Source: Rhizomonospora bruguierae (GTDB lineage Bacteria > Actinomycetota > Actinomycetes > Mycobacteriales > Micromonosporaceae). Taken from it: a stretch of DNA of 64,000 nucleotides. Shown piece after piece: positions 1 through 64,000 of the stretch. Each line of letters opens with the position of its first letter. Positions within the stretch are counted from its first letter, which is position 1. The position numbers and the translations under genes were made by a program. The notes below the pieces were generated by a model that was not told where the DNA came from, searched no databases, and saw nothing but the letters and a program-made list of their open reading frames with translations. Where the stretch lies: NCBI RefSeq assembly GCF_018397995.1, contig NZ_BBQH01000078.1, positions 89,975-153,974 on the forward strand. Reading direction: 5' to 3'.

Positions 1-552
1 GCTCCCGCGACCGCGGCGAGCGCCATCGACACCACGAAGGGGTACCCGGGCATCTGCACCGGATCGGACGCCCTGACCGGCGTGACGGTCGTCATCGACT
101 TCCAGGAACTCGACGGCAACGGCGGCGTCGCCGCCCCGACCATCACCCGGTGCTCGCCCAACGCCACCCCGGGGGCGCAGCGCACCGGCATCCAGGCGTT
201 GCAGGACGCGGGCGTGTCGGTCACCGGTGCGGCGCAGTGGGGTCTGGCCTTCGTCTGCCGGCTGGAGGGCCGCCCCTCGGCCACCGAGAGCATCCCGCGG
301 ACCAGCAACCCGACCTACAAGGAGGCATGCGTGGTGACCCCGCCGGCCGAGGCCTACTGGTCCTACTGGCACGCGACCGGAGCGGGCACCACCTGGACGT
401 ACAGCAGCTACGGCGCCCTCAACCGGAACGTCGTCCCGGGCGGCTTCGAGGGCTGGTCGTTCTCGCTGAACCGGACCGCGTCGACCAACCCGGTGCCCCG
501 GGTCACGCCGAGGAACCCCGCGGTCAGCCCCGGCGCCCTGGCGGTCCAGTGA
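1..552 (+). CDS. Secreted protein of the ECF-transporter operon, 5'-truncated by the window edge
   Basis: The reading frame is open from base 1, so the true start lies upstream. The first visible residues (APATAASA, then IDTTKGYPG) look like the end of a Sec signal peptide with an AxA cleavage site, so about 175 residues of mature protein are visible. The body carries four cysteines and the conserved block GFEGWSFSLN, and it is clearly paralogous to the next protein (shared WSYWHA and GFEGWSFSLN). Its stop overlaps the GTG of that gene, and the pair sits directly before ECF transporter genes, so a role at the cell surface in capturing the transported compound is plausible. I do not recognise the domain by name, and the substrate is unknown. 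Confidence 0.75.
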   Translation, partial: APATAASAIDTTKGYPGICTGSDALTGVTVVIDFQELDGNGGVAAPTITRCSPNATPGAQRTGIQALQDAGVSVTGAAQWGLAFVCRLEGRPSATESIPRTSNPTYKEACVVTPPAEAYWSYWHATGAGTTWTYSSYGALNRNVVPGGFEGWSFSLNRTASTNPVPRVTPRNPAVSPGALAVQ

Positions 553-1529
553 GCCGAGGCGCCACGGCCAAGGTGCTGGCCACAGCGGCCGCCATCGCGG
601 TGGCGGCGGTCGTGGCGCCGGCGCCACCGGCCGCGTACGCCATCGACCAGGGCAAGGGCCGGCCGGGCTTCTGCCCATCCGCGACCGGGGTCACCGTCGT
701 GGTCGACTTCCAGCAACTCGGTGGTACGACGATCGTGCGGTGCTACCCGAGCGGTACCCGGGGCACCGGGCTGGACGCGCTCAAGGGCGCGGGCTTCCAG
801 ATCGCCGGGGTGCAGCGGTGGGGCGAGGCGTTCATCTGCCGCATCGAGAACCGCCCGGCAGCGGTCGAGGAGATCCCGATCAAGGGGAACGAGGGTTACC
901 GGGAGAGGTGCGTCGACACGCCCCCCGCGGCCGGCTACTGGTCGTACTGGCATGCGGCGAACAACTGCCCGTGGGTCTACAGCCAATGGGGGGTGAAGAA
1001 CCGGGACTTCATCCCCGGTGGCTTCGAGGGCTGGTCGTTCTCCCTGAACGCGACCGCCGAGACCAACCCGAGGCCACGCATCGCCCCGGTGCGGCCCGGC
1101 ACCGGCGGCCAGCCGTGTTTCGTCCGGGTGGAACCGGAGCCCACGAGCAACGACCCGAACGAGAAACAGCCGGCTCAGGGCGGGGCGGGGCCCGGTGGGC
1201 CGGGCGGTCCGGCCACGGGCGGCGGTCCGGCCACGGGCGGCGGCCCGGCGGGGGGTGCCCGCCCGGGCGGCGGGTCACCGACGCCCGAGGCCAGCGAGAG
1301 TTCCCTGCCGCCGCCGTTGCCGCGGCCCACCGCCAGCGTGATCGCGCTCGATGCCGCCGACAACGTCGAGTACACCGGCGGTGAGCAGGCCGAGGACGTC
1401 AACGACGTGATCCGGAGGCAGTCCGGTGCCAGCGGCTACGCCCCGTGGGCGGCCGGGATCGCGGTCGCGCTGCTCCTGGCGGCGACGTGGCTGACGGCGC
1501 GGCGCCGCGCGCGGGCCCGGAAGGCGTGA
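549..1529 (+). CDS. Secreted, C-terminally membrane-anchored paralogue of the preceding protein
   Basis: The start is the GTG that overlaps the upstream stop (GTGA), giving 326 residues. Residues 1-33 form a signal peptide ending AYA. A domain paralogous to the preceding protein follows (TVVVDFQQL, WSYWHA, GFEGWSFSLN). Next comes a low-complexity Gly/Pro/Ala linker with repeats of GGPAT, around residues 210-245. The end is one hydrophobic helix followed by an Arg-rich tail (RRRARARKA), which is the layout of a surface protein anchored from the C-terminus. Position in the operon suggests an extracellular capture or docking partner for the ECF importer. This is inference; no enzymatic motif is visible. 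Confidence 0.75.
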   Translation: MSRGATAKVLATAAAIAVAAVVAPAPPAAYAIDQGKGRPGFCPSATGVTVVVDFQQLGGTTIVRCYPSGTRGTGLDALKGAGFQIAGVQRWGEAFICRIENRPAAVEEIPIKGNEGYRERCVDTPPAAGYWSYWHAANNCPWVYSQWGVKNRDFIPGGFEGWSFSLNATAETNPRPRIAPVRPGTGGQPCFVRVEPEPTSNDPNEKQPAQGGAGPGGPGGPATGGGPATGGGPAGGARPGGGSPTPEASESSLPPPLPRPTASVIALDAADNVEYTGGEQAEDVNDVIRRQSGASGYAPWAAGIAVALLLAATWLTARRRARARKA

Positions 1530-2710
1530 GGCCGGCCGGTTGGGTCGTCCGGTACTTCCTGCCGCGCGACCTGCATCCCGCCGCCTGGTGGGTCTGGGCG
1601 CTGGGCCTGGCCGCCGCGGCCAGCCGGACCACCAATCCGTGGCTGCTGGCCACCGTCCTGGCGGTCGCCTGCTGCACCGTCGTGGCCCGCCGGTGCGACG
1701 CGCCGTGGGCGATGGCGTTTCGCATGTACCTCTACCTCGGCGCACTGATCGTCGTGCTCCGGGTGTTTTTCCGCTTCGTGTTCGGCGGTGCCGAGGGCTC
1801 GACGATCATCCTCCGGCTGCCCGAGATCCCGCTGCCCGCCTGGGCGGCCGGCATCCGGCTGCTCGGCGACGTGTCGGCCGAGTCGGTGCTCGGCGGGCTC
1901 TACGACGGCCTGCGGCTGGCCACGATGGTGGTCTGTCTCGGCGCGGCGAACGCCCTGGCCAACCCGAAGCGGCTGCTCAAGGCGATGCCGGCGGCGCTCT
2001 ACGAACTGGGTACGGCCGTCACGGTGGCCCTGTCGGTGTTCCCCCAGCTGGCCGAGAGCGTGCTGCGTGTCCGGCAGGCCCGGAAACTGCGCGGCGGTGG
2101 CGGCCGCGGCTTCCCCGCGCTGCGGGCGATCGTCATCCCGGTGCTCGCCGACGCCCTCGACCGCTCGCTGCTGCTGGCCGCCTCGATGGACTCGCGCGGC
2201 TACGGCCGGGCGGGCACCGCCTCCGCCCGGGCGCGGCTGGTCACCGGCTCGTTCATGATCGTCGGTCTGATCGGTGTGTGTGTCGGCATCTACGCGACCC
2301 TCGACGGCACGACGCCCCGGTTCCTGGCCGGGCCGGTCCTGGTGGCCGGCCTGGCGGTCGCCCTGCTCGGATTCCGCAGCGCCGGGCGTCGGGTCCACCG
2401 CACCCGGTACCGGCCGACCCGCTGGCAGGTGGCCGAGGTCGTGGTCGCCGCGAGCGGCCTCGGCGCCGCGCTCGTGCTGTTCGCGACGTCCAGCGTCGAC
2501 CCCACCAACCTCAACCCGTCACTGATCAATCTCTCCTGGCCGTTGCTCTCCTGGACGCCGTTGTGCGGGGTGCTGCTCGGGGTCATTCCGGCGTTTCTCG
2601 CCCCGCCACCGGCGACCGCGCCGGGCGACGAGGCCGCGGATCCACCGGGCGGCCGCGCGGAGGGACCGATCGCCGACCCGCGCGACCACGCCGAGAAGGT
2701 ACTTCGATGA
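1526..2710 (+). CDS. ECF transporter transmembrane (T) component, EcfT/CbiQ family
   Basis: The start is the GTG overlapping the upstream stop by four bases, giving 394 residues. The protein has several hydrophobic segments in its first half and the Ala-Arg-Gly type coupling helices expected of EcfT (visible as AASMDSRGYGRAG around residues 220-235), which contact the ATPase. A second set of membrane helices lies in the C-terminal third, making it longer than a minimal CbiQ (about 250 residues). The T component joins the S component to the ATPase in energy-coupling-factor importers of vitamins and metals. The ATPase gene begins at its stop codon (ATGA). The family call is good; the transported substrate cannot be told. 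Confidence 0.82.
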   Translation: MRPAGWVVRYFLPRDLHPAAWWVWALGLAAAASRTTNPWLLATVLAVACCTVVARRCDAPWAMAFRMYLYLGALIVVLRVFFRFVFGGAEGSTIILRLPEIPLPAWAAGIRLLGDVSAESVLGGLYDGLRLATMVVCLGAANALANPKRLLKAMPAALYELGTAVTVALSVFPQLAESVLRVRQARKLRGGGGRGFPALRAIVIPVLADALDRSLLLAASMDSRGYGRAGTASARARLVTGSFMIVGLIGVCVGIYATLDGTTPRFLAGPVLVAGLAVALLGFRSAGRRVHRTRYRPTRWQVAEVVVAASGLGAALVLFATSSVDPTNLNPSLINLSWPLLSWTPLCGVLLGVIPAFLAPPPATAPGDEAADPPGGRAEGPIADPRDHAEKVLR

Positions 2711-4314
2711 TCCACATCGACCGCGTCAGCTTCCACTACCGCGGCACCCCGAGACCCGTGCTGGCCGACGTCAGCCTCACGATCGACGAGGGCGAACTCG
2801 TGGTGGTCGCCGGCCGTACCGGGGTGGGCAAGTCCACGCTGCTCGGCACCGTCAACGGGCTCGTGCCGCACTTCACCGGCGGGCACCTCGACGGCGTGGT
2901 CACCGTCGACGGCGTGAGCACCCGGACGCGACCGCCGCGCGAGTTCGCCCACCTCGTCGGCGTGGTCGGCCAGGACCCGCTCGCCGGCTTCGTGACCGAC
3001 ACCGTCGAGGAGGAACTGGCGTACGGGATGGAGCAGTTGGGCGTGGCGCCGCAGGTGATGCGCCGCCGCGTGGAGGAGACCCTCGACCTGCTGGGCATCG
3101 CGGACCTGCGCCGTCGCGCCCTACGCACGCTCTCGGGTGGCCAGCAGCAGCGGGTGGCGGTCGGCTCGGTCCTGACGATGCACCCGAAGGTTCTCGTCCT
3201 GGACGAGCCGACCTCGGCGCTCGACCCCGTCGCCGCCGAGGACGTGCTGGCCACGCTGGCCCGGCTCGTCCACGATCTGGGCACCACGGTGCTGATGGCC
3301 GAGCATCGCCTGGAGCGGGTGGTTCCCTTCGCCGACCGCATGATCTACGTGCCGGGTGACGGTTCCGTGGCGATCGGCCCGCCGGCCGAGATCCTCGCGC
3401 GGTCGCCGGTCGCGCCACCGATCGTCGAACTGGGCCGGCTCGCCGGATGGGACCCGCTGCCGCTGACGGTCCGCGACGGCCGGCGGCGCGCCGCGGACGT
3501 ACGCGCCCGGCTCGGGGCCGGGCCCCGGCCGGCGCGCACTCCCACGGCCCCCGGCTCGCCGCTGCTGACCGGCACGAACATCGTGGTCCGGTACGGCGCG
3601 ACGGTCGCGGTGCGCGGCGTCTGCCTGACCCTGCGGGCCGGTCAGGTCGTCGCCGTCATGGGCCGCAACGGCTCCGGCAAGTCCTCCCTGCTCTGGGCGT
3701 TGCAGGGTGCGGGCCCCCGGCAGGGCGGAACGGTGCGGGTCGGGGACGCCGATCCCCGTGACCTGCCCGCCCGGCGCGCCCGCAAGCTGGTCGGGATGGT
3801 GCCCCAGACCGCCGGCGACCTGCTCTACCTGGAGACGGTGGCCGAGGAGTGCGAGGCCGCCGACCGGGAGTCCGATGCCAGCCCCGGGTCCTGCCGAGCC
3901 CTGCTCGACCGGCTCGCCCCGGACATCGACCCGGACCGGCATCCGCGGGATCTCTCCGAGGGGCAGCGCCTGGCGCTGGTCCTCGCCGTCCAACTGACCG
4001 CGGTCCCGCGGGTGATGCTGCTCGACGAGCCCACCCGCGGCCTGGACTACCGCGCGAAGTCGGCGCTGGGAAAGGTCATCGCCGACCTCGCCGCGGCGGG
4101 GCGGGCGGTCGTGGTGGCGACGCACGACGTGGAGTTCGTGGCCAGCGTCGCGGACCGGGTCATCGTGATGGCCGAGGGTGAGGTGGTGTCGGACGGGTCC
4201 ACCGGGGAGGTGCTGGGCGCCTCGCCGGCCTTCGCCACCCAGGTCGCGAAGATCCTCGGCGAGGACTGGCTGACGGTCGCCGAGGTCGAGGCCGCGTTCC
4301 GGCGGGAGAGGTGA
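2707..4314 (+). CDS. ECF transporter ATPase with two fused nucleotide-binding domains
   Basis: 535 residues, starting at the ATG of an ATGA overlap. The first ABC domain has Walker A GRTGVGKST (residues 36-44), signature LSGGQQQRV (about 142) and Walker B VLVLDEPTSALD (about 162). The second has Walker A GRNGSGKSS (about 319), a degenerate signature LSEGQ (about 416) and Walker B VMLLDEPTRGLD (about 436). This is the fused EcfA1-EcfA2 arrangement common in actinobacteria, where one polypeptide supplies both ATPase halves. It would power the T and S proteins encoded on either side. The altered second signature suggests the two ATP sites are not equivalent, as is usual in ECF pairs. Confidence 0.9.
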   Translation: MIHIDRVSFHYRGTPRPVLADVSLTIDEGELVVVAGRTGVGKSTLLGTVNGLVPHFTGGHLDGVVTVDGVSTRTRPPREFAHLVGVVGQDPLAGFVTDTVEEELAYGMEQLGVAPQVMRRRVEETLDLLGIADLRRRALRTLSGGQQQRVAVGSVLTMHPKVLVLDEPTSALDPVAAEDVLATLARLVHDLGTTVLMAEHRLERVVPFADRMIYVPGDGSVAIGPPAEILARSPVAPPIVELGRLAGWDPLPLTVRDGRRRAADVRARLGAGPRPARTPTAPGSPLLTGTNIVVRYGATVAVRGVCLTLRAGQVVAVMGRNGSGKSSLLWALQGAGPRQGGTVRVGDADPRDLPARRARKLVGMVPQTAGDLLYLETVAEECEAADRESDASPGSCRALLDRLAPDIDPDRHPRDLSEGQRLALVLAVQLTAVPRVMLLDEPTRGLDYRAKSALGKVIADLAAAGRAVVVATHDVEFVASVADRVIVMAEGEVVSDGSTGEVLGASPAFATQVAKILGEDWLTVAEVEAAFRRER

Positions 4315-5165
4315 TGACGAATCTCGCGGCGGGCCCCGACCACGCCGTACGGGTGGGGCCGCGGTCGGCGGCCGTGCTGGCCCTGGCCTCGGCCGCCGGC
4401 CTGATGATGTTCGTCTGGCCGTTGCTGGTGCGGGTCGAGCCGCAGAGCATGCAACACGCCCCGGATGCGCCGTTCATCTTCATGGGGATCCTGCCGCTGC
4501 TGATCATCGTCGTGCTCGCCGCGTTGACCGAGGGCGGCATGGACGCGAAGGCGCTCGCGATGTTCGGGGTGCTCTCCGCGATCAACGCCGCGCTGCGGCC
4601 GCTGGGCGCCGGCACGGCGGGCATCGAGACCGTCTTCTTCATGCTCGTGCTCGCCGGGCGGGTCTTCGGCCCGGGCTTCGGCTTCGTCCTGGGCTGCACC
4701 TCGTTGTTCGCGTCCGCGTTGCTGACCGCCGGGGTGGGGCCCTGGCTGCCCTTCCAGATGCTGTGTTCGGCGTGGATCGGCATGGGGGCGGGCCTGCTGC
4801 CCCGGCGGGTGACCGGCAAGGCCGAGATCGCCATGCTCGTCGGGTACGGGATCGTCGTGGCCTACCTGTTCGGATTCCTGATGAACCTGTGGTTCTGGCC
4901 GTTCATCACCGGTGCGGAGGTCGACTACTACGACGGGAGCATCTCCTACGTGCCGGGCGCCCCGGTGCTGGAGAACCTGCACCGGTTCGTCATCTTCACC
5001 CTCCTGACGTCAACCGCCGGCTGGGACACCGGCCGCGCCATCACCAACACGGTGGCGATCCTCGTGGTGGGCCCGGCCGTGCTGGCGACCCTGCGACGGG
5101 CCTCGCGGAAGGCTTCGTTCGGTGTCTCGGGGACGTTCGCCACGCCGGACCGCCAGCCAAACTAG
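4311..5165 (+). CDS. ECF transporter S-component-like membrane protein
   Basis: 284 residues if the GTG overlapping the upstream stop is used; the ATG at 4314 is one codon later. About six hydrophobic segments are visible, with a polar stretch around residues 190-230 (EVDYYDGSISYVPG) predicted outside the membrane. It is the last gene of the tightly overlapping operon and fits the substrate-binding S component, which gives ECF importers their specificity. S components diverge widely, so the sequence does not reveal the ligand. A vitamin or metal-cofactor substrate is the general expectation for the family, nothing more specific. Confidence 0.75.
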   Translation: MMTNLAAGPDHAVRVGPRSAAVLALASAAGLMMFVWPLLVRVEPQSMQHAPDAPFIFMGILPLLIIVVLAALTEGGMDAKALAMFGVLSAINAALRPLGAGTAGIETVFFMLVLAGRVFGPGFGFVLGCTSLFASALLTAGVGPWLPFQMLCSAWIGMGAGLLPRRVTGKAEIAMLVGYGIVVAYLFGFLMNLWFWPFITGAEVDYYDGSISYVPGAPVLENLHRFVIFTLLTSTAGWDTGRAITNTVAILVVGPAVLATLRRASRKASFGVSGTFATPDRQPN

Positions 5166-5229
5166 CGATATCGGTCGAGTCCGGGGCGGCCCCCGACGCG
5201 CGGTGCCGCGCAGCACCCACCCACGCTAT

Positions 5230-5245
5230 TTGCGTGACGACGCAA
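5230..5245. promoter_or_regulatory. ArsR operator in front of the ABC permease gene
   Basis: Inverted repeat TTGCG-TGACGA-CGCAA, about 66 bp upstream of the permease ATG. The same TTGCG-N6-CGCAA pattern, extended to ATTTGCG...CGCAAG, occurs at 8836-8851 over the arsR start, and those are the only two copies I noticed. The left arm doubles as a plausible -35 box with a CATTGT -10 at 5254-5259, so bound repressor would block RNA polymerase. Direct sequence observation; assignment to the ArsR protein is inference from location. Confidence 0.7.
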
Positions 5246-5311
5246 GTATGTGGCATTGTCTGCGGTGGCCGCTTTTCTCACCCCGGGCTCGGGGGGATTT
5301 GGGGTGTGCGG

Positions 5312-7078
5312 ATGCTGCCCGTGAGGGACGTACGCGCCCGGGTGCGGCGGTCGATGCTGCCGGCACGGCTGCCGTGGGTGCGGACCCAGGTCGGTTGGGC
5401 CGATCTGGTCGTGGCCGCCGCCGTACTGGTGGTGTTCTACGTGGTGATCCGGGCCGGTGCCGGGGCGGCGGTGTCGTTCACCCCGAACCGGCCGCTGCAC
5501 ATCGACACCGACCCGGCCCGGCTGCCGTACTACGCGGTGCGCAGCCTGCTGCGCATGTTCGCCGCCCTGGCTGCCTCGCTGCTGTTCACCCTGGTGTACG
5601 GGTACGCGGCGGCGCGGAGCCGCAGGCTGGAGAAGGTGCTGATCCCGGCGTTGGACATCCTGCAGTCGGTGCCGATCCTCGGCTTTCTGACCGTGGCCGT
5701 CTCGGCGCTGGTGGGGTTGTTCCCGCACTCGCTGCTCGGCCTGGAACTGGCCGCCGTGTTCGCGATCTTTACCTCGCAGGCGTGGAACATGACCTTCTCG
5801 TTCTACCACTCCCTGATCACCCTGCCCCGGGAGTTGGACGAGCTGTCCCGCAACCTGCGGCTGACCCGGTGGCTGCGGTTGTGGCGGATCGAGGTGCCGC
5901 ACGCGGCGATCGGTCTGGTGTGGAACGGGATGATGAGCTTCGGCGGTGGCTGGTTCTTCCTGGTCGCCTCGGAGGCGATCACGGTGGCCAACCACGAGTA
6001 CACCCTGCCGGGGGTGGGCGCCTACGCCGGGGCCGCCATCGCCGCCGGCGACCTGACCGGCATCGGCTACGCCATCGCCGCCATGACGGTGATGGTGGTC
6101 GGGGTGAACTTCGTGTTCTGGCGCCCGCTGACCGCGTGGGCGGAGAAGTTCAAGCAGGAACAGTCCGAGGCCGTCGACGTGCCCCGCTCGGCGGTGCTGA
6201 ACCTGCTGCGCCGCTCCCACTGGCCCCAGCTCATCGCCCCCGCGAAGCGGGCGGTGGCCGAGGTGCTGGGCCGGGCGGGCCGGATCTTCGGCACCGACGA
6301 CCGGCCGCTCGTGACCCGGCCCGGCCGGCGTCGCGCCGGGGACGTCGCCTTCACCGTCACGGTGGTGGGCCTGGTCGGCTGGGGTGTCGTCGAGGTGGTC
6401 CGCTACCTGCGGGGCAGCGGCGAAGGACTGGCGGTGTTCGCCGAGCCGCTGCTGCTGGGCCTGGTCACCCTGGCCCGGGTGGTGGTGCTGATGGTGGCGG
6501 CCACACTGGTGTGGGTGCCGGTCGGCGTGCGGATCGGCTCCAGCCCGCGGTTGGCGCGCATCGCCCAGCCGGTGGTGCAGGTGCTGGCCAGCTTCCCGGC
6601 GAACTTCCTGTTTCCCCTGGTCACCTGGGTGCTGGTCCGCACCGGCAGCAGCCTGGATGTCGGCGGCATCGTGCTGATGGCGCTGGGCGCCCAGTGGTAC
6701 ATCCTGTTCAACACCATCGCCGGTGCCCAGGCCATTCCGACCGATCTGCGCGAGGCCATGGCCGACCTCGGTGTGCGCGGCTGGCAACGCTGGCGCCGGC
6801 TGATCATTCCGGGGATCTTCCCGTACTACGTCACGGGTGGGATCACCGCCTCGGGCGGGGCGTGGAACGCCTCCATCGTGGCCGAGATCGTCACCTTCGG
6901 TGGCACCACCCTGACCGCGCACGGGCTGGGTGCCTACATCGCCGAGGCCACCACCGCCGGGGACCACCCGAAGACTCTGGCCGGCATCGCCGTCATGTCC
7001 CTGTACGTGGTGGGCCTGAACCGGCTGATCTGGCGCCGGTTGTACGCCGTTGCCGAAGCCCGCTACGCCCTCGCCTGA
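5312..7078 (+). CDS. ABC transporter permease, duplicated (fused) NitT/TauT-type inner-membrane domains
   Basis: 588 residues from ATG 5312 (an in-frame GTG lies two codons upstream at 5306). Two BPD-type permease units are fused: EAITVANHEYTLPGVGAYAG in the first half corresponds to EIVTFGGTTLTAHGLGAYIA in the second, each followed by a helix and GLNR- or GVNF-type segments. This matches the 'ABC-type anion transport, duplicated permease' family (COG4986 type). It is co-directional with the ATPase 18 bp downstream. No substrate-binding protein gene lies nearby, which is unusual for an importer. The upstream ArsR operator suggests metal- or anion-responsive expression; the substrate is unknown. 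Confidence 0.85.
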   Translation: MLPVRDVRARVRRSMLPARLPWVRTQVGWADLVVAAAVLVVFYVVIRAGAGAAVSFTPNRPLHIDTDPARLPYYAVRSLLRMFAALAASLLFTLVYGYAAARSRRLEKVLIPALDILQSVPILGFLTVAVSALVGLFPHSLLGLELAAVFAIFTSQAWNMTFSFYHSLITLPRELDELSRNLRLTRWLRLWRIEVPHAAIGLVWNGMMSFGGGWFFLVASEAITVANHEYTLPGVGAYAGAAIAAGDLTGIGYAIAAMTVMVVGVNFVFWRPLTAWAEKFKQEQSEAVDVPRSAVLNLLRRSHWPQLIAPAKRAVAEVLGRAGRIFGTDDRPLVTRPGRRRAGDVAFTVTVVGLVGWGVVEVVRYLRGSGEGLAVFAEPLLLGLVTLARVVVLMVAATLVWVPVGVRIGSSPRLARIAQPVVQVLASFPANFLFPLVTWVLVRTGSSLDVGGIVLMALGAQWYILFNTIAGAQAIPTDLREAMADLGVRGWQRWRRLIIPGIFPYYVTGGITASGGAWNASIVAEIVTFGGTTLTAHGLGAYIAEATTAGDHPKTLAGIAVMSLYVVGLNRLIWRRLYAVAEARYALA

Positions 7079-7096
7079 GAACCTGGAAGGAGTGAC

Positions 7097-8428
7097 GTGA
7101 CCGCCACCACGACCACCAGCGCCGGTGAGGTGCTGCTCGCCGCCGATGGACTGACCAAGTCCTACGCCGGCGCGGACGGTGAGCTGCCGGTGCTGGCCGG
7201 CGTCGACCTGGCCGTGCGGACCGGCGAGATCGTCGCTCTGCTCGGCCGGTCCGGATCGGGCAAGTCGACCCTGCTGCGCTGCCTGGCCGGGCTCATCCCG
7301 CCCACCACCGGCGAGGTCCGCTACAAGGGACGGCCGCTGGCCGGCTCGAATCCCGGCACCGCCATGGTGTTCCAAACCTTCGCCCTGCTGCCCTGGCTGA
7401 CCGTGCAGCAGAACGTCGAACTCGGCCTGGAGGCCCGGGGCGTCGCGCCCCGGCGGCGCACGGAGGCCGCGTTGCAGGCCATCGACCTGGTCGGCCTGGA
7501 CGGCTTCGAGTCCGCCTACCCGAAGGAACTGTCCGGCGGTATGCGGCAGCGGGTCGGGTTCGCCCGCGCCCTGGTCGTCGAACCCGACGTGCTGCTCATG
7601 GACGAACCCTTCTCCGCCCTCGACGTGCTCACCGCGGAGAACCTGCGCGGCGAACTGGTCGAGCTGTGGGAGTCCGGCCAGTTCCCCACCCGGGCGATCG
7701 TGCTGGTCACCCACTCCATTGAGGAGGCGGTGCTCCTGGCCGACCGCATCCTCGTGCTCGGCTCGCGCCCCGGCACCATCCGCGCCGAGTACCCGGTCGA
7801 GCTGCCCCGGCCACGGCAACGGGACAGCAAGGATTTCGGGGCCCTCGTCGACGCCGTGTACGCGATGATGACCGGCCGCGACCGCGACACCGCTCCCGCC
7901 GCCACACCGGCCCGCCGGACCCCGGGCAACACCCCGCTGCCACCGGCCAGTGTGGACGGCCTGTCCGGGCTGGCGGAGATCCTCGCCGAGCACCCCGGCC
8001 CGGTCGACCTGGGCGCCCTCGCCGACGAACTCGGCCTGGAGGTCAAGAATCTCCTGCCGCTGGTCGACGCGCTCGACCTGCTCGGCTACGCCACCGCCGA
8101 CCGGCGCGGGGTCGCCCTCACCGACCCCGGAGTCGAGTTCGCCGCCGCCGACGTGCAAACCTCCAAGCACCTGTTCGCCGCGACCATGGACCGCATCCCC
8201 CTGGTGCACACCATCCTGACCAGCCTGCAACGCACCGACGACGGCACGCTGCGGGCCGGCTTCTTCCGCGACCTGCTCGCCCACGACTACACCGCCGAGC
8301 AGATCACCGGCCAACTCGACATCGCCACCGACTGGGGCCGCTACGCCGAGCTGTACTCCTACGACGCCATCGCGGAGGAGTACCGGCTCGACCCCGCCCA
8401 GCGCACCGCGGCCCGCGCGGTCGGCTAA
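7097..8428 (+). CDS. ABC transporter ATP-binding protein with AAA-associated C-terminal domain
   Basis: 443 residues from a GTG preceded by a strong ribosome binding site (GGAAGGAG, 7085-7092). The ATPase half has Walker A GRSGSGKST (about residue 50), signature LSGGMRQRV (about 144), Walker B VLLMDEPFSALD and the H-loop VTHSIEEA, typical of the nitrate/sulfonate (SsuB/TauB) branch. After a linker, residues about 300-430 form an extra domain of the 'AAA-associated C-terminal' type, with a winged-helix-like look. It probably energises the fused permease just upstream and may sense substrate. Its stop overlaps the convergent arsR stop by four bases. Confidence 0.87.
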   Translation: MTATTTTSAGEVLLAADGLTKSYAGADGELPVLAGVDLAVRTGEIVALLGRSGSGKSTLLRCLAGLIPPTTGEVRYKGRPLAGSNPGTAMVFQTFALLPWLTVQQNVELGLEARGVAPRRRTEAALQAIDLVGLDGFESAYPKELSGGMRQRVGFARALVVEPDVLLMDEPFSALDVLTAENLRGELVELWESGQFPTRAIVLVTHSIEEAVLLADRILVLGSRPGTIRAEYPVELPRPRQRDSKDFGALVDAVYAMMTGRDRDTAPAATPARRTPGNTPLPPASVDGLSGLAEILAEHPGPVDLGALADELGLEVKNLLPLVDALDLLGYATADRRGVALTDPGVEFAAADVQTSKHLFAATMDRIPLVHTILTSLQRTDDGTLRAGFFRDLLAHDYTAEQITGQLDIATDWGRYAELYSYDAIAEEYRLDPAQRTAARAVG

Positions 8429-8847
8429 CCGTTGGCCAGGCGCGGCCGGACCGCGGCCGCCACGGGCCGCACCCGGGTCACCGCCTGGCCGGCGGCTTCG
8501 GGGCTGGCCTGCCCGGTGCCGGCCGGTTCGGGGGTGGTCATCTCCAGCCGGGTGGCGGTCAGCGCCACCTCGTCCAGCAGCCGCGCCACCTGCTCGGAGG
8601 CGAGCCGGTAGAAGATGCGGGTACCGTCGCGGCGGCTGGCCACCACCCCGGCCTCCCGCAGCCGGGCCAGGTGCTGCGACACCGCCGCCACCTGTGCACC
8701 CGCCAGCTCTGCCAACCGGGACACCGGCAGCTCCTCCCGGGTCAACGCCCACACCAGCCGCAGCCGGGTCGGATCGGCCAGCGCCTTCAACAACGCCACC
8801 GACGGCCCGAACCCGGATTCCGGGTCGTCCGATATTTGCGCCTGCAC
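8425..8847 (-). CDS. ArsR-family winged-helix repressor
   Basis: 140 residues from a GTG. The core LKALADPTRLRLVWALTREE with the recognition region QVAAVSQHLARLREAGVV is classic ArsR/SmtB. The usual metal-binding ELCVCDL box is replaced by ELPVSRLAE with no cysteine, and the protein has no cysteine at all, so any metal site must use other residues. A TAGGCT -10 box lies on the minus strand at 8860-8855, exactly seven bases before the GTG, so the message is probably leaderless. The operator at 8836-8851 covers the start, implying autorepression. It very likely also represses the ABC operon through the matching site at 5230. Confidence 0.88.
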   Translation of the reverse strand: MQAQISDDPESGFGPSVALLKALADPTRLRLVWALTREELPVSRLAELAGAQVAAVSQHLARLREAGVVASRRDGTRIFYRLASEQVARLLDEVALTATRLEMTTPEPAGTGQASPEAAGQAVTRVRPVAAAVRPRLANG

Positions 8848-8860
8848 GCAAGGAAGCCTA
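8836..8860 (-). promoter_or_regulatory. arsR promoter (leaderless) with overlapping operator
   Basis: On the minus strand a TAGGCT -10 box (8860-8855) is followed after seven bases by the arsR GTG at 8847, the geometry of an actinobacterial leaderless transcript. Over the start sits the inverted repeat TTGCG-N6-CGCAA (8836-8851), matching the operator at 5230-5245. The pairing suggests the repressor controls both its own gene and the transporter. Confidence 0.65.
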
Positions 8861-9008
8861 CGCTACGGCGCGGGCCGCGATCTACGGCGCTGGCCCGCCG
8901 GGTCGAGCCAAGGGCACGGATGGTTGGCGCCCAACCCAAGCGGGCATGTCCCCTCTGGCCCGCAGCTGTTCCTGTCCACCCTCGGTTCCTTCGTCGTGGA
9001 GGTGTGCC

Positions 9009-10166
9009 ATGAGCGATATCTGGCGTGCCCGCGTTCGCCCCAGGATGATGCGCCGCGCCGACGTGCGCCAGCCCGAGCGGGAACCGCAGCCGCCGGAGCT
9101 GTCCATGGACCCCCGCGCCTCTGCCACGCGGGTGGCCCCGGTGGAGGAGAGCGTGGTGGACGCCGGCATCTACCTCGCCGGTCGCCGCATCGACCGGCCG
9201 GCCACCCTCACCGGCGCCTACCACCGCCTCGAACGGCAGCCCGACGCGCTGGCCTGGATCGGCCTCTACCGGCCGGCCGAGGAACAACTGCTCACCGCGG
9301 CCGAGCAGTTCGGCCTGCACAAACTCGCCGTCGAGGACGCCATTGTCGCCCACCAGCGCCCCAAGCTGGAACGCTACGGCGACACCCTGTTCGTCGTGCT
9401 GCGCGCCGCCCGCTACCTCGACGCCGCCGAAGAGGTCGACTTCGGCGAGGTCCACATCTTCGTCGGCCCCAACTTCGTGCTCACCGTCCGCCACGGCGAG
9501 GCCCCCGACCTCGCCGCCGTACGCCGCCGCCTGGAAGACGACCCCGAACTGCTGGCCCGTGGCCCCGAAGCCGTCCTGTACGGCGTCCTCGACGCCGTCG
9601 TCGACGGCTACGCACCCGTCGTCGCCGGCCTACAGAACGACATCGACGAGATCGAAACCGAGGTGTTCGGCGGCGACCCCAAGGTCACCCGGCGCATCTA
9701 CGAACTGTCCCGCGAGGTCATCGAGTTCCAGCGCGCCACCCGCCCCCTGCTGGCCATCCTCACCGGCCTGCAGGCCGGGTTCGACAAGTACGGCATCGAC
9801 GAGGAGCTACGTCGTTACCTCACCGACGTGGCCGACCACGCCACCACCGCCGCCGAACGCGTCGACAGCTTCCGGCAGACCCTCGCCGACATCCTCACCC
9901 TCAACGCCGCCCTCGTCTCGCAGGCCCAAAACGAAGAGGTCCGCCAGCTCACCGTCGCCAGCTTCACCCAGAACGAGGAGGTCAAGAAGGTCTCCGCCTG
10001 GGCGGCGATCCTGTTCGCCCCCACCATCGTCGGCACCATCTACGGCATGAACTTCGACCACATGCCCGAACTGCACTGGGTGGCCGGCTACCCCTTCGCC
10101 CTCGGCCTCATGCTGTCCGTCAGCCTCGTCCTCTACACGATCTTCAAGCGACGCGGCTGGCTGTAG
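9009..10166 (+). CDS. CorA-family magnesium/divalent cation transporter
   Basis: 385 residues from an ATG with a GGAGG site nine bases upstream. The long soluble N-terminal region is followed by two C-terminal membrane helices, with the signature GMN between them (IYGMNFDHMPELHW near residue 345). The charged tail KRRGW is usual for CorA. The family forms pentamers that admit Mg2+, Co2+ or Ni2+. It is transcribed divergently from arsR and next to an MgtC-like gene, so the neighbourhood looks devoted to divalent cation or linked anion balance. The 157-base gap to arsR contains a small perfect hairpin (8922-8936), but I see no recognisable riboswitch. Confidence 0.9.
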   Translation: MSDIWRARVRPRMMRRADVRQPEREPQPPELSMDPRASATRVAPVEESVVDAGIYLAGRRIDRPATLTGAYHRLERQPDALAWIGLYRPAEEQLLTAAEQFGLHKLAVEDAIVAHQRPKLERYGDTLFVVLRAARYLDAAEEVDFGEVHIFVGPNFVLTVRHGEAPDLAAVRRRLEDDPELLARGPEAVLYGVLDAVVDGYAPVVAGLQNDIDEIETEVFGGDPKVTRRIYELSREVIEFQRATRPLLAILTGLQAGFDKYGIDEELRRYLTDVADHATTAAERVDSFRQTLADILTLNAALVSQAQNEEVRQLTVASFTQNEEVKKVSAWAAILFAPTIVGTIYGMNFDHMPELHWVAGYPFALGLMLSVSLVLYTIFKRRGWL

Positions 10167-10359
10167 TCAGCGCGCCGAGCCCGGTGCGCCTGTCTCCGTG
10201 CTGACCTCGGCGACCATCGCCGGCACGGTGGCAGCCGGCACCGACAGTTCCCGCCGTGGCGGAAGGTGCGAACGGCGTTGACGGTGTCCACCGGGCGCTG
10301 GTCAGACTGATCGCGCTGTCCAGGCGGTCCGGGCGACGGCGGATCGATACGCTGAACCG

Positions 10360-11082
10360 ATGGTCATGGCGTACCTGGGCGCACCCGTGGGCCAAGGCTG
10401 GAGGCAACTGGCCGACCTGGCGATCGCCCTGCTGTTGTCGCTGGCGATCGGTGTGGAGCGGGAGATCCGGCAGAAGAGCGCCGGGCTGCGGACGCACACC
10501 CTGGTCGGCTTCGCCTCGGCGTTGATCATGCTGGTGTCCAAGTACGGGTTCACCGACGTCCTCGGGGACCGGGTCGTGCTGGACCCGTCCCGGGTCGCGG
10601 CGCAGATCGTGTCCGGGATCGGCTTCATCGGCGCCGGTCTGATCTTCGTCCGGCGCGACGTGGTCCGGGGGCTGACCACGGCGGCGACGATCTGGCTGGC
10701 CGCCGCCGTCGGGATGGCCGCCGGAGCGGGGCTGTGGCTGCTGGCGACCGTGGTCACCGCCGGGCACTTCCTCGTGGTGTTCGCGCTCACGCCGCTGGCC
10801 GCCCGGTTGCCGCGTTCGAAGTACGCGCTGGCCCGGTTGCGACTGTCCTATCGTGAGGGACTCGGGGTGCTGCGGCTGGCGCTGGCGGAGTGCACCGGTC
10901 GCGGCTTCACCGTCGGGGACCTGCGCATCGAGCAGGACGGCGACGAGCGCGCGCCGGGCACGGTGTCGGTGTGGCTGTCGGTGCAGGGGAGCGGTTCGAT
11001 CAGCGACCTGACCGCCGCGCTGGCCGATATCGACGGGGTGGTCGCCGTGGTCAGCGAGGACCCGAACAACCCGTCCCCATAG
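10360..11082 (+). CDS. MgtC/SapB-family membrane protein
   Basis: 240 residues. The N-terminal half shows the family pattern: LLLSLAIGVEREIRQKSAGLRTHTLVG, then GIGFIGAGLIF, then VRGLTTAATIWLAAAVGMAAGAG, spread over four or five membrane helices. The C-terminal about 90 residues form a small soluble ACT-like domain. MgtC proteins act in survival at low Mg2+ and in regulating the F-ATPase rather than as transporters. The adjacent CorA gene, 193 bases upstream, supports a magnesium-related setting. The start is the ATG at 10360; an ATG two codons later is also possible. Confidence 0.87.
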   Translation: MVMAYLGAPVGQGWRQLADLAIALLLSLAIGVEREIRQKSAGLRTHTLVGFASALIMLVSKYGFTDVLGDRVVLDPSRVAAQIVSGIGFIGAGLIFVRRDVVRGLTTAATIWLAAAVGMAAGAGLWLLATVVTAGHFLVVFALTPLAARLPRSKYALARLRLSYREGLGVLRLALAECTGRGFTVGDLRIEQDGDERAPGTVSVWLSVQGSGSISDLTAALADIDGVVAVVSEDPNNPSP

Positions 11083-11383
11083 CGCAGCGGGGGTGGGGCG
11101 CGGAACCGGCGGTTCGGACCAAATGGGGTGGGGCCGAAGGTGCTACTTGCGCCGCGACCCGCGGGATCGCGATGATCGAGTGCACGCTGATCATGTAACG
11201 GGTGGCCGGACGTCGCCAGCGGGCGGCGACGGGCAGGGCAGCGGACTGGCGCCGGCGATGTGCTGGCCGAGGATCAGTGTGTCCGTGGCGTTGAGCGCCG
11301 CCGCCCACGATACACCGGAGGGTGTTCCCAGGCGTCAGCGGCCAGCGGCTCGCGCGGCACGACGTCAGAGTGGAGCGCTTACG
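11083..11383. other. Intergenic region upstream of the LuxR-type hybrid regulator
   Basis: No convincing gene. Two possible regulatory marks are visible: an inverted repeat ATGATC...GATCAT around a central GTGCAC (11172-11194), and GGGTGTTCCC (11320-11329), which loosely resembles the GGG...TTTTCCC boxes of the three downstream promoters and could allow autoregulation. Both are weak. Confidence 0.3.
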
Positions 11384-13159
11384 ATGACGGAACCGGACAC
11401 GGGTAATGGCTTCCTCGCGACCGTCGAGGCCCTGAACGAGGTTGCCGAGGATCTCGCCGGAGAGTTTCAGCTGCGCGCGGTGCTGGAGCGGATCCTGCAG
11501 CGGTGTACCGCGCTGATGGGCTGCGACGCCGGCTCGATCTCCCGGGTGGACGAGGCGAACGGAACATACCGGAAGGAAGCCGACATCGGCATCGAGTGCC
11601 AGTCCGGGCAGGTGTTCCCGCTCGCCGAGGGGATGACCGGAGAGGTCGTCCGGCGGCGCCGGCCGGTCTCGTTCGACCGGTACGAGGACGTCATCGGCGG
11701 GCACATCAGCGCCGCCGACCGCAAGACCCTCAAGGGCGTCATCGGCGTACCGCTGGAATGGCAGGGCCGGATCATCGGCGTCTGCGTCGTGTTCTCCAGG
11801 GACGCGGACCGCCGGTTCGGCGACGAGGACGCGACGCTGCTGGGGCTGTTCGCCCGGCACGCCGCGGTGGCCCTCGCCAACGCGACGATGTACGAGGCCG
11901 TCGAGGCGCGGGCCCGGCTGGAGGCGGCCGCGGGCGAGCGCGAGCGGCTGATCGAGGAAGTGCACGAACTGTTGACGAAGGACTTCGTCGACCTCATCTC
12001 GGACCTGGACAAGGCGCTCGAACTGCTCCCCGGGCACGACAGCGTCGCCCGGACGCACATGCAGGAGGCCCGCTTCTCCGCGGGCGAGACCCTCTCGTCC
12101 CTGCACCGCAGCCTCCAGCGGCTGCGCGAACCGTGGCACGACGAGCGGACGCTGGAGGAGATCGTCCGCAGCGAACTGCTGTGGGCGGAGAAGTCGAGCC
12201 GGCTCTCGACGAGCTTCGTGTCGATCGGAACGCCGGTGCCGCTCGAGCGGACGCTCGTCCGCGACGTCTGCCACGTGGCCCGCGGCGCGATCGACAATGT
12301 CATCCGGCACGCGGCGGCCACCAGCCTCCGGCTCGGCCTCGGATACGACTCGGCGTCCCTGACCCTGCTGGTCCAGGACGACGGCCGGGGCTTCGACGTC
12401 GACACGGTCAGCTCGGGCCGCGGCGAGGGCCGGCTGAGCATCATGCACCGGGTACGCGAGGCGGGCGGCTCGTTCGAAATCGACTCCTCGGTCGGCTGGG
12501 GGACCAGCCTCCGCGCGGTCTTCCCCTACCGCCGGGACGCCCGGGCCGCGTCGGAACGCCTCCCCGTGCTGGTCGCCGCGTCCACCGAGATGACCCGGGC
12601 CGGGCTGTCCCGGATGCTGGTCTGGTCGGAACAGACCATCGAGATCGTGGCGGAGTCGGCGACGACCGAGGCCGCGATGGAAGCGCTCAAGCTCTACCAC
12701 CCGCTGGTCTCCGTCGTGGCCTACCCGCGCGAGGAACTGCTCGCCAGCATCGAGACCATGCTGACCGTGGATCGCGACCTCGCGGTGGTCGCCGTGTGCC
12801 CCGACGGCGACCCGGACCTGGTCGCCGAGGCCCTGCTGGCCGGCGCCCGCGGCTGCGTGCTGGACGGCTCGGACCGCTCCGTGCTGACCAACGCGGTCAT
12901 CGCCGCCAACCGTGGCCAGTCGATCGTGCCGACCAACGGCGCGTGGGAGCGGCGGGTCGCCACCCCGGGAGCCGGGCTGACCGCGCGCGAGCGGGAGGTG
13001 CGGGCGCTGCTCGAACGCGGCCTGTCCGACAAGGCCATCGCGGCCCGCCTGGTGATCTCCACCAAGACCGTCGAGAAGCACGTCGGCGCGGTGCTGCGAA
13101 AGACCGGCGCGCGCAGCCGGGCGGAACTGGCCGCCCGGGCCACCCGGGTCGAACGGTAG
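11384..13159 (+). CDS. Single-chain GAF / HATPase / degenerate receiver / LuxR-HTH regulator
   Basis: 591 residues from ATG 11384. Domains in order: GAF sensor (about 25-180); a HisKA_3-like helix with ERERLIEEVHE (about 185-200), possibly holding the phospho-accepting His; HATPase_c (about 290-385; N-box IDNVIRHA, G-box DDGRGFD at about 332); a receiver-like domain (about 390-510) in which the phospho-accepting Asp region reads VVAYPREELL; and a LuxR/NarL HTH (GLTAREREVRALLERGLSDKAIAARL, from about 531). Kinase and response regulator, normally two proteins, are thus one polypeptide with a receiver that seems unable to take phosphate. It stands directly before three operons sharing a promoter element and is the obvious candidate regulator. 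The GAF ligand is unknown. Confidence 0.85.
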   Translation: MTEPDTGNGFLATVEALNEVAEDLAGEFQLRAVLERILQRCTALMGCDAGSISRVDEANGTYRKEADIGIECQSGQVFPLAEGMTGEVVRRRRPVSFDRYEDVIGGHISAADRKTLKGVIGVPLEWQGRIIGVCVVFSRDADRRFGDEDATLLGLFARHAAVALANATMYEAVEARARLEAAAGERERLIEEVHELLTKDFVDLISDLDKALELLPGHDSVARTHMQEARFSAGETLSSLHRSLQRLREPWHDERTLEEIVRSELLWAEKSSRLSTSFVSIGTPVPLERTLVRDVCHVARGAIDNVIRHAAATSLRLGLGYDSASLTLLVQDDGRGFDVDTVSSGRGEGRLSIMHRVREAGGSFEIDSSVGWGTSLRAVFPYRRDARAASERLPVLVAASTEMTRAGLSRMLVWSEQTIEIVAESATTEAAMEALKLYHPLVSVVAYPREELLASIETMLTVDRDLAVVAVCPDGDPDLVAEALLAGARGCVLDGSDRSVLTNAVIAANRGQSIVPTNGAWERRVATPGAGLTAREREVRALLERGLSDKAIAARLVISTKTVEKHVGAVLRKTGARSRAELAARATRVER

Positions 13160-13228
13160 TAGGGGGATATCCCCAACCGGATGCGGGGAGTTTTCCCGAT
13201 GCACCACCGATGCGCCGCTCATTAGGGT
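13160..13228 (+). promoter_or_regulatory. Shared promoter element, copy A (aldolase operon)
   Basis: TAGGG-palindrome GGGGATATCCCC, then GGGGAGTTTTCCCGAT ending at 13200, then 22 bases, then a TAGGGT -10 box (13223-13228). The same order recurs at 17228-17295 and 23694-23759 with only one- or two-base spacing changes. The GGG...CCC boxes end where a -35 would lie, as expected for an activator that replaces a poor -35. Transcription would start near 13235, about 24 bases before the aldolase ATG. Confidence 0.75.
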
Positions 13229-13258
13229 CGCAAACAACGTGGTGTACGAGGGAGACGC

Positions 13259-14125
13259 ATGTCCGTTGTGTCAATGGCGGCGATCGTAGGGCCCGCGCTT
13301 CAGAACCGATACGGTGTGCCGGCGATAAATGTCGTCAACGATCTGACGATGGCGGCCGTTTTGGCGGCGGCCGTCGAACGTCGCTCGCCGGTTATCGTGC
13401 AGACTTCGGTCAAGACGGTGCGGACCGCCGGCGCGGAAGTACTGATGGGAATGTGGCGGGGAATGACCCGCGGAATCGAGGTGCCGGTGGCGCTGCATCT
13501 CGACCATTGCCCCGATCGGGAGGTGATCAGCACCTGCCTCAGGCTCGGGTGGAACTCGGTGCTCTTCGACGGCTCCGCGCTGCCGGTCGAGCAGAACCGG
13601 CGGCACACCGTCGAGGTGGTCCGGGAGGCGTCGGTGTACGGGGCCAGCGTCGAGGGTGAGATCGAGGCCATCACGGGTGTGGAGGACGACCACGGTTCGG
13701 ACGAGGTCGGCGAGCAGCTGTCGCTGCGGGTCTGCCTCGATTTCATCGAGGCCACCGGGGTCGACGTGTTCGCACCCGCCATCGGCAACGCCCACGGTCG
13801 CTACCGCAGCGAGCCGACGCTCGACCGGCAACGGGTCGTCGATCTGGTCACCGCGACCGGCGTGCCGATGGCGCTGCACGGCGGGTCCGGGCTGACCGCG
13901 GCGCAGTTCAGCGAGTTGATCGCGGCCGGCTGCGCGAAGGTCAACCTGTCCACCGTGCTCAAGGAGCGCTTCATGCAGTCCTCGCTGGCCCACCTCGAGG
14001 AAGCGCGCCGGACGGACCGGTGGGACCCGCCGGACCTGTTCCGGCACGCGGCGGACACGGTCACGGCCATGGCGGCCGGGTTCATGGACGCCTTCGGCAG
14101 CACCGGCCGGGGTGCCGGGACCTGA
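13259..14125 (+). CDS. Class II (zinc) fructose-bisphosphate/tagatose-bisphosphate aldolase family
   Basis: 288 residues with GAGGGAG six bases before the ATG. Metal and substrate motifs of class II aldolases are present: ALHLDH (zinc His pair), SVEGEIE, GNAHGRY, HGGSGL and KVNLST. These enzymes split or join a ketose phosphate with dihydroxyacetone phosphate. At 288 residues it is near the GatY/KbaY size. It leads operon A, followed by DhaL, DhaK and a transaldolase-like gene, so I infer it acts on a pathway-specific keto-sugar phosphate or analogue rather than in glycolysis. Specificity cannot be read from the sequence. Confidence 0.85.
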   Translation: MSVVSMAAIVGPALQNRYGVPAINVVNDLTMAAVLAAAVERRSPVIVQTSVKTVRTAGAEVLMGMWRGMTRGIEVPVALHLDHCPDREVISTCLRLGWNSVLFDGSALPVEQNRRHTVEVVREASVYGASVEGEIEAITGVEDDHGSDEVGEQLSLRVCLDFIEATGVDVFAPAIGNAHGRYRSEPTLDRQRVVDLVTATGVPMALHGGSGLTAAQFSELIAAGCAKVNLSTVLKERFMQSSLAHLEEARRTDRWDPPDLFRHAADTVTAMAAGFMDAFGSTGRGAGT

Positions 14126-14171
14126 CCGGGCCCGCCCCGACTCCGCCCGGAACGATCAGCTAGGAGCGTTG

Positions 14172-14801
14172 ATGGCCGACACAACCGACCTGACCCGAAG
14201 CATCGTGCGGGTCATGGCGCAGACCGCGATCGACAACGAGGAGTACTTCGGCGAACTCGACTCGATCGTCGGCGACGGCGACCTCGGGTTCTCCCTCGCC
14301 CGGGGGTTCGAGGTGGTGGCGCAGGAGTTGAACACCACCGAGGACGAGGATCCGGGTGCGTTTCTGCGCCGCGTCGCCATCCTGATCACGAGCCGGACCG
14401 GCGGTACCTCGGGCCCGATCTGGGGGACCGCGTTCCTGCGGGCGGCCACGGTTGCCTCCGCCGCCGCCCGGATCGACCGCCCGACCGTCATCGCGATGCT
14501 ACGGGCGGCCATCGAGGGCATCAAGGCGCGCGGCAAGGCCGACCTCGGCGACAAGACCCTGCTGGACGCGCTCCAGCCCGGCGTGGACGAACTCGAGCGG
14601 CAGTTCACCCGGGACGCCAGCGACGTCGAGGCGATCCGGGCGACCGCCCGGGTGATGGCCCAGCAGGCGGAGGCGACGGCGACGCTCCAGGCCAGGCGCG
14701 GCCGGGCCAGCTACGCCGGCCCGCGCAGCATCGGCAGCCCCGACCCCGGGGCCATCGTGGTCGCCTACATGATGCGCGCCGTCTCCGAGTCCTGGAAGTA
14801 G
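14172..14801 (+). CDS. dhaL: Dihydroxyacetone kinase L subunit (DhaL-type, ATP/ADP-binding)
   Basis: 209 residues from ATG 14172, preceded by TAGGAG. DhaL/Dak2 features are visible: LDSIVGDGDLG (the Mg-binding aspartates, with Leu where GDGDHG is usual), GGTSGPIWG, GDKTLLDAL, and the C-terminal GRASY followed by GSPDPGA. DhaL carries the nucleotide and phosphorylates the substrate held covalently by DhaK, whose gene follows. No PTS-type DhaM is present, so ATP is the likely phosphate donor. Related actinobacterial kinases act on erythrulose and other ketoses, so dihydroxyacetone itself is not certain. The 3' end lies in a short tandem repeat (separate entry). Confidence 0.87.
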   Translation: MADTTDLTRSIVRVMAQTAIDNEEYFGELDSIVGDGDLGFSLARGFEVVAQELNTTEDEDPGAFLRRVAILITSRTGGTSGPIWGTAFLRAATVASAAARIDRPTVIAMLRAAIEGIKARGKADLGDKTLLDALQPGVDELERQFTRDASDVEAIRATARVMAQQAEATATLQARRGRASYAGPRSIGSPDPGAIVVAYMMRAVSESWK

Positions 14802-14867
14802 CTCGCCGAGCCGTGGAAGTAGCTCGCCGAGCCGTGGAAGTAGCCAGCGTCGTGGAAGAAGTAGTCC
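14793..14867 (+). repeat. 21-bp tandem repeat across the dhaL stop codon
   Basis: The unit TGGAAGTAGCTCGCCGAGCCG starts at 14793, repeats from 14814, and continues in decaying form from 14835 (TGGAAGTAGCC) and 14853 (TGGAAGAAGTAG). Each unit contains an in-frame TAG in the register of the dhaL ending WK-stop, so the gene's last codons and stop are copied about four times downstream. It looks like slippage duplication of the gene end within the dhaL-dhaK gap. Confidence 0.8.
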
Positions 14868-14904
14868 AGCCAAGCCAGCCCAGACGCGACCCTAAGGACG
14901 TCAA

Positions 14905-15900
14905 ATGAAGCGCTTCATGAACGAGCCGGCCGACTTCGTCCGCGACATGCTGGAGGGTGTCGCGCTGGCCAACCCGGACACCCTCGAGTACGTACCGGAG
15001 TTCAATCTCATCAGGCGCAAGGCCGGCCCCTCCGACGGTCGGGTCTCACTGATCCAGGGCTCCGGGTCGGGTCACGAGCCCGCGCACGCCATGCTGGTCG
15101 GGCCCGGAATGCTCGACGGGGCCTGCCCCGGCGACGTGTTCGCCGCCCCGCCCCTGGAGTACGTGCTGGGAGCCACGCGCAGCCTGCGCACGCCGGCCGG
15201 CGTCGTCTACATCGTCAACAACTACACCGGCGACCGCATGGTCTTCGAGATGGCCAGCGAGGTGGTCCGCGCCGAGGGCATCGACGTGCGGACCGTCCTG
15301 GTCGATGACGATGTCGCGGTGAAGGATTCCACCTACACGGTGGGCCGGCGCGGCATCGCCGGCAACTTCTTCGTCATCAAGGCGATGGGCGCGGCCGCCG
15401 CCGCTGGCGCGCCCATCGACGAGGTGGTCCGGATCGGTGAGGCGGTCAACGCCGCGACCCGGTCCATGGGCATGGCACTGACCTCCTGCTCGCCGCCGGC
15501 CAAGGGTGCGCCGCTGTTCGCGCTCGGAGAGTCCGAAGTGGAGCTGGGGGTCGGGATCCACGGCGAGCCGGGCCGGCAGCGCACCACGCTCTCGTCCGCC
15601 GACCAGACCGTCGAGGTGCTCCTCGGCGCCATCCTGGCCGAGCACGACGTCAACCGGGGCGACGAGGTCGCGGTGATGGTCAACGGCCTCGGCGCGACGC
15701 CGATCAACGAGCTGTACATCCTCTACGGCAGCGCCCACAAGCAGCTTCGGGAGCGCGGGATCCAGGTGCGCCGCAACTACGTCGGCGACTACTGCACCTC
15801 GCTGGACATGGCCGGGGTCTCGATCACCGTGGTGAAGCTCACCGACGAGATCGAGCGGCTGCTGTCGGAGCCGGCCCAGATCCCCATTCGCGTGTTCTGA
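14905..15900 (+). CDS. dhaK: Dihydroxyacetone kinase K subunit (DhaK-type, substrate-binding)
   Basis: 331 residues. DhaK motifs are intact: GSGSGHEPAHA near residue 50, NYTGDRMVFEMA, and GVGIHGEPG near residue 218, which holds the His that forms a hemiaminal with the ketone. With DhaL it phosphorylates a short ketose. The two subunits are separate genes in the order L then K, with about 100 bases between. The aldolase upstream and transaldolase-like gene downstream suggest that a triose or tetrose released by the pathway is phosphorylated here. It could equally be an erythrulose-type kinase; the fold call is solid, the substrate is not. Confidence 0.9.
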   Translation: MKRFMNEPADFVRDMLEGVALANPDTLEYVPEFNLIRRKAGPSDGRVSLIQGSGSGHEPAHAMLVGPGMLDGACPGDVFAAPPLEYVLGATRSLRTPAGVVYIVNNYTGDRMVFEMASEVVRAEGIDVRTVLVDDDVAVKDSTYTVGRRGIAGNFFVIKAMGAAAAAGAPIDEVVRIGEAVNAATRSMGMALTSCSPPAKGAPLFALGESEVELGVGIHGEPGRQRTTLSSADQTVEVLLGAILAEHDVNRGDEVAVMVNGLGATPINELYILYGSAHKQLRERGIQVRRNYVGDYCTSLDMAGVSITVVKLTDEIERLLSEPAQIPIRVF

Positions 15901-15934
15901 AGGGGTCGGGAAGGTTCGAGTCGGGGAGTTCCGC

Positions 15935-17224
15935 ATGCGCGCTGATCCGGTGCGGCTTGCCGCCGTGCCTGCCGTCCGGCGAGGAGACGAGGCGTACGTC
16001 GCCCGCGTCGACCTCGCGTCGACCGACCTGCGGTCGGCCACTGGCATCGAGGTGACCGACCGGTTCCGGGAGGTCATCAACGCCTTCGCGGTGCCGCCGG
16101 GCCGTACGCCGCCGGGGTTCCGGGTGGAGACCACCGTCAACCCGGACGGGGTGCTGAGCGTCGACCTGGTTCGGGACCTGTCGCGGGACGCGGACAACGC
16201 GCTGCGGCCCACCCCGTTCCTGTTCTCGGTCGACTCCGCCAACCCGGACGACATCGAGCCGTGCGTGCCGTTCGTGGCGAACCTGACCTGCAACCCCGGC
16301 ATCGTCTACGACCTGTTCCTGAACAACCCCAGGGCCAACCGGGACCGCAGGTTCGCCTCGTTCGACGAGGTGCTGGTGGAGATTTGCCGGCTACTGGGCC
16401 CGGGCTGCGACATCTCGGTGGAGCTGCACGACCCGTTCGGCAAGGACCTCGACGAGATCCTCGACGAGGTTCGGCACTACGAATCGATCACCGGCCGGCA
16501 CCGGTTGGTGGTGAAGGTCCCGCACACCGGCCCGGTGGACCGGGGCAACGTGTCCCGGCTGCTCGACGGGCCGGGGCTGCTGGAGCGCCGGTACGACGGC
16601 GGCAGCATCGCGGGCCAGCTGCGCGGGCACCGCCTCGCCCTGGAACTGCGGAACCGCGGCTACCGGGTGAACTTCACCCTGATGTTCGAGCCCTACCAGA
16701 CCGCGCTCGCGCTACAGGCCCGTCCGTACTTCATCAACGCCTTCATCCGGAACCGGCTCGGCGCCAGCCGGGTCATGCACGGCCTGATCGCCGCCTACGA
16801 GGCGACCGACGAGATCCTGTTCGTCGAGCAGCTGCGCGACTACCTGGTGGACAACGACTACCTGGGCCTGAACGACCGCTCGATGGACCTGTTGCGGGTG
16901 CTGGACCAGGCCCGCACGCACCTGCACAATCGGGGCTGGTCGGGTCGCGGCGACGACGGCCTCGACCACGCGCGCGCCGCCCTGCGGTGGCTGTCCACCA
17001 GCAATCTGCCGGACACCCGGCTGATTCTGTGCTCGATGGACGGCGACCGCATGTTCCCCGACATCATGCGAATGCTCACCGAGCGGGAGTTCCTCGACCT
17101 GCACAACCGGGTCCTGCTCACCACCGATCCCGCCTATTTGGCGCGCTGGGCGAGCAGCCCTCAGGTGGTCAGCTATCAACGCCGGTTCACCAGAGCGGTA
17201 CGCGAGCCCGCGCCTGCGTCGTGA
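15935..17224 (+). CDS. Transaldolase-like (beta/alpha)8 barrel protein
   Basis: 429 residues, longer than a standard transaldolase (about 320-390). The core resembles transaldolase: FVANLTCNPGIVYD, the lysine strand RLVVKVPHTGPV (candidate Schiff-base Lys) and the strand VNFTLMFEPYQTALA, which matches the 'NVTLIFS..Q' strand. The N-terminal about 110 residues have no match I recognise. It closes operon A. I infer aldol chemistry or transfer of a dihydroxyacetone unit within this pathway, but the sequence is divergent and a fructose-6-phosphate-aldolase-like or wholly new reaction is possible. Its end is followed at once by shared promoter copy B. Confidence 0.6.
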   Translation: MRADPVRLAAVPAVRRGDEAYVARVDLASTDLRSATGIEVTDRFREVINAFAVPPGRTPPGFRVETTVNPDGVLSVDLVRDLSRDADNALRPTPFLFSVDSANPDDIEPCVPFVANLTCNPGIVYDLFLNNPRANRDRRFASFDEVLVEICRLLGPGCDISVELHDPFGKDLDEILDEVRHYESITGRHRLVVKVPHTGPVDRGNVSRLLDGPGLLERRYDGGSIAGQLRGHRLALELRNRGYRVNFTLMFEPYQTALALQARPYFINAFIRNRLGASRVMHGLIAAYEATDEILFVEQLRDYLVDNDYLGLNDRSMDLLRVLDQARTHLHNRGWSGRGDDGLDHARAALRWLSTSNLPDTRLILCSMDGDRMFPDIMRMLTEREFLDLHNRVLLTTDPAYLARWASSPQVVSYQRRFTRAVREPAPAS

Positions 17225-17227
17225 TGG

Positions 17228-17295
17228 TAGGGAAACCCCTCGTCCAACGGTGGGGGGTTTTCCCGATTTCGGCGGGGTGCCGGCCTCGATAGTGT
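17228..17295 (+). promoter_or_regulatory. Shared promoter element, copy B (ALDH/TPP/enamidase-like operon)
   Basis: TAGGGAAACCCC, then GGGGGGTTTTCCCGAT ending at 17267, then 22 bases and a TAGTGT -10 box (17290-17295). It aligns with copies A and C over its whole length. Transcription would begin near 17302, leaving an untranslated leader of about 80 bases before the ALDH ATG. Confidence 0.75.
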
Positions 17296-17381
17296 CGGTG
17301 AACAATCATTGTCCCAATTTGCGCGGGCCGTTCAACGGGTGCGAAAAGAGCCACCCGTGCGAGAGAGTTCGGCGGTTATAC

Positions 17382-18923
17382 ATGCTGGATCGCAACATTA
17401 TTCCGATGTACATCGACGGTCGGGACGTCACGGGGACCGGACCGGTGCGGGCCCGGGAGAACCCGGCGCGGACCGACGAGCGGGTGGGAGCGGTCTCCTG
17501 CGCCACCCCGGAGGAGACCCGCGGCGCGGTGGGTGCGGCGGCGGCCGCCGCGCGGGCATGGGCCGGCACCGCCCTCCCGGAGCGGGTGCGAACGGTGCTC
17601 GCGGCCTGGGAGTTCCCGGCGCAGGAGCGGGACGCGCTCGCCCGGACCCTCACCGGCGAGCTGGGCAAGACGCAGCCGGACACCCGTGGCGAGCTGAACT
17701 ACGGCATCGCGTACGCCGAGTACTGCGCCCGGCAGGCACCCGCGGTCCTGGCCGACGACGTCACCACCGACGAGGTGGGCACGATCCGGGTGAAGCAGGT
17801 CCCGTACGGCGTGGTGGCCGCGATCATTCCCTGGAACGCGCCGCTGAACATCTCCTCGACGGTCGTCGCGCCCGCGCTGATCGCCGGGAACACCGTCGTG
17901 GTCAAGCCGTCGCCGCTGGCTCCGCTCGCGGTCACCGGCTACCTGCGGGCCATCGCGCGCCGGCTGCCGCCCGGCGTGCTGAACGTGGTCAACGGCGATG
18001 TCGAGGTCGGCGAGGCGCTGACCACCGACCCGCGGCTGGGCAAGATCGCGTTCACCGGTTCCACCGGCGTGGGTCGTTCGATCCTGCGCAGCGCGGCCGA
18101 GGCGATCACGCCGAGCCTGCTGGAGTTGGGCGGCAACGACGCGGCGCTCATCCTGCCGGACGTCGAGTTGACCGACGACGTGGTGGCTCGCCTGGTGTTC
18201 GGCAGCTTCCTCACCGCCGGGCAGATCTGCATGGCGATCAAACGGCTCTACGTCCACGAGTCGCTGCTCGCCCGGCTCGTCGAGCGGTACCGGGAGGTCG
18301 CGGCCAAGGTCCTGGTCATGGGCGACCCGTTCGACCCGTCGGTGACCCTCGGGCCGATGGTCAGTGACCGGCAGCGGTCGCTGGTTCGCGCGATGGTCGA
18401 CGGGGCGGCCGCCGAGGGTGCCGAGGTGATCGAGGTCGGCTCCGTGCAGCCCGGCTTCGACCTGGGCGGCGGCTACTACCTGCGGCCGACCCTGGTGCTC
18501 AACGCCGGCAGGGACAGCACCATCGTTCGGGAGGAGCAGTTCGGGCCCACCGTTCCGATCCTGCCCTTCTCCGACGTCGACGACGGTATCCGGGCCGTCA
18601 ACGACAGCGACTACGGCCTGTGCGCCTCGGTCTGGACGGCCGACCCCGGTCGCGCGTTCGACCTGGGGCCCCGGCTGGAGGTCGGCACCGTCTTCGTCAA
18701 CACGCACAACCGCAGCGGCATGGCGCTCCGCGCGCCGTTCGGCGGCCGGAAGCTGAGCGGGTACGGCCGGGAGTACGGGGTCGCCGGGCTGCTCGAGTTC
18801 TGCCAGTCGCAGAGCATCAACCACCTCGCCGCCACCGAGCGGCGATCGGACCTCAACGCCGGCCGGCAGTACCAGAGCCCGCCCGATCCGGCCAGGGCAT
18901 CGACCACGGGAGCGCATCGTTGA
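17382..18923 (+). CDS. NAD(P)-dependent aldehyde dehydrogenase
   Basis: 513 residues from ATG 17382; ATG 17406 is a weaker alternative. Motifs in order: PWNAPLNISSTVVAPALIAGNTVVVKPS-type cofactor loop, FTGSTGVGRSI, LELGGNDAALI (catalytic Glu region) and GQICMAIKR with the nucleophilic Cys. It oxidises an aldehyde to an acid. It is first in operon B under shared promoter B, and its stop overlaps the TTG start of the TPP enzyme gene. The aldehyde is presumably an intermediate of the pathway encoded here. For comparison, the enamidase product in nicotinate fermentation is a formyl-diacid, so an acid-semialdehyde substrate is a reasonable guess, not a demonstrated one. Confidence 0.85.
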   Translation: MLDRNIIPMYIDGRDVTGTGPVRARENPARTDERVGAVSCATPEETRGAVGAAAAAARAWAGTALPERVRTVLAAWEFPAQERDALARTLTGELGKTQPDTRGELNYGIAYAEYCARQAPAVLADDVTTDEVGTIRVKQVPYGVVAAIIPWNAPLNISSTVVAPALIAGNTVVVKPSPLAPLAVTGYLRAIARRLPPGVLNVVNGDVEVGEALTTDPRLGKIAFTGSTGVGRSILRSAAEAITPSLLELGGNDAALILPDVELTDDVVARLVFGSFLTAGQICMAIKRLYVHESLLARLVERYREVAAKVLVMGDPFDPSVTLGPMVSDRQRSLVRAMVDGAAAEGAEVIEVGSVQPGFDLGGGYYLRPTLVLNAGRDSTIVREEQFGPTVPILPFSDVDDGIRAVNDSDYGLCASVWTADPGRAFDLGPRLEVGTVFVNTHNRSGMALRAPFGGRKLSGYGREYGVAGLLEFCQSQSINHLAATERRSDLNAGRQYQSPPDPARASTTGAHR

Positions 18924-20686
18924 GCGAGCAGCGCGTCTGCGACGAGATGTCGGACGCCTTCGTGCGAGGCGGCACCGAGGTTCTGTTCACCCTGTTCGGC
19001 GACGGCAACCTGGCCTTCGTCGCCGCCCTCGCCGCGCAACCCGGGATGCGCGTCGTCCACTCCCGGCACGAGGCGGCCGCGGTCTTCATGGCGGCCGGCT
19101 ACGCGCGGGCGACCGGCCGGGTCGGCGTCGTGTCGGTGACCGCCGGGCCCGGCCTGGCCCACACGATGACCCCGCTGGTCTCGGCCGCCCGCGCCGAGGT
19201 GCCGATGGTGATCTATGCCGGCGACACCGGCACCTCCGGCCGGTTCGTCGGCGGGCTCCAGGACCTCGACCAGGAGGCGTTCGCCCGCGCGGCCGGCGTC
19301 CCGTACCTGCGGGTGGACCGGACGAACGCCGGGCGGACCGCGGCGGCGGCGTTCGAGCTGGCCACCCGCCGCAGCTGCCCGGTTCTCGTCGGGGTGCCCG
19401 AGGACCTGATGGAGCTGCCGGTGCTGCCCAGCGACGCGAGCGCCCCGGCCCCGCCGCCAGCCCCGGCCGCGCAGCCGGCCCCGGTGTCGGAGCCGGCCCT
19501 GGTGTCGGAGCCGGCCCTGGTGTCGGAGCCGGCGGCCGGTGCCGCGGCCACCGGGTCGCGCGAGGAGCACGTGGCGGCTGCCGCACGGGTCGAGGAGGCG
19601 TTGCGAACGGCCCACTCTCCGCTGCTGGTCATCGGCTCCGGCGGCGCGGACCCGGCCACCGTATCCGCCGTGCGGGAGCTGGCCCGGCGCTACGGCGCCC
19701 GGGTAGGGACCACGTTTCGCGCCAGGGGTGTCGTGGACGACGACCCGGCGACCGTGGGGATCGTCGGCCCGCTGGCGCACGCCGCCCACCAGGCCGCGCA
19801 GGAGCGGGCGGACCTCGTGGTCGGGTTCGGCGCCAACCTGCACGGCTTCGGCGCGTTCCTCGACGTCCTGTACGACGCGCGGACGATCTGCGTCGGGGCG
19901 GAGCGGTACGGCCGCTGGACCGCCCCGCACCCGGCCGGCTGCGGCCTGGACGTTTCGCCGTCCGACATCCTGCCGCTGCTGCGCGACGCCCCGGCACCGG
20001 CGGGCGGGCGCCGGGCCGAGGCGAGCGTGGACCGCAAGGCCGTCATCGAGGCGGACTTCACCGAGCTGCCGGAGGCGCACGACGAGGGGCTGCTGGACCC
20101 GCGCCGGCTCATCCTGGAGCTGGACGCGCTGATCGCCGAGGACGCGATCGTCGTCATCGGCGGCGGGCACTTCTGGTCCTTCCCCCTGATGTACCTGTCG
20201 AAGAAGCGCCGGGACTTCGTCTTCCCGATCGAGTTCGGCAGCATCGGGATGGCGCTGCCGACCGGCATCGGCGTCGCGGCCAGCGGTACCGGCCGGGACG
20301 TCGTGGTCATCGAGGGCGACGGCGGTGTCACGGCCAGCATCCAGGAGTTCGAGACGGCCGTGCGCAGCGGCCTGGACCTGACCGTCGTGGTGATGAACGA
20401 CGGTGCGCTCGGCGCGGAGTTGCACAAGCTGAAGGCCAAGGGGCTCGCGCCGGACGAGTCGTACTACGAGTTCGTCGACTTCGCGGGCGTCGCCGGCACG
20501 TTCGGGGCGCGGTCCGCCCGGCTCACCGCGGTCGGCGAGATCGCGCCCGCCCTCGACGGCGGCCGTGCCGGGGTGACGGTGCTGGACGCGCGGCTGACGC
20601 GGACCGTGACGAGCCGCTGGTACCGGCGCCTCTACCTCGGTCAGATCGGCCGCCTCGCCGCCGGCCGGCACCCGGCCGGGGCGTGA
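18920..20686 (+). CDS. Thiamine-diphosphate-dependent enzyme, acetolactate-synthase/decarboxylase family
   Basis: 588 residues from a TTG that overlaps the upstream stop, with GGGAG at suitable distance; ATG 18947 is a fallback. The N-terminal PYR domain has the catalytic Glu in HSRHEAAAVFMAAGYAR, then a central domain. The C-terminal PP domain has GDGGVTASIQEFETA and MNDGALGAELHKLK, the GDG...N Mg-thiamine-diphosphate motif. A Pro/Ala linker at residues about 174-215 contains repeats of EPALVS, built by tandem DNA repeats, not found in most relatives. The chemistry would be 2-keto acid decarboxylation, carboligation or C-C hydrolysis as in IolD. Which one is not clear from sequence. Confidence 0.82.
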   Translation: MSEQRVCDEMSDAFVRGGTEVLFTLFGDGNLAFVAALAAQPGMRVVHSRHEAAAVFMAAGYARATGRVGVVSVTAGPGLAHTMTPLVSAARAEVPMVIYAGDTGTSGRFVGGLQDLDQEAFARAAGVPYLRVDRTNAGRTAAAAFELATRRSCPVLVGVPEDLMELPVLPSDASAPAPPPAPAAQPAPVSEPALVSEPALVSEPAAGAAATGSREEHVAAAARVEEALRTAHSPLLVIGSGGADPATVSAVRELARRYGARVGTTFRARGVVDDDPATVGIVGPLAHAAHQAAQERADLVVGFGANLHGFGAFLDVLYDARTICVGAERYGRWTAPHPAGCGLDVSPSDILPLLRDAPAPAGGRRAEASVDRKAVIEADFTELPEAHDEGLLDPRRLILELDALIAEDAIVVIGGGHFWSFPLMYLSKKRRDFVFPIEFGSIGMALPTGIGVAASGTGRDVVVIEGDGGVTASIQEFETAVRSGLDLTVVVMNDGALGAELHKLKAKGLAPDESYYEFVDFAGVAGTFGARSARLTAVGEIAPALDGGRAGVTVLDARLTRTVTSRWYRRLYLGQIGRLAAGRHPAGA

Positions 20687-20727
20687 GTTCGGTGGCCACC
20701 GTGTCCGGATCGAGCGATGGAGGTCAG

Positions 20728-21681
20728 ATGCGCGGCGAACCGAGGGCGTTCGCGATGTCGATTACGCCCTTCGATGAGGCTCACCGGCTCGACGAGGCCG
20801 CGCTGCGGCGGCACCTGCGGCGGATGGTCGACGCCGGCGCCGGTGTCTATCTCGGCAGTCCCGGTACCGGTGAGGGGCACGCGCTGTCGCCGGCCGAGCT
20901 GCGCAAGGTCTACGAGATCGGTGTCGCCGAATGCAAGGGCAAGGTGCCGGTCTACGCCAACCCGCCGGAGGCGCGGACCGCGGAGCAGATGTACGCCCGC
21001 GTCCTGGCGGCGCACGAGGCGGGCGTGGACCTGGTGCAGATCTACACGGTCGATGCCGGCCACGGCATGCGGCCGACGGCCAGGGAGCAGGAGGTCTACT
21101 ACCGGGAGCTGCTCGACGAGGTGTCCTTCCCGGTTGGACTGTCCATCAACACCCTGGCCGGCGGCTACGTCAACCCGGTGCCGTTGCTGGTCAGGTTGGT
21201 GCGCGACTACCCGCAGATCCGGTGCGTCAACGTGAACCATCCGCCGACCAGCGCGCTGGCCGAACTGGTGGAGGAGCTTGGCGACCGCGTCGAGTACTAC
21301 ACCGACGCGTTCATGTATCCGGAGGCGCTCGCGCTCGGCGCCAGCGGCTGCCTCACCGGGCACGTCAACGTCGTGCCGAACCTGATCCGCGCGATCGGCC
21401 GGCTGCTCGTCCGCGGTGACGCCGAGGCCGGCGCCGACGCGCTGCTGCGGCTGTTCCGGCTCAACCGCGTCGTCGCCTCGTTCGGCACCGACGCCCTGCC
21501 GCAGAACTGGTCCGGGCGGTGGGTGAAGGCGGCCATGGCCGCGCTCGAGCTGCCCGGCCACGGCGATGGCCGCATGCGCCGCCCGTACGCGAGCCCGTCC
21601 ACACAGGACATCGAGGAACTGGCCACCGCGCTGCGGCCCCTGGACATTCCCGGGCTCGAAGAGGCGGCACGGTCATGGTGA
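20728..21681 (+). CDS. DapA/N-acetylneuraminate-lyase fold protein lacking the usual Schiff-base lysine
   Basis: 317 residues from ATG 20728, chosen because GGAGGT lies just before it and the N-terminal strand (RAFAMSITPFDE) then begins at the family's normal place; a GTG at 20683 overlapping the upstream stop is the alternative. The barrel shows ITPFDE, GSPGTGEGHALS (the GTTGE-like loop) and VDLVQIY. At the strand where DapA enzymes carry the catalytic Lys (usual text GIKD) this protein reads RCVNVNHPPTSA, so the Lys appears replaced by Asn. Either the catalytic residue has moved or the protein does different chemistry. It lies between the TPP enzyme and the DUF1185 gene in operon B. Confidence 0.75.
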   Translation: MRGEPRAFAMSITPFDEAHRLDEAALRRHLRRMVDAGAGVYLGSPGTGEGHALSPAELRKVYEIGVAECKGKVPVYANPPEARTAEQMYARVLAAHEAGVDLVQIYTVDAGHGMRPTAREQEVYYRELLDEVSFPVGLSINTLAGGYVNPVPLLVRLVRDYPQIRCVNVNHPPTSALAELVEELGDRVEYYTDAFMYPEALALGASGCLTGHVNVVPNLIRAIGRLLVRGDAEAGADALLRLFRLNRVVASFGTDALPQNWSGRWVKAAMAALELPGHGDGRMRRPYASPSTQDIEELATALRPLDIPGLEEAARSW

Positions 21682-21722
21682 ACCCGACGGGCGGGCGCCA
21701 ACGGCACGGAGAGGAGCTGGTT

Positions 21723-22316
21723 GTGGCAGAAACCGTCGACGGCGCATACGAGGTGCGCTCCTGGCACGGCGGGGTCGAGGAGATCTGGCACGAGGGCGGT
21801 GCCCGCGCCGAGCTGCCGTTGGTGAAGGCGTGGGCGGGGGTGATCATCCGGAACCCGTTCGCCGGCCGCTGGGTGGCGGACCTTTCCGGGCTCACCGCGC
21901 CCAGCGCCCGGCTCGGCGCCGACCTGGGCCGCCGCGCGGCGGCGCTGCTGGGCGGCCGCGCGGTCGAGAGCTACGGCAAGGGCGGCATCGCCGGCGTCAA
22001 CGGCGAGCAGGAGCACGTGGTGGCCTGTGTCACGACGGTGTTCGGCGACGCGCTGCGCGCCGCCGTCGGCGGCGGACGGGCCTGGATCTCCTCCGTCACC
22101 AAGACCGCCGCCCCCGGCACGCCGATCGACATCCCGCTCGCGTTCAAGGACGAGGTGTACGTCAGGTCGCACTACGACGCGGTGGGCGTCCTCGTACCGG
22201 ACGGGCCGCGCCCCGACGAGCTGCTCATCTGCGTCGCGGTCGCGACCGGCGGCCGGGTGCACCACCGGGTCGGCGGCCTCGGCCGGGACGAGGCGTTGGA
22301 GGCGATGGCGGGGTGA
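21723..22316 (+). CDS. DUF1185 / 'amino acid synthesis' family protein
   Basis: 197 residues from a GTG with a strong site GGAGAGGAG (21709-21717); an ATG at 21675 overlapping the upstream stop would add 16 residues. Recognisable family features are VIIRNPFAGRW, YGKGGIAGVNGEQEH, KTAAPGTPIDIPLAFKDE and VRSHYDAVGV near the C-terminus. The family (PF06684 type) has structures but, to my knowledge, no firm biochemical role. It often lies in degradation clusters. Here its stop overlaps the start of the enamidase-like gene, so the two are probably made together and may act on the same or successive cyclic intermediates. That functional link is inference. Confidence 0.78.
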   Translation: MAETVDGAYEVRSWHGGVEEIWHEGGARAELPLVKAWAGVIIRNPFAGRWVADLSGLTAPSARLGADLGRRAAALLGGRAVESYGKGGIAGVNGEQEHVVACVTTVFGDALRAAVGGGRAWISSVTKTAAPGTPIDIPLAFKDEVYVRSHYDAVGVLVPDGPRPDELLICVAVATGGRVHHRVGGLGRDEALEAMAG

Positions 22317-23488
22317 CGCTCGCACTGGTGAACATCGGGGCCTCGCACGACGGGTCGGGGTCGGGCGGCCGGCTGCCGGGCGACGCGATCGTGTGTGAGG
22401 GCGGCCGGATCGCCTGGATCGGCGACTCGTCCGCGGTCGCCGCGGGGGAGCACGAGTCGACCGTCGACGTGGCGGGGGCCACGGTCGTTCCCGGCCTCGT
22501 CGACAGCCACGTCCACACGACGTTCGGCGACTACACGCCCCGCCAGCGCACCCTCGACTTCCTCGACAGCTACGTGCATGGCGGCACGACGCGGGTGCTG
22601 TCGGCCAGCGAGGTGCACGTGCCGGGGCGTCCGACCGACCGGGTCGGGGTGATGTCGCTGGCGATCGCCGCGGCGCGTTGCTACGCGCACTACCGGCCGG
22701 GCGGTATGGCCGTGCACGGCGGATCGGTCATCCTGGAGCCCGACCTGACGGCCGAGGACTTCCGGGAGCTGGCGGCCCAGGGCGTACGCATGGCCAAGGC
22801 GGGCTTCGGGGCTTTTCCCACCGCCAGGGATTACGTACCGGTGGTGCGAAACGCGAAGGCGGCGGGGCTGACCGTCATGTGCCACAGCGGGGGCGGATCG
22901 ATACCCGGCAGCCAGGCCAAGATCAGCGCAGAGGTGCTGCTGGAAATGCGCCCGCATGTCGCCGGTCACGTCAACGGCGGCCCCACCGCGCTATCCGCCG
23001 AGGAGAACCGGGCCATTGTCGACGAGGGCGCCGGCATCGCGCTTCAGCTGGTACACGCCGGGAACCTCCGCTCCGCTATTGACATCGCGGAACGGGCCCT
23101 GGCCCGGGGGGATTTGGAGCGGCTGCTCATCGCGACGGACACGCCGACCGGGACCGGTGTCATTCCGCTCGGCATGCTGCGGATGATCGCGGAAATGGTG
23201 TCGCTCGGCCCGCTGACCGCCGAGCAGGCGGTCACCGCGGCGACCGGAAACGTCACCCGGACCTACGGTGTCGATGGTGGCCGGCTGGCGGTGGGCGAGG
23301 TGGCTGACCTGGTCGTCCTCGACAGTCCCCTGGGCAGTTCGGCCCCGGACGCGTTCGGTGCGCTGCGGCTCGGCGACGTGCCGGCGGTGGCGTGCGTGGT
23401 GACCGACGGTGTCCTCCGCCTGGACCGTAGCCGCAACACGCCGCCTCCGACCCGGCCGGTGCGGGTGCTCCCAGCCGGGGCGGCCTGA
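22313..23488 (+). CDS. Enamidase-like amidohydrolase (binuclear metal)
   Basis: 391 residues from the GTG overlapping the upstream stop. Metal-binding signs of the amidohydrolase superfamily: VDSHVH, MCHSGGGSIPGS, GHVNGGPTA and IATDTPTGTG. Several stretches, EVHVPGRP, SIPGSQ, HVNGGPTA, IPLGMLR, ATGNVTRTYG and SRNTPPPTR, closely resemble what I remember of Eubacterium barkeri enamidase. That enzyme opens 6-oxo-tetrahydronicotinate with loss of ammonia to give 2-formylglutarate. The position of the bridging carboxylate seems to read MAKAGFG, offering Lys. It is the last gene of operon B, followed by a strong hairpin. The family call is good; ring-opening of a cyclic enamide in this pathway is likely but unproven. 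Confidence 0.8.
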   Translation: MTLALVNIGASHDGSGSGGRLPGDAIVCEGGRIAWIGDSSAVAAGEHESTVDVAGATVVPGLVDSHVHTTFGDYTPRQRTLDFLDSYVHGGTTRVLSASEVHVPGRPTDRVGVMSLAIAAARCYAHYRPGGMAVHGGSVILEPDLTAEDFRELAAQGVRMAKAGFGAFPTARDYVPVVRNAKAAGLTVMCHSGGGSIPGSQAKISAEVLLEMRPHVAGHVNGGPTALSAEENRAIVDEGAGIALQLVHAGNLRSAIDIAERALARGDLERLLIATDTPTGTGVIPLGMLRMIAEMVSLGPLTAEQAVTAATGNVTRTYGVDGGRLAVGEVADLVVLDSPLGSSAPDAFGALRLGDVPAVACVVTDGVLRLDRSRNTPPPTRPVRVLPAGAA

Positions 23489-23568
23489 CGCGTCGGGGCC
23501 CGGTCGGGGTGCCGGTATCGCATTTCGGGCCGGCCGGTCCACGATGTGTTCGCAACAATGCTGATCTC

Positions 23569-23597
23569 GGCCCGGCTCCCCTTTCGGGAGCCGGGCC
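23569..23597 (+). terminator. Strong hairpin after the enamidase-like gene
   Basis: Perfect 12-base stem GGCCCGGCTCCC / GGGAGCCGGGCC with the loop CTTTC, 80 bases after the stop of operon B and before promoter copy C. There is no T run, as is common for actinomycete terminators. Confidence 0.75.
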
Positions 23598-23693
23598 CGC
23601 GTCGATGTCCGGCGCATGGTTTGCCGACCGGAACTGAATGTCTTATTCCACGTGTTATGCGCGGTGATCGGCGTGTCGCGGTGCCCGGCCGGG

Positions 23694-23759
23694 TAGGGAG
23701 ATTCCCCATTCGAGTGGGGTGGTTTTCCCGATCTGCCAAGCGTTCGCCTTCGGTAGTTT
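23694..23759 (+). promoter_or_regulatory. Shared promoter element, copy C (importer/monooxygenase operon)
   Basis: TAGGGAGATTCCCC, then GGGGTGGTTTTCCCGAT ending at 23732, then 21 bases and a TAGTTT -10 box (23754-23759). It matches copies A and B. Seven bases after the -10 lies ATG 23767, the geometry of a leaderless start. Confidence 0.75.
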
Positions 23760-23766
23760 CGAGCGC

Positions 23767-23901
23767 ATGAACCTGCGCGAATGCGTTGGCCGGAGACCCG
23801 CCGGCGGGGGTGTTCGCCGCCCCGATACCCACCGCCCCGGGCGGCCGGCCCGGTGCCGCTCGGCGAGCGCGAGCCGGCTCACCGGACGGGGGCCGCGATG
23901 A
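23767..23901 (+). CDS. Possible leaderless leader ORF before the HAD gene
   Basis: 44 codons from an ATG placed exactly seven bases after the TAGTTT -10 of promoter C. It ends in a TGA that overlaps the HAD-phosphatase ATG (ATGA at 23898-23901). The product is Arg/Pro-rich with no recognisable domain. Position argues for translation of a leaderless message and coupling to the downstream gene; composition gives no support, and it may be simply untranslated leader. Confidence 0.35.
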   Translation: MNLRECVGRRPAGGGVRRPDTHRPGRPARCRSASASRLTGRGPR

Positions 23902-24701
23902 CCGCGACAGGCGCGCCGCGCGTGCTGATCTTCGACTGCGACGGGGTCCTGGCGGACACCGAGTTCGACGGCCACCTGCCGGCGTTCAACGCGACGTTCG
24001 CGGAGTTCGGCGTCCCGCTGCGGTGGTCCCGGCAGACGTACCGGGAGTTGCTGCGCATCGGCGGCGGCAAGGAGCGGCTGCGCTCCGTGTTCACGCCGCA
24101 GTTCGTCGCCGAGGCCGGCCTGCCGGCGGACGACGAGGGCCAGCGCACCGTCGTCGCGGCTTGGCACCGGCGCAAGTCCGAGCTGTTCCGGCAGCTCGTC
24201 CTGGCCCGGCAGATCCCCGCGCGGCCCGGCGTATACCGGATCGTCAGCGACGCCGTGCGGGCCGGGTGGACGCTGGCGGTCGCCTCGACGTCCGCCGAGG
24301 CGTCGGTGCGGGCGGTGCTGGAATCGGTCGTCGGATCGGACAACGTCCGGCACTTCAAGGTCTACGCCGGCGATGTCGTACCGCGCAAGAAGCCGGCACC
24401 CGACATCTACCAACTCGCGGTGCGCGACCTCGCCGTGGACCCGGCCGACGTCCTGGTCATCGAGGACACCCCGAACGGCCTGCGGGCCGCGCTGGCGGCC
24501 GGCCTGCGCTGCCTCGTCACCGCGGGCGACGACGCCGCCGACGGCGAGGCGTTCGAGGGCGCGGCACTGGCCGTGACCAGCCTGGGGGACCCGGACGGCG
24601 AGCGGGTACGGGTCATCCGCAACCGAAGCTCGGTCACGCCGCGCGGCTGGTTGGAACTCGGCGATCTCGCAGCGTTGATAGGAGGCCACGGTGATGAGTG
24701 A
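23898..24701 (+). CDS. HAD-superfamily hydrolase, CbbY/beta-phosphoglucomutase-like
   Basis: 267 residues from ATG 23898. Motif I FDCDGVLADTE at about residue 12 has the two catalytic aspartates; motif II is VASTSAE; motif III is the lysine in PRKKPAPDIY; and motif IV is IEDTPNG. A helical cap sits between motifs I and II, as in subclass I. These enzymes remove or move phosphate on small sugar phosphates or glycolate-type compounds. Being first (after a possible leader ORF) in operon C, it may dephosphorylate an intermediate made by the DhaKL/aldolase branch. The substrate is unknown. Confidence 0.85.
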   Translation: MTATGAPRVLIFDCDGVLADTEFDGHLPAFNATFAEFGVPLRWSRQTYRELLRIGGGKERLRSVFTPQFVAEAGLPADDEGQRTVVAAWHRRKSELFRQLVLARQIPARPGVYRIVSDAVRAGWTLAVASTSAEASVRAVLESVVGSDNVRHFKVYAGDVVPRKKPAPDIYQLAVRDLAVDPADVLVIEDTPNGLRAALAAGLRCLVTAGDDAADGEAFEGAALAVTSLGDPDGERVRVIRNRSSVTPRGWLELGDLAALIGGHGDE

Positions 24702-25335
24702 CGGCGCCCGGGTCCCGGGATCCCACCGGCTGATCGTGGAGCTGACCGCCCCGCCGGAGGGACGGGTCGGTGCGTTCAACGAGTGGTACGACCGGCAGGT
24801 CATGCCGCGCCGGCGCGTGCTGGACGGCGTGGCGAGCGCCCGGCGCTACCGCGAGGCCGGAAACGACACCGGCTGGCTGGCGGTGTACGGGGTGACCGGC
24901 GAGGGCGTCCTGCCGGAGCCGCCCGGGACGCTGCCCGAGCGGGAGGTCGAGATGCGGGCGGCCCTGGCCCGCCTGGAGACCCGGCAGTACGCCGAACTGG
25001 CGATCGAGCAGCGGTACCGCCGGGACCTCCCGGAGACCGGATACCTGCTCGCCGTGTGGTGGACGCCCGCCGCCGACACGCTGCGTGACTTCCACGCCTG
25101 GTACGACGAGGAGCACATCCCGCTGCTGCTCGACGTGCCGGGCTGGCTGGCGATCCGCCGGTACGAGCTGGTCGCCGGCACCGGTCCGCGATTCCTCGCC
25201 CTGCACTACCTGGAGAGCCCGGCCGTGCTGGCCGAGCCGAACCACCGACGCGCGGTGACCACGCCCTGGCGGGCCCGGGTCGCGCTCCACCGGGAGCAGC
25301 ACGAACGGCGCATGTTCGAGGTCTGGAACCAATGA
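24694..25335 (+). CDS. Tandem EthD-like (dimeric alpha/beta barrel) protein
   Basis: 213 residues from ATG 24694, with GGAGG eight bases upstream and an overlap with the HAD gene; GTG 24691 is possible. Two ferredoxin-like repeats are visible, each with a WYD motif: FNEWYDRQVMP near residue 28 and FHAWYDEEHIPLLLDVPGW near residue 130. Proteins of this type (EthD/DUF4286-like) accompany ring-cleavage and monooxygenase pathways and often have no assigned reaction; some are isomerases or cyclases. Its stop overlaps ATG 25332. An auxiliary enzyme acting on an oxygenated ring product is a reasonable guess. Confidence 0.65.
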   Translation: MSDGARVPGSHRLIVELTAPPEGRVGAFNEWYDRQVMPRRRVLDGVASARRYREAGNDTGWLAVYGVTGEGVLPEPPGTLPEREVEMRAALARLETRQYAELAIEQRYRRDLPETGYLLAVWWTPAADTLRDFHAWYDEEHIPLLLDVPGWLAIRRYELVAGTGPRFLALHYLESPAVLAEPNHRRAVTTPWRARVALHREQHERRMFEVWNQ

Positions 25336-25355
25336 ATCGTCTGGAAAGGCACACC

Positions 25356-26417
25356 ATGCGAAGAAGAAGCGCCCTCATCGGGGTGTCCGGGGTCGCCCTG
25401 GCGCTCGTGCTCGCCGCCTGCGGCGGGGGCGACGGCTCCGGTAAGGACTCCGGCGGCCTCACCACCGTGCGGTACGGCTCGGTCGGCGGCATGACCGACG
25501 GCCCGCTGTACCTCGCCGAGGAACTCGGGTACTTCAAGGACGCCGGCATCAAGGTCGAGCGGACCCGGTTCGAGTCGGGCACCCAGATCCTGGCGGCGAT
25601 GGTGGGCGGCAGCCTGGACGTCGCCGCGGTGGCCGTGTCCGCGGGCCTGCTGAACGCCATCGACGGCTCCGACAAGTTCAAGTTCGTCGCGGACCGGCAG
25701 AGCCAGCAGGGCCCGCGGCGCTTCGGCGAGGGCTTCCTGGCCAGCCCGCGGATCCTCGACGGGGTCGCGCTGGACGACCCGAAGGCCCTCGGGCAGGCGC
25801 TGAAGGGCAAGAAGGTCGCCATCACCGGCAAGTCCACCTCGACGGAGTTCATGGTGGGCGAGCTGATGAAGAGCTACGGGATCGACAACTCCCAGGTGGA
25901 CCTGGTGGTCCTGCCGTTCGGGAGCATGGCGGCCGCCCTCAAGAGCGGTGCGATCGACGCGGGCATCGTCCTGGAACCGTTCATGTCGCAGATCCTCAAC
26001 GCCAAGACGGGCGTGATGATCTCGCACCTGGACGGCGTGATCAGCAGCGGTACCCAGGTGCCGGTCACCTACAGCAAGGCATTCGCCTCCGGCGACCGCC
26101 AGGTGGCCGAGGGCTTCATGACGGCGTTCCTGCACGGGGCGCAGGTGATGAACGACGCGCTCGGCGCCAAGGGTACCGACCGCGAGAAGGTCATCGACAT
26201 CATCGCCAAGTACTCCGACCTGCCGGCGGACGTGATCGCGCAGTCGGATCCGCCGGGCATCGCCCCGCAGGCCCCGCTCGACATCTCCTACATGGCGGAC
26301 TTCCAGGAGTTCCTGCTGGCCCAGGGCGTCATGAAGAAGAAGGTCGACATCGCCTCGGCGGTGGACGACTCGTTCGCGGCGGCCGCCCGCAAGGAGCTGG
26401 GGATCGGGGCGCAGTGA
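25356..26417 (+). CDS. Substrate-binding lipoprotein, NitT/TauT (NMT1/THI5-like) importer
   Basis: 353 residues from ATG 25356, which has GGAAAGG at proper spacing and gives a clean lipoprotein signal (twin Arg-rich start, hydrophobic core, LAAC with Cys22). An upstream ATG at 25332 overlapping the previous stop would add eight residues. The body has the type II binding-protein look: GMTDGPLYLAEELGYFKDAGI, KGKKVAITGKSTSTE and ALKSGAIDAGIVLEP. Relatives bind sulfonates, nitrate, thiamine pyrimidines or aromatic acids. With the next two genes it forms a complete importer and presumably brings in the compound degraded by this locus. Confidence 0.87.
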   Translation: MRRRSALIGVSGVALALVLAACGGGDGSGKDSGGLTTVRYGSVGGMTDGPLYLAEELGYFKDAGIKVERTRFESGTQILAAMVGGSLDVAAVAVSAGLLNAIDGSDKFKFVADRQSQQGPRRFGEGFLASPRILDGVALDDPKALGQALKGKKVAITGKSTSTEFMVGELMKSYGIDNSQVDLVVLPFGSMAAALKSGAIDAGIVLEPFMSQILNAKTGVMISHLDGVISSGTQVPVTYSKAFASGDRQVAEGFMTAFLHGAQVMNDALGAKGTDREKVIDIIAKYSDLPADVIAQSDPPGIAPQAPLDISYMADFQEFLLAQGVMKKKVDIASAVDDSFAAAARKELGIGAQ

Positions 26418-27265
26418 CCACGGCACACGAGACGGCGGTGCCCGGCAACGGTGCCGGGCGCCGCCCACCCGAGGCGGAGGTCGCCGTCGCGGTCGACCGG
26501 ATCTCGAAGGTGTTCCTGCCCAAGAACAACGTCCCGGTGCCGGCGATGGTGGACGTGTCCCTGCGCATCCGCCGCAAGGAGGTGCTCGCCATCCTGGGGC
26601 CTAGCGGCTGCGGGAAGAGCACCCTGCTGCGGATCCTCGGCGGCCTGGACACCCAGTACCGCGGCACGGTGACGTGGGCGCAGGCGCGGCAGGAGCACGG
26701 CCGGCTCAACGCGGCCACGGTCTTCCAGCAGGATTCCACCCTGCCGTGGATGACGGTGGCCCAGAACATCGGCCTGGGACTGTCCGGGCTCAGGCTCGAC
26801 GCCGCCGAGCGGAAGGAGCGGATCGACCGCTACTCGGCACTGGTCGGGCTGGCCGCCTTCCGGTCCGCCTACCCGCACGAGCTGTCCGGCGGCATGAAGC
26901 AGCGCGCCGCCATCGCCCGCGCGTTGGCCTGCGAGCCGCGGGTCCTGCTGATGGACGAGCCGCTCGCGGCGCTCGACGCGCAGACGCGCCTGGTCATGCA
27001 GGCCGAGTTGCAGGCGCTGTGGCGCCGCACCGAGTCCACGGTTGTCTACGTCACGCACGACATCGAGGAGGCGATCACCCTCGCCGACCGGATCGTCGTG
27101 ATGAGCGCGCGCCCCGGCCGGATCAAGTCGGAGCGGCGGACCGACATCCACCTCGACGGCGCGGACGGCGCGGATCCGGTGGCGCTGCGCGCGCACCCCG
27201 GGTTCGCGCCGCTGGCGCGCGACCTGTGGGCGGATCTGGCCCAAGAAGTCGGCGACGCTCTGTAG
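26414..27265 (+). CDS. ABC transporter ATP-binding protein (NitT/TauT type)
   Basis: 283 residues from a GTG overlapping the binding-protein stop. Walker A GPSGCGKST lies near residue 62, Q-loop FQQDSTLPW, signature LSGGMKQRAAIARA, Walker B VLLMDEPLAALD and H-loop VTHDIEEAI. These place it with SsuB/TauB/NrtD ATPases. The operon order (binding protein, ATPase, permease) and tight spacing make the assignment of partners clear. Confidence 0.9.
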   Translation: MTTAHETAVPGNGAGRRPPEAEVAVAVDRISKVFLPKNNVPVPAMVDVSLRIRRKEVLAILGPSGCGKSTLLRILGGLDTQYRGTVTWAQARQEHGRLNAATVFQQDSTLPWMTVAQNIGLGLSGLRLDAAERKERIDRYSALVGLAAFRSAYPHELSGGMKQRAAIARALACEPRVLLMDEPLAALDAQTRLVMQAELQALWRRTESTVVYVTHDIEEAITLADRIVVMSARPGRIKSERRTDIHLDGADGADPVALRAHPGFAPLARDLWADLAQEVGDAL

Positions 27266-27278
27266 ACAAGGGAACGAG

Positions 27279-28142
27279 ATGAGCAGCGCAGTGACCGAGA
27301 TCAAGACCGCGCCCGCGGGCGTCGAGCCCACCGTCGATCCGAACGTCGTCCGGGCGGCCATCGCCCTGCGCCGCCGGACGATGGCCAAGCGCATCGTGAT
27401 GGGCGTGTTCACCCCCATCTTCTTCCTGGCCATCTGGGAAGTGCTGAGCCGGGTCGGGGTGCTCGACCGGGAGTACATACCGCCGCCCTCCGAGGTCTTC
27501 CGGGGCATGGGCGCGGGCATCAAGGACGGCTCGCTGACCGAGGCCGTCGCGCACAACGGTTGGATCTCGATCCAGCGGTTGGTTCCGGGGTTCGCCCTCG
27601 GCCTGGTCGTCGGCCTGGTGGCGGGCATCGCCATGGGTATCCTGGACCTGGTCAGGTTCGGGCTCCGGCCGATCATCTCGGCGACCTTCCCGATCCCGAA
27701 GATCGCGATCTTCCCGATCCTGATCATCATCTTCGGGATCGGCGACACCAGCAAGATCGTCGTGGTCGCGCTCGCCGTCTTCTACATGGTCTGCATCAAC
27801 ACCGCGAGCGGGATCGAGTACAGCAACCGCATCTACCGGGAGGTGGCGACCGCCTTCCAGGTACCGAAGCGGGTGGAGTACCTGCGCGTCATCATCCCGT
27901 CGGCGCTGCCGTCGATCATGACGGGCGTGCGGCTGGGCGTGGGCAACGCGCTCATCGTGCTGGTCTCGGCCGAGTTCGTCTCGGCGCAGGCCGGCATCGG
28001 CTACTACATCTGGAACGCGTGGCAGGTGCTGGACATCAACGCCATGTTCGGCGGCCTGATCGTCATCGCCCTGTTCGGCATCCTGACGAACTGGTGCCTG
28101 CTGGCGCTGGAGCGGAGGTTGATCCCGTGGTCGCAGAGCTGA
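27279..28142 (+). CDS. ABC transporter permease (NitT/TauT type)
   Basis: 287 residues with GGAACGAG before the ATG. Around six membrane helices are visible. The family signature region reads ALPSIMTGVRLGVGNALIVLVSAEF followed by GIGYYIWNAWQVLD, close to SsuC/TauC. It completes the importer with the two preceding genes. Its stop lies 52 bases before the FAD monooxygenase start, so import and the oxygenase step are co-expressed from promoter C. Confidence 0.9.
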   Translation: MSSAVTEIKTAPAGVEPTVDPNVVRAAIALRRRTMAKRIVMGVFTPIFFLAIWEVLSRVGVLDREYIPPPSEVFRGMGAGIKDGSLTEAVAHNGWISIQRLVPGFALGLVVGLVAGIAMGILDLVRFGLRPIISATFPIPKIAIFPILIIIFGIGDTSKIVVVALAVFYMVCINTASGIEYSNRIYREVATAFQVPKRVEYLRVIIPSALPSIMTGVRLGVGNALIVLVSAEFVSAQAGIGYYIWNAWQVLDINAMFGGLIVIALFGILTNWCLLALERRLIPWSQS

Positions 28143-28193
28143 TCGGATCGCCGCCACCCGGTGTTGCGGTGTTCGCGAAGGGAGGTGGCGCCG

Positions 28194-29375
28194 GTGCCTG
28201 ACAACCGCTCCTCCCACGCACCGCGCATCGCGATCGTCGGGGCCGGCATCGGCGGGCTGTGCCTGGCCGCGTGCCTGCGCCGGATCGGAGTCCGGGCCGA
28301 CGTCTTCGAGCAGGCCCCCCGGTTCGCCCGGATCGGGGCGGGCATCATGCTCGCGCCCAACGCGGTGAACATCCTCAACGCGATCGGGGTGCGCGAGCAC
28401 CTGGAGCCGACCTCGGTGACGCTGACGACGCTGCAGAACCGGGCGTGGGACTCGGGCGAGCCGATGTTCGACCTGGAACTGGGCGCCGCCGCCGAGCAGC
28501 GGTACGGCGCGCCGTTCCTGCTGGCGCACCGCGGCGACCTGCACGCGGCCCTGCTGCGGGTCGTGCCGCCGGAGGCGATCCACCCGGGGCGGGAACTGGT
28601 CGGCATCTGTCCGCTCGACGACCGCGTCGAACTCCGGTTCGCCGATGGGTCGGCGGGCAGCTTCGACGCGGTGATCGGCGCCGACGGGGTGCACTCGGTG
28701 GTCCGGCGCAGCCTGTTCACCACGTCGCCACCCAGCTTCACCGGCCGGATCGCGTACCGGGCCGTGTTCGACAGCGCCCTGCTGGCGGACCGTGGCCTGG
28801 CCCCCGAGGTCGGCCCGTCCACCAAGTGGTGGGGGCCCGACCGGCACATCGTGATCTATTACGTGAGCGGGGGAGCGGAGGTCTACTTCACCACGTCGGT
28901 CCCGGACGACACGTGGACCACCGAGTCGTGGTCGGCCGAGGGGTCCATGGACGAGTTGCGCGCGGAGTTCGAGGGCTTCCACCCGCAGGTGCAGGCGGTC
29001 CTGGCCGCCTGCCCCAGGGTGAACAAGTGGGCGCTGTACGACCGCGACCCGTTGCCCGGCTGGAGCACCGGCCGGGTGGCGCTCCTCGGCGACGCCGCCC
29101 ATCCGATGACGCCCTTCATGGCCCAGGGCGCGGCCACCTCGATGGAGGACGCCGCGGTGCTCAGCCGCTGCCTGGGCGAGGCCGGACCGGAGAACTTCGC
29201 GACCGCGTTCGCCTGGTACGAGTCGGTCCGCCAGCAACGCACGGCGCGGATTCAGGCGATCTCCCGGTCGAACACCTGGCTGCGCGAGCGGACGGACCCG
29301 TCCGAGGTGTACGGCTACGACGCCTGGAGCGTGCCGTTCGGGGACTCGGCCGGTCTGGAGTCCTCGCTGACATGA
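28194..29375 (+). CDS. FAD-dependent monooxygenase, 6-hydroxynicotinate 3-monooxygenase (NicC)-like
   Basis: 393 residues from GTG 28194, chosen for GGAGGTG six bases upstream. Flavin motifs: IVGAGIGGLCLAACLRR (dinucleotide fold), DAVIGADGVHS and the GDAAHPM motif. Long similarity to remembered NicC is visible: TKWWGPDRHIVIYYVSGG, PQVQAVLAACPRVNKW, RDPLPGWSTGRVALLGDA and EVYGYDAW. Positions that in NicC hold an active-site His and Cys read GAGIMLAPN and VGPSTKWW here, and HPMTPFMAQG has Phe where NicC has His. It therefore probably hydroxylates (possibly with decarboxylation) a related ring acid rather than 6-hydroxynicotinate itself. Salicylate-hydroxylase-like activity is the main alternative. 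Confidence 0.8.
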   Translation: MPDNRSSHAPRIAIVGAGIGGLCLAACLRRIGVRADVFEQAPRFARIGAGIMLAPNAVNILNAIGVREHLEPTSVTLTTLQNRAWDSGEPMFDLELGAAAEQRYGAPFLLAHRGDLHAALLRVVPPEAIHPGRELVGICPLDDRVELRFADGSAGSFDAVIGADGVHSVVRRSLFTTSPPSFTGRIAYRAVFDSALLADRGLAPEVGPSTKWWGPDRHIVIYYVSGGAEVYFTTSVPDDTWTTESWSAEGSMDELRAEFEGFHPQVQAVLAACPRVNKWALYDRDPLPGWSTGRVALLGDAAHPMTPFMAQGAATSMEDAAVLSRCLGEAGPENFATAFAWYESVRQQRTARIQAISRSNTWLRERTDPSEVYGYDAWSVPFGDSAGLESSLT

Positions 29376-30826
29376 CGGAACCGACGCCGCTGTGGGTCGC
29401 CGGCGGCCCGGCGCACGGTGCGGTGCCGCTGCCGGTGACCCACCCGTACGACGACCGGCCGGTGGGCGGCACGACGTACGCCACCGAGGAACAGACCGAG
29501 CGGGCGGTCGCCGCGGCGCACGGCGTGCGCCACCGGGCGGCGGCGCTGCCGGTTCACGTGCGCGCGGACGCGCTGGCCGACATCAGCCGTACCCTCGGCG
29601 AGCGGGCCGAGCCGCTCGCCCGGCTGGTCACGGGCGAGAGCGGCAAGCCGCTGCGGTGGGCCCGTGCCGAGGTGGCCCGCGCGGTGTCGGTGTTCCGGTT
29701 CGCGGCGGAGGCCGTGCGCGCCGGGTCGGACGAGGTGACGCGGCTGGACGCCAGCAAGGACGACGAGGGCCGCCTGGCCTACGTGCGGCGGGTTCCCAAG
29801 GGCCCCGTGCTGGCCATCACCCCGTTCAACTTCCCGCTGAACCTGGTCGCGCACAAGGTGGCGCCGGCGATCGCGGTCGGCGCGCCGGTCGTGGTCAAGC
29901 CGGCGCCCCGGACGCCCCTGTCGGCGCTGGCGCTCGGCGGGATCATCGCCGAGGTCGCCGCCGAGGTCGGGCTGCCCCCGGAGCTGGCGAGCGTCGTCTG
30001 CGTCCCCGACGAGCGGCTGCCCGCGCTGGTGGCCGACGAGCGGCTGCCCGTCGTGTCGTTCACCGGCTCCGAGCCGGTCGGCCGGGCCATCGCCGCCGCC
30101 GTGCCGCACAAGCACGTCGTGCTGGAACTGGGCGGCAACGCCGCCGCGTACGTCAGCGCCGACTACCGCCGCCCCGGCGACCTGGAGTTCGCCGCCGGGC
30201 GCATCGCCACGTACGCCACCTACCAGGCCGGCCAGTCCTGCGTCAGCGTCCAGCGGGTGTACGCCGACGCGGAGGTGTACGAGGACCTCACGGCGCGGCT
30301 CGTGGCCGCCGTCGGGGCGCTGCGCACCGGTGACCCGTACGACGAAGGGACCGAGGTCGGCCCGCTGATCGACCGGGCGGCGGCCGGGCGGGTCCACGAG
30401 TGGGTCGAGGAGGCCGTGGCCGCCGGGGCCCGGCTCCTGACCGGCGGCGTCCGGGACGGCGCGACGTACGCCCCGACGGTGCTGGCGGACGTGCCGCCCC
30501 GCGCCAGGGTGGTGTGCGCGGAGGTCTTCGGGCCGGTGCTGGTCCTGCACCGGGTCGCCGGTGCCGACGAGGCCCTGCGCCTGATCAACGACTCGAGGTA
30601 CGGCCTGCAGGCGGGCGTGTTCACCCACGACATCCAGTTGGCCTTCCGGGCCCACCGCGAACTCGAGGTCGGTGGCGTGATCGTCGGTGACGTCCCCTCC
30701 TACCGGGCCGACCAGATGCCCTACGGCGGCGTCAAGTCCTCCGGCGTCGGCCGCGAGGGAGTCCGCTACGCCATGGCCGACTACACCTACGAACGGGTCC
30801 TGGTGCTCACGGGACTGGATCTCTAG
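29372..30826 (+). CDS. Aldehyde dehydrogenase (second of the catabolic locus)
   Basis: 484 residues from the ATG that overlaps the monooxygenase stop (ATGA). Motifs: TPFNFPLNLVAHKVAPAIAVGAPVVVKP-type loop, FTGSEPVGRAI, LELGGNAAAYV and GQSCVSVQR with the nucleophilic Cys. The C-terminal MPYGGVKSSGVGREG is usual for succinate-semialdehyde and phosphonoacetaldehyde type enzymes. It is the last gene of operon C. Its 3' end overlaps the convergent FadR-type gene by 20 bases. The substrate is probably an aldehyde made by the monooxygenase branch; it is distinct from the ALDH of operon B. Confidence 0.87.
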   Translation: MTEPTPLWVAGGPAHGAVPLPVTHPYDDRPVGGTTYATEEQTERAVAAAHGVRHRAAALPVHVRADALADISRTLGERAEPLARLVTGESGKPLRWARAEVARAVSVFRFAAEAVRAGSDEVTRLDASKDDEGRLAYVRRVPKGPVLAITPFNFPLNLVAHKVAPAIAVGAPVVVKPAPRTPLSALALGGIIAEVAAEVGLPPELASVVCVPDERLPALVADERLPVVSFTGSEPVGRAIAAAVPHKHVVLELGGNAAAYVSADYRRPGDLEFAAGRIATYATYQAGQSCVSVQRVYADAEVYEDLTARLVAAVGALRTGDPYDEGTEVGPLIDRAAAGRVHEWVEEAVAAGARLLTGGVRDGATYAPTVLADVPPRARVVCAEVFGPVLVLHRVAGADEALRLINDSRYGLQAGVFTHDIQLAFRAHRELEVGGVIVGDVPSYRADQMPYGGVKSSGVGREGVRYAMADYTYERVLVLTGLDL

Positions 30827-31610
30827 GGGACGGCGCGTGATGGGCCCCGGCCTGCTGCACCACCCGCGGGCCATCGGCGGGCGGTGTGCCGGGCGGCGTG
30901 CCTCGTGACGGGGCCGCGTTCGGGGGCTCGACCTCCCGCATCAGCCAGTCTTCGAGATTGAGGATGTGCACGGCGGCCCGGAGCCGGGCCCGCTCGGCGT
31001 TGCCCGCGGCCAGCGCGTCGATGATGTCGTCGTGCTCGGCGACGGCCGAGGCCGCCGTGCTGGCGTGCGCCACGAGGCGGAGGCTGCGGGCCGGCGCGGT
31101 CTGCCCGCCGAGCATGTCGGTGAGCGCGGCGAGCGCCAGGTTGCCGCAGGCGGCGGCGACCCGGGCGTGGAACTGCCGATCCACTTTGATCAGTCGCTCC
31201 GGGTCGCCGGCGCCGTTCGCGATCGCCCGGATCCGCCCGTTGAGTTCGCGCAGCTCCTCGATCTCGGCCGGGCCGATCCGGGTGGCGGCCCGCGCGGCCG
31301 CCTCGGCCTCCAGGACGCGCCGCACCTCCAGGAAGTCGATCGCGGTGTGCGGATCGTGGAAGTTGACGATGAAGCTGACCGCCTCCAGCACCAGGCCGGG
31401 CGCGAGGCTGGTCACGAAGGTGCCGGCACCCTGCCGGGTCTCCAGCACGCGTAGCACGCTGAGCGCGCGGATCGCCTCGCGCAGCGAGTTGCGGGACAGG
31501 CCGAGCCGCTGCGCCAGCGTCTTCTCCACGGGCAGCCGGTCGCCCGGCTTGAGCTCGCCGGAGAGAATCATCGCCTTGATCTTCTCGATCGCCTCGTCGG
31601 TGACCGCCAT
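30807..31610 (-). CDS. GntR/FadR-family transcriptional regulator
   Basis: 267 residues from the ATG at 31610, chosen for GGAGGT seven bases upstream. The N-terminal winged helix reads IKAMILSGELKPGDRLPVEKTLAQRLGLSRNSLREAIRAL, typical of FadR-type GntR proteins. The C-terminal FCD all-helical ligand domain (DFLEVRRVLEAEAA, FHARVAAACGN, EHDDIIDAL) usually binds a metal and a carboxylic acid such as a sugar acid. It is divergent from the glycosidase/sugar-oxidation operon, so a sugar-acid inducer for that operon is likely. Twin palindromes in its own upstream region suggest autoregulation. Control of the preceding operon C cannot be excluded. Confidence 0.87.
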   Translation of the reverse strand: MAVTDEAIEKIKAMILSGELKPGDRLPVEKTLAQRLGLSRNSLREAIRALSVLRVLETRQGAGTFVTSLAPGLVLEAVSFIVNFHDPHTAIDFLEVRRVLEAEAAARAATRIGPAEIEELRELNGRIRAIANGAGDPERLIKVDRQFHARVAAACGNLALAALTDMLGGQTAPARSLRLVAHASTAASAVAEHDDIIDALAAGNAERARLRAAVHILNLEDWLMREVEPPNAAPSRGTPPGTPPADGPRVVQQAGAHHAPSPRDPVP

Positions 31611-31669
31611 GCTGTGGACCTCCGCTTCCCGCGCGGACCGGGGGACGTGACGACATCGTAGGGGGTTGT

Positions 31670-31711
31670 CCGATGAATCGGTGCCGGGGGCTGTTGTTTC
31701 CGAATCATCGG
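31670..31711. promoter_or_regulatory. Twin palindromic operator for the FadR-type regulator
   Basis: Two palindromes, CCGATGAATCGG (31670-31681) and CCGAATCATCGG (31700-31711), have centres 30 bp apart, about three DNA turns. Both are embedded in GTCCGATGAATCGG-like sequence in opposite orientation. They lie 60-100 bases upstream of the regulator start. The TCCGA half-sites resemble FadR/GntR sites in general form; binding by this protein is inferred. Confidence 0.65.
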
Positions 31712-31892
31712 ACGTGCAATACACGCGAGCGTTGGCGGCGCCCAGGGCCGCGGTGGTCGAGAGTGTAGCTCGCGGATTCGGCTGATCGCTGAACTCTTAG
31801 CAGGTCAGGGCGGTGGAGCGGGACACCGGGGCCAACCGGGACGGGACCGGACACGGGTCGAGCGGGGCCCGTTAACAAGTAAGAAAAGATCC

Positions 31893-31956
31893 TTGACGCT
31901 CCCTAAACGCCGGCCTAGCATCCGAGACCAGGCCAAGGTCATCGGGTCAATTGACC
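31893..31956 (+). promoter_or_regulatory. Sigma-70 promoter and downstream operator of the glycosidase/sugar operon
   Basis: TTGACG (31893-31898), a 17-base spacer and TAGCAT (31916-31921) make a near-consensus housekeeping promoter. The perfect 12-base palindrome GGTCAATTGACC (31945-31956) lies just after the expected start of transcription, where a repressor would act as a roadblock. It differs from the CCGAT..ATCGG palindromes, so a second regulator may be involved. Confidence 0.65.
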
Positions 31957-32007
31957 GATGGCCGGCAGGAACCCGGTCCATCCAACTCAGGCGCAGGGGA
32001 GTCATCG

Positions 32008-34143
32008 GTGGCCCTTGAACGGCACATCTTCCAGCGGAACACCCATCGGCTGCTGCGCGACATGCACATCCCCGACTGGGACCCGGGGTTCCTGGCCGAC
32101 TACGACCCGCAGCGGCTCGCCGCCCGCTGCGAGGACGCCGGCCTCAACGCGGTGATGATCTACGCCAAGTCGCACGTCGGCCTGTGCACCTACCCGACCA
32201 GGGTGGGCCGGATGCACGGCAACCTCGGCGGGCGCGACCTGCTGCGCGAACTCAACGACGCGCTGCGCTCCCGGGGCATCTCGACCGCCGCGTACCAGAG
32301 CATCACCTTCGACAACTGGGCCGCCGAGACCCACCCCGAGTGGGCGCAGGTCGACCGGCAGTCGGGCCGGCCCATGCACGACCACACCCGGTACGGCGTC
32401 TGCTGCCCGAACAACCCGGACTACCGGGCGTACGAGCTGGCGATCATGGAGGAGATCCTCACCGGGTACGAGTTCGACGGCATCTGGCTGGACATGATCT
32501 TCTTCCTGGCCATCTGTGCCTGCCCGGCGTGCCGGGAGCGGCTGCGGGCCGAGGAAGGTATCGAGGTCCCGGGCGTGGTCGACTGGACGGACCCGGCCTG
32601 GGCGACCTTCCAGGAGGCGCGTCGCCGGTGGATCGGTGAGTGGACCAAGGTGCTCATCGATCGGGCGCACGAGCTGCGACCGGAGATCGTGGTCACCCAC
32701 AACCTCGCCAACGCGCTGTCCGGCTGGCGGTGCGCGCAGCCGCTGGCCGCCGGCCGCCTGGACACCTACACCTCGGCGGACCTGTACGGCGACCGGTTCG
32801 AGCACCTGGTCGTGACGAAGATGGCCCAGCACCTGAGCGCGAGCCAGCCGGGCGAGCTGATGGTCAGCGTCGGCGTGGACCTGATCGACCACGTCACGCT
32901 CAAGACGGCCGAACAGCTCAGCACGGAGGCGCTGGCGGCCACGGCCGCCGGCTCGGCGTTCATCGTCATCGACGGCATCGATCCGGCCGGCACGGAACTG
33001 CCCGGCAACTTCGCCACCATCCGGGAGGCGTTCACCGCCATCCAGCCGTACGAGCCCTACATGGGCGGCCGGCCGGTGGAGGACGTCGCCATCTACTTCT
33101 CCGACAACTCGTTTGTGGACTTCGCCGACAACGGCATCCCGGCCGGCCCGCCGTCGCGGCTCGGCGGCACCCCGTTCCCGCACGTGACGGCCGCCCGCGG
33201 CGCCGCGCAGGCGCTGACCGAGGCGCACATCGCGTTCGGCGTCATCACCGAGCAGGACCTCGACCGGCTGGCCGACTACCGCGTGGTGATCCTGCCGGAC
33301 GTGTCCCGGATGACCCGGCGCGAGGTCGACGCGTTCCGCGACTACGTCACCGCCGGTGGGCGGCTGTACGCCAGCGGCTACACGTCCGTGGTCGGCGTCG
33401 ACGGGGTCCGCCACGACGACTTCCTGCTCGCCGACGTGTTCGGGGCGTCCCTGGCCGGCGAGGAGGACGGCCGGGTCGCGTTCCTGACGCCGGACGACGA
33501 CGAGATCCGCCGGGCGGTCGCGCCGCAGACTGTCGTCAGTCAGCCGTTCAACGACCAGTGGAGCGCGCGGTACGAGCCGAAGCCCCTCTGCACGGCGCCG
33601 CGGGTGACCGCCACCTCCGGCACCCGGCTCGCCCACCTGACCCTGCCGTACGGCAACCCGCGCTGGGGCAGCGTCAACGACAAGTCCTGGTCGGCCATCC
33701 ACTCGGCGCCACCGTGGACCGAGACCGAGCACGCGGTGCTCACCCGCAACGACCTCGGCCAGGGCAGCGCCGTCTACAGCGCCTTCGTGCTCGAACGCGC
33801 CGGTGCGGCGGCCAACCGCGCGCTGTTCACCAGCCTCGTCCGCGGGCTGCTGGGCGACCGGCAGTCGCTGTCCGCCACCGCCCGCACCAACGTCTGGCTC
33901 AGCGCGTACGACCAGAGCGACAGCTCGCGCGTCCTGGTCGCGTTGCACAACTACGGCGTCGAGCAGCCAGCTCCGGCGGAGCGGGCGACGGTCACCGTCC
34001 GGCCGCCGGCCGGGCGCAGGTTCGTCCGCGCCACGGACGGACCGGGTGCCCGGGTGGTCGAGGCGAGCTTCGGCGACGACGGCGCGGTGCTGGAGATCGA
34101 GCTTTCGGCCGAACTCGGGTTCGTCCCCGTCGAGTACGCCTGA
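32008..34143 (+). CDS. Putative glycoside hydrolase (GHL6 / beta-galactosidase-trimerisation type)
   Basis: 711 residues from GTG 32008, with AGGGGAG six bases upstream; a TTG at 31951 would add 19 residues that look non-coding. The N-terminal barrel contains AGLNAVMIYAKSHVGLCTYPT, EILTGYEFDGIWLDMIFF and CPACRERLR, as in the hypothetical glycosidase family GHL6, with Asp in GIWLDM a candidate catalytic residue. The middle part (residues about 380-520) looks like a Rossmann-like trimerisation domain (YRVVILPDVSRMT), and the end is beta-rich. No signal peptide is seen, so it probably acts on imported oligosaccharides. It leads the sugar operon. Substrate not known; a fucosidase- or galactosidase-like role is possible. 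Confidence 0.72.
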   Translation: MALERHIFQRNTHRLLRDMHIPDWDPGFLADYDPQRLAARCEDAGLNAVMIYAKSHVGLCTYPTRVGRMHGNLGGRDLLRELNDALRSRGISTAAYQSITFDNWAAETHPEWAQVDRQSGRPMHDHTRYGVCCPNNPDYRAYELAIMEEILTGYEFDGIWLDMIFFLAICACPACRERLRAEEGIEVPGVVDWTDPAWATFQEARRRWIGEWTKVLIDRAHELRPEIVVTHNLANALSGWRCAQPLAAGRLDTYTSADLYGDRFEHLVVTKMAQHLSASQPGELMVSVGVDLIDHVTLKTAEQLSTEALAATAAGSAFIVIDGIDPAGTELPGNFATIREAFTAIQPYEPYMGGRPVEDVAIYFSDNSFVDFADNGIPAGPPSRLGGTPFPHVTAARGAAQALTEAHIAFGVITEQDLDRLADYRVVILPDVSRMTRREVDAFRDYVTAGGRLYASGYTSVVGVDGVRHDDFLLADVFGASLAGEEDGRVAFLTPDDDEIRRAVAPQTVVSQPFNDQWSARYEPKPLCTAPRVTATSGTRLAHLTLPYGNPRWGSVNDKSWSAIHSAPPWTETEHAVLTRNDLGQGSAVYSAFVLERAGAAANRALFTSLVRGLLGDRQSLSATARTNVWLSAYDQSDSSRVLVALHNYGVEQPAPAERATVTVRPPAGRRFVRATDGPGARVVEASFGDDGAVLEIELSAELGFVPVEYA

Positions 34144-34173
34144 CCAGCCGGATCGGTAACGGGAGGAGGAGCG

Positions 34174-35250
34174 ATGCGCGGAGCCGTCTTCGTGGGTGTG
34201 GACCGTGACCTGGAGCTGACCGACGTCGAGCCGGTCGGGCCGGGACCGTCTGATGTGGTCGTTGCGATTGGCGCGAGCGGGGTGTGCCACAGCGACCTGT
34301 CGGTGGTGACCGGGGCCCGCCCGTTCCCGGCGCCCGCGCTGCTCGGGCACGAGGCGGCCGGGACGGTGGTGGAGGTGGGCGCCGACGTGCGGCTGGTCCG
34401 GGTCGGCGACCGGGTCGTCACCGGCTTCATCCCGTCCTGCGGGCGGTGTTTCTGGTGCCTGCGCGGCGAGTCGAACCTGTGCCAGCTCGCGGCCGACGTG
34501 GCCACCGTGCCCCGGGCGACCCTGCCCGACGGCCGCACCGCCACCGCCTTCCTCGGGCTCGGCACCTTCGCCGAACGGATCACCGTCCACGAGGCGTCGC
34601 TGGTGCCGGTGCGGTCCGACCTGCCCGATGACCAGCTCGCCCTGCTCGGCTGCGGCGTCACCACCGGGATCTGCGCGGTCCTGCGCACCGCCCGCGTCGA
34701 GCCGGGGGACACGGTCGCGGTGCTGGGGTGCGGTGGCGTCGGGCAGGCCGTCGTGCAGGGCGCCAAGCTGGCCGGGGCCGCGCGCATCGTGGCCGTCGAC
34801 CCGGTCGGCTGGAAGCGGGACATCGCGCTCTCGCTCGGCGCCACCGACGCGGTGGATCCGACCACGACGGACGTCCGCGAGGCGGTGCTCGCCGGCACCG
34901 GCGGACGCGGCGTGGACCACGCGTTCGAGGCGACCGGCCTGCCCGCTGTCACGCGGCAGGCGCTGACCGTCGCCCGCCGCGGCGGCGCGGTGATCATGCT
35001 CGGCATGCCCGCCTTCGACGCGGTGCTGGAGATCCCGGCGCTGCCCCTGTTCGCCGAGGGCAAGCGCGTCGTCGCCGGCAAGTACGGGGACGCGCAGGTG
35101 CGCCGCGACGTGCAGCGGCTGATCGAGCTGGCCGAGGCCGGCCGGATCGACCTCGCCTCGATGGTCACCCGGCGGGTCGGGCTGGCCGACGTCAACGAGG
35201 CCCTGCGGGCCATGACCGGGGGCGAGGTGATCCGCAGTGTCATCGTCTGA
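34174..35250 (+). CDS. Zinc-dependent alcohol dehydrogenase (MDR family)
   Basis: 358 residues with GGGAGGAGG before the ATG. The catalytic zinc region reads GVCHSDLSVVTG and GHEAAGTVVEVG, the structural zinc cysteines lie in CGRCFWCLRGESNLC, and the NAD fold has GCGGVGQAVVQGA. It most resembles the long-chain branch that includes mycothiol-dependent formaldehyde dehydrogenases and aryl/alkyl alcohol dehydrogenases. In this sugar-oxidation operon it may oxidise a sugar acid or lactaldehyde-level product. The reaction is not settled by sequence. It overlaps the next gene by 14 bases. Confidence 0.85.
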   Translation: MRGAVFVGVDRDLELTDVEPVGPGPSDVVVAIGASGVCHSDLSVVTGARPFPAPALLGHEAAGTVVEVGADVRLVRVGDRVVTGFIPSCGRCFWCLRGESNLCQLAADVATVPRATLPDGRTATAFLGLGTFAERITVHEASLVPVRSDLPDDQLALLGCGVTTGICAVLRTARVEPGDTVAVLGCGGVGQAVVQGAKLAGAARIVAVDPVGWKRDIALSLGATDAVDPTTTDVREAVLAGTGGRGVDHAFEATGLPAVTRQALTVARRGGAVIMLGMPAFDAVLEIPALPLFAEGKRVVAGKYGDAQVRRDVQRLIELAEAGRIDLASMVTRRVGLADVNEALRAMTGGEVIRSVIV

Positions 35251-36265
35251 GTCGACCGCCGGGCGGCTGGCGCTCCCGCCGTTCGGGCTCGGCACCGCCT
35301 CCCTGGGCGGCATGTTCGACCCGGTCTCCGCGGAGCAGGCGCAGGCCGTGCTGCGGGGCGCGTTGGAGCGGGGCATCCGCTACTTCGACACCGCGCCGAT
35401 GTACGGGCTCTCGACCGCCGAGCGGCGGCTGGGCGCCTTCCTCGACCACGCCCGCGGCACCGACGGGCTGCTGGTCAGCACCAAGGCCGGCCGGCTGATG
35501 CGGCCGCGCCGCTGGCCGGGCACGCCCGAGGTGCCCGACGGCTTCGGCTGGCGCAACGCCGGCGAGTTCGTCCAGGTCTACGACTACAGCTACGAGGGCA
35601 TCCTGCGATCGGTGGAGGACAGCCTGCACCGCCTCGGGGCGGCCACCGTCGACGCGGTCTTCGTGCACGACATCGGCCGGGACACGCACGGCGACCGCAA
35701 TGACGGGTACCTGGCGCAGCTGCGGTCCGGCGGGTACCGGGCGCTCGCCGAACTCAAGCGGGCCGGCGTGGTCCGCGCGGTCGGCGTGGGCGTCAACGAG
35801 ATCGCGGCGCTGGCCGACTGCCTGGCCGACACCGACCTGGACTGCTGCCTGCTCGCGAACCGGTTCACGCTGCTGAGCCAGCCCGCGTCCGCGGAGGTGT
35901 TCGCCGAGTGCGCCCGCCGTGGCGTCCAGCTCATCGCCGGCGGCGTCTACAACTCCGGCGTGCTGGCCGGCGGCGACCACTACCTCTATGGGCGGGTGCC
36001 GGCGGACGTGCGGGACCGGGTCGGGCAGCTGCGGGAGGTGTGCGACCGGCTCGGCGTCCCGCTCCGGGCGGCCGCGATGCAGTTCGTCACCGGCAGCGGG
36101 TACTTCGCGTGCGTCATGCTCGGCGCCCGCGACCTGGCCGAGCTGGACGACTCGCTGGCGATGGCGAAGCTGCCGCTGCCCGGCGAGCTGTGGGACGAGC
36201 TGGCCCGCCGGGGCCTGGTGGACGAGCGCTGGGTCGCCGCCCGGCGGGAGGGGCGGGACGCATGA
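35237..36265 (+). CDS. Aldo/keto reductase, L-fucose (D-threo-aldose) dehydrogenase type
   Basis: 342 residues from a GTG inside the end of the upstream gene. The AKR tetrad is visible: Asp and Tyr in FDTAPMYG, Lys in STKAGR and His in VFVHDIGRD. Features GLGTASLGG, LLANRFTLL and QLIAGGVYNSGVLAGG resemble bacterial L-fucose/D-threo-aldose 1-dehydrogenases, which make the lactone. The next genes (amidohydrolase lactonase, UxaA-type dehydratase) are exactly the following steps of non-phosphorylative fucose or D-arabinose oxidation. The name of the sugar is inferred. Confidence 0.78.
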   Translation: MSSSESTAGRLALPPFGLGTASLGGMFDPVSAEQAQAVLRGALERGIRYFDTAPMYGLSTAERRLGAFLDHARGTDGLLVSTKAGRLMRPRRWPGTPEVPDGFGWRNAGEFVQVYDYSYEGILRSVEDSLHRLGAATVDAVFVHDIGRDTHGDRNDGYLAQLRSGGYRALAELKRAGVVRAVGVGVNEIAALADCLADTDLDCCLLANRFTLLSQPASAEVFAECARRGVQLIAGGVYNSGVLAGGDHYLYGRVPADVRDRVGQLREVCDRLGVPLRAAAMQFVTGSGYFACVMLGARDLAELDDSLAMAKLPLPGELWDELARRGLVDERWVAARREGRDA

Positions 36266-37149
36266 TCGACGCGCACTTTCACGTGTGGCAGGTCGCCCGC
36301 GGGGACTACGACTGGCTCGCCGGCGAGGCGGCCTCGCTGCGGCGCACCTTCTCGGTGGACGACTGGGTGGCGGCCACCGCGCCGACGCCGGTCCGCGCGG
36401 GCGTCCTGGTGCAGGCCACGCCGACCGACGCCGAGACCGAGTTCGTGCTGTCGGTGGCGCGCGCGCACCCCGACCTGGTGGCCGGTGTGGTCGGCTGGGC
36501 GGACCTCGCCGCCGGCGACGCGGCGGAGCGGGTCGAGCGGCTCGCCGGGGAGCCCGGTGTCGTCGGGCTGCGCCCCTGGCTTCAGGCGATCCCCGACCCG
36601 GACTGGATCCTCGCTCCCGCGGTCGGGCGCGGGCTGCGCGCGATCGAGTCCGCCGACCTGGTCTACGAGGCGCTGGTGCGGCCCGTGCACCTGAGCCGGC
36701 TGGTGGAGGTCGTCCGGCGGCACCCCGGGCTGCGGATCGTGGTCGACCACGCCGCGAAGCCCGACATCGCCGCGGACGCCTTCGCACCGTGGGCGTCGGA
36801 CCTGCGCCGGCTGGCCGAGGCGCCGACCGTGGTGTGCAAGCTGTCGGGGCTGCTGACCGAGGCGGGTACCCGCACCGACGCCGCCGCGCTGCGACCGTAC
36901 GTGGAGACCGTGCTGGAGGCGTTCGGCCCGCGGCGGGTGCTGTGGGGTAGCGACTGGCCGGTGGTGACCACGGTGGCGGACTACCCGGCCTGGCTGGCCA
37001 TGGCCCGTTCCCTCGTACCACCGGAGCACCACGAGGCCGTCTTCACCACCAGCGCCCGCCGGGCGTACCGGCTGGCCACCCAGGCGGTAGCGGAGCAGAG
37101 CGCGGTGCCGGACGGTCCCGCGGCCGCCGGACCGGAGGTCGGACAATGA
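36262..37149 (+). CDS. Amidohydrolase-2 family sugar lactonase (fuconolactonase type)
   Basis: 295 residues from an ATGA overlap. The family start MIDAHFHVWQ, the middle VDHAAKPDI and the late GSDWPVV supply the His and Asp residues of the metal site. Homologues next to aldose dehydrogenases hydrolyse L-fucono-, L-rhamnono- or galactarolactones. The gene lies between the aldo/keto reductase and the acid dehydratase, both overlapping it, which strongly supports lactonase over the decarboxylase alternatives of the same superfamily. Confidence 0.78.
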   Translation: MIDAHFHVWQVARGDYDWLAGEAASLRRTFSVDDWVAATAPTPVRAGVLVQATPTDAETEFVLSVARAHPDLVAGVVGWADLAAGDAAERVERLAGEPGVVGLRPWLQAIPDPDWILAPAVGRGLRAIESADLVYEALVRPVHLSRLVEVVRRHPGLRIVVDHAAKPDIAADAFAPWASDLRRLAEAPTVVCKLSGLLTEAGTRTDAAALRPYVETVLEAFGPRRVLWGSDWPVVTTVADYPAWLAMARSLVPPEHHEAVFTTSARRAYRLATQAVAEQSAVPDGPAAAGPEVGQ

Positions 37150-38744
37150 CGAAGAATCCCCAGCCGGCCAGCAACGAACAGCCGGCCACGGCGGCCGTGC
37201 CGTTGGCGCTGGCCCGGTCCCGCCGCACCACGATCCGGCTGCACCCGGCGGACGACGTCGTCGTCGCCTGCTACGGCCTGACTGCGGGCGACCGGCTGGA
37301 CGGCGAGGGTGTGACCGTCGTGGACCCGATCCCGTCCGGCCACAAGGTCGCCACCCGCGCCATCGCGGCCGGGGAGCGCGTGCTGCGGTACGGCCAGATC
37401 ATCGGCGTCGCCACCCGGGACATCGCGCCCGGGGCCCACGTGCACGTGCACAACCTCGACATGGTGGAGTTCGAGCGCGAGTTCGCGCCGGCCGTCGATG
37501 CCCGGCCGACCGAGTACGTGCCGCAGCCGGCGACCTTCCTCGGCATCCGGCGGGCCGACGGGCGGGCCGCGACCCGCAACTACATCGGCATCCTCAGCAG
37601 CGTGAACTGCTCGGCGACGGTGGTCCAGGCGATCGCCGAACACTTCCGCCGGGACATCCACCCGGAGGCGCTCGCCGACTTCCCGAACATCGACGGCGTC
37701 GTGCCGATCACGCACGGGGTCGGCTGCGCCGTCGACCCGCGGGGCGTCGGCCTGCGGGTTCTCCAGCGCACGCTGCGCGGGTACGCCCAGCACCCGAACT
37801 TCGGCGCGGTGGTGGCGATCGGGCTCGGCTGCGAGACCAACCAGCTCGAGGACCTCATGGAGGTCGATCTCAGCGCCGTCGACCGGCCGGTGGTCGGCTT
37901 CAACATGCAGGACGTCGGCGGCACGGCCAAGAGCATCCGCCGCGGCATCGAGCTCGTCACCGGGCTGCTGCCGGAGGTGAACGACGTGCGCCGGGTGCCG
38001 GTGCCGGCCGCCGAACTGATCGTCGGTCTCCAATGTGGAGGATCGGACGGCTACTCCGGCATCACGGCCAACCCGGCCCTGGGCGCCGCGGTCGACCGGT
38101 TGGTGCGGCACGGCGGCACCGCGATCCTCTCGGAGACCCCGGAGATCTACGGCGCCGAGCACCTGCTGGCCCGGCGCGCGCACACGCCGGCCGTGGCCGG
38201 CCGGCTGCTGGACCGCTTCGCGTGGTGGCAGGAGTACGCGCACCGGATGCAGGCCGAGCTCAACAACAATCCGTCCGCCGGCAACAAGGCCGGCGGCCTG
38301 ACCACCGTCCTGGAGAAGTCGCTCGGCGGCGTTTCGAAGGGCGGCAGCACCGACCTCATGGAGGTCTACGAGTACGCCGAGCGGGTGCGCGAGCACGGGC
38401 TGGTCTTCATGGACACGCCCGGCTTCGACCCCGTCTCGGCCACGGGCCAGGTCGCCGGGGGAGCGAACCTGATCTGTTTCACCACCGGCCGGGGCTCCGC
38501 CTACGGCTGCCAGCCGACGCCCTCCCTCAAGCTCGCCTCCAACAACGAGCTGTGGCTTCGGCAACGCGAAGACATCGATATCAACTGCGGCGACATCGTC
38601 AGCGGGTTCAGCACGGTCGACGAGGTGGGGGAGCGGATCTTTCAGCGGATGCTCTCCTGCGCCTCGGGCGAGAGATCGGTCAGCGAGCTGCTCGGCTACG
38701 GGCAGAACGAGTTCGTGCCGTGGCAACTGTCCGCGGTGATGTGA
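37146..38744 (+). CDS. UxaA-family (altronate/galactarate-type) sugar-acid dehydratase
   Basis: 532 residues, starting in an ATGA overlap. An N-terminal SAF domain (residues about 28-100, including AAGERVLRYGQIIG and IAPGAHVHVHNLD) is fused to the large UxaA dehydratase domain (RADGRAATRNYIGI, THGVGCA, GLGCETNQ, QCGGSDGYSGITANP, ETPEIYGAE). This is the single-chain form of altronate dehydratase, an iron-dependent enzyme making 2-keto-3-deoxy acids. After the dehydrogenase and lactonase in this operon it likely dehydrates fuconate, galactonate or arabinonate. Confidence 0.83.
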   Translation: MTKNPQPASNEQPATAAVPLALARSRRTTIRLHPADDVVVACYGLTAGDRLDGEGVTVVDPIPSGHKVATRAIAAGERVLRYGQIIGVATRDIAPGAHVHVHNLDMVEFEREFAPAVDARPTEYVPQPATFLGIRRADGRAATRNYIGILSSVNCSATVVQAIAEHFRRDIHPEALADFPNIDGVVPITHGVGCAVDPRGVGLRVLQRTLRGYAQHPNFGAVVAIGLGCETNQLEDLMEVDLSAVDRPVVGFNMQDVGGTAKSIRRGIELVTGLLPEVNDVRRVPVPAAELIVGLQCGGSDGYSGITANPALGAAVDRLVRHGGTAILSETPEIYGAEHLLARRAHTPAVAGRLLDRFAWWQEYAHRMQAELNNNPSAGNKAGGLTTVLEKSLGGVSKGGSTDLMEVYEYAERVREHGLVFMDTPGFDPVSATGQVAGGANLICFTTGRGSAYGCQPTPSLKLASNNELWLRQREDIDINCGDIVSGFSTVDEVGERIFQRMLSCASGERSVSELLGYGQNEFVPWQLSAVM

Positions 38745-38788
38745 ACGGCCACCTCGCCGACCACGAAAGGGACAAGGGAGTCGAGCAC

Positions 38789-40063
38789 ATGAAAGCCCAC
38801 CGTTTTCTAGCGGTCGCCGCGGCAGCGGCGATGGCGGTCACCCTCGCGGCATGCGGGACCTCCGGGCCCGGCAGCAGCGACGGCGGCCAGACCCTCAACC
38901 TGTGGTACCTGTCGGACAACCCGACAGTGCCGGACGCCGCCAAGCGGTTCGAGGCGGCGAACCCGGGGTGGAAGGTCAACCTGACCGACACCCCCAACGA
39001 CCAGTACAAGACGAAGCTGCGGGTCGGTCTCGGCACCGCGAACGGGCCGGACGTCTTCTTCAACTGGGGCGGCTCGGACCTGATCGAGTACAAGAAGTCC
39101 AACCTCATCGTCTCGGTCGACGACCTGATGGAGCAGAAGAAGCTCGCCGACGTGTTCGGCCCGGCGGTGCTGCAGCAGGGCCAGGTCGACGGCACCCAGT
39201 ACGCGCTGGCCACCGCGGTCGAGGCGTCGATGGTCTGGTACAACAAGGAGATCTTCGACAAGCTGGGCCTGTCCGCGCCCACCACCTGGGAGCAGTTCCT
39301 GGACGTCATCGCCAAGACGAAGGCGGGCGGCTACACCCCGATCGCGATGGCCAACGCCAGCCAGTGGCCGGGTAGCCAGTGGTGGTCGGAGCTGGTGGCG
39401 CTCTCCTGCGGCCCGGACTTCTGGGCCACGCTCGGTACCGCCGACCCGAAGATCCGGCTCGACGACCCGTGCGTGGTCGACGCGCACCAGAAGCTCGTCG
39501 ACCTGGTCAAGGCGGGCGCGTTCAACAAGGGCTTCAACGGTCTGGACTACGACAAGGGTGAGTCCCGGCAGCTGTTCTGGTCCGGCAAGGCCGCGATGAA
39601 CCACATGGGTAACTGGACGCTCACCTCCGCCAAGGAGGAGGCGCCCGAGATGATGTCCAAGATGGACTTCTTCACCGTGCCGGCGTGGTCCGGGGCCAAG
39701 GGCACCAGCGACATGATGACCGGTGGCCTGGCGCCGATGTACTCGGTGGCCGCCACGAGCAAGAGCCCGGACAAGGCCAAGGAACTGCTGTACTACCTGG
39801 TCAACGAGGACTCGGCCAAGGACATCACCAAGCTCGGCCGGGTGCCCGTCTACAAGGGGACCGAGATCACCGATCCGCTGGTGAAGAAGGTCTCGGACGC
39901 GATCACCGCCGCTCCCGCCCTGGCCCCGTGGCCGGACCACGTGCTGGAGCCGGAGTGGACCACGGAGATGCTCCAGGACACCCAGAGCCTGTTCGGCCTG
40001 AGCCTGAGCCCGCAGGAGGCGGCCGCCAAGATGCAGGCCAAGTACGAGCAGGTCCACAAGTAG
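38789..40063 (+). CDS. Sugar ABC transporter substrate-binding lipoprotein (family 1)
   Basis: 424 residues. The lipoprotein signal ends LAAC at Cys22. The mature part has the family 1 (MalE-like) pattern: LNLWYLSDNPTVPDAAKRFE, NGPDVFFNWGG, VWYNKEIFDKLGL-type segment and FWSGKAAMNHMGNW. It would bind a mono- or oligosaccharide outside the membrane and pass it to the two permeases encoded next. It is co-directional with the sugar-oxidation genes, 44 bases after the dehydratase. Confidence 0.9.
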   Translation: MKAHRFLAVAAAAAMAVTLAACGTSGPGSSDGGQTLNLWYLSDNPTVPDAAKRFEAANPGWKVNLTDTPNDQYKTKLRVGLGTANGPDVFFNWGGSDLIEYKKSNLIVSVDDLMEQKKLADVFGPAVLQQGQVDGTQYALATAVEASMVWYNKEIFDKLGLSAPTTWEQFLDVIAKTKAGGYTPIAMANASQWPGSQWWSELVALSCGPDFWATLGTADPKIRLDDPCVVDAHQKLVDLVKAGAFNKGFNGLDYDKGESRQLFWSGKAAMNHMGNWTLTSAKEEAPEMMSKMDFFTVPAWSGAKGTSDMMTGGLAPMYSVAATSKSPDKAKELLYYLVNEDSAKDITKLGRVPVYKGTEITDPLVKKVSDAITAAPALAPWPDHVLEPEWTTEMLQDTQSLFGLSLSPQEAAAKMQAKYEQVHK

Positions 40064-40096
40064 GCGCGGGCCCACGACGAGAGGACTCGGCACACC

Positions 40097-40987
40097 ATGA
40101 TTCGCAGTGAACGGTTGAAATGGGCGGCGTTCCTCGCGCCCGCGCTCGCGGTCTACGCCGTGTTCCTGATCTACCCGGTGGTGCAGTCGGGTGTCCTGAG
40201 CTTCTCGTCGTGGGCGGGCCCGGGTCGCCCGTCGATCCCGGTCGGCCTGGACAACTACCGTGAGCTGTTCGGGGACCCGATCTTCTGGCGGGCCCTGCGC
40301 AACACCGTGGTGCTGTTGGTGGTGAGCGTCTTCGTCCAGTTGCCGATCGGCCTGGGGCTGGCGCTCATCGTCACCAGCGCCCGGCGGGCGCGTCGGCTCT
40401 GGCGGGGCGTCTTCTTCATCCCGACGCTGATGTCGACGGTCGCCGTGGCCATCCTCTGGCGCTTCGTCTACAGCCCGGACTACGGCATCATCAACGGGTT
40501 CCTGCGCGGGGTCGGCCTGGAGGACCTCGCGCAGGGCTGGCTCGGCCAGACCAGCACCGCGCTGTTCGCGGTGATCGGGGCGAACGTCTGGCAGTGGGCG
40601 CCCTTCTACATGATCATCTATGTCGCCGCGCTCGTGGGCCTGGATCCGGAGGTCTACGAGGCGGCGGCCCTGGACGGCGCGGACGGCTGGCAGAAGTTCT
40701 GGCACATCACGCTGCCGTTGCTGCGCCCGGTGCTGTTCACCACGGCCATCCTGTCGCTCGCCGGATCCATCAAGGCGTTCGACCTGGTCTACATCATGAC
40801 CGACGGTGGCCCGAGCAACTCCACGGAACTGCTCGCCACCTACATGTTCCGCCAGGGCTTCACCAACTACCGGCTCGGCTACGCCAGCACCATCGCGATG
40901 GTCATGTTCCTCATCACGTTCGTGCTGACCGTCGTCGTGCTGCTCCGGTCGAACCGGCGCGAGGCCGTGGAGAAGGCGAGGGGTTGA
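40097..40987 (+). CDS. Sugar ABC transporter permease (MalF/UgpA type)
   Basis: 296 residues. About six membrane helices; the inner-membrane signature EVYEAAALDGADGWQKFWHIT (contact with the ATPase) is clear, as is the ending LRSNRREAVEKARG. It pairs with the following MalG-type permease, which starts two bases after its stop. There is no ATPase gene in the operon, so a shared multi-sugar ATPase of the MsiK type must serve it. Confidence 0.92.
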   Translation: MIRSERLKWAAFLAPALAVYAVFLIYPVVQSGVLSFSSWAGPGRPSIPVGLDNYRELFGDPIFWRALRNTVVLLVVSVFVQLPIGLGLALIVTSARRARRLWRGVFFIPTLMSTVAVAILWRFVYSPDYGIINGFLRGVGLEDLAQGWLGQTSTALFAVIGANVWQWAPFYMIIYVAALVGLDPEVYEAAALDGADGWQKFWHITLPLLRPVLFTTAILSLAGSIKAFDLVYIMTDGGPSNSTELLATYMFRQGFTNYRLGYASTIAMVMFLITFVLTVVVLLRSNRREAVEKARG

Positions 40988-40988
40988 G

Positions 40989-41882
40989 ATGACCAGCGCA
41001 GTGGTGGACCGCACCCCGACCGGCCGGCAGCCGGCGAACCGCGACGACCGTCCGCTCCGGGTCTCCCGGTGGCCCCGCGCCGCCCGGCTGGTGATCGCGA
41101 GCATCGCGGCGGTGCTGTCGCTGTTCCCGTTCGTCTTCATGCTGCTCGGCTCGCTGAAGACCCGCGGCGACTTCCTCGACCACCCGTTCGGGCTCCCGCG
41201 CGAGATCACCCTGGCCAACTTCACGGGCCTGTTCTCCGCCGACTTCGGCCGGTACTTCCTCAACAGCATCGTGATCGCCGCGGTGACCGTCACCGGCACG
41301 GTCGTCCTGGCGATCCTGGCGGCCTACCCGCTGTCGCGCTTCCGCACCCGGCTCAACACGCCGATGATGCTGCTGTTCCTCGCCGGGATCATGGTCCCGG
41401 TGCACGTCACCCTGATCCCGATCTACGTGCTGACCCAGCAGCTGACGATGTACGACTCGATCGCCGCGCTGTTCGGCCCGTTCATCGCGTTCAACCTGCC
41501 GATCGCCGTCTTCGTCCTGGCCAGCTTCTTCCGCCAGATTCCGGAGGCGCTGTTCGACGCGGCGAAGATCGACGGCGCGGGTCACTGGCGGATCCTGCGC
41601 AACGTGGTGGTGCCGGTCGCCGGGCCGGCGATCTCCACCGTGGCGATCATCACGTTCATCTTCGTGTGGAACGAGTTCGTGTTCGCCCTGGTCCTGCTCT
41701 CCTCGCAGGCCAACTACCCGTTGCCGCTCGGCCTCAACGCGTTCTACGGCCAGTTCAGCGTGAACATCCCGGGCATGATGGCGGCGCTGACGCTGGCCAC
41801 CATTCCGTCGATCCTGTTCTATCTAGTGGCCCAGGAGCGGGTCGTCTCGGGACTCGCGGCCGGGGCGCTGCGCGGCGAATAG
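40989..41882 (+). CDS. Sugar ABC transporter permease (MalG/UgpE type)
   Basis: 297 residues. The MalG-type features are visible: PFVFMLLGSLKTRGDF near the start, ALFDAAKIDGAGHWRILRNVVVP (ATPase-contact loop) and the conserved ending QERVVSGLAAGALRG. It forms the membrane channel with the preceding MalF-like protein. The mutarotase gene follows after 27 bases. Confidence 0.92.
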   Translation: MTSAVVDRTPTGRQPANRDDRPLRVSRWPRAARLVIASIAAVLSLFPFVFMLLGSLKTRGDFLDHPFGLPREITLANFTGLFSADFGRYFLNSIVIAAVTVTGTVVLAILAAYPLSRFRTRLNTPMMLLFLAGIMVPVHVTLIPIYVLTQQLTMYDSIAALFGPFIAFNLPIAVFVLASFFRQIPEALFDAAKIDGAGHWRILRNVVVPVAGPAISTVAIITFIFVWNEFVFALVLLSSQANYPLPLGLNAFYGQFSVNIPGMMAALTLATIPSILFYLVAQERVVSGLAAGALRGE

Positions 41883-41909
41883 CGCGACGACCCGCAACCA
41901 GGAGGTGTG

Positions 41910-42317
41910 GTGCTTCTCAACATCAACCCGCTGCTCACCGGCGAGCTGCTCAAGCGGCTCGACGAGATGGGGCATTCGGACTACGTGCTGATCGCCGACG
42001 CGAACTTCCCGGCGCACCGCCTCGACCCGCGGGCGGTGGAGTACCCGGGAACGACCGTGCCCCAGGTCGTCGCCGCGATCTGCGAGGTCCTGCCGCTGGA
42101 CGACGCGCTGGCGCCGGCGCTCATGGACAGCGGGCAGACGCCGGCGCCCGCCGTCCAGGCGGAGATCCTGGCGGCGGCCGGGCACCCGGCGCCGCCGCGG
42201 ATGGTGGACCGCTGGGCGTACTACGACCTGGCCGCCGGGGCGAGCGTCGTGGTGTCCACCGGCGAACTGCGGCTGTGGGCGAACATCATCCTCTACAAGG
42301 GACTGGTAACCCGGTGA
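41910..42317 (+). CDS. RbsD/FucU-family sugar mutarotase
   Basis: 135 residues from GTG 41910, following GGAGGT; GTG 41907 is equally possible. Family marks are LTGELLKRLDEMGHSDYVLIADANFPAH and LRLWANIILYKG with GAS(V)VVSTGE before it. FucU and RbsD interconvert sugar anomers so that the right form reaches the next enzyme. The strand LIADANFPA and C-terminal region look more FucU-like than RbsD-like, which supports fucose or a related sugar as the operon's substrate. It overlaps the GH3 gene (GTGA). Confidence 0.87.
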   Translation: MLLNINPLLTGELLKRLDEMGHSDYVLIADANFPAHRLDPRAVEYPGTTVPQVVAAICEVLPLDDALAPALMDSGQTPAPAVQAEILAAAGHPAPPRMVDRWAYYDLAAGASVVVSTGELRLWANIILYKGLVTR

Positions 42318-44623
42318 CCGGCCCCGTGCCGGCGGGGCCGGACCGCGTCGCCACGCTGCTCGCCTCGATGACCCTCGACGAGAAGCTGGCCCAGCTCGTC
42401 GGCCTTTGGTCCGATGTGGACGCCAGGGACGACGAGGTGGTCGCGCCGTTCCAGGATTCGATGCAGGGCGAGCTGCCCAGCTTCGAGGAGTTCGCCCGGG
42501 ACGGCCTGGGCCACGTCACCCGCCACTACGGCACCGCCCCGGTCGACCCGGTCGAGGCATCCCACCGCCTCGCCGAACGGCAACGCTGGCTCGTGCACCA
42601 CACCCGGCTCGGGATTCCGGCCATCGCGCACGAGGAGTGCCTCACCGGGCTGGCGGCGTGGCGGGCCACCTCCTACCCGTCGCCGCCCGCCTGGGGAGCC
42701 ACCTTCGACCCCGGGCTGCTGGAACGCGTCGGGGCGCAGATCGGCCGCACCATGCGGGCGCTCGGCGTCCACCAGGGCCTGGCACCCGTGCTCGACGTGG
42801 TACGGGACATGCGGTGGGGGCGGGTGGAGGAGACCATCTCGGAGGACCCGTACCTGGTCGGGATGATCGGCAGCGGCTACGTTCGCGGGATGCAGTCCGA
42901 GGGGGTGGTGGCGACGCTCAAGCACTTCGTCGGCTACTCCAACTCCCGGGCCGGGCGCAACCTCGCGCCGGTGCACGCCGGCCCCCGCGAGGTCGCCGAC
43001 GTCCTGCTCGAACCGTTCGAGATGGCCGTCCTGGACGGCGGCGCCGGCTCCGTCATGAACTCCTACTCGGAAATCGACGGCATCCCGGTCGCCGCCGACC
43101 CGGCGCTGCTCACCGGGGTGCTGCGCGACGACTGGGGATTCACCGGCACGGTCGTCGCCGACTACTTCTCCGTCGCGTTCCTGCACACCCTGCACCGCAC
43201 CGCGCCCGACCTCGCGGCGGCCGCCGCGCAGGCGCTGACCGCCGGCATCGACGTCGAGCTGCCGACCGGAGTCGCGTACCTGGCCCCGCTGGCGGCGGCG
43301 GTCCGCGCCGGCCGGGTCGACGAGGCGCTGGTGGACCGGGCCGTGGCGCGGGTGCTGCGGCAGAAGGCCGACCTCGGCCTGCTCGACGAGGACTACCGGC
43401 CGGTGGAGGTGGACCGGATCGACCTGGATCCCCCGGCCGGCCGGGCGCTGGCCCGCGAACTCGCGGAGAAGTCCGCGATCCTGCTCGCCAACCCGGGCGA
43501 TCTCCTGCCCGTGCCGGCCACCGCGGGGCTGCGCATCGCGGTCGTCGGCCCGAACGCCGACGACCGGCACGCCCTGTTCGGCGGGTACGCGTTCGCCAAC
43601 CACGTCCTGCCCCAGCATCCCGGCACCGACTTCGGCATCGAGGCACCCACCATCCGGGCCGCCATCGCCGCCGAATTCCCCACCGCGTCGGTCGGCTTCG
43701 CCCGCGGCTGCACCGTGGACACCGCCGACACCGGCGGCTTCGCCGAGGCGCTGCGGCTCGCCACCGAGGCGGACATCTGCGTCGCCGTGCTCGGCGACCG
43801 GGCCGGCCTGTTCGGCCGGGGCACCTCCGGCGAGGGCAGCGACGCCGCGTCGCTGCGGCTGCCCGGCGTCCAGGCCGCGTTCCTGGCGGCGCTGGCCGGC
43901 ACCGGTACCCCGGTGGTCGCGGTGCTGGTCACCGGCCGCGGGTACGTGCTGCCTGAGGCGGCCGCCGGCGCGGCGGTGATCCAGGCGTTCTTCCCCGGGG
44001 AGGAGGGCGCGGCAGCCATCGCCCGGATCCTGTCCGGTGCCGTCAACCCCTCCGGCCGGTTGCCGATGAGCCTGCCGGCGGTCGACGGCGCCCAACCGTA
44101 CAGCTACCTGCACCCGGCGCTGGGCGAGGCCGCGTCCGTCTCCAACCTGCGCACCGAGCCGCTGTTCCCGTTCGGGCACGGGCTGTCGTACACCTCGTTC
44201 GAGTACCGCGACTTCACCTCGGACACCACCGTGGACGTTGCGGGGTCGCTGCGCTGCGCGGTCACCGTGACCAACACGGGGGAGCGGGCCGGCGAGGAGG
44301 TCGTCCAGATCTACGGAAGCGACCTGTACGCCAGCGCCACCCGGCCACTGGCCCAGCTGCTCGCCTTCCAGCGGGTGCCCCTCGACCCGGGAGCCAGCGC
44401 CCGGGTCGAGTTCACCGTTCCCGCCCGGCGCTTCGCCTTCACCGGCCCGGCGGGTGTGCGCATCGTGGAACCCGGCGCGATCGAGGTGTCGGTGCGCCGT
44501 TCGGTCCGGGATGTGGTCGCTACCGTCACCGCCGACCTCGTCGGTGGCGTTCACCGGGTCACCGTGGCCGATCGGCGCGTCGCGCACGCCGTCGTCCACC
44601 CGTCAGAGAGGAGTTCAGCGTGA
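42314..44623 (+). CDS. Glycoside hydrolase family 3 (beta-glucosidase/beta-xylosidase type)
   Basis: 769 residues from the GTG overlapping the mutarotase stop. The GH3 N-terminal barrel runs to about residue 340 (LGVHQGLAPVLDVVRDMRWGR, ATLKHFVGYS, nucleophile Asp in GTVVADYFSV). The alpha/beta sandwich follows (IAVVGPNADDRHALFGGY), then a fibronectin-III-like end (PFGHGLSYTSFEY, VTVTNTGERAGEEVVQIY). There is no signal peptide, so it works on imported oligosaccharides. GH3 enzymes remove terminal beta-linked glucose, xylose or arabinose. The exact sugar is open. Confidence 0.88.
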   Translation: MTGPVPAGPDRVATLLASMTLDEKLAQLVGLWSDVDARDDEVVAPFQDSMQGELPSFEEFARDGLGHVTRHYGTAPVDPVEASHRLAERQRWLVHHTRLGIPAIAHEECLTGLAAWRATSYPSPPAWGATFDPGLLERVGAQIGRTMRALGVHQGLAPVLDVVRDMRWGRVEETISEDPYLVGMIGSGYVRGMQSEGVVATLKHFVGYSNSRAGRNLAPVHAGPREVADVLLEPFEMAVLDGGAGSVMNSYSEIDGIPVAADPALLTGVLRDDWGFTGTVVADYFSVAFLHTLHRTAPDLAAAAAQALTAGIDVELPTGVAYLAPLAAAVRAGRVDEALVDRAVARVLRQKADLGLLDEDYRPVEVDRIDLDPPAGRALARELAEKSAILLANPGDLLPVPATAGLRIAVVGPNADDRHALFGGYAFANHVLPQHPGTDFGIEAPTIRAAIAAEFPTASVGFARGCTVDTADTGGFAEALRLATEADICVAVLGDRAGLFGRGTSGEGSDAASLRLPGVQAAFLAALAGTGTPVVAVLVTGRGYVLPEAAAGAAVIQAFFPGEEGAAAIARILSGAVNPSGRLPMSLPAVDGAQPYSYLHPALGEAASVSNLRTEPLFPFGHGLSYTSFEYRDFTSDTTVDVAGSLRCAVTVTNTGERAGEEVVQIYGSDLYASATRPLAQLLAFQRVPLDPGASARVEFTVPARRFAFTGPAGVRIVEPGAIEVSVRRSVRDVVATVTADLVGGVHRVTVADRRVAHAVVHPSERSSA

Positions 44624-45645
44624 CCGCCGAGACCATGCGGGCGAGCGTTCTGGTGGCGAAGGGCCGCCTCCGGGTGGAGGAGGTGCGGGTCCCGGAGCCG
44701 GCCGCGGACCAGGTGTTGGTGCGGATCGCCTCGGTGGGGGTCTGCGGGTCGGACGTGCACTACTTCCAGCACGGCCGGATCGGTGACTTCGTGCTCACCT
44801 CGCCGATGATCCTCGGCCACGAGGCGGCCGGGACCATCGTGGCGGTCGGCTCCGGAGTGCCGGCGGACCGCATCGGCCAACGGGTGGCGATCGAACCGCA
44901 GCGCGCCTGCCGGGTGTGCGAGCAGTGCCGGCACGGCCGGTACAACCTCTGCCCGTCCATCGAGTTCTACGCCACGCCGCCGATCGACGGCGCGTTCGCG
45001 GAGTACCAGTCGATCCAGGCGGACTACGCGTTCCCGATCCCGGATTCGATGAGCCTGGAGGCCGCCGCCCTGTGCGAGCCGCTGTCGGTGGGCATCTGGA
45101 GCAACCGCAAGGCGGGCACCGGGCCGGGCTCGCGGATCCTGGTGGCCGGCGCCGGGCCGATCGGCGTGATCATCACGCAGGTGGCGCGGGCGTTCGGCGC
45201 CGCCGAGGTCATCGTCTCCGACGTGGCCGCCGGCCGCCGGGAGGCGGCGCTGCGCTACGGTGCCAGCCGGGTCATCGACCCGACCGCGCAGGACATCGCC
45301 ACATTGGACCTGGAGGTCGACGCGTTCATCGACGCCAGCGGCGCGGAACCGGCGGTCCGGGCCGGGGTGATGGCGGTCAAGCCGGCCGGGCGGATCGTGC
45401 TGGTCGGCATGGGTGCGGACGACGTCACGCTGCCGGCGTCCCGGATCCAGAACCGGGAGCTGGTGCTGACCGGCGTCTTCCGGTACGCGAACACCTGGCC
45501 GCTCGCGATCGAACTCGCCGCCTCCGGCCGGGTGGACCTCGACTCCATGGTCACCAGCCAGCACGGCTTGGCCGACGTCGAGGCGGCGCTGACCGCCACG
45601 ACGGACCCGCGGACGCTCAAGGCCGTCGTCCGCCCGGGCGAGTGA
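44620..45645 (+). CDS. Zinc-dependent polyol/L-threonine-type dehydrogenase
   Basis: 341 residues from a GTG overlapping the GH3 stop. SVGVCGSDVHYFQHGRIGDF and GHEAAGTIVAVG mark the sorbitol/xylitol dehydrogenase branch of zinc MDR enzymes; the structural zinc cysteines lie in CRVCEQCRHGRYNLC and the NAD fold in GAGPIGVIITQVARAFGA. It oxidises a polyol or sugar acid next to a carbonyl. With two zinc dehydrogenases in the same operon, more than one sugar or alcohol is probably handled. Confidence 0.87.
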   Translation: MTAETMRASVLVAKGRLRVEEVRVPEPAADQVLVRIASVGVCGSDVHYFQHGRIGDFVLTSPMILGHEAAGTIVAVGSGVPADRIGQRVAIEPQRACRVCEQCRHGRYNLCPSIEFYATPPIDGAFAEYQSIQADYAFPIPDSMSLEAAALCEPLSVGIWSNRKAGTGPGSRILVAGAGPIGVIITQVARAFGAAEVIVSDVAAGRREAALRYGASRVIDPTAQDIATLDLEVDAFIDASGAEPAVRAGVMAVKPAGRIVLVGMGADDVTLPASRIQNRELVLTGVFRYANTWPLAIELAASGRVDLDSMVTSQHGLADVEAALTATTDPRTLKAVVRPGE

Positions 45646-45683
45646 CGGCCCGTGCGCCCCAATCGTGGCAGGAGGGAAATGCT

Positions 45684-47201
45684 GTGAACGTGGTCACCAC
45701 GGTCGATCCGAGGGACGGCCGACGCCGCGAAACCGACCTCACCGAGACCGACGACGCCCGGGTGGCGGCGATCGCTGCCCAGGCGTCCGGGGCGGCGCAG
45801 TGGCTGTCCGGCCTGGGCCGGCTCGGCCGCGCCGGGCTGCTCGACGCGATCGCCGATGCGCTGGAGTCCCGCCGCACCGCCCTGGTCGCGGCCGCCGAGT
45901 CGGAGACCGGGCTCAGCCACCCACGACTCGACCAGGAACTGACCCGGGCGGCGGTCCAGTTCCGGATGTTCGCGGACGTGCTGCGCGACGGCGACTACGT
46001 CGAGGCGGCCATCGACCACGCCGCCGACACGCCGCTCGGGCGGGGACCGGACGTGCGCCGGATGCTCGTACCGCTGGGGCCGGTCGCCGTCTTCGGCGCC
46101 AGCAACTTCCCGTTCGCCTTCTCGGTCGCCGGTGGTGACACCGCCGCCGCGCTCGCGGCCGGCTGCCCCGTCGTGGTGAAGGCCCACCCGTCGCATCCGC
46201 TGACCTCGCACGCGTCCGCGGCGGCGATCGGGGCGGCCATCCGCGGGATGAGCGGGCCCGACGGTGTGATCGCGGCCGGGTACGGGGAGCCGGCGGGCCG
46301 GGCGCTGGTACGCCACCCCGCCATCCGCGCGGCCGCGCTGACCGGCTCCATCGGCGCCGCCCGGGCCATCCAGGCCGCCATCGACGAACGGGCCGAACCC
46401 ATTCCCCTGTACGCCGAACTGAGCAGCGTGAACCCGATCGTCGTCCGGCCCGGGGCGGCGGCCGCCCGCGGGGACCAGATCGCCGACGGGCTGTTCGCCT
46501 CGTTCACCGGCTCGGGCGGCCAGCTGTGCACCAAGCCCGGGCTGGCGTTCATCCCCGCCGACCCGGGCGGCGACCGCCTGCTCGAGGCGCTGCGCGCGCG
46601 GGTCGCCTCGGCCGGTGGTGCGGTCCTGCTGAACGAGCGCATCCGCGACGCGTTCGTCACCCGGGCGGCGGCGTTCGAACGCGCCGGCGCCCGCGTCTCG
46701 GCGCGCCCCGAGGTCGGCCCCGACCCCGGTTTCACCGTCGCGCCGACCCTGCTGGAGATCGGTCCGGCGGAGCTGACCGCCGAGCTCGCCGACGAGTGCT
46801 TCGGCCCGCTCATGGTGGTGGTCCGCTACCGCGAGGACGTCGAACTCGATGCGGCGCTCGCGACCGTCCCGCCCTCGCTCACCGGCTCCGTCCACAGCGG
46901 GCCGGAGGACGACGACGCCGCGCTCCGCCGGCTGGTCGACGCGCTCGCCGCGCGCTCGGGTCGCATCGTCTTCGACGGCTACCCCACCGGCGTCCGCGTC
47001 TCGTGGGCGCAGCACCACGGTGGGCCCTGGCCGTCGACCAACACGGTGCACACCTCCGTGGGTGCGACGTCGATCCGACGATTCCTCCGCCCGCTCGCCT
47101 GGCAGGACGCCCCGGAGTGGGTGCTGCCCGAGGAACTCAGGGACGACTTCACCGCGATCGCCCGCCGGGTCGACGGCAGGCTGGAACCCGCCCAGCCGTA
47201 G
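45684..47201 (+). CDS. Aldehyde dehydrogenase, 2-ketoglutarate-semialdehyde (2,5-dioxovalerate) type
   Basis: 505 residues from a GTG with GGAGGG upstream. The features FGASNFPFAFSVAGGDTAAALAAGCPVVVKAHPSHP, TGSIGAARAI, ELSSVNPIV and GSGGQLCTKPG (nucleophilic Cys) match the distinctive ketoglutarate-semialdehyde dehydrogenase branch, which differs from ordinary ALDHs. This enzyme makes 2-oxoglutarate in the last step of the Weimberg-type pentose route. An FAH-family dehydratase that would make its substrate lies at 59910-61130. Confidence 0.83.
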   Translation: MNVVTTVDPRDGRRRETDLTETDDARVAAIAAQASGAAQWLSGLGRLGRAGLLDAIADALESRRTALVAAAESETGLSHPRLDQELTRAAVQFRMFADVLRDGDYVEAAIDHAADTPLGRGPDVRRMLVPLGPVAVFGASNFPFAFSVAGGDTAAALAAGCPVVVKAHPSHPLTSHASAAAIGAAIRGMSGPDGVIAAGYGEPAGRALVRHPAIRAAALTGSIGAARAIQAAIDERAEPIPLYAELSSVNPIVVRPGAAAARGDQIADGLFASFTGSGGQLCTKPGLAFIPADPGGDRLLEALRARVASAGGAVLLNERIRDAFVTRAAAFERAGARVSARPEVGPDPGFTVAPTLLEIGPAELTAELADECFGPLMVVVRYREDVELDAALATVPPSLTGSVHSGPEDDDAALRRLVDALAARSGRIVFDGYPTGVRVSWAQHHGGPWPSTNTVHTSVGATSIRRFLRPLAWQDAPEWVLPEELRDDFTAIARRVDGRLEPAQP

Positions 47202-47204
47202 CGT

Positions 47205-47345
47205 GTGGACTACCGCGCCGCGTGCCGGTCCGGTGGCGTCAGGGTGACGCCGCCGGCCGTGGCGTTCCTGGCCTCGCCCGCCGCGTCCTACGTCACCGGT
47301 CGCGTGCTGGCTGTCGATGGTGGACTGAGCGCGCAGGCGTACTCG
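47205..47345 (+). pseudogene. 3' remnant of a short-chain dehydrogenase (SDR) gene
   Basis: Four bases after the ALDH stop, an open frame begins with GTG and reads PPAVAFLASPAASYVTGRVLAVDGGLS, the invariant end of an SDR (AVxFLxSPxASYVTG...VDGG). The rest of the SDR is missing. The frame runs on into the SMP-30 gene, so a single call would fuse unrelated parts. I treat the SDR part as a remnant left by recombination or deletion. Confidence 0.7.
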
Positions 47346-47387
47346 GTCGGTGATGAACCGGGGCTACCGGCGGGCTGGGGGTACGGC

Positions 47388-48203
47388 GTGACCGCTCAGC
47401 TGCGGGTCCTGGTGGCCGGTGTGCCGCACCCGGAGACGGCTGTACCCGGTCCGGGCGGCTGGGTGTACACCGGCACAGGCACCGCGCACTATCTCTCGCC
47501 CGGCCCGATCGTGCGGGTGTCACCCCGGGGCGATCAGGAGATCTTCTCGGACACCGGGGGCCGGGTCCTGGGCTTGGCGTTTCTTCCCGGTGGCGACCTC
47601 GTCGCGTGCGACAGCACCAGGGGCGCCCTCGTACGGCTGAACCCGGACGGCCGGACCGTTTCCACGATCCTCCAAGTGGGCGGATGGCGGTTGCGGCGGC
47701 CCAACGGGTGCGTCGTGGACCCGGCCGGCGGCGTGTGGTTCACCGACTCCGGCAGCGCCACCGCGGGCGAGGCCACGGGCGCCGTCCTCTACGTCGACCT
47801 CGACCGGGGCCTGGGTCTGGTTGCCGCAACCGGCCTGGTGTTCCCCAACGGCATCGGACTGGCCCCGGATGGCCGGCGGCTGTATGTGGGGCTGACCCGG
47901 GATGACGCCCTCGTGTCGTTCCCGGTGACCGGACCGGGCGAGCTGGGCGCGGGGCGGGTGATCGCCGACGGCCTGGCGTCCGGGCCGGACGGGCTCAGCG
48001 TGGCGCCGGACGGAAGGGTGTACGTCGCGCTGACCCGCACGTCGCGGGTGGTCGCGGTCACGCCGGATGGTTCCGTCGACGTCGTGGTCGAGGACCCGCA
48101 GCGATTGCACATGCCGTCGCACGCGGGACTCACCGCTACCGGCGCGCTGCTGATCCCATCGCTGTTCGGCGACACGATCTGCGTGCTCGCCCCGCTCGAC
48201 TGA
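47388..48203 (+). CDS. SMP-30/gluconolactonase-like sugar lactonase
   Basis: 271 residues from GTG 47388; upstream in-frame codons belong to an SDR remnant. The six-bladed propeller repeats show as LRRPNGCVVDPAGGVWFTDSG, FPNGIGLAPDGRRLYVGL and GPDGLSVAPDGRVYVAL, which hold the Asn and Asp metal ligands of SMP-30 lactonases. The N-terminal Glu ligand is not obvious, so activity is less certain. As a second lactonase of the sugar operon it could serve a different aldonolactone. Confidence 0.75.
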   Translation: MTAQLRVLVAGVPHPETAVPGPGGWVYTGTGTAHYLSPGPIVRVSPRGDQEIFSDTGGRVLGLAFLPGGDLVACDSTRGALVRLNPDGRTVSTILQVGGWRLRRPNGCVVDPAGGVWFTDSGSATAGEATGAVLYVDLDRGLGLVAATGLVFPNGIGLAPDGRRLYVGLTRDDALVSFPVTGPGELGAGRVIADGLASGPDGLSVAPDGRVYVALTRTSRVVAVTPDGSVDVVVEDPQRLHMPSHAGLTATGALLIPSLFGDTICVLAPLD

Positions 48204-48235
48204 GCAGGGAGGTTGAATGACCGTCCGATGCTGCC

Positions 48236-48598
48236 TCGGCGCAGTGGCACGGCCGTGGTGGTCGGCTCCGACGCGGGCAAGCGCGGCGGGGGCGGTCTGA
48301 TCGCTGAGCCGCCTACGCCGCCGCCAAGGCGCCGGTGAGTTGTCCATGGTGAAGTCGCTGGCCAGGGAGTTCGCCCGGTCCGGTGTGCGCGTCTACGCCC
48401 GCACCCCCGGCCCGTCCGACACGCCCATGCACCAATCGATCAGCGATGAGCTGCGCGCGGATCGACGCCGGCCTGCCGATCGGCCGGATGGGCCGCGCCG
48501 ACGAGATGGCTGCCGCGGTGCTGTTCCTCAGCTCACCGGCCGCCTCGTTCGTCTACGGGGCCTCGTTGAATGTGGATGGCGGCTCGCTGTTCGAGTAA
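48236..48598 (+). pseudogene. Frameshifted short-chain dehydrogenase (SDR) gene remnant
   Basis: Pieces of one SDR lie in different frames: VVVGSDAGKRGGGGLIA (about 48260-48305), then the YxxxK region where the bases of GCCTACGCCGCCGCCAAG (48312-48329, AYAAAK) are out of frame, then MVKSLAREFARSGVRVYARTPGPSDTPMH (from 48346), then after another shift IDAGLPIGRMGRADEMAAAVLFLSSPAASF and VDGGSLFE with a stop at 48598. At least two indels break it. It would have supplied the sugar-acid (for example 2-keto-3-deoxyfuconate) dehydrogenase step. Confidence 0.78.
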
Positions 48599-48852
48599 CC
48601 GGTGCGTCGTCGCCTTGCCTCCCGTGGACGGCGTCCCGCCGGTGCCCGCCGGCGCGGCCGGTGCGGCGCGACTCGGCCGCACTCGGTTAGGCGCTGCGGA
48701 GGCGCTCGGCGCCGCACGGCGCGGGATCGCGAGAGCTAGAAATCGGCGTAGGAGTCGGTCAGACTCACCTGCCGCGTGGCTGGTGGTTGGGCATGGGCGT
48801 GCCGTCGTGGGGTACGGGATTTCTCTACGGCCACCGCGTGGAGGTGATAACC

Positions 48853-49266
48853 GTGCAACACGACGAGTTCATCGGGCAGGTGCAGGCGCGTGCCCGCCTG
48901 GGTAGCCGGGGAGACGCGGAGCGGGTGACCCGGGCGGTGCTGGAGGCGATCGGCGAGCGCATCCCGGACGGGCTGACGGGCAACCTGGCCTCGCAGCTAC
49001 CCCGGGAGATCGGCGAGCACCTGCGGCGCACCGAGCGGCCGGACCGGGATGGGACCGGCGAGCACTTCGACCGCAACGGTTTCGCCGACCGGGTGAGCGA
49101 GAAGTCCGGTTACGACGGGCCGGGGGCGATTTTCGTGGCGCGGGTGGTGTGTGAGGTGCTCCGCGAGGCGACCACGGGCGGCGTGATGGCGAAGGTGCGC
49201 GACTCGCTCCCGCCGGACCTCAGACCGGTCGTCATGGCCGGCAGCAGCGGCCGGATGCGCGACTGA
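48853..49266 (+). CDS. DUF2267 family protein
   Basis: 137 residues from GTG 48853, which follows a near-perfect GGAGGTGAT site. The helical core QVQARARLGSRGDAERVTRAVLEAIGERI and LASQLPREIGEHL is typical of DUF2267, a family of unknown role often seen beside stress and CBS-domain genes. It stands alone, and a hairpin terminator shared with the convergent xylanase gene follows. No enzymatic motif is visible. Confidence 0.8.
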   Translation: MQHDEFIGQVQARARLGSRGDAERVTRAVLEAIGERIPDGLTGNLASQLPREIGEHLRRTERPDRDGTGEHFDRNGFADRVSEKSGYDGPGAIFVARVVCEVLREATTGGVMAKVRDSLPPDLRPVVMAGSSGRMRD

Positions 49267-49317
49267 TTCGGACGGTGGCGCTGCGCTGTGGTCCCCTGGG
49301 CGGCTGGCCGGACATGC

Positions 49318-49353
49318 GCAGTGCCGGATCCGGAGAACCGGACCCGGCACTGC
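49318..49353. terminator. Bidirectional hairpin between DUF2267 and xylanase genes
   Basis: Stem GCAGTGCCGGATCCGG / CCGGACCCGGCACTGC with loop AGAA; 15 of 16 base pairs match. It lies between convergent gene ends and can serve both. Confidence 0.8.
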
Positions 49354-49380
49354 GGGGAACTTACCTGTCAGGTGCGGGAA

Positions 49381-50854
<1,474 letters not shown>

Positions 50855-51160
50855 CTACGGTGGCGACACCAGCGACGCCGGAGGTTCGGCGATGACCGGG
50901 TCCACGGCGGGCGCCGGGTGCCAGACCGCGACGTGGCCGAGGAACGCGAGGCCGACCAGCACGTACAGGTTGCCGTACAGCAGGCCCAGGCCGAGGGGGC
51001 CGGCGTCGCGGCCGGCGGAACCGGCGAACACCCAGGCGGTGCTCGCCACGAAGACGAGCCAGGTCAGCGCGACCGCGGCGAGGCCGACCCGGCTCCGAGC
51101 CGACCGGGCCCGGGCGGTGAACGCCGCCAGCGCCGGCACCACCCAGATCCAGTGAGGTCT
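50855..51160 (-). pseudogene. C-terminal fragment of a GT87-type membrane glycosyltransferase
   Basis: The minus-strand frame from about 51160 encodes PHWIWVVPALAAF, two more hydrophobic helices (VGLAAVALTWLVFVAS, YGNLYVLVGLAFLGHVAVW) and a normal stop. This is the end of a polyprenol-dependent mannosyltransferase-like (GT87) protein, where HHWxWVVP is a family mark. Residues upstream in the same frame are Arg/Ser-rich and unrelated, so the N-terminal about 300 residues are missing. It is a remnant at a rearrangement point. Confidence 0.65.
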
Positions 51161-51269
51161 ACGGAATGAGGATGAAGGCCACCTTCCCCGACGAACCGGA
51201 CCCCGCAGGGATGCCCTGCTCGCCGAGGCTGCGGGCGCGAACATCGACCGTGCCCGACGCCTCCCCGCG

Positions 51270-51671
51270 CTATCCGATGTACGGCGTCCCGCGTCCTTCC
51301 TGCCAGTGCGCGAGCCTGAGCCGCACCGACTCGTGCATCGGGAGACTGGGGATCTCGCCGGGCTCGACGAACCGAACGTCTGTCGACTCGTCACTGACCC
51401 GCAACTCCCCGGCAACCACGCGCGCCGTGAACGCGACGACGAACTCTTGCCTGACCTCGCCGTCCGCGTAGGCGATCACGTGGCCGGGGTCGGTGTAGAT
51501 ACCGAGGATGCCGGTCAGTTCGACATCGAGACCGGTTTCTTCGGCTGTCTCGCGCACGACGGCCGCGCCGAGTGTCTCGCCGATCTCCATGATCCCGCCC
51601 GGCAATGACCAGTTGCCTGAGTCTGAGCGTTGTTGCAGGAGCACACGCCCGGCGTCGTCCACGACCAACAT
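51270..51671 (-). CDS. NUDIX hydrolase, apparently 5'-truncated
   Basis: 133 residues from an ATG at 51671. The Nudix box is complete (GGIMEIGETLGAAVVRETAEETGLDVEL), followed by TGILGIYTDPGHV and the family ending LRLAHW. Typical relatives have about 25-30 more residues before MLVVDDAGRVLLQQR, and these are missing: the sequence beyond the start belongs to the opposite NUDIX gene. It may still be expressed from the new start, but the first strand is partly lost. The activity would be hydrolysis of a nucleoside diphosphate compound; the specific substrate is not known. Confidence 0.7.
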   Translation of the reverse strand: MLVVDDAGRVLLQQRSDSGNWSLPGGIMEIGETLGAAVVRETAEETGLDVELTGILGIYTDPGHVIAYADGEVRQEFVVAFTARVVAGELRVSDESTDVRFVEPGEIPSLPMHESVRLRLAHWQEGRGTPYIG

Positions 51672-52082
51672 GTGACGTGCTCCGTGGTGCTCATCGACGC
51701 GAGTTGGCGCGTCCTGCACATCCGCCACAACGCCCTCGGCGCGTGGCTGCGCCCCGGCGGGCACCTGGAACCCGAAGACACGACGCTGTGCGATGCCGCC
51801 CTGCGGGAACTCAGCGAGGAGACCGGCATCGCGGCCGATCTGGTCAGCCCCCTCGATGACGACGTGCCCATCGACATTGACGTTCACGCGATCCCGGCCA
51901 ATCCTCACAAGCCCGAGCCCCAGCATCTGCACTTCGATCTGCGCCACGCTTTCAGGTTGCGGGAGCCCACTACTGGTCCGTTGAGCCTGCAAGCGGCGGA
52001 GGTCAGCGGGTACCGATGGCTGCCCAGTGAGCACATCACGCCCGAGTCGTTGCGCGGCAGGCTCGCGCATCTGCGCGGGTGA
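51672..52082 (+). CDS. NUDIX hydrolase, apparently 5'-truncated, head to head with the previous one
   Basis: 136 residues from a GTG at 51672, the very next base after the first base of the opposite gene's start. The protein begins VTCSVVLIDASWRVLHIRHNALG and has the Nudix box GGHLEPEDTTLCDAALRELSEETGI. Relatives normally have around 30 further N-terminal residues ending RHATCS; these are missing. The two NUDIX genes belong to different subfamilies, so this is not an inverted duplication but a join of two broken genes. No promoter can fit between them without lying inside the partner. Confidence 0.7.
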   Translation: MTCSVVLIDASWRVLHIRHNALGAWLRPGGHLEPEDTTLCDAALRELSEETGIAADLVSPLDDDVPIDIDVHAIPANPHKPEPQHLHFDLRHAFRLREPTTGPLSLQAAEVSGYRWLPSEHITPESLRGRLAHLRG

Positions 52083-52138
52083 CTCCCGCTCGCTAACCCT
52101 CGCGCCGCGCGAACCGCGCTACCAGCGTGGCGCTGTGC

Positions 52139-53112
52139 TCACTGTGTCACATTCTGGATTTGGGCTTGCCACCCCGGCGGTACCGGTGATGACCGCGATC
52201 CGCATCTCGCCGGTGCCGCCCCCGGCGTCGAAGATCTCGTCGAGCTGCGCGGACTCGTCGGCGCGGCCGGTGAACAGCCGTACGTCCGCCGGGAGCTGCG
52301 CCGGCACCACCGGCCTGGCCGGCGCGGGCCGGGCGGCGGGCGGCCCCGGCGCCGCAGGCGCGAGGACCGGGTGCTCGCCGCGCAGGATTCCCTGGTGCAT
52401 CGCCTGGAGCTCGGGGCCCGGTCGGCGCCCAGCTCCTCGGCTAATCGCTCCCGCAACGCCGCGTAGTGCTCCAGCGCCTCGGCCGCCCGGCCGGTGGCCG
52501 CCAGCGCCCGCATCAGCAGCGCCACCAGCGGCTCGGCCAGCCGGTGTTCGGCCAGCTCCTGCACCAGCGGCCCGATCGCGGTGGCCGGCTCGCCCGCCCC
52601 GATCGTGGCGTCCGCCCACGCGATCACCGCAGCGAGCCGCTGCTGGAGCCACACCTCGCGGGTGCTCTCGACCCAGGCGCCGGACAGCCCGCCCAGCGGC
52701 TCGCCCCGCCACAGGTCCAGCGCCTCGCGCAGCAGCCCGGCGCGGGCGTGCACCGGATGGTCGCCGCGCGCCCGGCGGACCAGCTGGTGGAACCGGTGCA
52801 CGTCGACCCGGTGCGGCGGGAACTCCAGCACGTAGCCGCCGGCGCGCCGGGTCAGCCGCACCGGTTCGGCGTCCGCCGCGTGCGCCTGCTCGAGCATCCG
52901 CCGGGTCCGGGTGACGTGCGTGTGCAGCAGTTGCGCCCCGCTGCGGTGCGGCGCCGCACCGGCCACCCGCTCCATCAGGGTCTCCGCGGAGACCAGCCGC
53001 CCGGCCTCCACGGCCAGGGCCGCCAGCAGGACCTGCTGCTCTGGGGCCGGCCGGCCTTCAGGGCCTGCCCACCGGCGTGCAGCTCGACCGGTCCGAGCAC
53101 CCGAAGCTCCAC
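52139..53112 (-). pseudogene. Frameshifted, truncated SARP/AfsR-type regulator
   Basis: From a GTG at 53112 the frame reads VELRVLGPVELHAGGQALKAGRPQ, the start of a SARP. Two extra bases near 53040 shift it to the frame of QQVLLAALAVEAGRLVSAETLMERVAG and the full BTAD helices (RVDVHRFHQLVRRAR, YAALRERLAEELGAD). A second shift near 52425 moves on to PGPELQAMHQGILRG and QLPADVRLFTGRADE. It stops within the P-loop (VITGTAGV, then unrelated). An intact AfsR-like protein would continue with NB-ARC and TPR domains. No antibiotic genes lie nearby. Confidence 0.8.
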
Positions 53113-53150
53113 GACGGGCCAGAATAGGCAACGGGCACGCGACTCGATGC

Positions 53151-53172
53151 GCCTTTGGGCTGCCCAAAGGGC
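53151..53172. terminator. Hairpin between the UvrA-like gene end and the SARP remnant
   Basis: GCCTTTGGGC-T-GCCCAAAGGGC, a nearly perfect inverted repeat about 60 bases beyond the stop of the UvrA-like gene (minus strand). The one-base loop is tight for RNA, so it may instead be an operator left from the SARP promoter. Confidence 0.4.
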
Positions 53173-53232
53173 GAGGTGAATGGGTCGACCGCACCCCCGG
53201 ACCGGCCGACCCGCGCCCGTCGACCAGCCCGG

Positions 53233-55623
<2,391 letters not shown>

Positions 55624-55914
55624 CGCGCCTCCATCGATCGGGCGGGCGCCACCCTCGCGGCGCCCATCGCGGCCGGCTTCGTCTCGGGGTCCGGCATGTG
55701 CCAATAGGCTACCGGCGAGGTCAGGCCCCGCCTGGTACGGCCATGACGAGCACGCTACGAGCGGCCGGCCGACCGGTGCTTCTCCATTCCTGATCGGTCC
55801 GGTCAGCCGGGAGACCTCGACCAGCCAGCAGAAGCCGACCGAGATCCCGGCCGGCGGGCACCGGGGCGACGCGCGGCCACCCGAACAGCGCGCCCGCGCC
55901 CCGGTGGCCGGTGC

Positions 55915-58131
<2,217 letters not shown>

Positions 58132-58242
58132 TCACCCCGCCGGGCAGCGTGTGCTCGCGCCCTGAACTCGTCGCCACGCTGCGGAGTATGCCCGCATTGC
58201 ACCCCGAATGAGGCGAGAATCCGCTAACGTCCGACGAGTTGC

Positions 58243-59649
58243 CTACCCGGCGGAGCCGACGGCGATCCGCCAGATGCGGAAGTCACCGGCGGTGGGGCAG
58301 AGGATCACCGTGCTGTTCCAGGAGCAGTCACCGGCCGCGATCCCGCCGAGCGTGCCCAGGTCGGCGACGGTCCTGCCGGTGCGCACGTCGAGCGTTGTCA
58401 CGTGATGGTTCGCCGGCGAGGTGGTGAGCCGTCCGGAGAAGACGAGCGCGGTGTCGAGGTCGACCCGCACGACCCGACCCGGCGTGTCCACGATCCGCTG
58501 GCCGTCCTGGTCGAACAGCAGCGACCGTTCTCCCGAGTCGTCGCGGACCAGCACCCGGTCGCCGAACCCGGTCAGCAGCCGCCCACCGGGCGCCGGCCGG
58601 CTCCAGATCTCGCCGCCGCCGTCGGTCTTCACCGCGTGCAGGCGGGTGCTGTCATCCGCCCCCTCCTGGTCGAGCACGCACAGGCGGTCCCGGCCGCACG
58701 GCGCGACGTCGAGCAGGAGCGCGGCGGGCTCCGGCCGGTAGAGCGGGCGCCGGCCGCTCAGCGTGGCGAGGTCGTAGGAGACGAGTTCGTAGCCGGAACG
58801 GGTACCCGCGACGTAGAGCCGGCCGTCGTAGGCGAGGAAGAAGTCGTTGGCTTCGCCCACGTCGCTGCCCCGGGCCAGCAGAGCCCCGGTGCCCGCGTCG
58901 AACAGCCGGGCCGACCCGTCCGGGAAGAACTGGACGACCGGGTCGTGGTCGCCGGGTACCCCCGGGTACCCCTTCGTGTTGCGGCCGGGGGCGTCGCCGG
59001 TGGCCGAGGGAACGGTGTAGTCCGCCGGGGTTCGCACGCTCAGCAGGAACGGGTGGCCGACCGGCGACCGGGGGTGCGGCGCCGAGCTGATGACAGTGCC
59101 CGTCCGCGCGTCGAGGAAGTCGAGCCGATCATTCACCTCGTCGGTGTGGACGACGGTCTTCGCGAAGAACCAGAGCGCCTCGGAGTAGCGCATCGGGACC
59201 GTCCAGCGGTCCTTCTCGGCACCGCCCAGCAGCGCGACCGCGGGGCCCGGGCGGTCGGGGAACTCGGCCGGGACGGCCACCACCCCGCCGGAGAACCCGA
59301 TCAGGCCCGTCCAACTCTGGCCGCCCGGGGAGGGCAGGGAGACGCGCCACCGCTCCCGGCCGCCGGGCAGCTCGACGGAGCGCACCTCCAGGTGCTTGTC
59401 GTTCTCCTCCCACGCCACGTAGCCGACGTCGCCCTGGACGTAGGTCCAGGAGGCCGCGGAGGACCAGCTATCGCCCATCGGGATGGTCGCCACCAGCGCG
59501 CCGACCCGTTGAGACGCCGTGGGCCCCACGCCGCGCCGGCCACGGATCACCGCCACCGACGCGGCGGCGAGCACGACGGCGACCGCCACGGCGGCGGCGA
59601 CCCAGACGGCGGGCCGGCGGTGCAGCGGCCGGGTGGGCTGCGCGGTCAC
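58243..59649 (-). CDS. Membrane-anchored PQQ/beta-propeller-like protein
   Basis: 468 residues from a GTG at 59649. A short Arg/Pro-rich cytoplasmic tail precedes one membrane helix (WVAAAVAVAVVLAAASVAVI, residues about 15-35). The rest is an extracytoplasmic propeller with repeated strands such as GDVGYVAWEENDKHLEVRSV, YDGRLYVAGTRSGYELVSYD and TTLDVRTGRTVADLG. Four cysteines near the C-terminus may form disulphides. No PQQ ligand set or catalytic residue is recognisable, so it may be a binding or structural surface protein. Function unknown. Confidence 0.72.
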   Translation of the reverse strand: MTAQPTRPLHRRPAVWVAAAVAVAVVLAAASVAVIRGRRGVGPTASQRVGALVATIPMGDSWSSAASWTYVQGDVGYVAWEENDKHLEVRSVELPGGRERWRVSLPSPGGQSWTGLIGFSGGVVAVPAEFPDRPGPAVALLGGAEKDRWTVPMRYSEALWFFAKTVVHTDEVNDRLDFLDARTGTVISSAPHPRSPVGHPFLLSVRTPADYTVPSATGDAPGRNTKGYPGVPGDHDPVVQFFPDGSARLFDAGTGALLARGSDVGEANDFFLAYDGRLYVAGTRSGYELVSYDLATLSGRRPLYRPEPAALLLDVAPCGRDRLCVLDQEGADDSTRLHAVKTDGGGEIWSRPAPGGRLLTGFGDRVLVRDDSGERSLLFDQDGQRIVDTPGRVVRVDLDTALVFSGRLTTSPANHHVTTLDVRTGRTVADLGTLGGIAAGDCSWNSTVILCPTAGDFRIWRIAVGSAG

Positions 59650-59909
59650 CCGGGGAACTCGAGTGCCTGGGGGGCGAACACGGTCGGGGATTTTACCGCT
59701 GCGTTCCGTGGCTCGCCATCCGGTTTTTGCGGGACGAACCGGCCGATCTGCTGCCGCTGAGCGCCCTGGCCGCTGAAGGGGGCCGCTGAAGGGAGCGATG
59801 CCGAGGCTCGATGCCAGGGCTCGATGCGATGATCGAACCGTCAATGGTCGTACCTGACCGCCTCCGCCGTGTCGACCTCGCGTGGAGTGACCCTGGAAAG
59901 GACCCCCTC

Positions 59910-61130
59910 ATGGCGACACCCGCTGATCACCTGGATCGCGCGCTGCCGGCGGACGCGCCGCAGGCCACCCTGGTCGGCCGGCTCCTCGACCCCGAAGTCG
60001 GCCCCTGCGTGGTGGCCGTGCGCGGCGCCGACCTGGTGGATCTGACCGGCCCCGGCACGGCCACGATGTCCGACCTGCTGGACCGCCCGGACGCCGTGGC
60101 GCTCGCCCGGGACGCCGCCGGCGGGCGCACCTGGCCGCTGCGGGAGGTGCTCGCCGACACCCTGGACGACCGGCCCGGCCGGGCCCGCCTGCTGTCGCCG
60201 GTCGACCTCCAGGTCATCAAGGCGGCCGGGGTGACGTTCGCGCGCAGCATGCTGGAGCGGGTCATCGAGGAGCAGGCCGAGGGCGACCCGTCGCGCGCCC
60301 GGGAGGTGCGCGCCCGGCTGCTGGCGGCCATCGGCGGCGCGATCGCCAACGTCCGGCCCGGCTCGGCCGAGGCCCGCCGGGTCAAGGACGTGCTGGTCGC
60401 CGAGGGCCTGTGGTCGCAGTACCTGGAGGTCGGCATCGGCCCCGACCCCGAGATCTTCACGAAGGCGCCCGTCCTGGCGTCGGTCGGCACCGGGGCCGAC
60501 ATCGGCGTGCTGTCCCGGTCGGTGTGGAACAACCCCGAGCCCGAACTGGTGCTGGCGATCACCAGCGCCGGCCGGGCCGTGGGCGCCACGCTGGGCAACG
60601 ACGTGAACCTGCGGGACTTCGAGGGGCGCAGCGCGCTGCTGCTGGCGGAGGCGAAGGACAACAACGCCTCCTGCGCGCTCGGCCCCCTGATCCGGCTGTT
60701 CGACGACGGCTTCACCCTGGAGACGCTGCGCCGTGCCGACGTCACCCTGCGGATCGAGGGCCCCGAGGGGTACCTGCTGGAGTCGGTCAGCTCGGTCGGC
60801 GAGATGAGCCGCGGCTTCGAGGAACTGGTCAGGCACGCCCACGGCCGCCACCACCAGTACCCGGACGGGTTCGTCCTGTTCACCGGCACGATGTTCGCCC
60901 CGACCGACGACCGCGACGCCCCCGGGCAGGGATTCACGCACCGGCGCGGCGACGTGGTCAGCATCGCCACGCCCACCCTCGGCTGCCTGGTCAACACGGT
61001 GGTGACGGCGGAGGAGGCGCCGCCGTGGGAGTTCGGCATCCGCGCGCTGATGGCCAACCTGGCCGGCCGCGGCCTGCTGGCCGCGCCACCGGCCACCGGG
61101 CCGGGCGCATCCGCGCCGGCGCCACACTGA
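59910..61130 (+). CDS. FAH-family 2-keto-3-deoxy sugar-acid dehydratase (XylX/KdaD-like)
   Basis: 406 residues from ATG 59910 with GGAAAGGA upstream. IKAAGVTFARSMLERVIEEQAEGD in the middle is the mark of the long FAH branch containing 2-keto-3-deoxy-xylonate/arabinonate dehydratases. The metal site follows (GPDPEIFTKAP, WNNPEPELVLAI, GNDVNLRDFEG). The product would be 2-ketoglutarate semialdehyde, the substrate of the ALDH at 45684-47201, so the two probably work in one Weimberg-type pathway although 13 kb apart. Followed by a strong terminator. Confidence 0.8.
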   Translation: MATPADHLDRALPADAPQATLVGRLLDPEVGPCVVAVRGADLVDLTGPGTATMSDLLDRPDAVALARDAAGGRTWPLREVLADTLDDRPGRARLLSPVDLQVIKAAGVTFARSMLERVIEEQAEGDPSRAREVRARLLAAIGGAIANVRPGSAEARRVKDVLVAEGLWSQYLEVGIGPDPEIFTKAPVLASVGTGADIGVLSRSVWNNPEPELVLAITSAGRAVGATLGNDVNLRDFEGRSALLLAEAKDNNASCALGPLIRLFDDGFTLETLRRADVTLRIEGPEGYLLESVSSVGEMSRGFEELVRHAHGRHHQYPDGFVLFTGTMFAPTDDRDAPGQGFTHRRGDVVSIATPTLGCLVNTVVTAEEAPPWEFGIRALMANLAGRGLLAAPPATGPGASAPAPH

Positions 61131-61148
61131 CCACCGCACGGCACCACC

Positions 61149-61179
61149 GCGGCTCGCCCGCCCCGTGCGGGCGAGCCGC
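61149..61179 (+). terminator. Hairpin terminator after the FAH-family gene
   Basis: Perfect stem GCGGCTCGCCCGC / GCGGGCGAGCCGC around CCCGT, starting 19 bases after the stop codon. Confidence 0.85.
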
Positions 61180-61266
61180 CCTCATCCCGCCCCGGTCGAC
61201 GATGTACGGAACGCCCCGGCGTCGGGAATGCGCTGCCGGCCGGCGGATCGCGGGAAGGAGAGCCGC

Positions 61267-61872
61267 ATGGCGTCACAGAGGAAGCTGGGCGACCCCGCCG
61301 ATTCCGGCCTGCTGTTGACGCCCAGGTGCGCCTGGTACCTGACCCGCCGCCGGCGCCGCCGCCGGGGCGCGGGACGGTCCCGCCCGTCCGCCGTGGCGGG
61401 GCTGCGGCTCCCCGTGGCACAGCGCCGGAGCATGCGCGCAGAGTACAACCTGCGCGGCCGACAGTTGGGGCGGCTCCTGAGCGAGGCGATCCGGCAGCCG
61501 GGCGACCGGGCCGAGGGGCTCATCGCGGCCCTCGAACAGCGCGTCGACGTGGTGGCCTGGCGGGCCGGCCTGGCCCGCACCCTGCGCGAGGCGCGCAACC
61601 TCGTCGGCCACCACCACTTCACGGTCGACGGCGTCGTCGTGGACCTGCCCGCTCACCGGCTGTCGCCCGGCCAGACCGTGCGGGTCCGCGACGACCGGGT
61701 GCGGCGCCGCCCGTTCCTGCCCGACGGTGCCGGCGAGCCGCAGGCCCCGCCGTACCTGGAGGTCCAGCCGGCCGAACTGCGCGCCACCCTCACCCGGCAG
61801 CCGCGGCGCCAGGAGGTGGACGTCAACCTGGACCCGGCGATCGTCGAAGCGGCCGGCGCGGTCGCGACCTGA
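61267..61872 (+). CDS. Divergent paralogue of ribosomal protein S4 (uS4)
   Basis: 201 residues from ATG 61267 with GGGAAGGAGAG upstream, the same length as actinobacterial S4. The C-terminal two thirds follow S4 closely: AEYNLRGRQLGRLLSEAIRQPGD, then the S4 RNA-binding domain ALEQRVDVVAWRAGLARTLREARNLVGHHHFTVDGVVVDLPAHRLSPG, and the tail EVDVNLDPAIVEAAG. The N-terminal 60 residues are poly-Arg and unlike canonical S4. The gene stands alone, away from rpoA/rpsK/rpsM. It may be a stress- or zinc-condition substitute, or have a non-ribosomal RNA-binding role. The fold call is secure; the role is not. Confidence 0.82.
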   Translation: MASQRKLGDPADSGLLLTPRCAWYLTRRRRRRRGAGRSRPSAVAGLRLPVAQRRSMRAEYNLRGRQLGRLLSEAIRQPGDRAEGLIAALEQRVDVVAWRAGLARTLREARNLVGHHHFTVDGVVVDLPAHRLSPGQTVRVRDDRVRRRPFLPDGAGEPQAPPYLEVQPAELRATLTRQPRRQEVDVNLDPAIVEAAGAVAT

Positions 61873-62079
61873 CGGGCGGGCACCTCGCTGGGAATCGCCT
61901 CCCCGCTCGCGGCCGAACGCGGAGATCGCCTTGCACGTCCGTGCGATGCCGGAGACCGGCCCGGCGTGCCGGTGGTGCACGTACCAGCGAGGCAGGAGGC
62001 TCGTGCCCTCCGGTACCGCGCCGATCCGCGTCCGTTGAGCCGCAAGCCCTCGCGGTCAATTCCGTTGACCCGCTGGGGG

Positions 62080-62304
62080 CGCTCCCTACCTTTGATCCGG
62101 CACGCCGACGCCCCCGACCACACGCTGATCCCATTGACGTTCAGCGAGATCCGCCGCCTGTTCACCAAGCTCATCACCAACACCATCCACCCGATCGACC
62201 ACTGGCTGCACTGGTCCCACTGGCGCCGTCAACACCAAGCCCGCGCCAAGACCAGCCACTACCGCCGCCGAGGGCACGCAATCCATCAACCCACATCTAC
62301 ATAA
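62080..62304 (+). pseudogene. C-terminal remnant of a transposase (IS701-like)
   Basis: The reading frame across this stretch gives PLTFSEIRRLFTKLI followed by HWSHWRRQHQARAKTSHYRRRGH, the WSxWRRxHQxxAxxxHYxRR ending of IS701-type transposases. The catalytic DDE region is absent and the sequence before 62080 does not match. I found no terminal inverted repeats, so this is a relic. Confidence 0.65.
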
Positions 62305-62435
62305 CGAACCCGGGCTGTCGTATTAAGCGGCAGACGCACGAGTACGGCCAACAGGACCTGCCCACCGCGGCGAGCCCCGAGGGACCGGCCATTCAGGACG
62401 GCGACTGTAGCCGGAAAGCACAGCTACGAGCCACA

Positions 62436-62909
62436 TCACGCGCACGCGATAGCCTTGGTTCTCAAAGGCTCTCGCCAGGCTGCAGCTAGCTGCAGCGCGA
62501 CCTGATCAGCAAATTGCTTTCCCGCCCGTACGGCTTCGTCATGGGAGTTAGCCTCAACCATTATTACCGAGGCGACGTCCTCACGTGCGAGTGCCGCGAA
62601 GCAAACATGTTCGGCATCCGTTGCAGATCGTTCGTTGCGGATCTCACACAACATATACGTACCATCGATCTTGGAATACTTCGGCAGGCTCTCCGGCCCG
62701 AGCAGGCGGTGGTCACCCTGGCGGTCCTGGTAGCGGTCGCACGACGCCTTGACTCGAGCCTGCTCGATCGCCTGACTGGCAGTAATTACGCCGAACGCGC
62801 CGACCCATTGGCGTACCTTGACGCCGTTGCCGGTCCACATCCGGTACTGACCATAGTTGCTCTCGTAGACTCCGTTACCGCGCTTGTTGTTGCACACCTC
62901 TAGCACCAC
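62436..62909 (-). CDS. Hypothetical protein, probably truncated
   Basis: 157 codons from a GTG at 62909 to a stop at 62436. The composition is less GC-rich and less Arg/Ala-biased than its neighbours, with several Cys (EVCNNKRGNG, ASCDRYQD, YMLCEIRNE, HVCFAAL). The C-terminal part DEAVRAGKQFADQVALQLAAAWREP looks like a real amphipathic helix. There is no ribosome binding site and the start runs into integrase remnants, so it is likely the 3' part of an acquired gene. I do not recognise the family. Confidence 0.4.
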   Translation of the reverse strand: MVLEVCNNKRGNGVYESNYGQYRMWTGNGVKVRQWVGAFGVITASQAIEQARVKASCDRYQDRQGDHRLLGPESLPKYSKIDGTYMLCEIRNERSATDAEHVCFAALAREDVASVIMVEANSHDEAVRAGKQFADQVALQLAAAWREPLRTKAIACA

Positions 62910-62924
62910 GCGGTCGGCGTACTG

Positions 62925-63340
62925 TGTTGGTGGTCTTCGCGATCTGTGTGAAGGTCGCCCGTAGCAGTGCGGCGTCGAGGTCAGCGACGGTCAGCGTGCC
63001 GAGCCGGGGAATGAGGACCTGCTCGACGTCGCGGGTGGGTGCGGGTGGACAGCCAGTACCGCAGCCGCCGCTGCACGGTCCAGGACCGGGTGGTGTGCTC
63101 CTCGCTGGTGGCGGCGAGCCACTCGTCGCGGGCTCGGCGGGCGGCGGCCTGCGAAGGGAAGCCGCCGCGGCGGACCCGCTCGCAGCGGCCGAGCAGATTT
63201 CTCGCCGAGGTGTGGAAGTACCACGACCCATGACCTTGCTCGGTCAGTCGCGGGCAACGCTGTTCCAGCCGCCGGCCGCGGCCGTCACGGCATCCGCACC
63301 ATTTGAAGATCACACCCTTGGCCGACCGCATGACCGCCAC
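62925..63340 (-). pseudogene. N-terminal fragment of a tyrosine recombinase (phage integrase type)
   Basis: From the minus-strand GTG at 63340 (ATG 63331) the frame gives GVIFKWCGCRDGRGRRLEQRCPRLTEQGHGSWYF and RRGGFPSQAAARRARDEWL, the zinc-ribbon-like start and AP2-like arm-binding domain of actinomycete integrases. After a frameshift near 63050 it continues as RDVEQVLIPRLGTLTVADLDAALLRATFTQI (the core-binding domain) and then stops matching near 62925. The catalytic R...HxxR...Y domain is missing, so the element is dead. Confidence 0.7.
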
Positions 63341-63637
63341 CTCTCGTCCGTTCCGCCTGTGGTCAGCAGCAACGGTCGTCACTCGATGGGGCGACAGTCG
63401 TCCGTGTGTGCGCGCCGCGCGCTGAGTGGTCACGAGACCAGGGTGTTCCGGATAGTCCCGCAGGTGCGTGGGCCGACGTTCGGCCGTCTCTCGGTGCTGT
63501 TGATCTATCGCTCTACGTAGCATTGATGTCTGCTTCGCGCGCTGATGCCCCCTTTGTAGTGGCAGGTTGTATGGGACCTTTACAGGTCTTCTTCAGCCTC
63601 CGTACAGTTCGGGCTCTCCGTCAGGTTAGTGACGGGG
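63341..63637. other. Intergenic region between integrase relic and the final gene
   Basis: I see no gene. The stretch 63515-63600 is clearly more AT-rich than the window average and may carry the promoter of the gene starting near 63638 (TTGTAG at 63555 and TATGGG at 63569 are weak candidates). No tRNA-like attachment site could be recognised. Confidence 0.3.
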
Positions 63638-64000
63638 GTGGATGTGGCGGGTCGGCGGTTACCTGGTGCGCTGCGGGTGTCGGGCAGGGTTCGTCGGTTG
63701 GTGGCGCCGTTAGCGGGAGTGTTGCCTGTTCTGCTCGTGCTCACGATGGCGGGTGTCCCGGTGCGGGCTGCGCCATCGCGGCCGGTCGCCTCGCCGGCGG
63801 TTCCGGCGTCGTTGGTGGCGGCTGATGAGGAGGCTGCGGCTGCGCAGGCCCGGCGGTCGGGTCAGCGGGTCGAGGTTGGTTCGGCGCGTACCGAGTTCAC
63901 GCAGGTGTTCGCTACTGCGTCGGGCGGGTTCGAGGCGGAGTCGGCGGTGGTGCCGCAACGGACGCGCCGGGCGGACGGTTCGTGGGTGGATATTGATCTT
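63638..64000 (+). CDS. Start of a secreted RHS/LamG-type large protein, cut by the window edge
   Basis: Open frame from GTG 63638 to the last base (121 codons). A long signal peptide (RRLVAPLAGVLPVLLVLTMAG, cleavage after VRA) is followed by SRPVASPAVPASLVAADEEAAAAQARRSGQRVEV and SARTEFTQVFATASGGFEAESAVVPQRTRRADGSWVDID. That last pattern opens many actinomycete secreted giants with LamG, RHS repeats and C-terminal toxin domains (polymorphic toxins). The repeat and toxin parts lie beyond the window. The exact start codon is uncertain (GTG 63644 also fits). Confidence 0.65.
   Translation, partial: MDVAGRRLPGALRVSGRVRRLVAPLAGVLPVLLVLTMAGVPVRAAPSRPVASPAVPASLVAADEEAAAAQARRSGQRVEVGSARTEFTQVFATASGGFEAESAVVPQRTRRADGSWVDIDL

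Follow-up and report, generated by a model that had tools for sequence, protein, structure and literature searches.

A candidate catabolic regulon in Rhizomonospora bruguierae that pairs an oxygenase-linked enamidase with a dihydroxyacetone module

Introduction

Several described systems contain parts of the gene cluster considered here. In methylotrophic yeasts, the xylulose-monophosphate (dihydroxyacetone, DHA) cycle employs a DHA kinase, an aldolase, a bisphosphatase and a transaldolase, and this cluster encodes enzymes of the same kinds. The trigonelline (Tgn) pathway of Acinetobacter baylyi begins with an oxygenase and proceeds to enamide hydrolysis, a logic that resembles the route we propose below, although its oxygenase and hydrolase differ from those found here. 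The likeness lies in TgnF, which the accessible text of PMC7913881 describes as homologous to a DUF1185 protein, and the same text includes succinic semialdehyde oxidation in the pathway; the Tgn pathway has no sugar module. The characterised enamidase of Eubacterium barkeri (PDB 2vun) and the reductive nicotinate clusters have in common with our locus the amidohydrolase family and a DUF1185 neighbour.

The enamidase clusters of Agrobacterium vitis pAt and Mariluticola share DUF1185, enamidase, DUF4286, FAD monooxygenase and transporter genes with the locus, yet have a monooxygenase of another subfamily and carry neither a DHA module nor the window's type of DHDPS-fold protein. The aldehyde dehydrogenase (ALDH) of the Mariluticola cluster scores 673.8, exceeding the SSADH cut-off of 646.35 (TIGR01780). 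Conversely, the Cryobacterium plasmid pA10BH1 and Rubrobacter have the same module of an FBA-like aldolase (FBA), CbbY, DhaL and DhaK, without enamidase-type genes beside it; it is accompanied by a transketolase and an aquaporin on the plasmid, and by a transaldolase (TAL) in Rubrobacter. The cluster combines known kinds of parts. No described pathway with this set was found in the accessible open-licence literature, in agreement with the original prediction for this DNA, and the pairing of predicted N-ring breakdown with dihydroxyacetone is likely to represent an undescribed breakdown pathway.

Results

The window, by which we mean the whole stretch of 64,000 nucleotides analysed, comes from a draft genome of 182 contigs and 6.7 Mb. 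Every gene named in the original prediction was found between 13259 and 30826 on the plus strand (Table 1), with the refinements that the HAD phosphatase is more exactly CbbY-like and that the transaldolase, though present, is divergent. Neither the ALDHs nor the ThDP enzyme reach any of the curated cut-offs listed. The Pfam calls for the cluster include no ring-cleavage dioxygenase, and those for the window no Rieske gene. Five relatives of the DUF4286-like protein reach or pass the Pfam cut-off for DUF4286, the window protein itself matching only EthD, below cut-off.

Table 1. Genes and cis elements of the cluster
Feature	Position	Strand	Basis and remarks
GAF-HATPase-LuxR regulator, fused	11093..13159	+	candidate element binder, judged from position
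cis element copy 1	13160..13200	+	58 bp 5' of FBA
FBA-like class II ketose-bisphosphate aldolase	13259..14125	+	PF01116 3.8e-73; under every NCBIfam cut-off listed
DhaL	14112..14801	+	TIGR02365 178 bits, cut-off 138.3 exceeded; Dak2
DhaK	14905..15900	+	TIGR02363 401.8 bits, slightly below cut-off 406.25; PF02733 2.4e-120; Dak1
Divergent transaldolase (TAL)	15935..17224	+	Pfam 39.1 bits, cut-off 27; VKVP motif, K194
cis element copy 2	17228..17267	+	5' of ALDH1
ALDH1, aldehyde dehydrogenase	17382..18923	+	PF00171 5.6e-129; probable start, listed ORF from 17250
ThDP-dependent enzyme, acetolactate synthase/2-oxoacid decarboxylase type	18896..20686	+	Pfam; approximate start
DHDPS-fold protein, Asn instead of Schiff-base lysine	20683..21681	+	Pfam and family alignment
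DUF1185/AA_synth protein, TgnF family	21675..22316	+	PF06684 6.8e-59; approximate start
Enamidase-family amidohydrolase, oxygenase-linked clade	22313..23488	+	PDB 2vun 5.9e-97 and tree
cis element copy 3	23694..23732	+	5' of CbbY
CbbY-type HAD phosphatase	23898..24701	+	PDB 4uav 3.7e-57, 4uar 3.9e-41; probable start
DUF4286-like protein, predicted tandem ferredoxin-like repeats	24691..25335	+	relatives' Pfam matches; predicted structure
NMT1/SsuA-type substrate-binding protein	25332..26417	+	PF13379 1.8e-20
ABC ATPase, NitT/TauT type	26414..27265	+	profile matches
ABC permease, NitT/TauT type	27279..28142	+	profile matches
NicC-like FAD monooxygenase (FAD_binding_3)	28161..29375	+	PDB NicC 5.3e-102; start possibly internal
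ALDH2, aldehyde dehydrogenase	29372..30826	+	PF00171 2.5e-128; approximate start

An element of ∼40 bp, consisting of TAGGG, 23-25 bases and then GTTTTCCCGAT, lies upstream of three units: FBA-DhaL-DhaK-TAL, ALDH1-ThDP enzyme-DHDPS fold-DUF1185-enamidase, and CbbY-DUF4286-importer-monooxygenase-ALDH2. The pattern, which was derived from the same three sites that it matches, occurs 3 times in the window and 0 times in 100 shuffles, and in its strict form has 3 matches in the 6.7 Mb genome, each 5' of one unit (reversed control, 0). Shortening the second half gives 4 genome matches, the extra one lying between convergent genes. Matches occur in 7 of 150 family genomes, this one included; the six others total 7, close to the 6 of the reversed control. 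Because the element is common to the three operons and its strict matches in their own genome are confined to them, we agree with the earlier proposal that they belong together, and judging from these sites they likely form a single catabolic regulon, with the fused GAF-LuxR protein that adjoins the cluster as its likely switch. A GntR gene (30807-31724) was considered as the regulator and rejected, the FadR-type pattern TNGTNNNACNA being near chance level (7 against 4.27 expected). Sigma-70 promoters and terminators showed no excess over shuffles.

The amidohydrolase aligns with enamidase 2vun, its best PDB match, over residues 5-386 on 6-386, which is full-length homology. Its HxH pair, His191, His219 and Asp276, whose roles we take to be those of the enamidase residues, are invariant in 9/9 aligned rows. 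While the predicted family membership stands, its identification as a nicotinate-fermentation enzyme does not. In a 92-row tree, rooted at the midpoint, with long branches flagged by the program as meeting within the reductase set and the long-branch row L105 outside both sets considered here, the E. barkeri enzyme falls with all 18 loci bearing 6-hydroxynicotinate reductase, in a set of 26 rows (support 98/92) that excludes the window enzyme. The genome loci sampled belong to the 80 best among at least 382 relatives that were confirmed; as the query alignment was window-like, the sizes of these sets are not frequencies. The window enzyme's set comprises 65 loci, of which none has the reductase beside the enamidase and 20, window counted, have an oxygenase there (tblastn at 1e-8 with few query proteins, some matches, such as those in L043, L053 and L074, being weak). 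Such enamidase-DUF1185 clusters with oxygenases support the expectation of an oxidative step alongside enamidase. The oxygenase-accompanied genes are now set apart from the characterised enamidase, and their annotation as nicotinate-fermentation genes is therefore likely wrong.

These results bear on whether the cluster could encode the reductive pathway of nicotinate fermenters, known in Sulfitobacter too. The enamidase family and DUF1185 are common to those clusters, but the window enzyme falls outside the reductase-linked set and a query with 6-hydroxynicotinate reductase finds nothing in its own genome, an empty result of a kind that calls for a positive control, while tblastn finds the same protein at two further loci within the phylum (L128 and L129); we regard this pathway as extremely improbable here. 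An enamidase match at 1e-60 is found in 14/396 phylum genomes, the present one included. DUF1185 is encoded at 66 of the 91 enamidase loci (window included), yet it is not specific to such clusters, since it occurs in 384 plasmid records as against 25 for enamidase.

The absence of the Schiff-base lysine from the DapA-fold protein had been predicted correctly: the position is Asn in 75/89 family rows, including the window, and Lys in 1/89. Proteins of this type were found in 2/396 phylum genomes, own included. A Rieske-type reading was also tried and rejected. There are 10 enamidase loci with a Rieske dioxygenase, 9 of them with a DapA-fold protein, and at the five loci from this group of nine whose DapA-fold proteins were aligned (L008, L011, L020, L055 and L083) that protein is a different enzyme, since it keeps the lysine and has 15-19% identity to the window's.

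The best PDB match of the monooxygenase (344.9 bits) is NicC, the 6-hydroxynicotinate 3-monooxygenase of Pseudomonas putida. NicC's 6-hydroxynicotinate-binding residues His211 and Tyr215 are kept in 120/120 rows, window included, while of six other pocket residues only one is kept in the window, His47, Cys202, Met213, Val227 and Gly229 being replaced and Thr228 being the sixth in the alignment. At the His47 position, relatives rarely have Met (6/120 rows) and otherwise Gln (114). By its best match and both binding residues the enzyme is NicC-like, and it may or may not be a NicC in function. At the other 90 enamidase loci no NicC-type enzyme was found (monooxygenase matches of ≤29% identity in 89 loci, none in L105).

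A rearranged aerobic nicotinate route, in which NicC-type conversion of 6-hydroxynicotinate to 2,5-dihydroxypyridine is completed by unlinked genes, has in its favour the NicC best match and the two invariant binding residues, as well as fungal HxnX, which is assigned the same reaction and, according to the accessible text of PMC9304392, keeps 0/6 of the other pocket residues. We nevertheless consider this route very unlikely, given the five replacements, the lack of any further nic-type gene (NicX, NicD or NicF type) among the cluster's Pfam calls, and the lack of a role in such a route for enamidase, DhaKL, FBA or TAL. An N-free aromatic acid, attacked by a salicylate- or vanillate-type decarboxylative hydroxylase and with some other hydrolytic role for the amidohydrolase, is quite unlikely as the substrate. 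The PDB matches that follow NicC do include tropone monooxygenase, vanillate 1-hydroxylase and salicylate hydroxylase, but the scores of the first two of these, 264.3 and 222.6 bits, are lower than that of NicC, and the invariant enamidase residues described above also argue against this reading.

FBA, CbbY, DhaL and DhaK form, as judged by homology and gene order, a dihydroxyacetone module. In Rubrobacter and on pA10BH1 the four genes are adjacent in that order, whereas in the window CbbY, 54-57% identical to the module genes of Rubrobacter and Cryobacterium, is the first gene of the importer unit. CbbY matches 4uav over residues 3-231 and 4uar over 4-213, and the kinase has both its DhaK and DhaL subunits. 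The original prediction had carbon leaving as triose or tetrose phosphate; because the FBA-CbbY-DhaL-DhaK core occurs alone elsewhere, assimilation of dihydroxyacetone is the more plausible role of the sugar branch. TAL has no PDB match by sequence, but Foldseek gives it a transaldolase TIM-barrel fold (1vpx, 4.8e-9), and K194 of the VKVP motif, from which we take it to be the putative catalytic lysine, is invariant in 21/21 rows, window included. TAL was found in 1/296 class genomes (own), 2/396 phylum genomes (own and Rubrobacter) and 1/39 Rubrobacter-class genomes, with no match in plasmids. Compared with the yeast cycle, a CbbY-type phosphatase replaces FBPase, and a transketolase-type DHA synthase is absent from the cluster's Pfam calls. 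According to the accessible text of PMC10212915, xylulose bisphosphate (XuBP) arises by aldol addition of DHAP and glycolaldehyde phosphate and is dephosphorylated by CbbY.

Conservation of the three operons together had been set beforehand as a test of the prediction, and here the prediction fails, since no other examined locus has the whole set. FBA and TAL lie beside enamidase at 1/91 loci, the window itself; neither was found at the other 90 and DhaK at one, although the flanks stop at 10-12 kb or a contig end and neighbours farther out may have been missed. A locus of the same phylum, L121, has enamidase (64%), DUF1185 (59%), an FAD monooxygenase, DUF4286, a ThDP enzyme, a molybdenum hydroxylase and UbiD. 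Our view of the gene set is that the earlier interpretation is partly supported.

The rarity of the combination speaks for two unrelated modules, one for dihydroxyacetone and one for an N-heterocycle or aromatic compound, that happen to be adjacent or have no more than a general regulator in common. It is favoured further by the stretches examined around the Rubrobacter and pA10BH1 modules, which contain no match to enamidase, DUF1185 or the monooxygenase. On the other side are the element, which precedes all three units and by the strict pattern is absent elsewhere in this genome, and the location of CbbY in the importer unit. We regard such an arrangement as unlikely, though a serious contender.

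Discussion

We tentatively favour, at slightly less than an even chance, a single regulon for import of an N-heterocyclic acid, its hydroxylation, enamide hydrolysis by the oxygenase-linked enamidase, and passage of carbon via dihydroxyacetone, the substrate and reactions being inferred. The NitT/TauT-type importer would take up the acid, which the NicC-like flavoenzyme would hydroxylate, possibly with loss of CO2. Ring opening might follow, perhaps by the DUF4286-like protein, whose predicted fold most resembles those of an anthrone oxidase-like protein and of a monooxygenase. The enamidase would then cleave the enamide C-N bond, with DUF1185 assisting at the amine or aldehyde stage, after which the ThDP enzyme may decarboxylate a 2-oxo acid and both ALDHs oxidise aldehydes. 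DhaKL would phosphorylate dihydroxyacetone, FBA would condense DHAP with a phosphorylated aldehyde, CbbY would strip a phosphate, and the ketose phosphate would enter the pentose-phosphate pool through the transaldolase.

Against this regulon pathway, no chemistry connects a pyridine-type ring with dihydroxyacetone; against the linkage, the whole set turned up in no second genome, and the sugar module and enamidase recur separately. A more specific version, which we consider distinctly doubtful, places the NicC-like flavoenzyme, a DUF4286 ring opener and the oxidative-clade enamidase under one regulator, with a C2-C3 carbonyl fragment, borne or released by the heterocycle, converted to dihydroxyacetone by the ThDP enzyme and the lysine-less DapA-fold protein, and with DhaKL, FBA, CbbY and TAL supplying the pentose-phosphate pool by way of a xylulose-bisphosphate shunt. 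If true, it would be the first pathway to couple heterocycle breakdown with DHA assimilation, and functions would be gained for DUF1185, DUF4286 and the Asn-for-Lys DapA family.

The comparison brings out these three orphan families, DUF1185, DUF4286 and the lysine-less DapA fold, and defines FBA-CbbY-DhaL-DhaK as a portable module. The element, confined to the cluster in its own genome, offers a handle on the substrate, in that an inducing compound would be, or would resemble, that substrate.

The gene set and its shared upstream element

Gene calls and domain matches recover every gene listed by the original prediction between positions 13259 and 30826, all called on one strand with small gaps or overlaps, in a draft genome of 6.7 Mb (98% complete) whose contig C78 carries the window. 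The gene set is real and well-bounded, and is a new combination of parts that are each of a known kind. Its HAD protein is CbbY-like, with PDB sequence matches to the CbbY proteins of Arabidopsis (4uav, 3.7e-57) and Rhodobacter (4uar, 3.9e-41).

Features of the window, with positions in nucleotides
Feature	Position	Strand	Content
Transporter genes	1445-11082		CbiQ-type transporter protein, ABC permease and ATPase, CorA and MgtC proteins
Adjoining gene	11093-13159		GAF, HATPase and LuxR-type DNA-binding domains
Element copy 1	13160-13200		gap 25 bases
Unit 1	13259 onward	+	class II ketose-bisphosphate aldolase-like protein (FBA), DhaL, DhaK, transaldolase-like protein (TAL)
Direct repeats, 21 bp	14795-14865		GAAGTAGCTCGCCGAGCCGTG twice plus a partial copy, at and just past the end of DhaL
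Element copy 2	17228-17267		gap 24 bases
Unit 2	between units 1 and 3	+	ALDH1, ThDP enzyme, DHDPS-fold protein, DUF1185, enamidase-like protein
DHDPS-fold protein	20683-21681		in unit 2
Element copy 3	23694-23732		gap 23 bases
Unit 3	to 30826	+	HAD, DUF4286-like protein, substrate-binding protein, ATPase, permease, FAD monooxygenase, ALDH2
GntR	30807-31724		divergent from the separate sugar cluster
Separate sugar cluster	31951-45645		GHL6-type hydrolase, ADH, aldo-keto reductase, Amidohydro_2, altronate/galactarate-type dehydratase, ABC permeases, RbsD/FucU protein, ADH
Xylanase	49381-50526		GH11 with CBM2
Heme peroxidase-family protein	55915-58116		two matched stretches

Comparison of six upstream regions revealed one element that precedes all three units, composed of TAGGG, a gap of 25, 24 or 23 bases and GTTTTCCCGAT, with two GGG(G)...CCC(C) dyads discernible by eye in each copy. 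With the gap set to 20-28 bases, the pattern matches three times in the window versus none in 100 shuffles. Because the pattern was derived from the three sites themselves, the genome counts test its restriction rather than its discovery: TAGGGN{20,28}GTTTTCCCG has three matches in the entire genome, all within this cluster, and its reversed control none. Shortening the second half to TTTTCCC gives four genome matches, the extra one lying on another contig between genes called as convergent. The strict pattern occurs in 7 of 150 family genomes, this one included; the six others hold seven matches in total, close to the six of the reversed control, and by eye none of the seven has both dyads.

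The presence of the element before all three units would place the sugar genes and both the enamidase and importer units under common control, lending support to the predicted co-regulation of the three operons, and we infer that they are controlled together; the gene set is likely to be one regulon. The adjoining gene encodes its three domains fused in a single chain, without a receiver domain by Pfam, and its product is, by position only, a candidate binder of the element.

The enamidase and its neighbours

The best solved relative of the window enamidase is the Eubacterium barkeri enzyme (5.9e-97). Relatives were gathered from 25 plasmid records (nine fetched) and the best 80 of 382 confirmed genome relatives, and neighbours were sought by tblastn in 91 enamidase-holding loci, including the window and L105, a locus from a same-family genome. 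On plasmids, DUF1185 is far commoner than enamidase (384 versus 25 records). In a tree of 92 rows, every one of the 18 loci that carry 6-hydroxynicotinate reductase groups with the E. barkeri enzyme in a 26-row set (98/92). The window enamidase lies in a separate 65-member set (92/95), within a 5-row clade (100/100) shared with loci from Homoserinimonas, Streptosporangium, Conexibacter and Rhodococcus. Within the fetched flanks, the reductase accompanies 18 of 25 loci of the E. barkeri set versus 0 of 65 in the window set, while a Rieske or FAD monooxygenase is found in 0/25 versus 20/65, DUF4286 in 0/25 versus 11/65 and DUF1185 in 18/25 versus 48/65 (window counted in these last three). The reductase query finds no match in the window's own genome; by tblastn, it finds the protein in two further same-phylum loci. 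Given its separate tree set, these flanks and the lack of an own-genome reductase match, the window enamidase is a sister of the known enamidase, accompanied by oxygenases. In L105, an enamidase-like gene on a long tree branch is adjacent to an ALDH and a ThDP enzyme (9633-13987).

The most informative relative is L121, a locus from the same phylum, whose enamidase (64%) and DUF1185 (59%) are joined by an FAD monooxygenase, DUF4286, a ThDP enzyme, a molybdenum hydroxylase and a UbiD decarboxylase. Agrobacterium vitis pAt and Mariluticola have a similar core. The ALDH of Mariluticola scores above the curated SSADH cut-off, which suggests succinic semialdehyde as an end product there. Neither ALDH1 nor ALDH2 of the window passes an SSADH-type cut-off.

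The FAD monooxygenase

Pseudomonas putida NicC is the best PDB match of the window monooxygenase (5.3e-102). According to PMC9304392, NicC binds 6-hydroxynicotinate through His211 and Tyr215, and six further pocket residues are named; Aspergillus HxnX, which is without all six, is assigned NicC's reaction by mutant and metabolite data. Read from the alignment, the window protein keeps His211, Tyr215 and Thr228 and carries His47->Met, Cys202->Ser, Met213->Val, Val227->Thr and Gly229->Ser. His211 and Tyr215 are present in all 120 rows listed of 6706 above threshold, the window row included. The monooxygenases examined from other enamidase loci, namely L009, L012 and L121, fall in a different subfamily. 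Across 89 other enamidase loci, matches to the window enzyme reach at most 29% identity, and L105 has none. By these comparisons, the pairing of enamidase with a NicC-type enzyme has so far been seen only in this window among the loci compared.

The DHDPS-fold and DUF4286-like proteins

The DapA-fold protein is indeed lysine-less, as had been claimed: its family is small, and the Schiff-base position is Asn in 75 of the 89 members gathered at 1e-20 (window included), and also in a same-phylum relative of 40% identity. Two ferredoxin-like repeats are predicted in the DUF4286-like protein (pLDDT 76.9, five sequences), and Foldseek ranks an anthrone oxidase-like protein and two putative monooxygenases highest against the model; PenE monooxygenase comes ninth. 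Our guess from this model is that the protein might open a ring.

The sugar module and its joint occurrence with the enamidase

Rubrobacter has the order GntR, TAL (59%), FBA (52%), HAD (54%), DhaL (49%), DhaK (63%). Cryobacterium plasmid pA10BH1 has FBA (41%), CbbY (57%), DhaL (46%) and DhaK (65%), followed by an aquaporin, a heme-binding protein, TpiA, RpiB, transketolase halves and GntR; this plasmid-borne module (14992-23821 of the fetched locus) has a split transketolase, and a Tn3 transposase adjoins it. On Shinella H4-D48 p1, FBA and CbbY lie beside a sugar ABC importer, a glycerol-3-phosphate dehydrogenase and a kinase. From this recurrence, FBA-CbbY is a portable core, with DhaL-DhaK in two of the three. 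According to PMC10212915, xylulose-1,5-bisphosphate is formed from DHAP and glycolaldehyde phosphate and is dephosphorylated by CbbY. The module would route dihydroxyacetone to pentose phosphate. The TAL-like protein is a distant transaldolase: its AlphaFold model has pLDDT 84.3, the nearest structure is 1vpx (4.8e-9, ∼17% identity) and the VKVP lysine is invariant in 21/21 rows.

The predicted conservation of the three operons together was not borne out, since no second genome with the full gene set was found among the loci examined. By tblastn of fetched flanks, FBA and TAL occur in 0/90 other enamidase loci, DhaK in one (L036) and a CbbY-type HAD in one (L028). L036 is a SAR116 locus, with DhaK (45%) and DhaL (35%) near the enamidase. 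Within the window, CbbY belongs to the importer unit rather than the sugar unit, and the element precedes both, which argues for a functional link between the modules. The most interesting reading is a possible breakdown of a heterocycle that would feed DHA assimilation.

Other genes in the window

The sugar cluster that follows GntR is distinct from the gene set and resembles an oxidative L-fucose route. The heme peroxidase-family protein is catalase-peroxidase-like.
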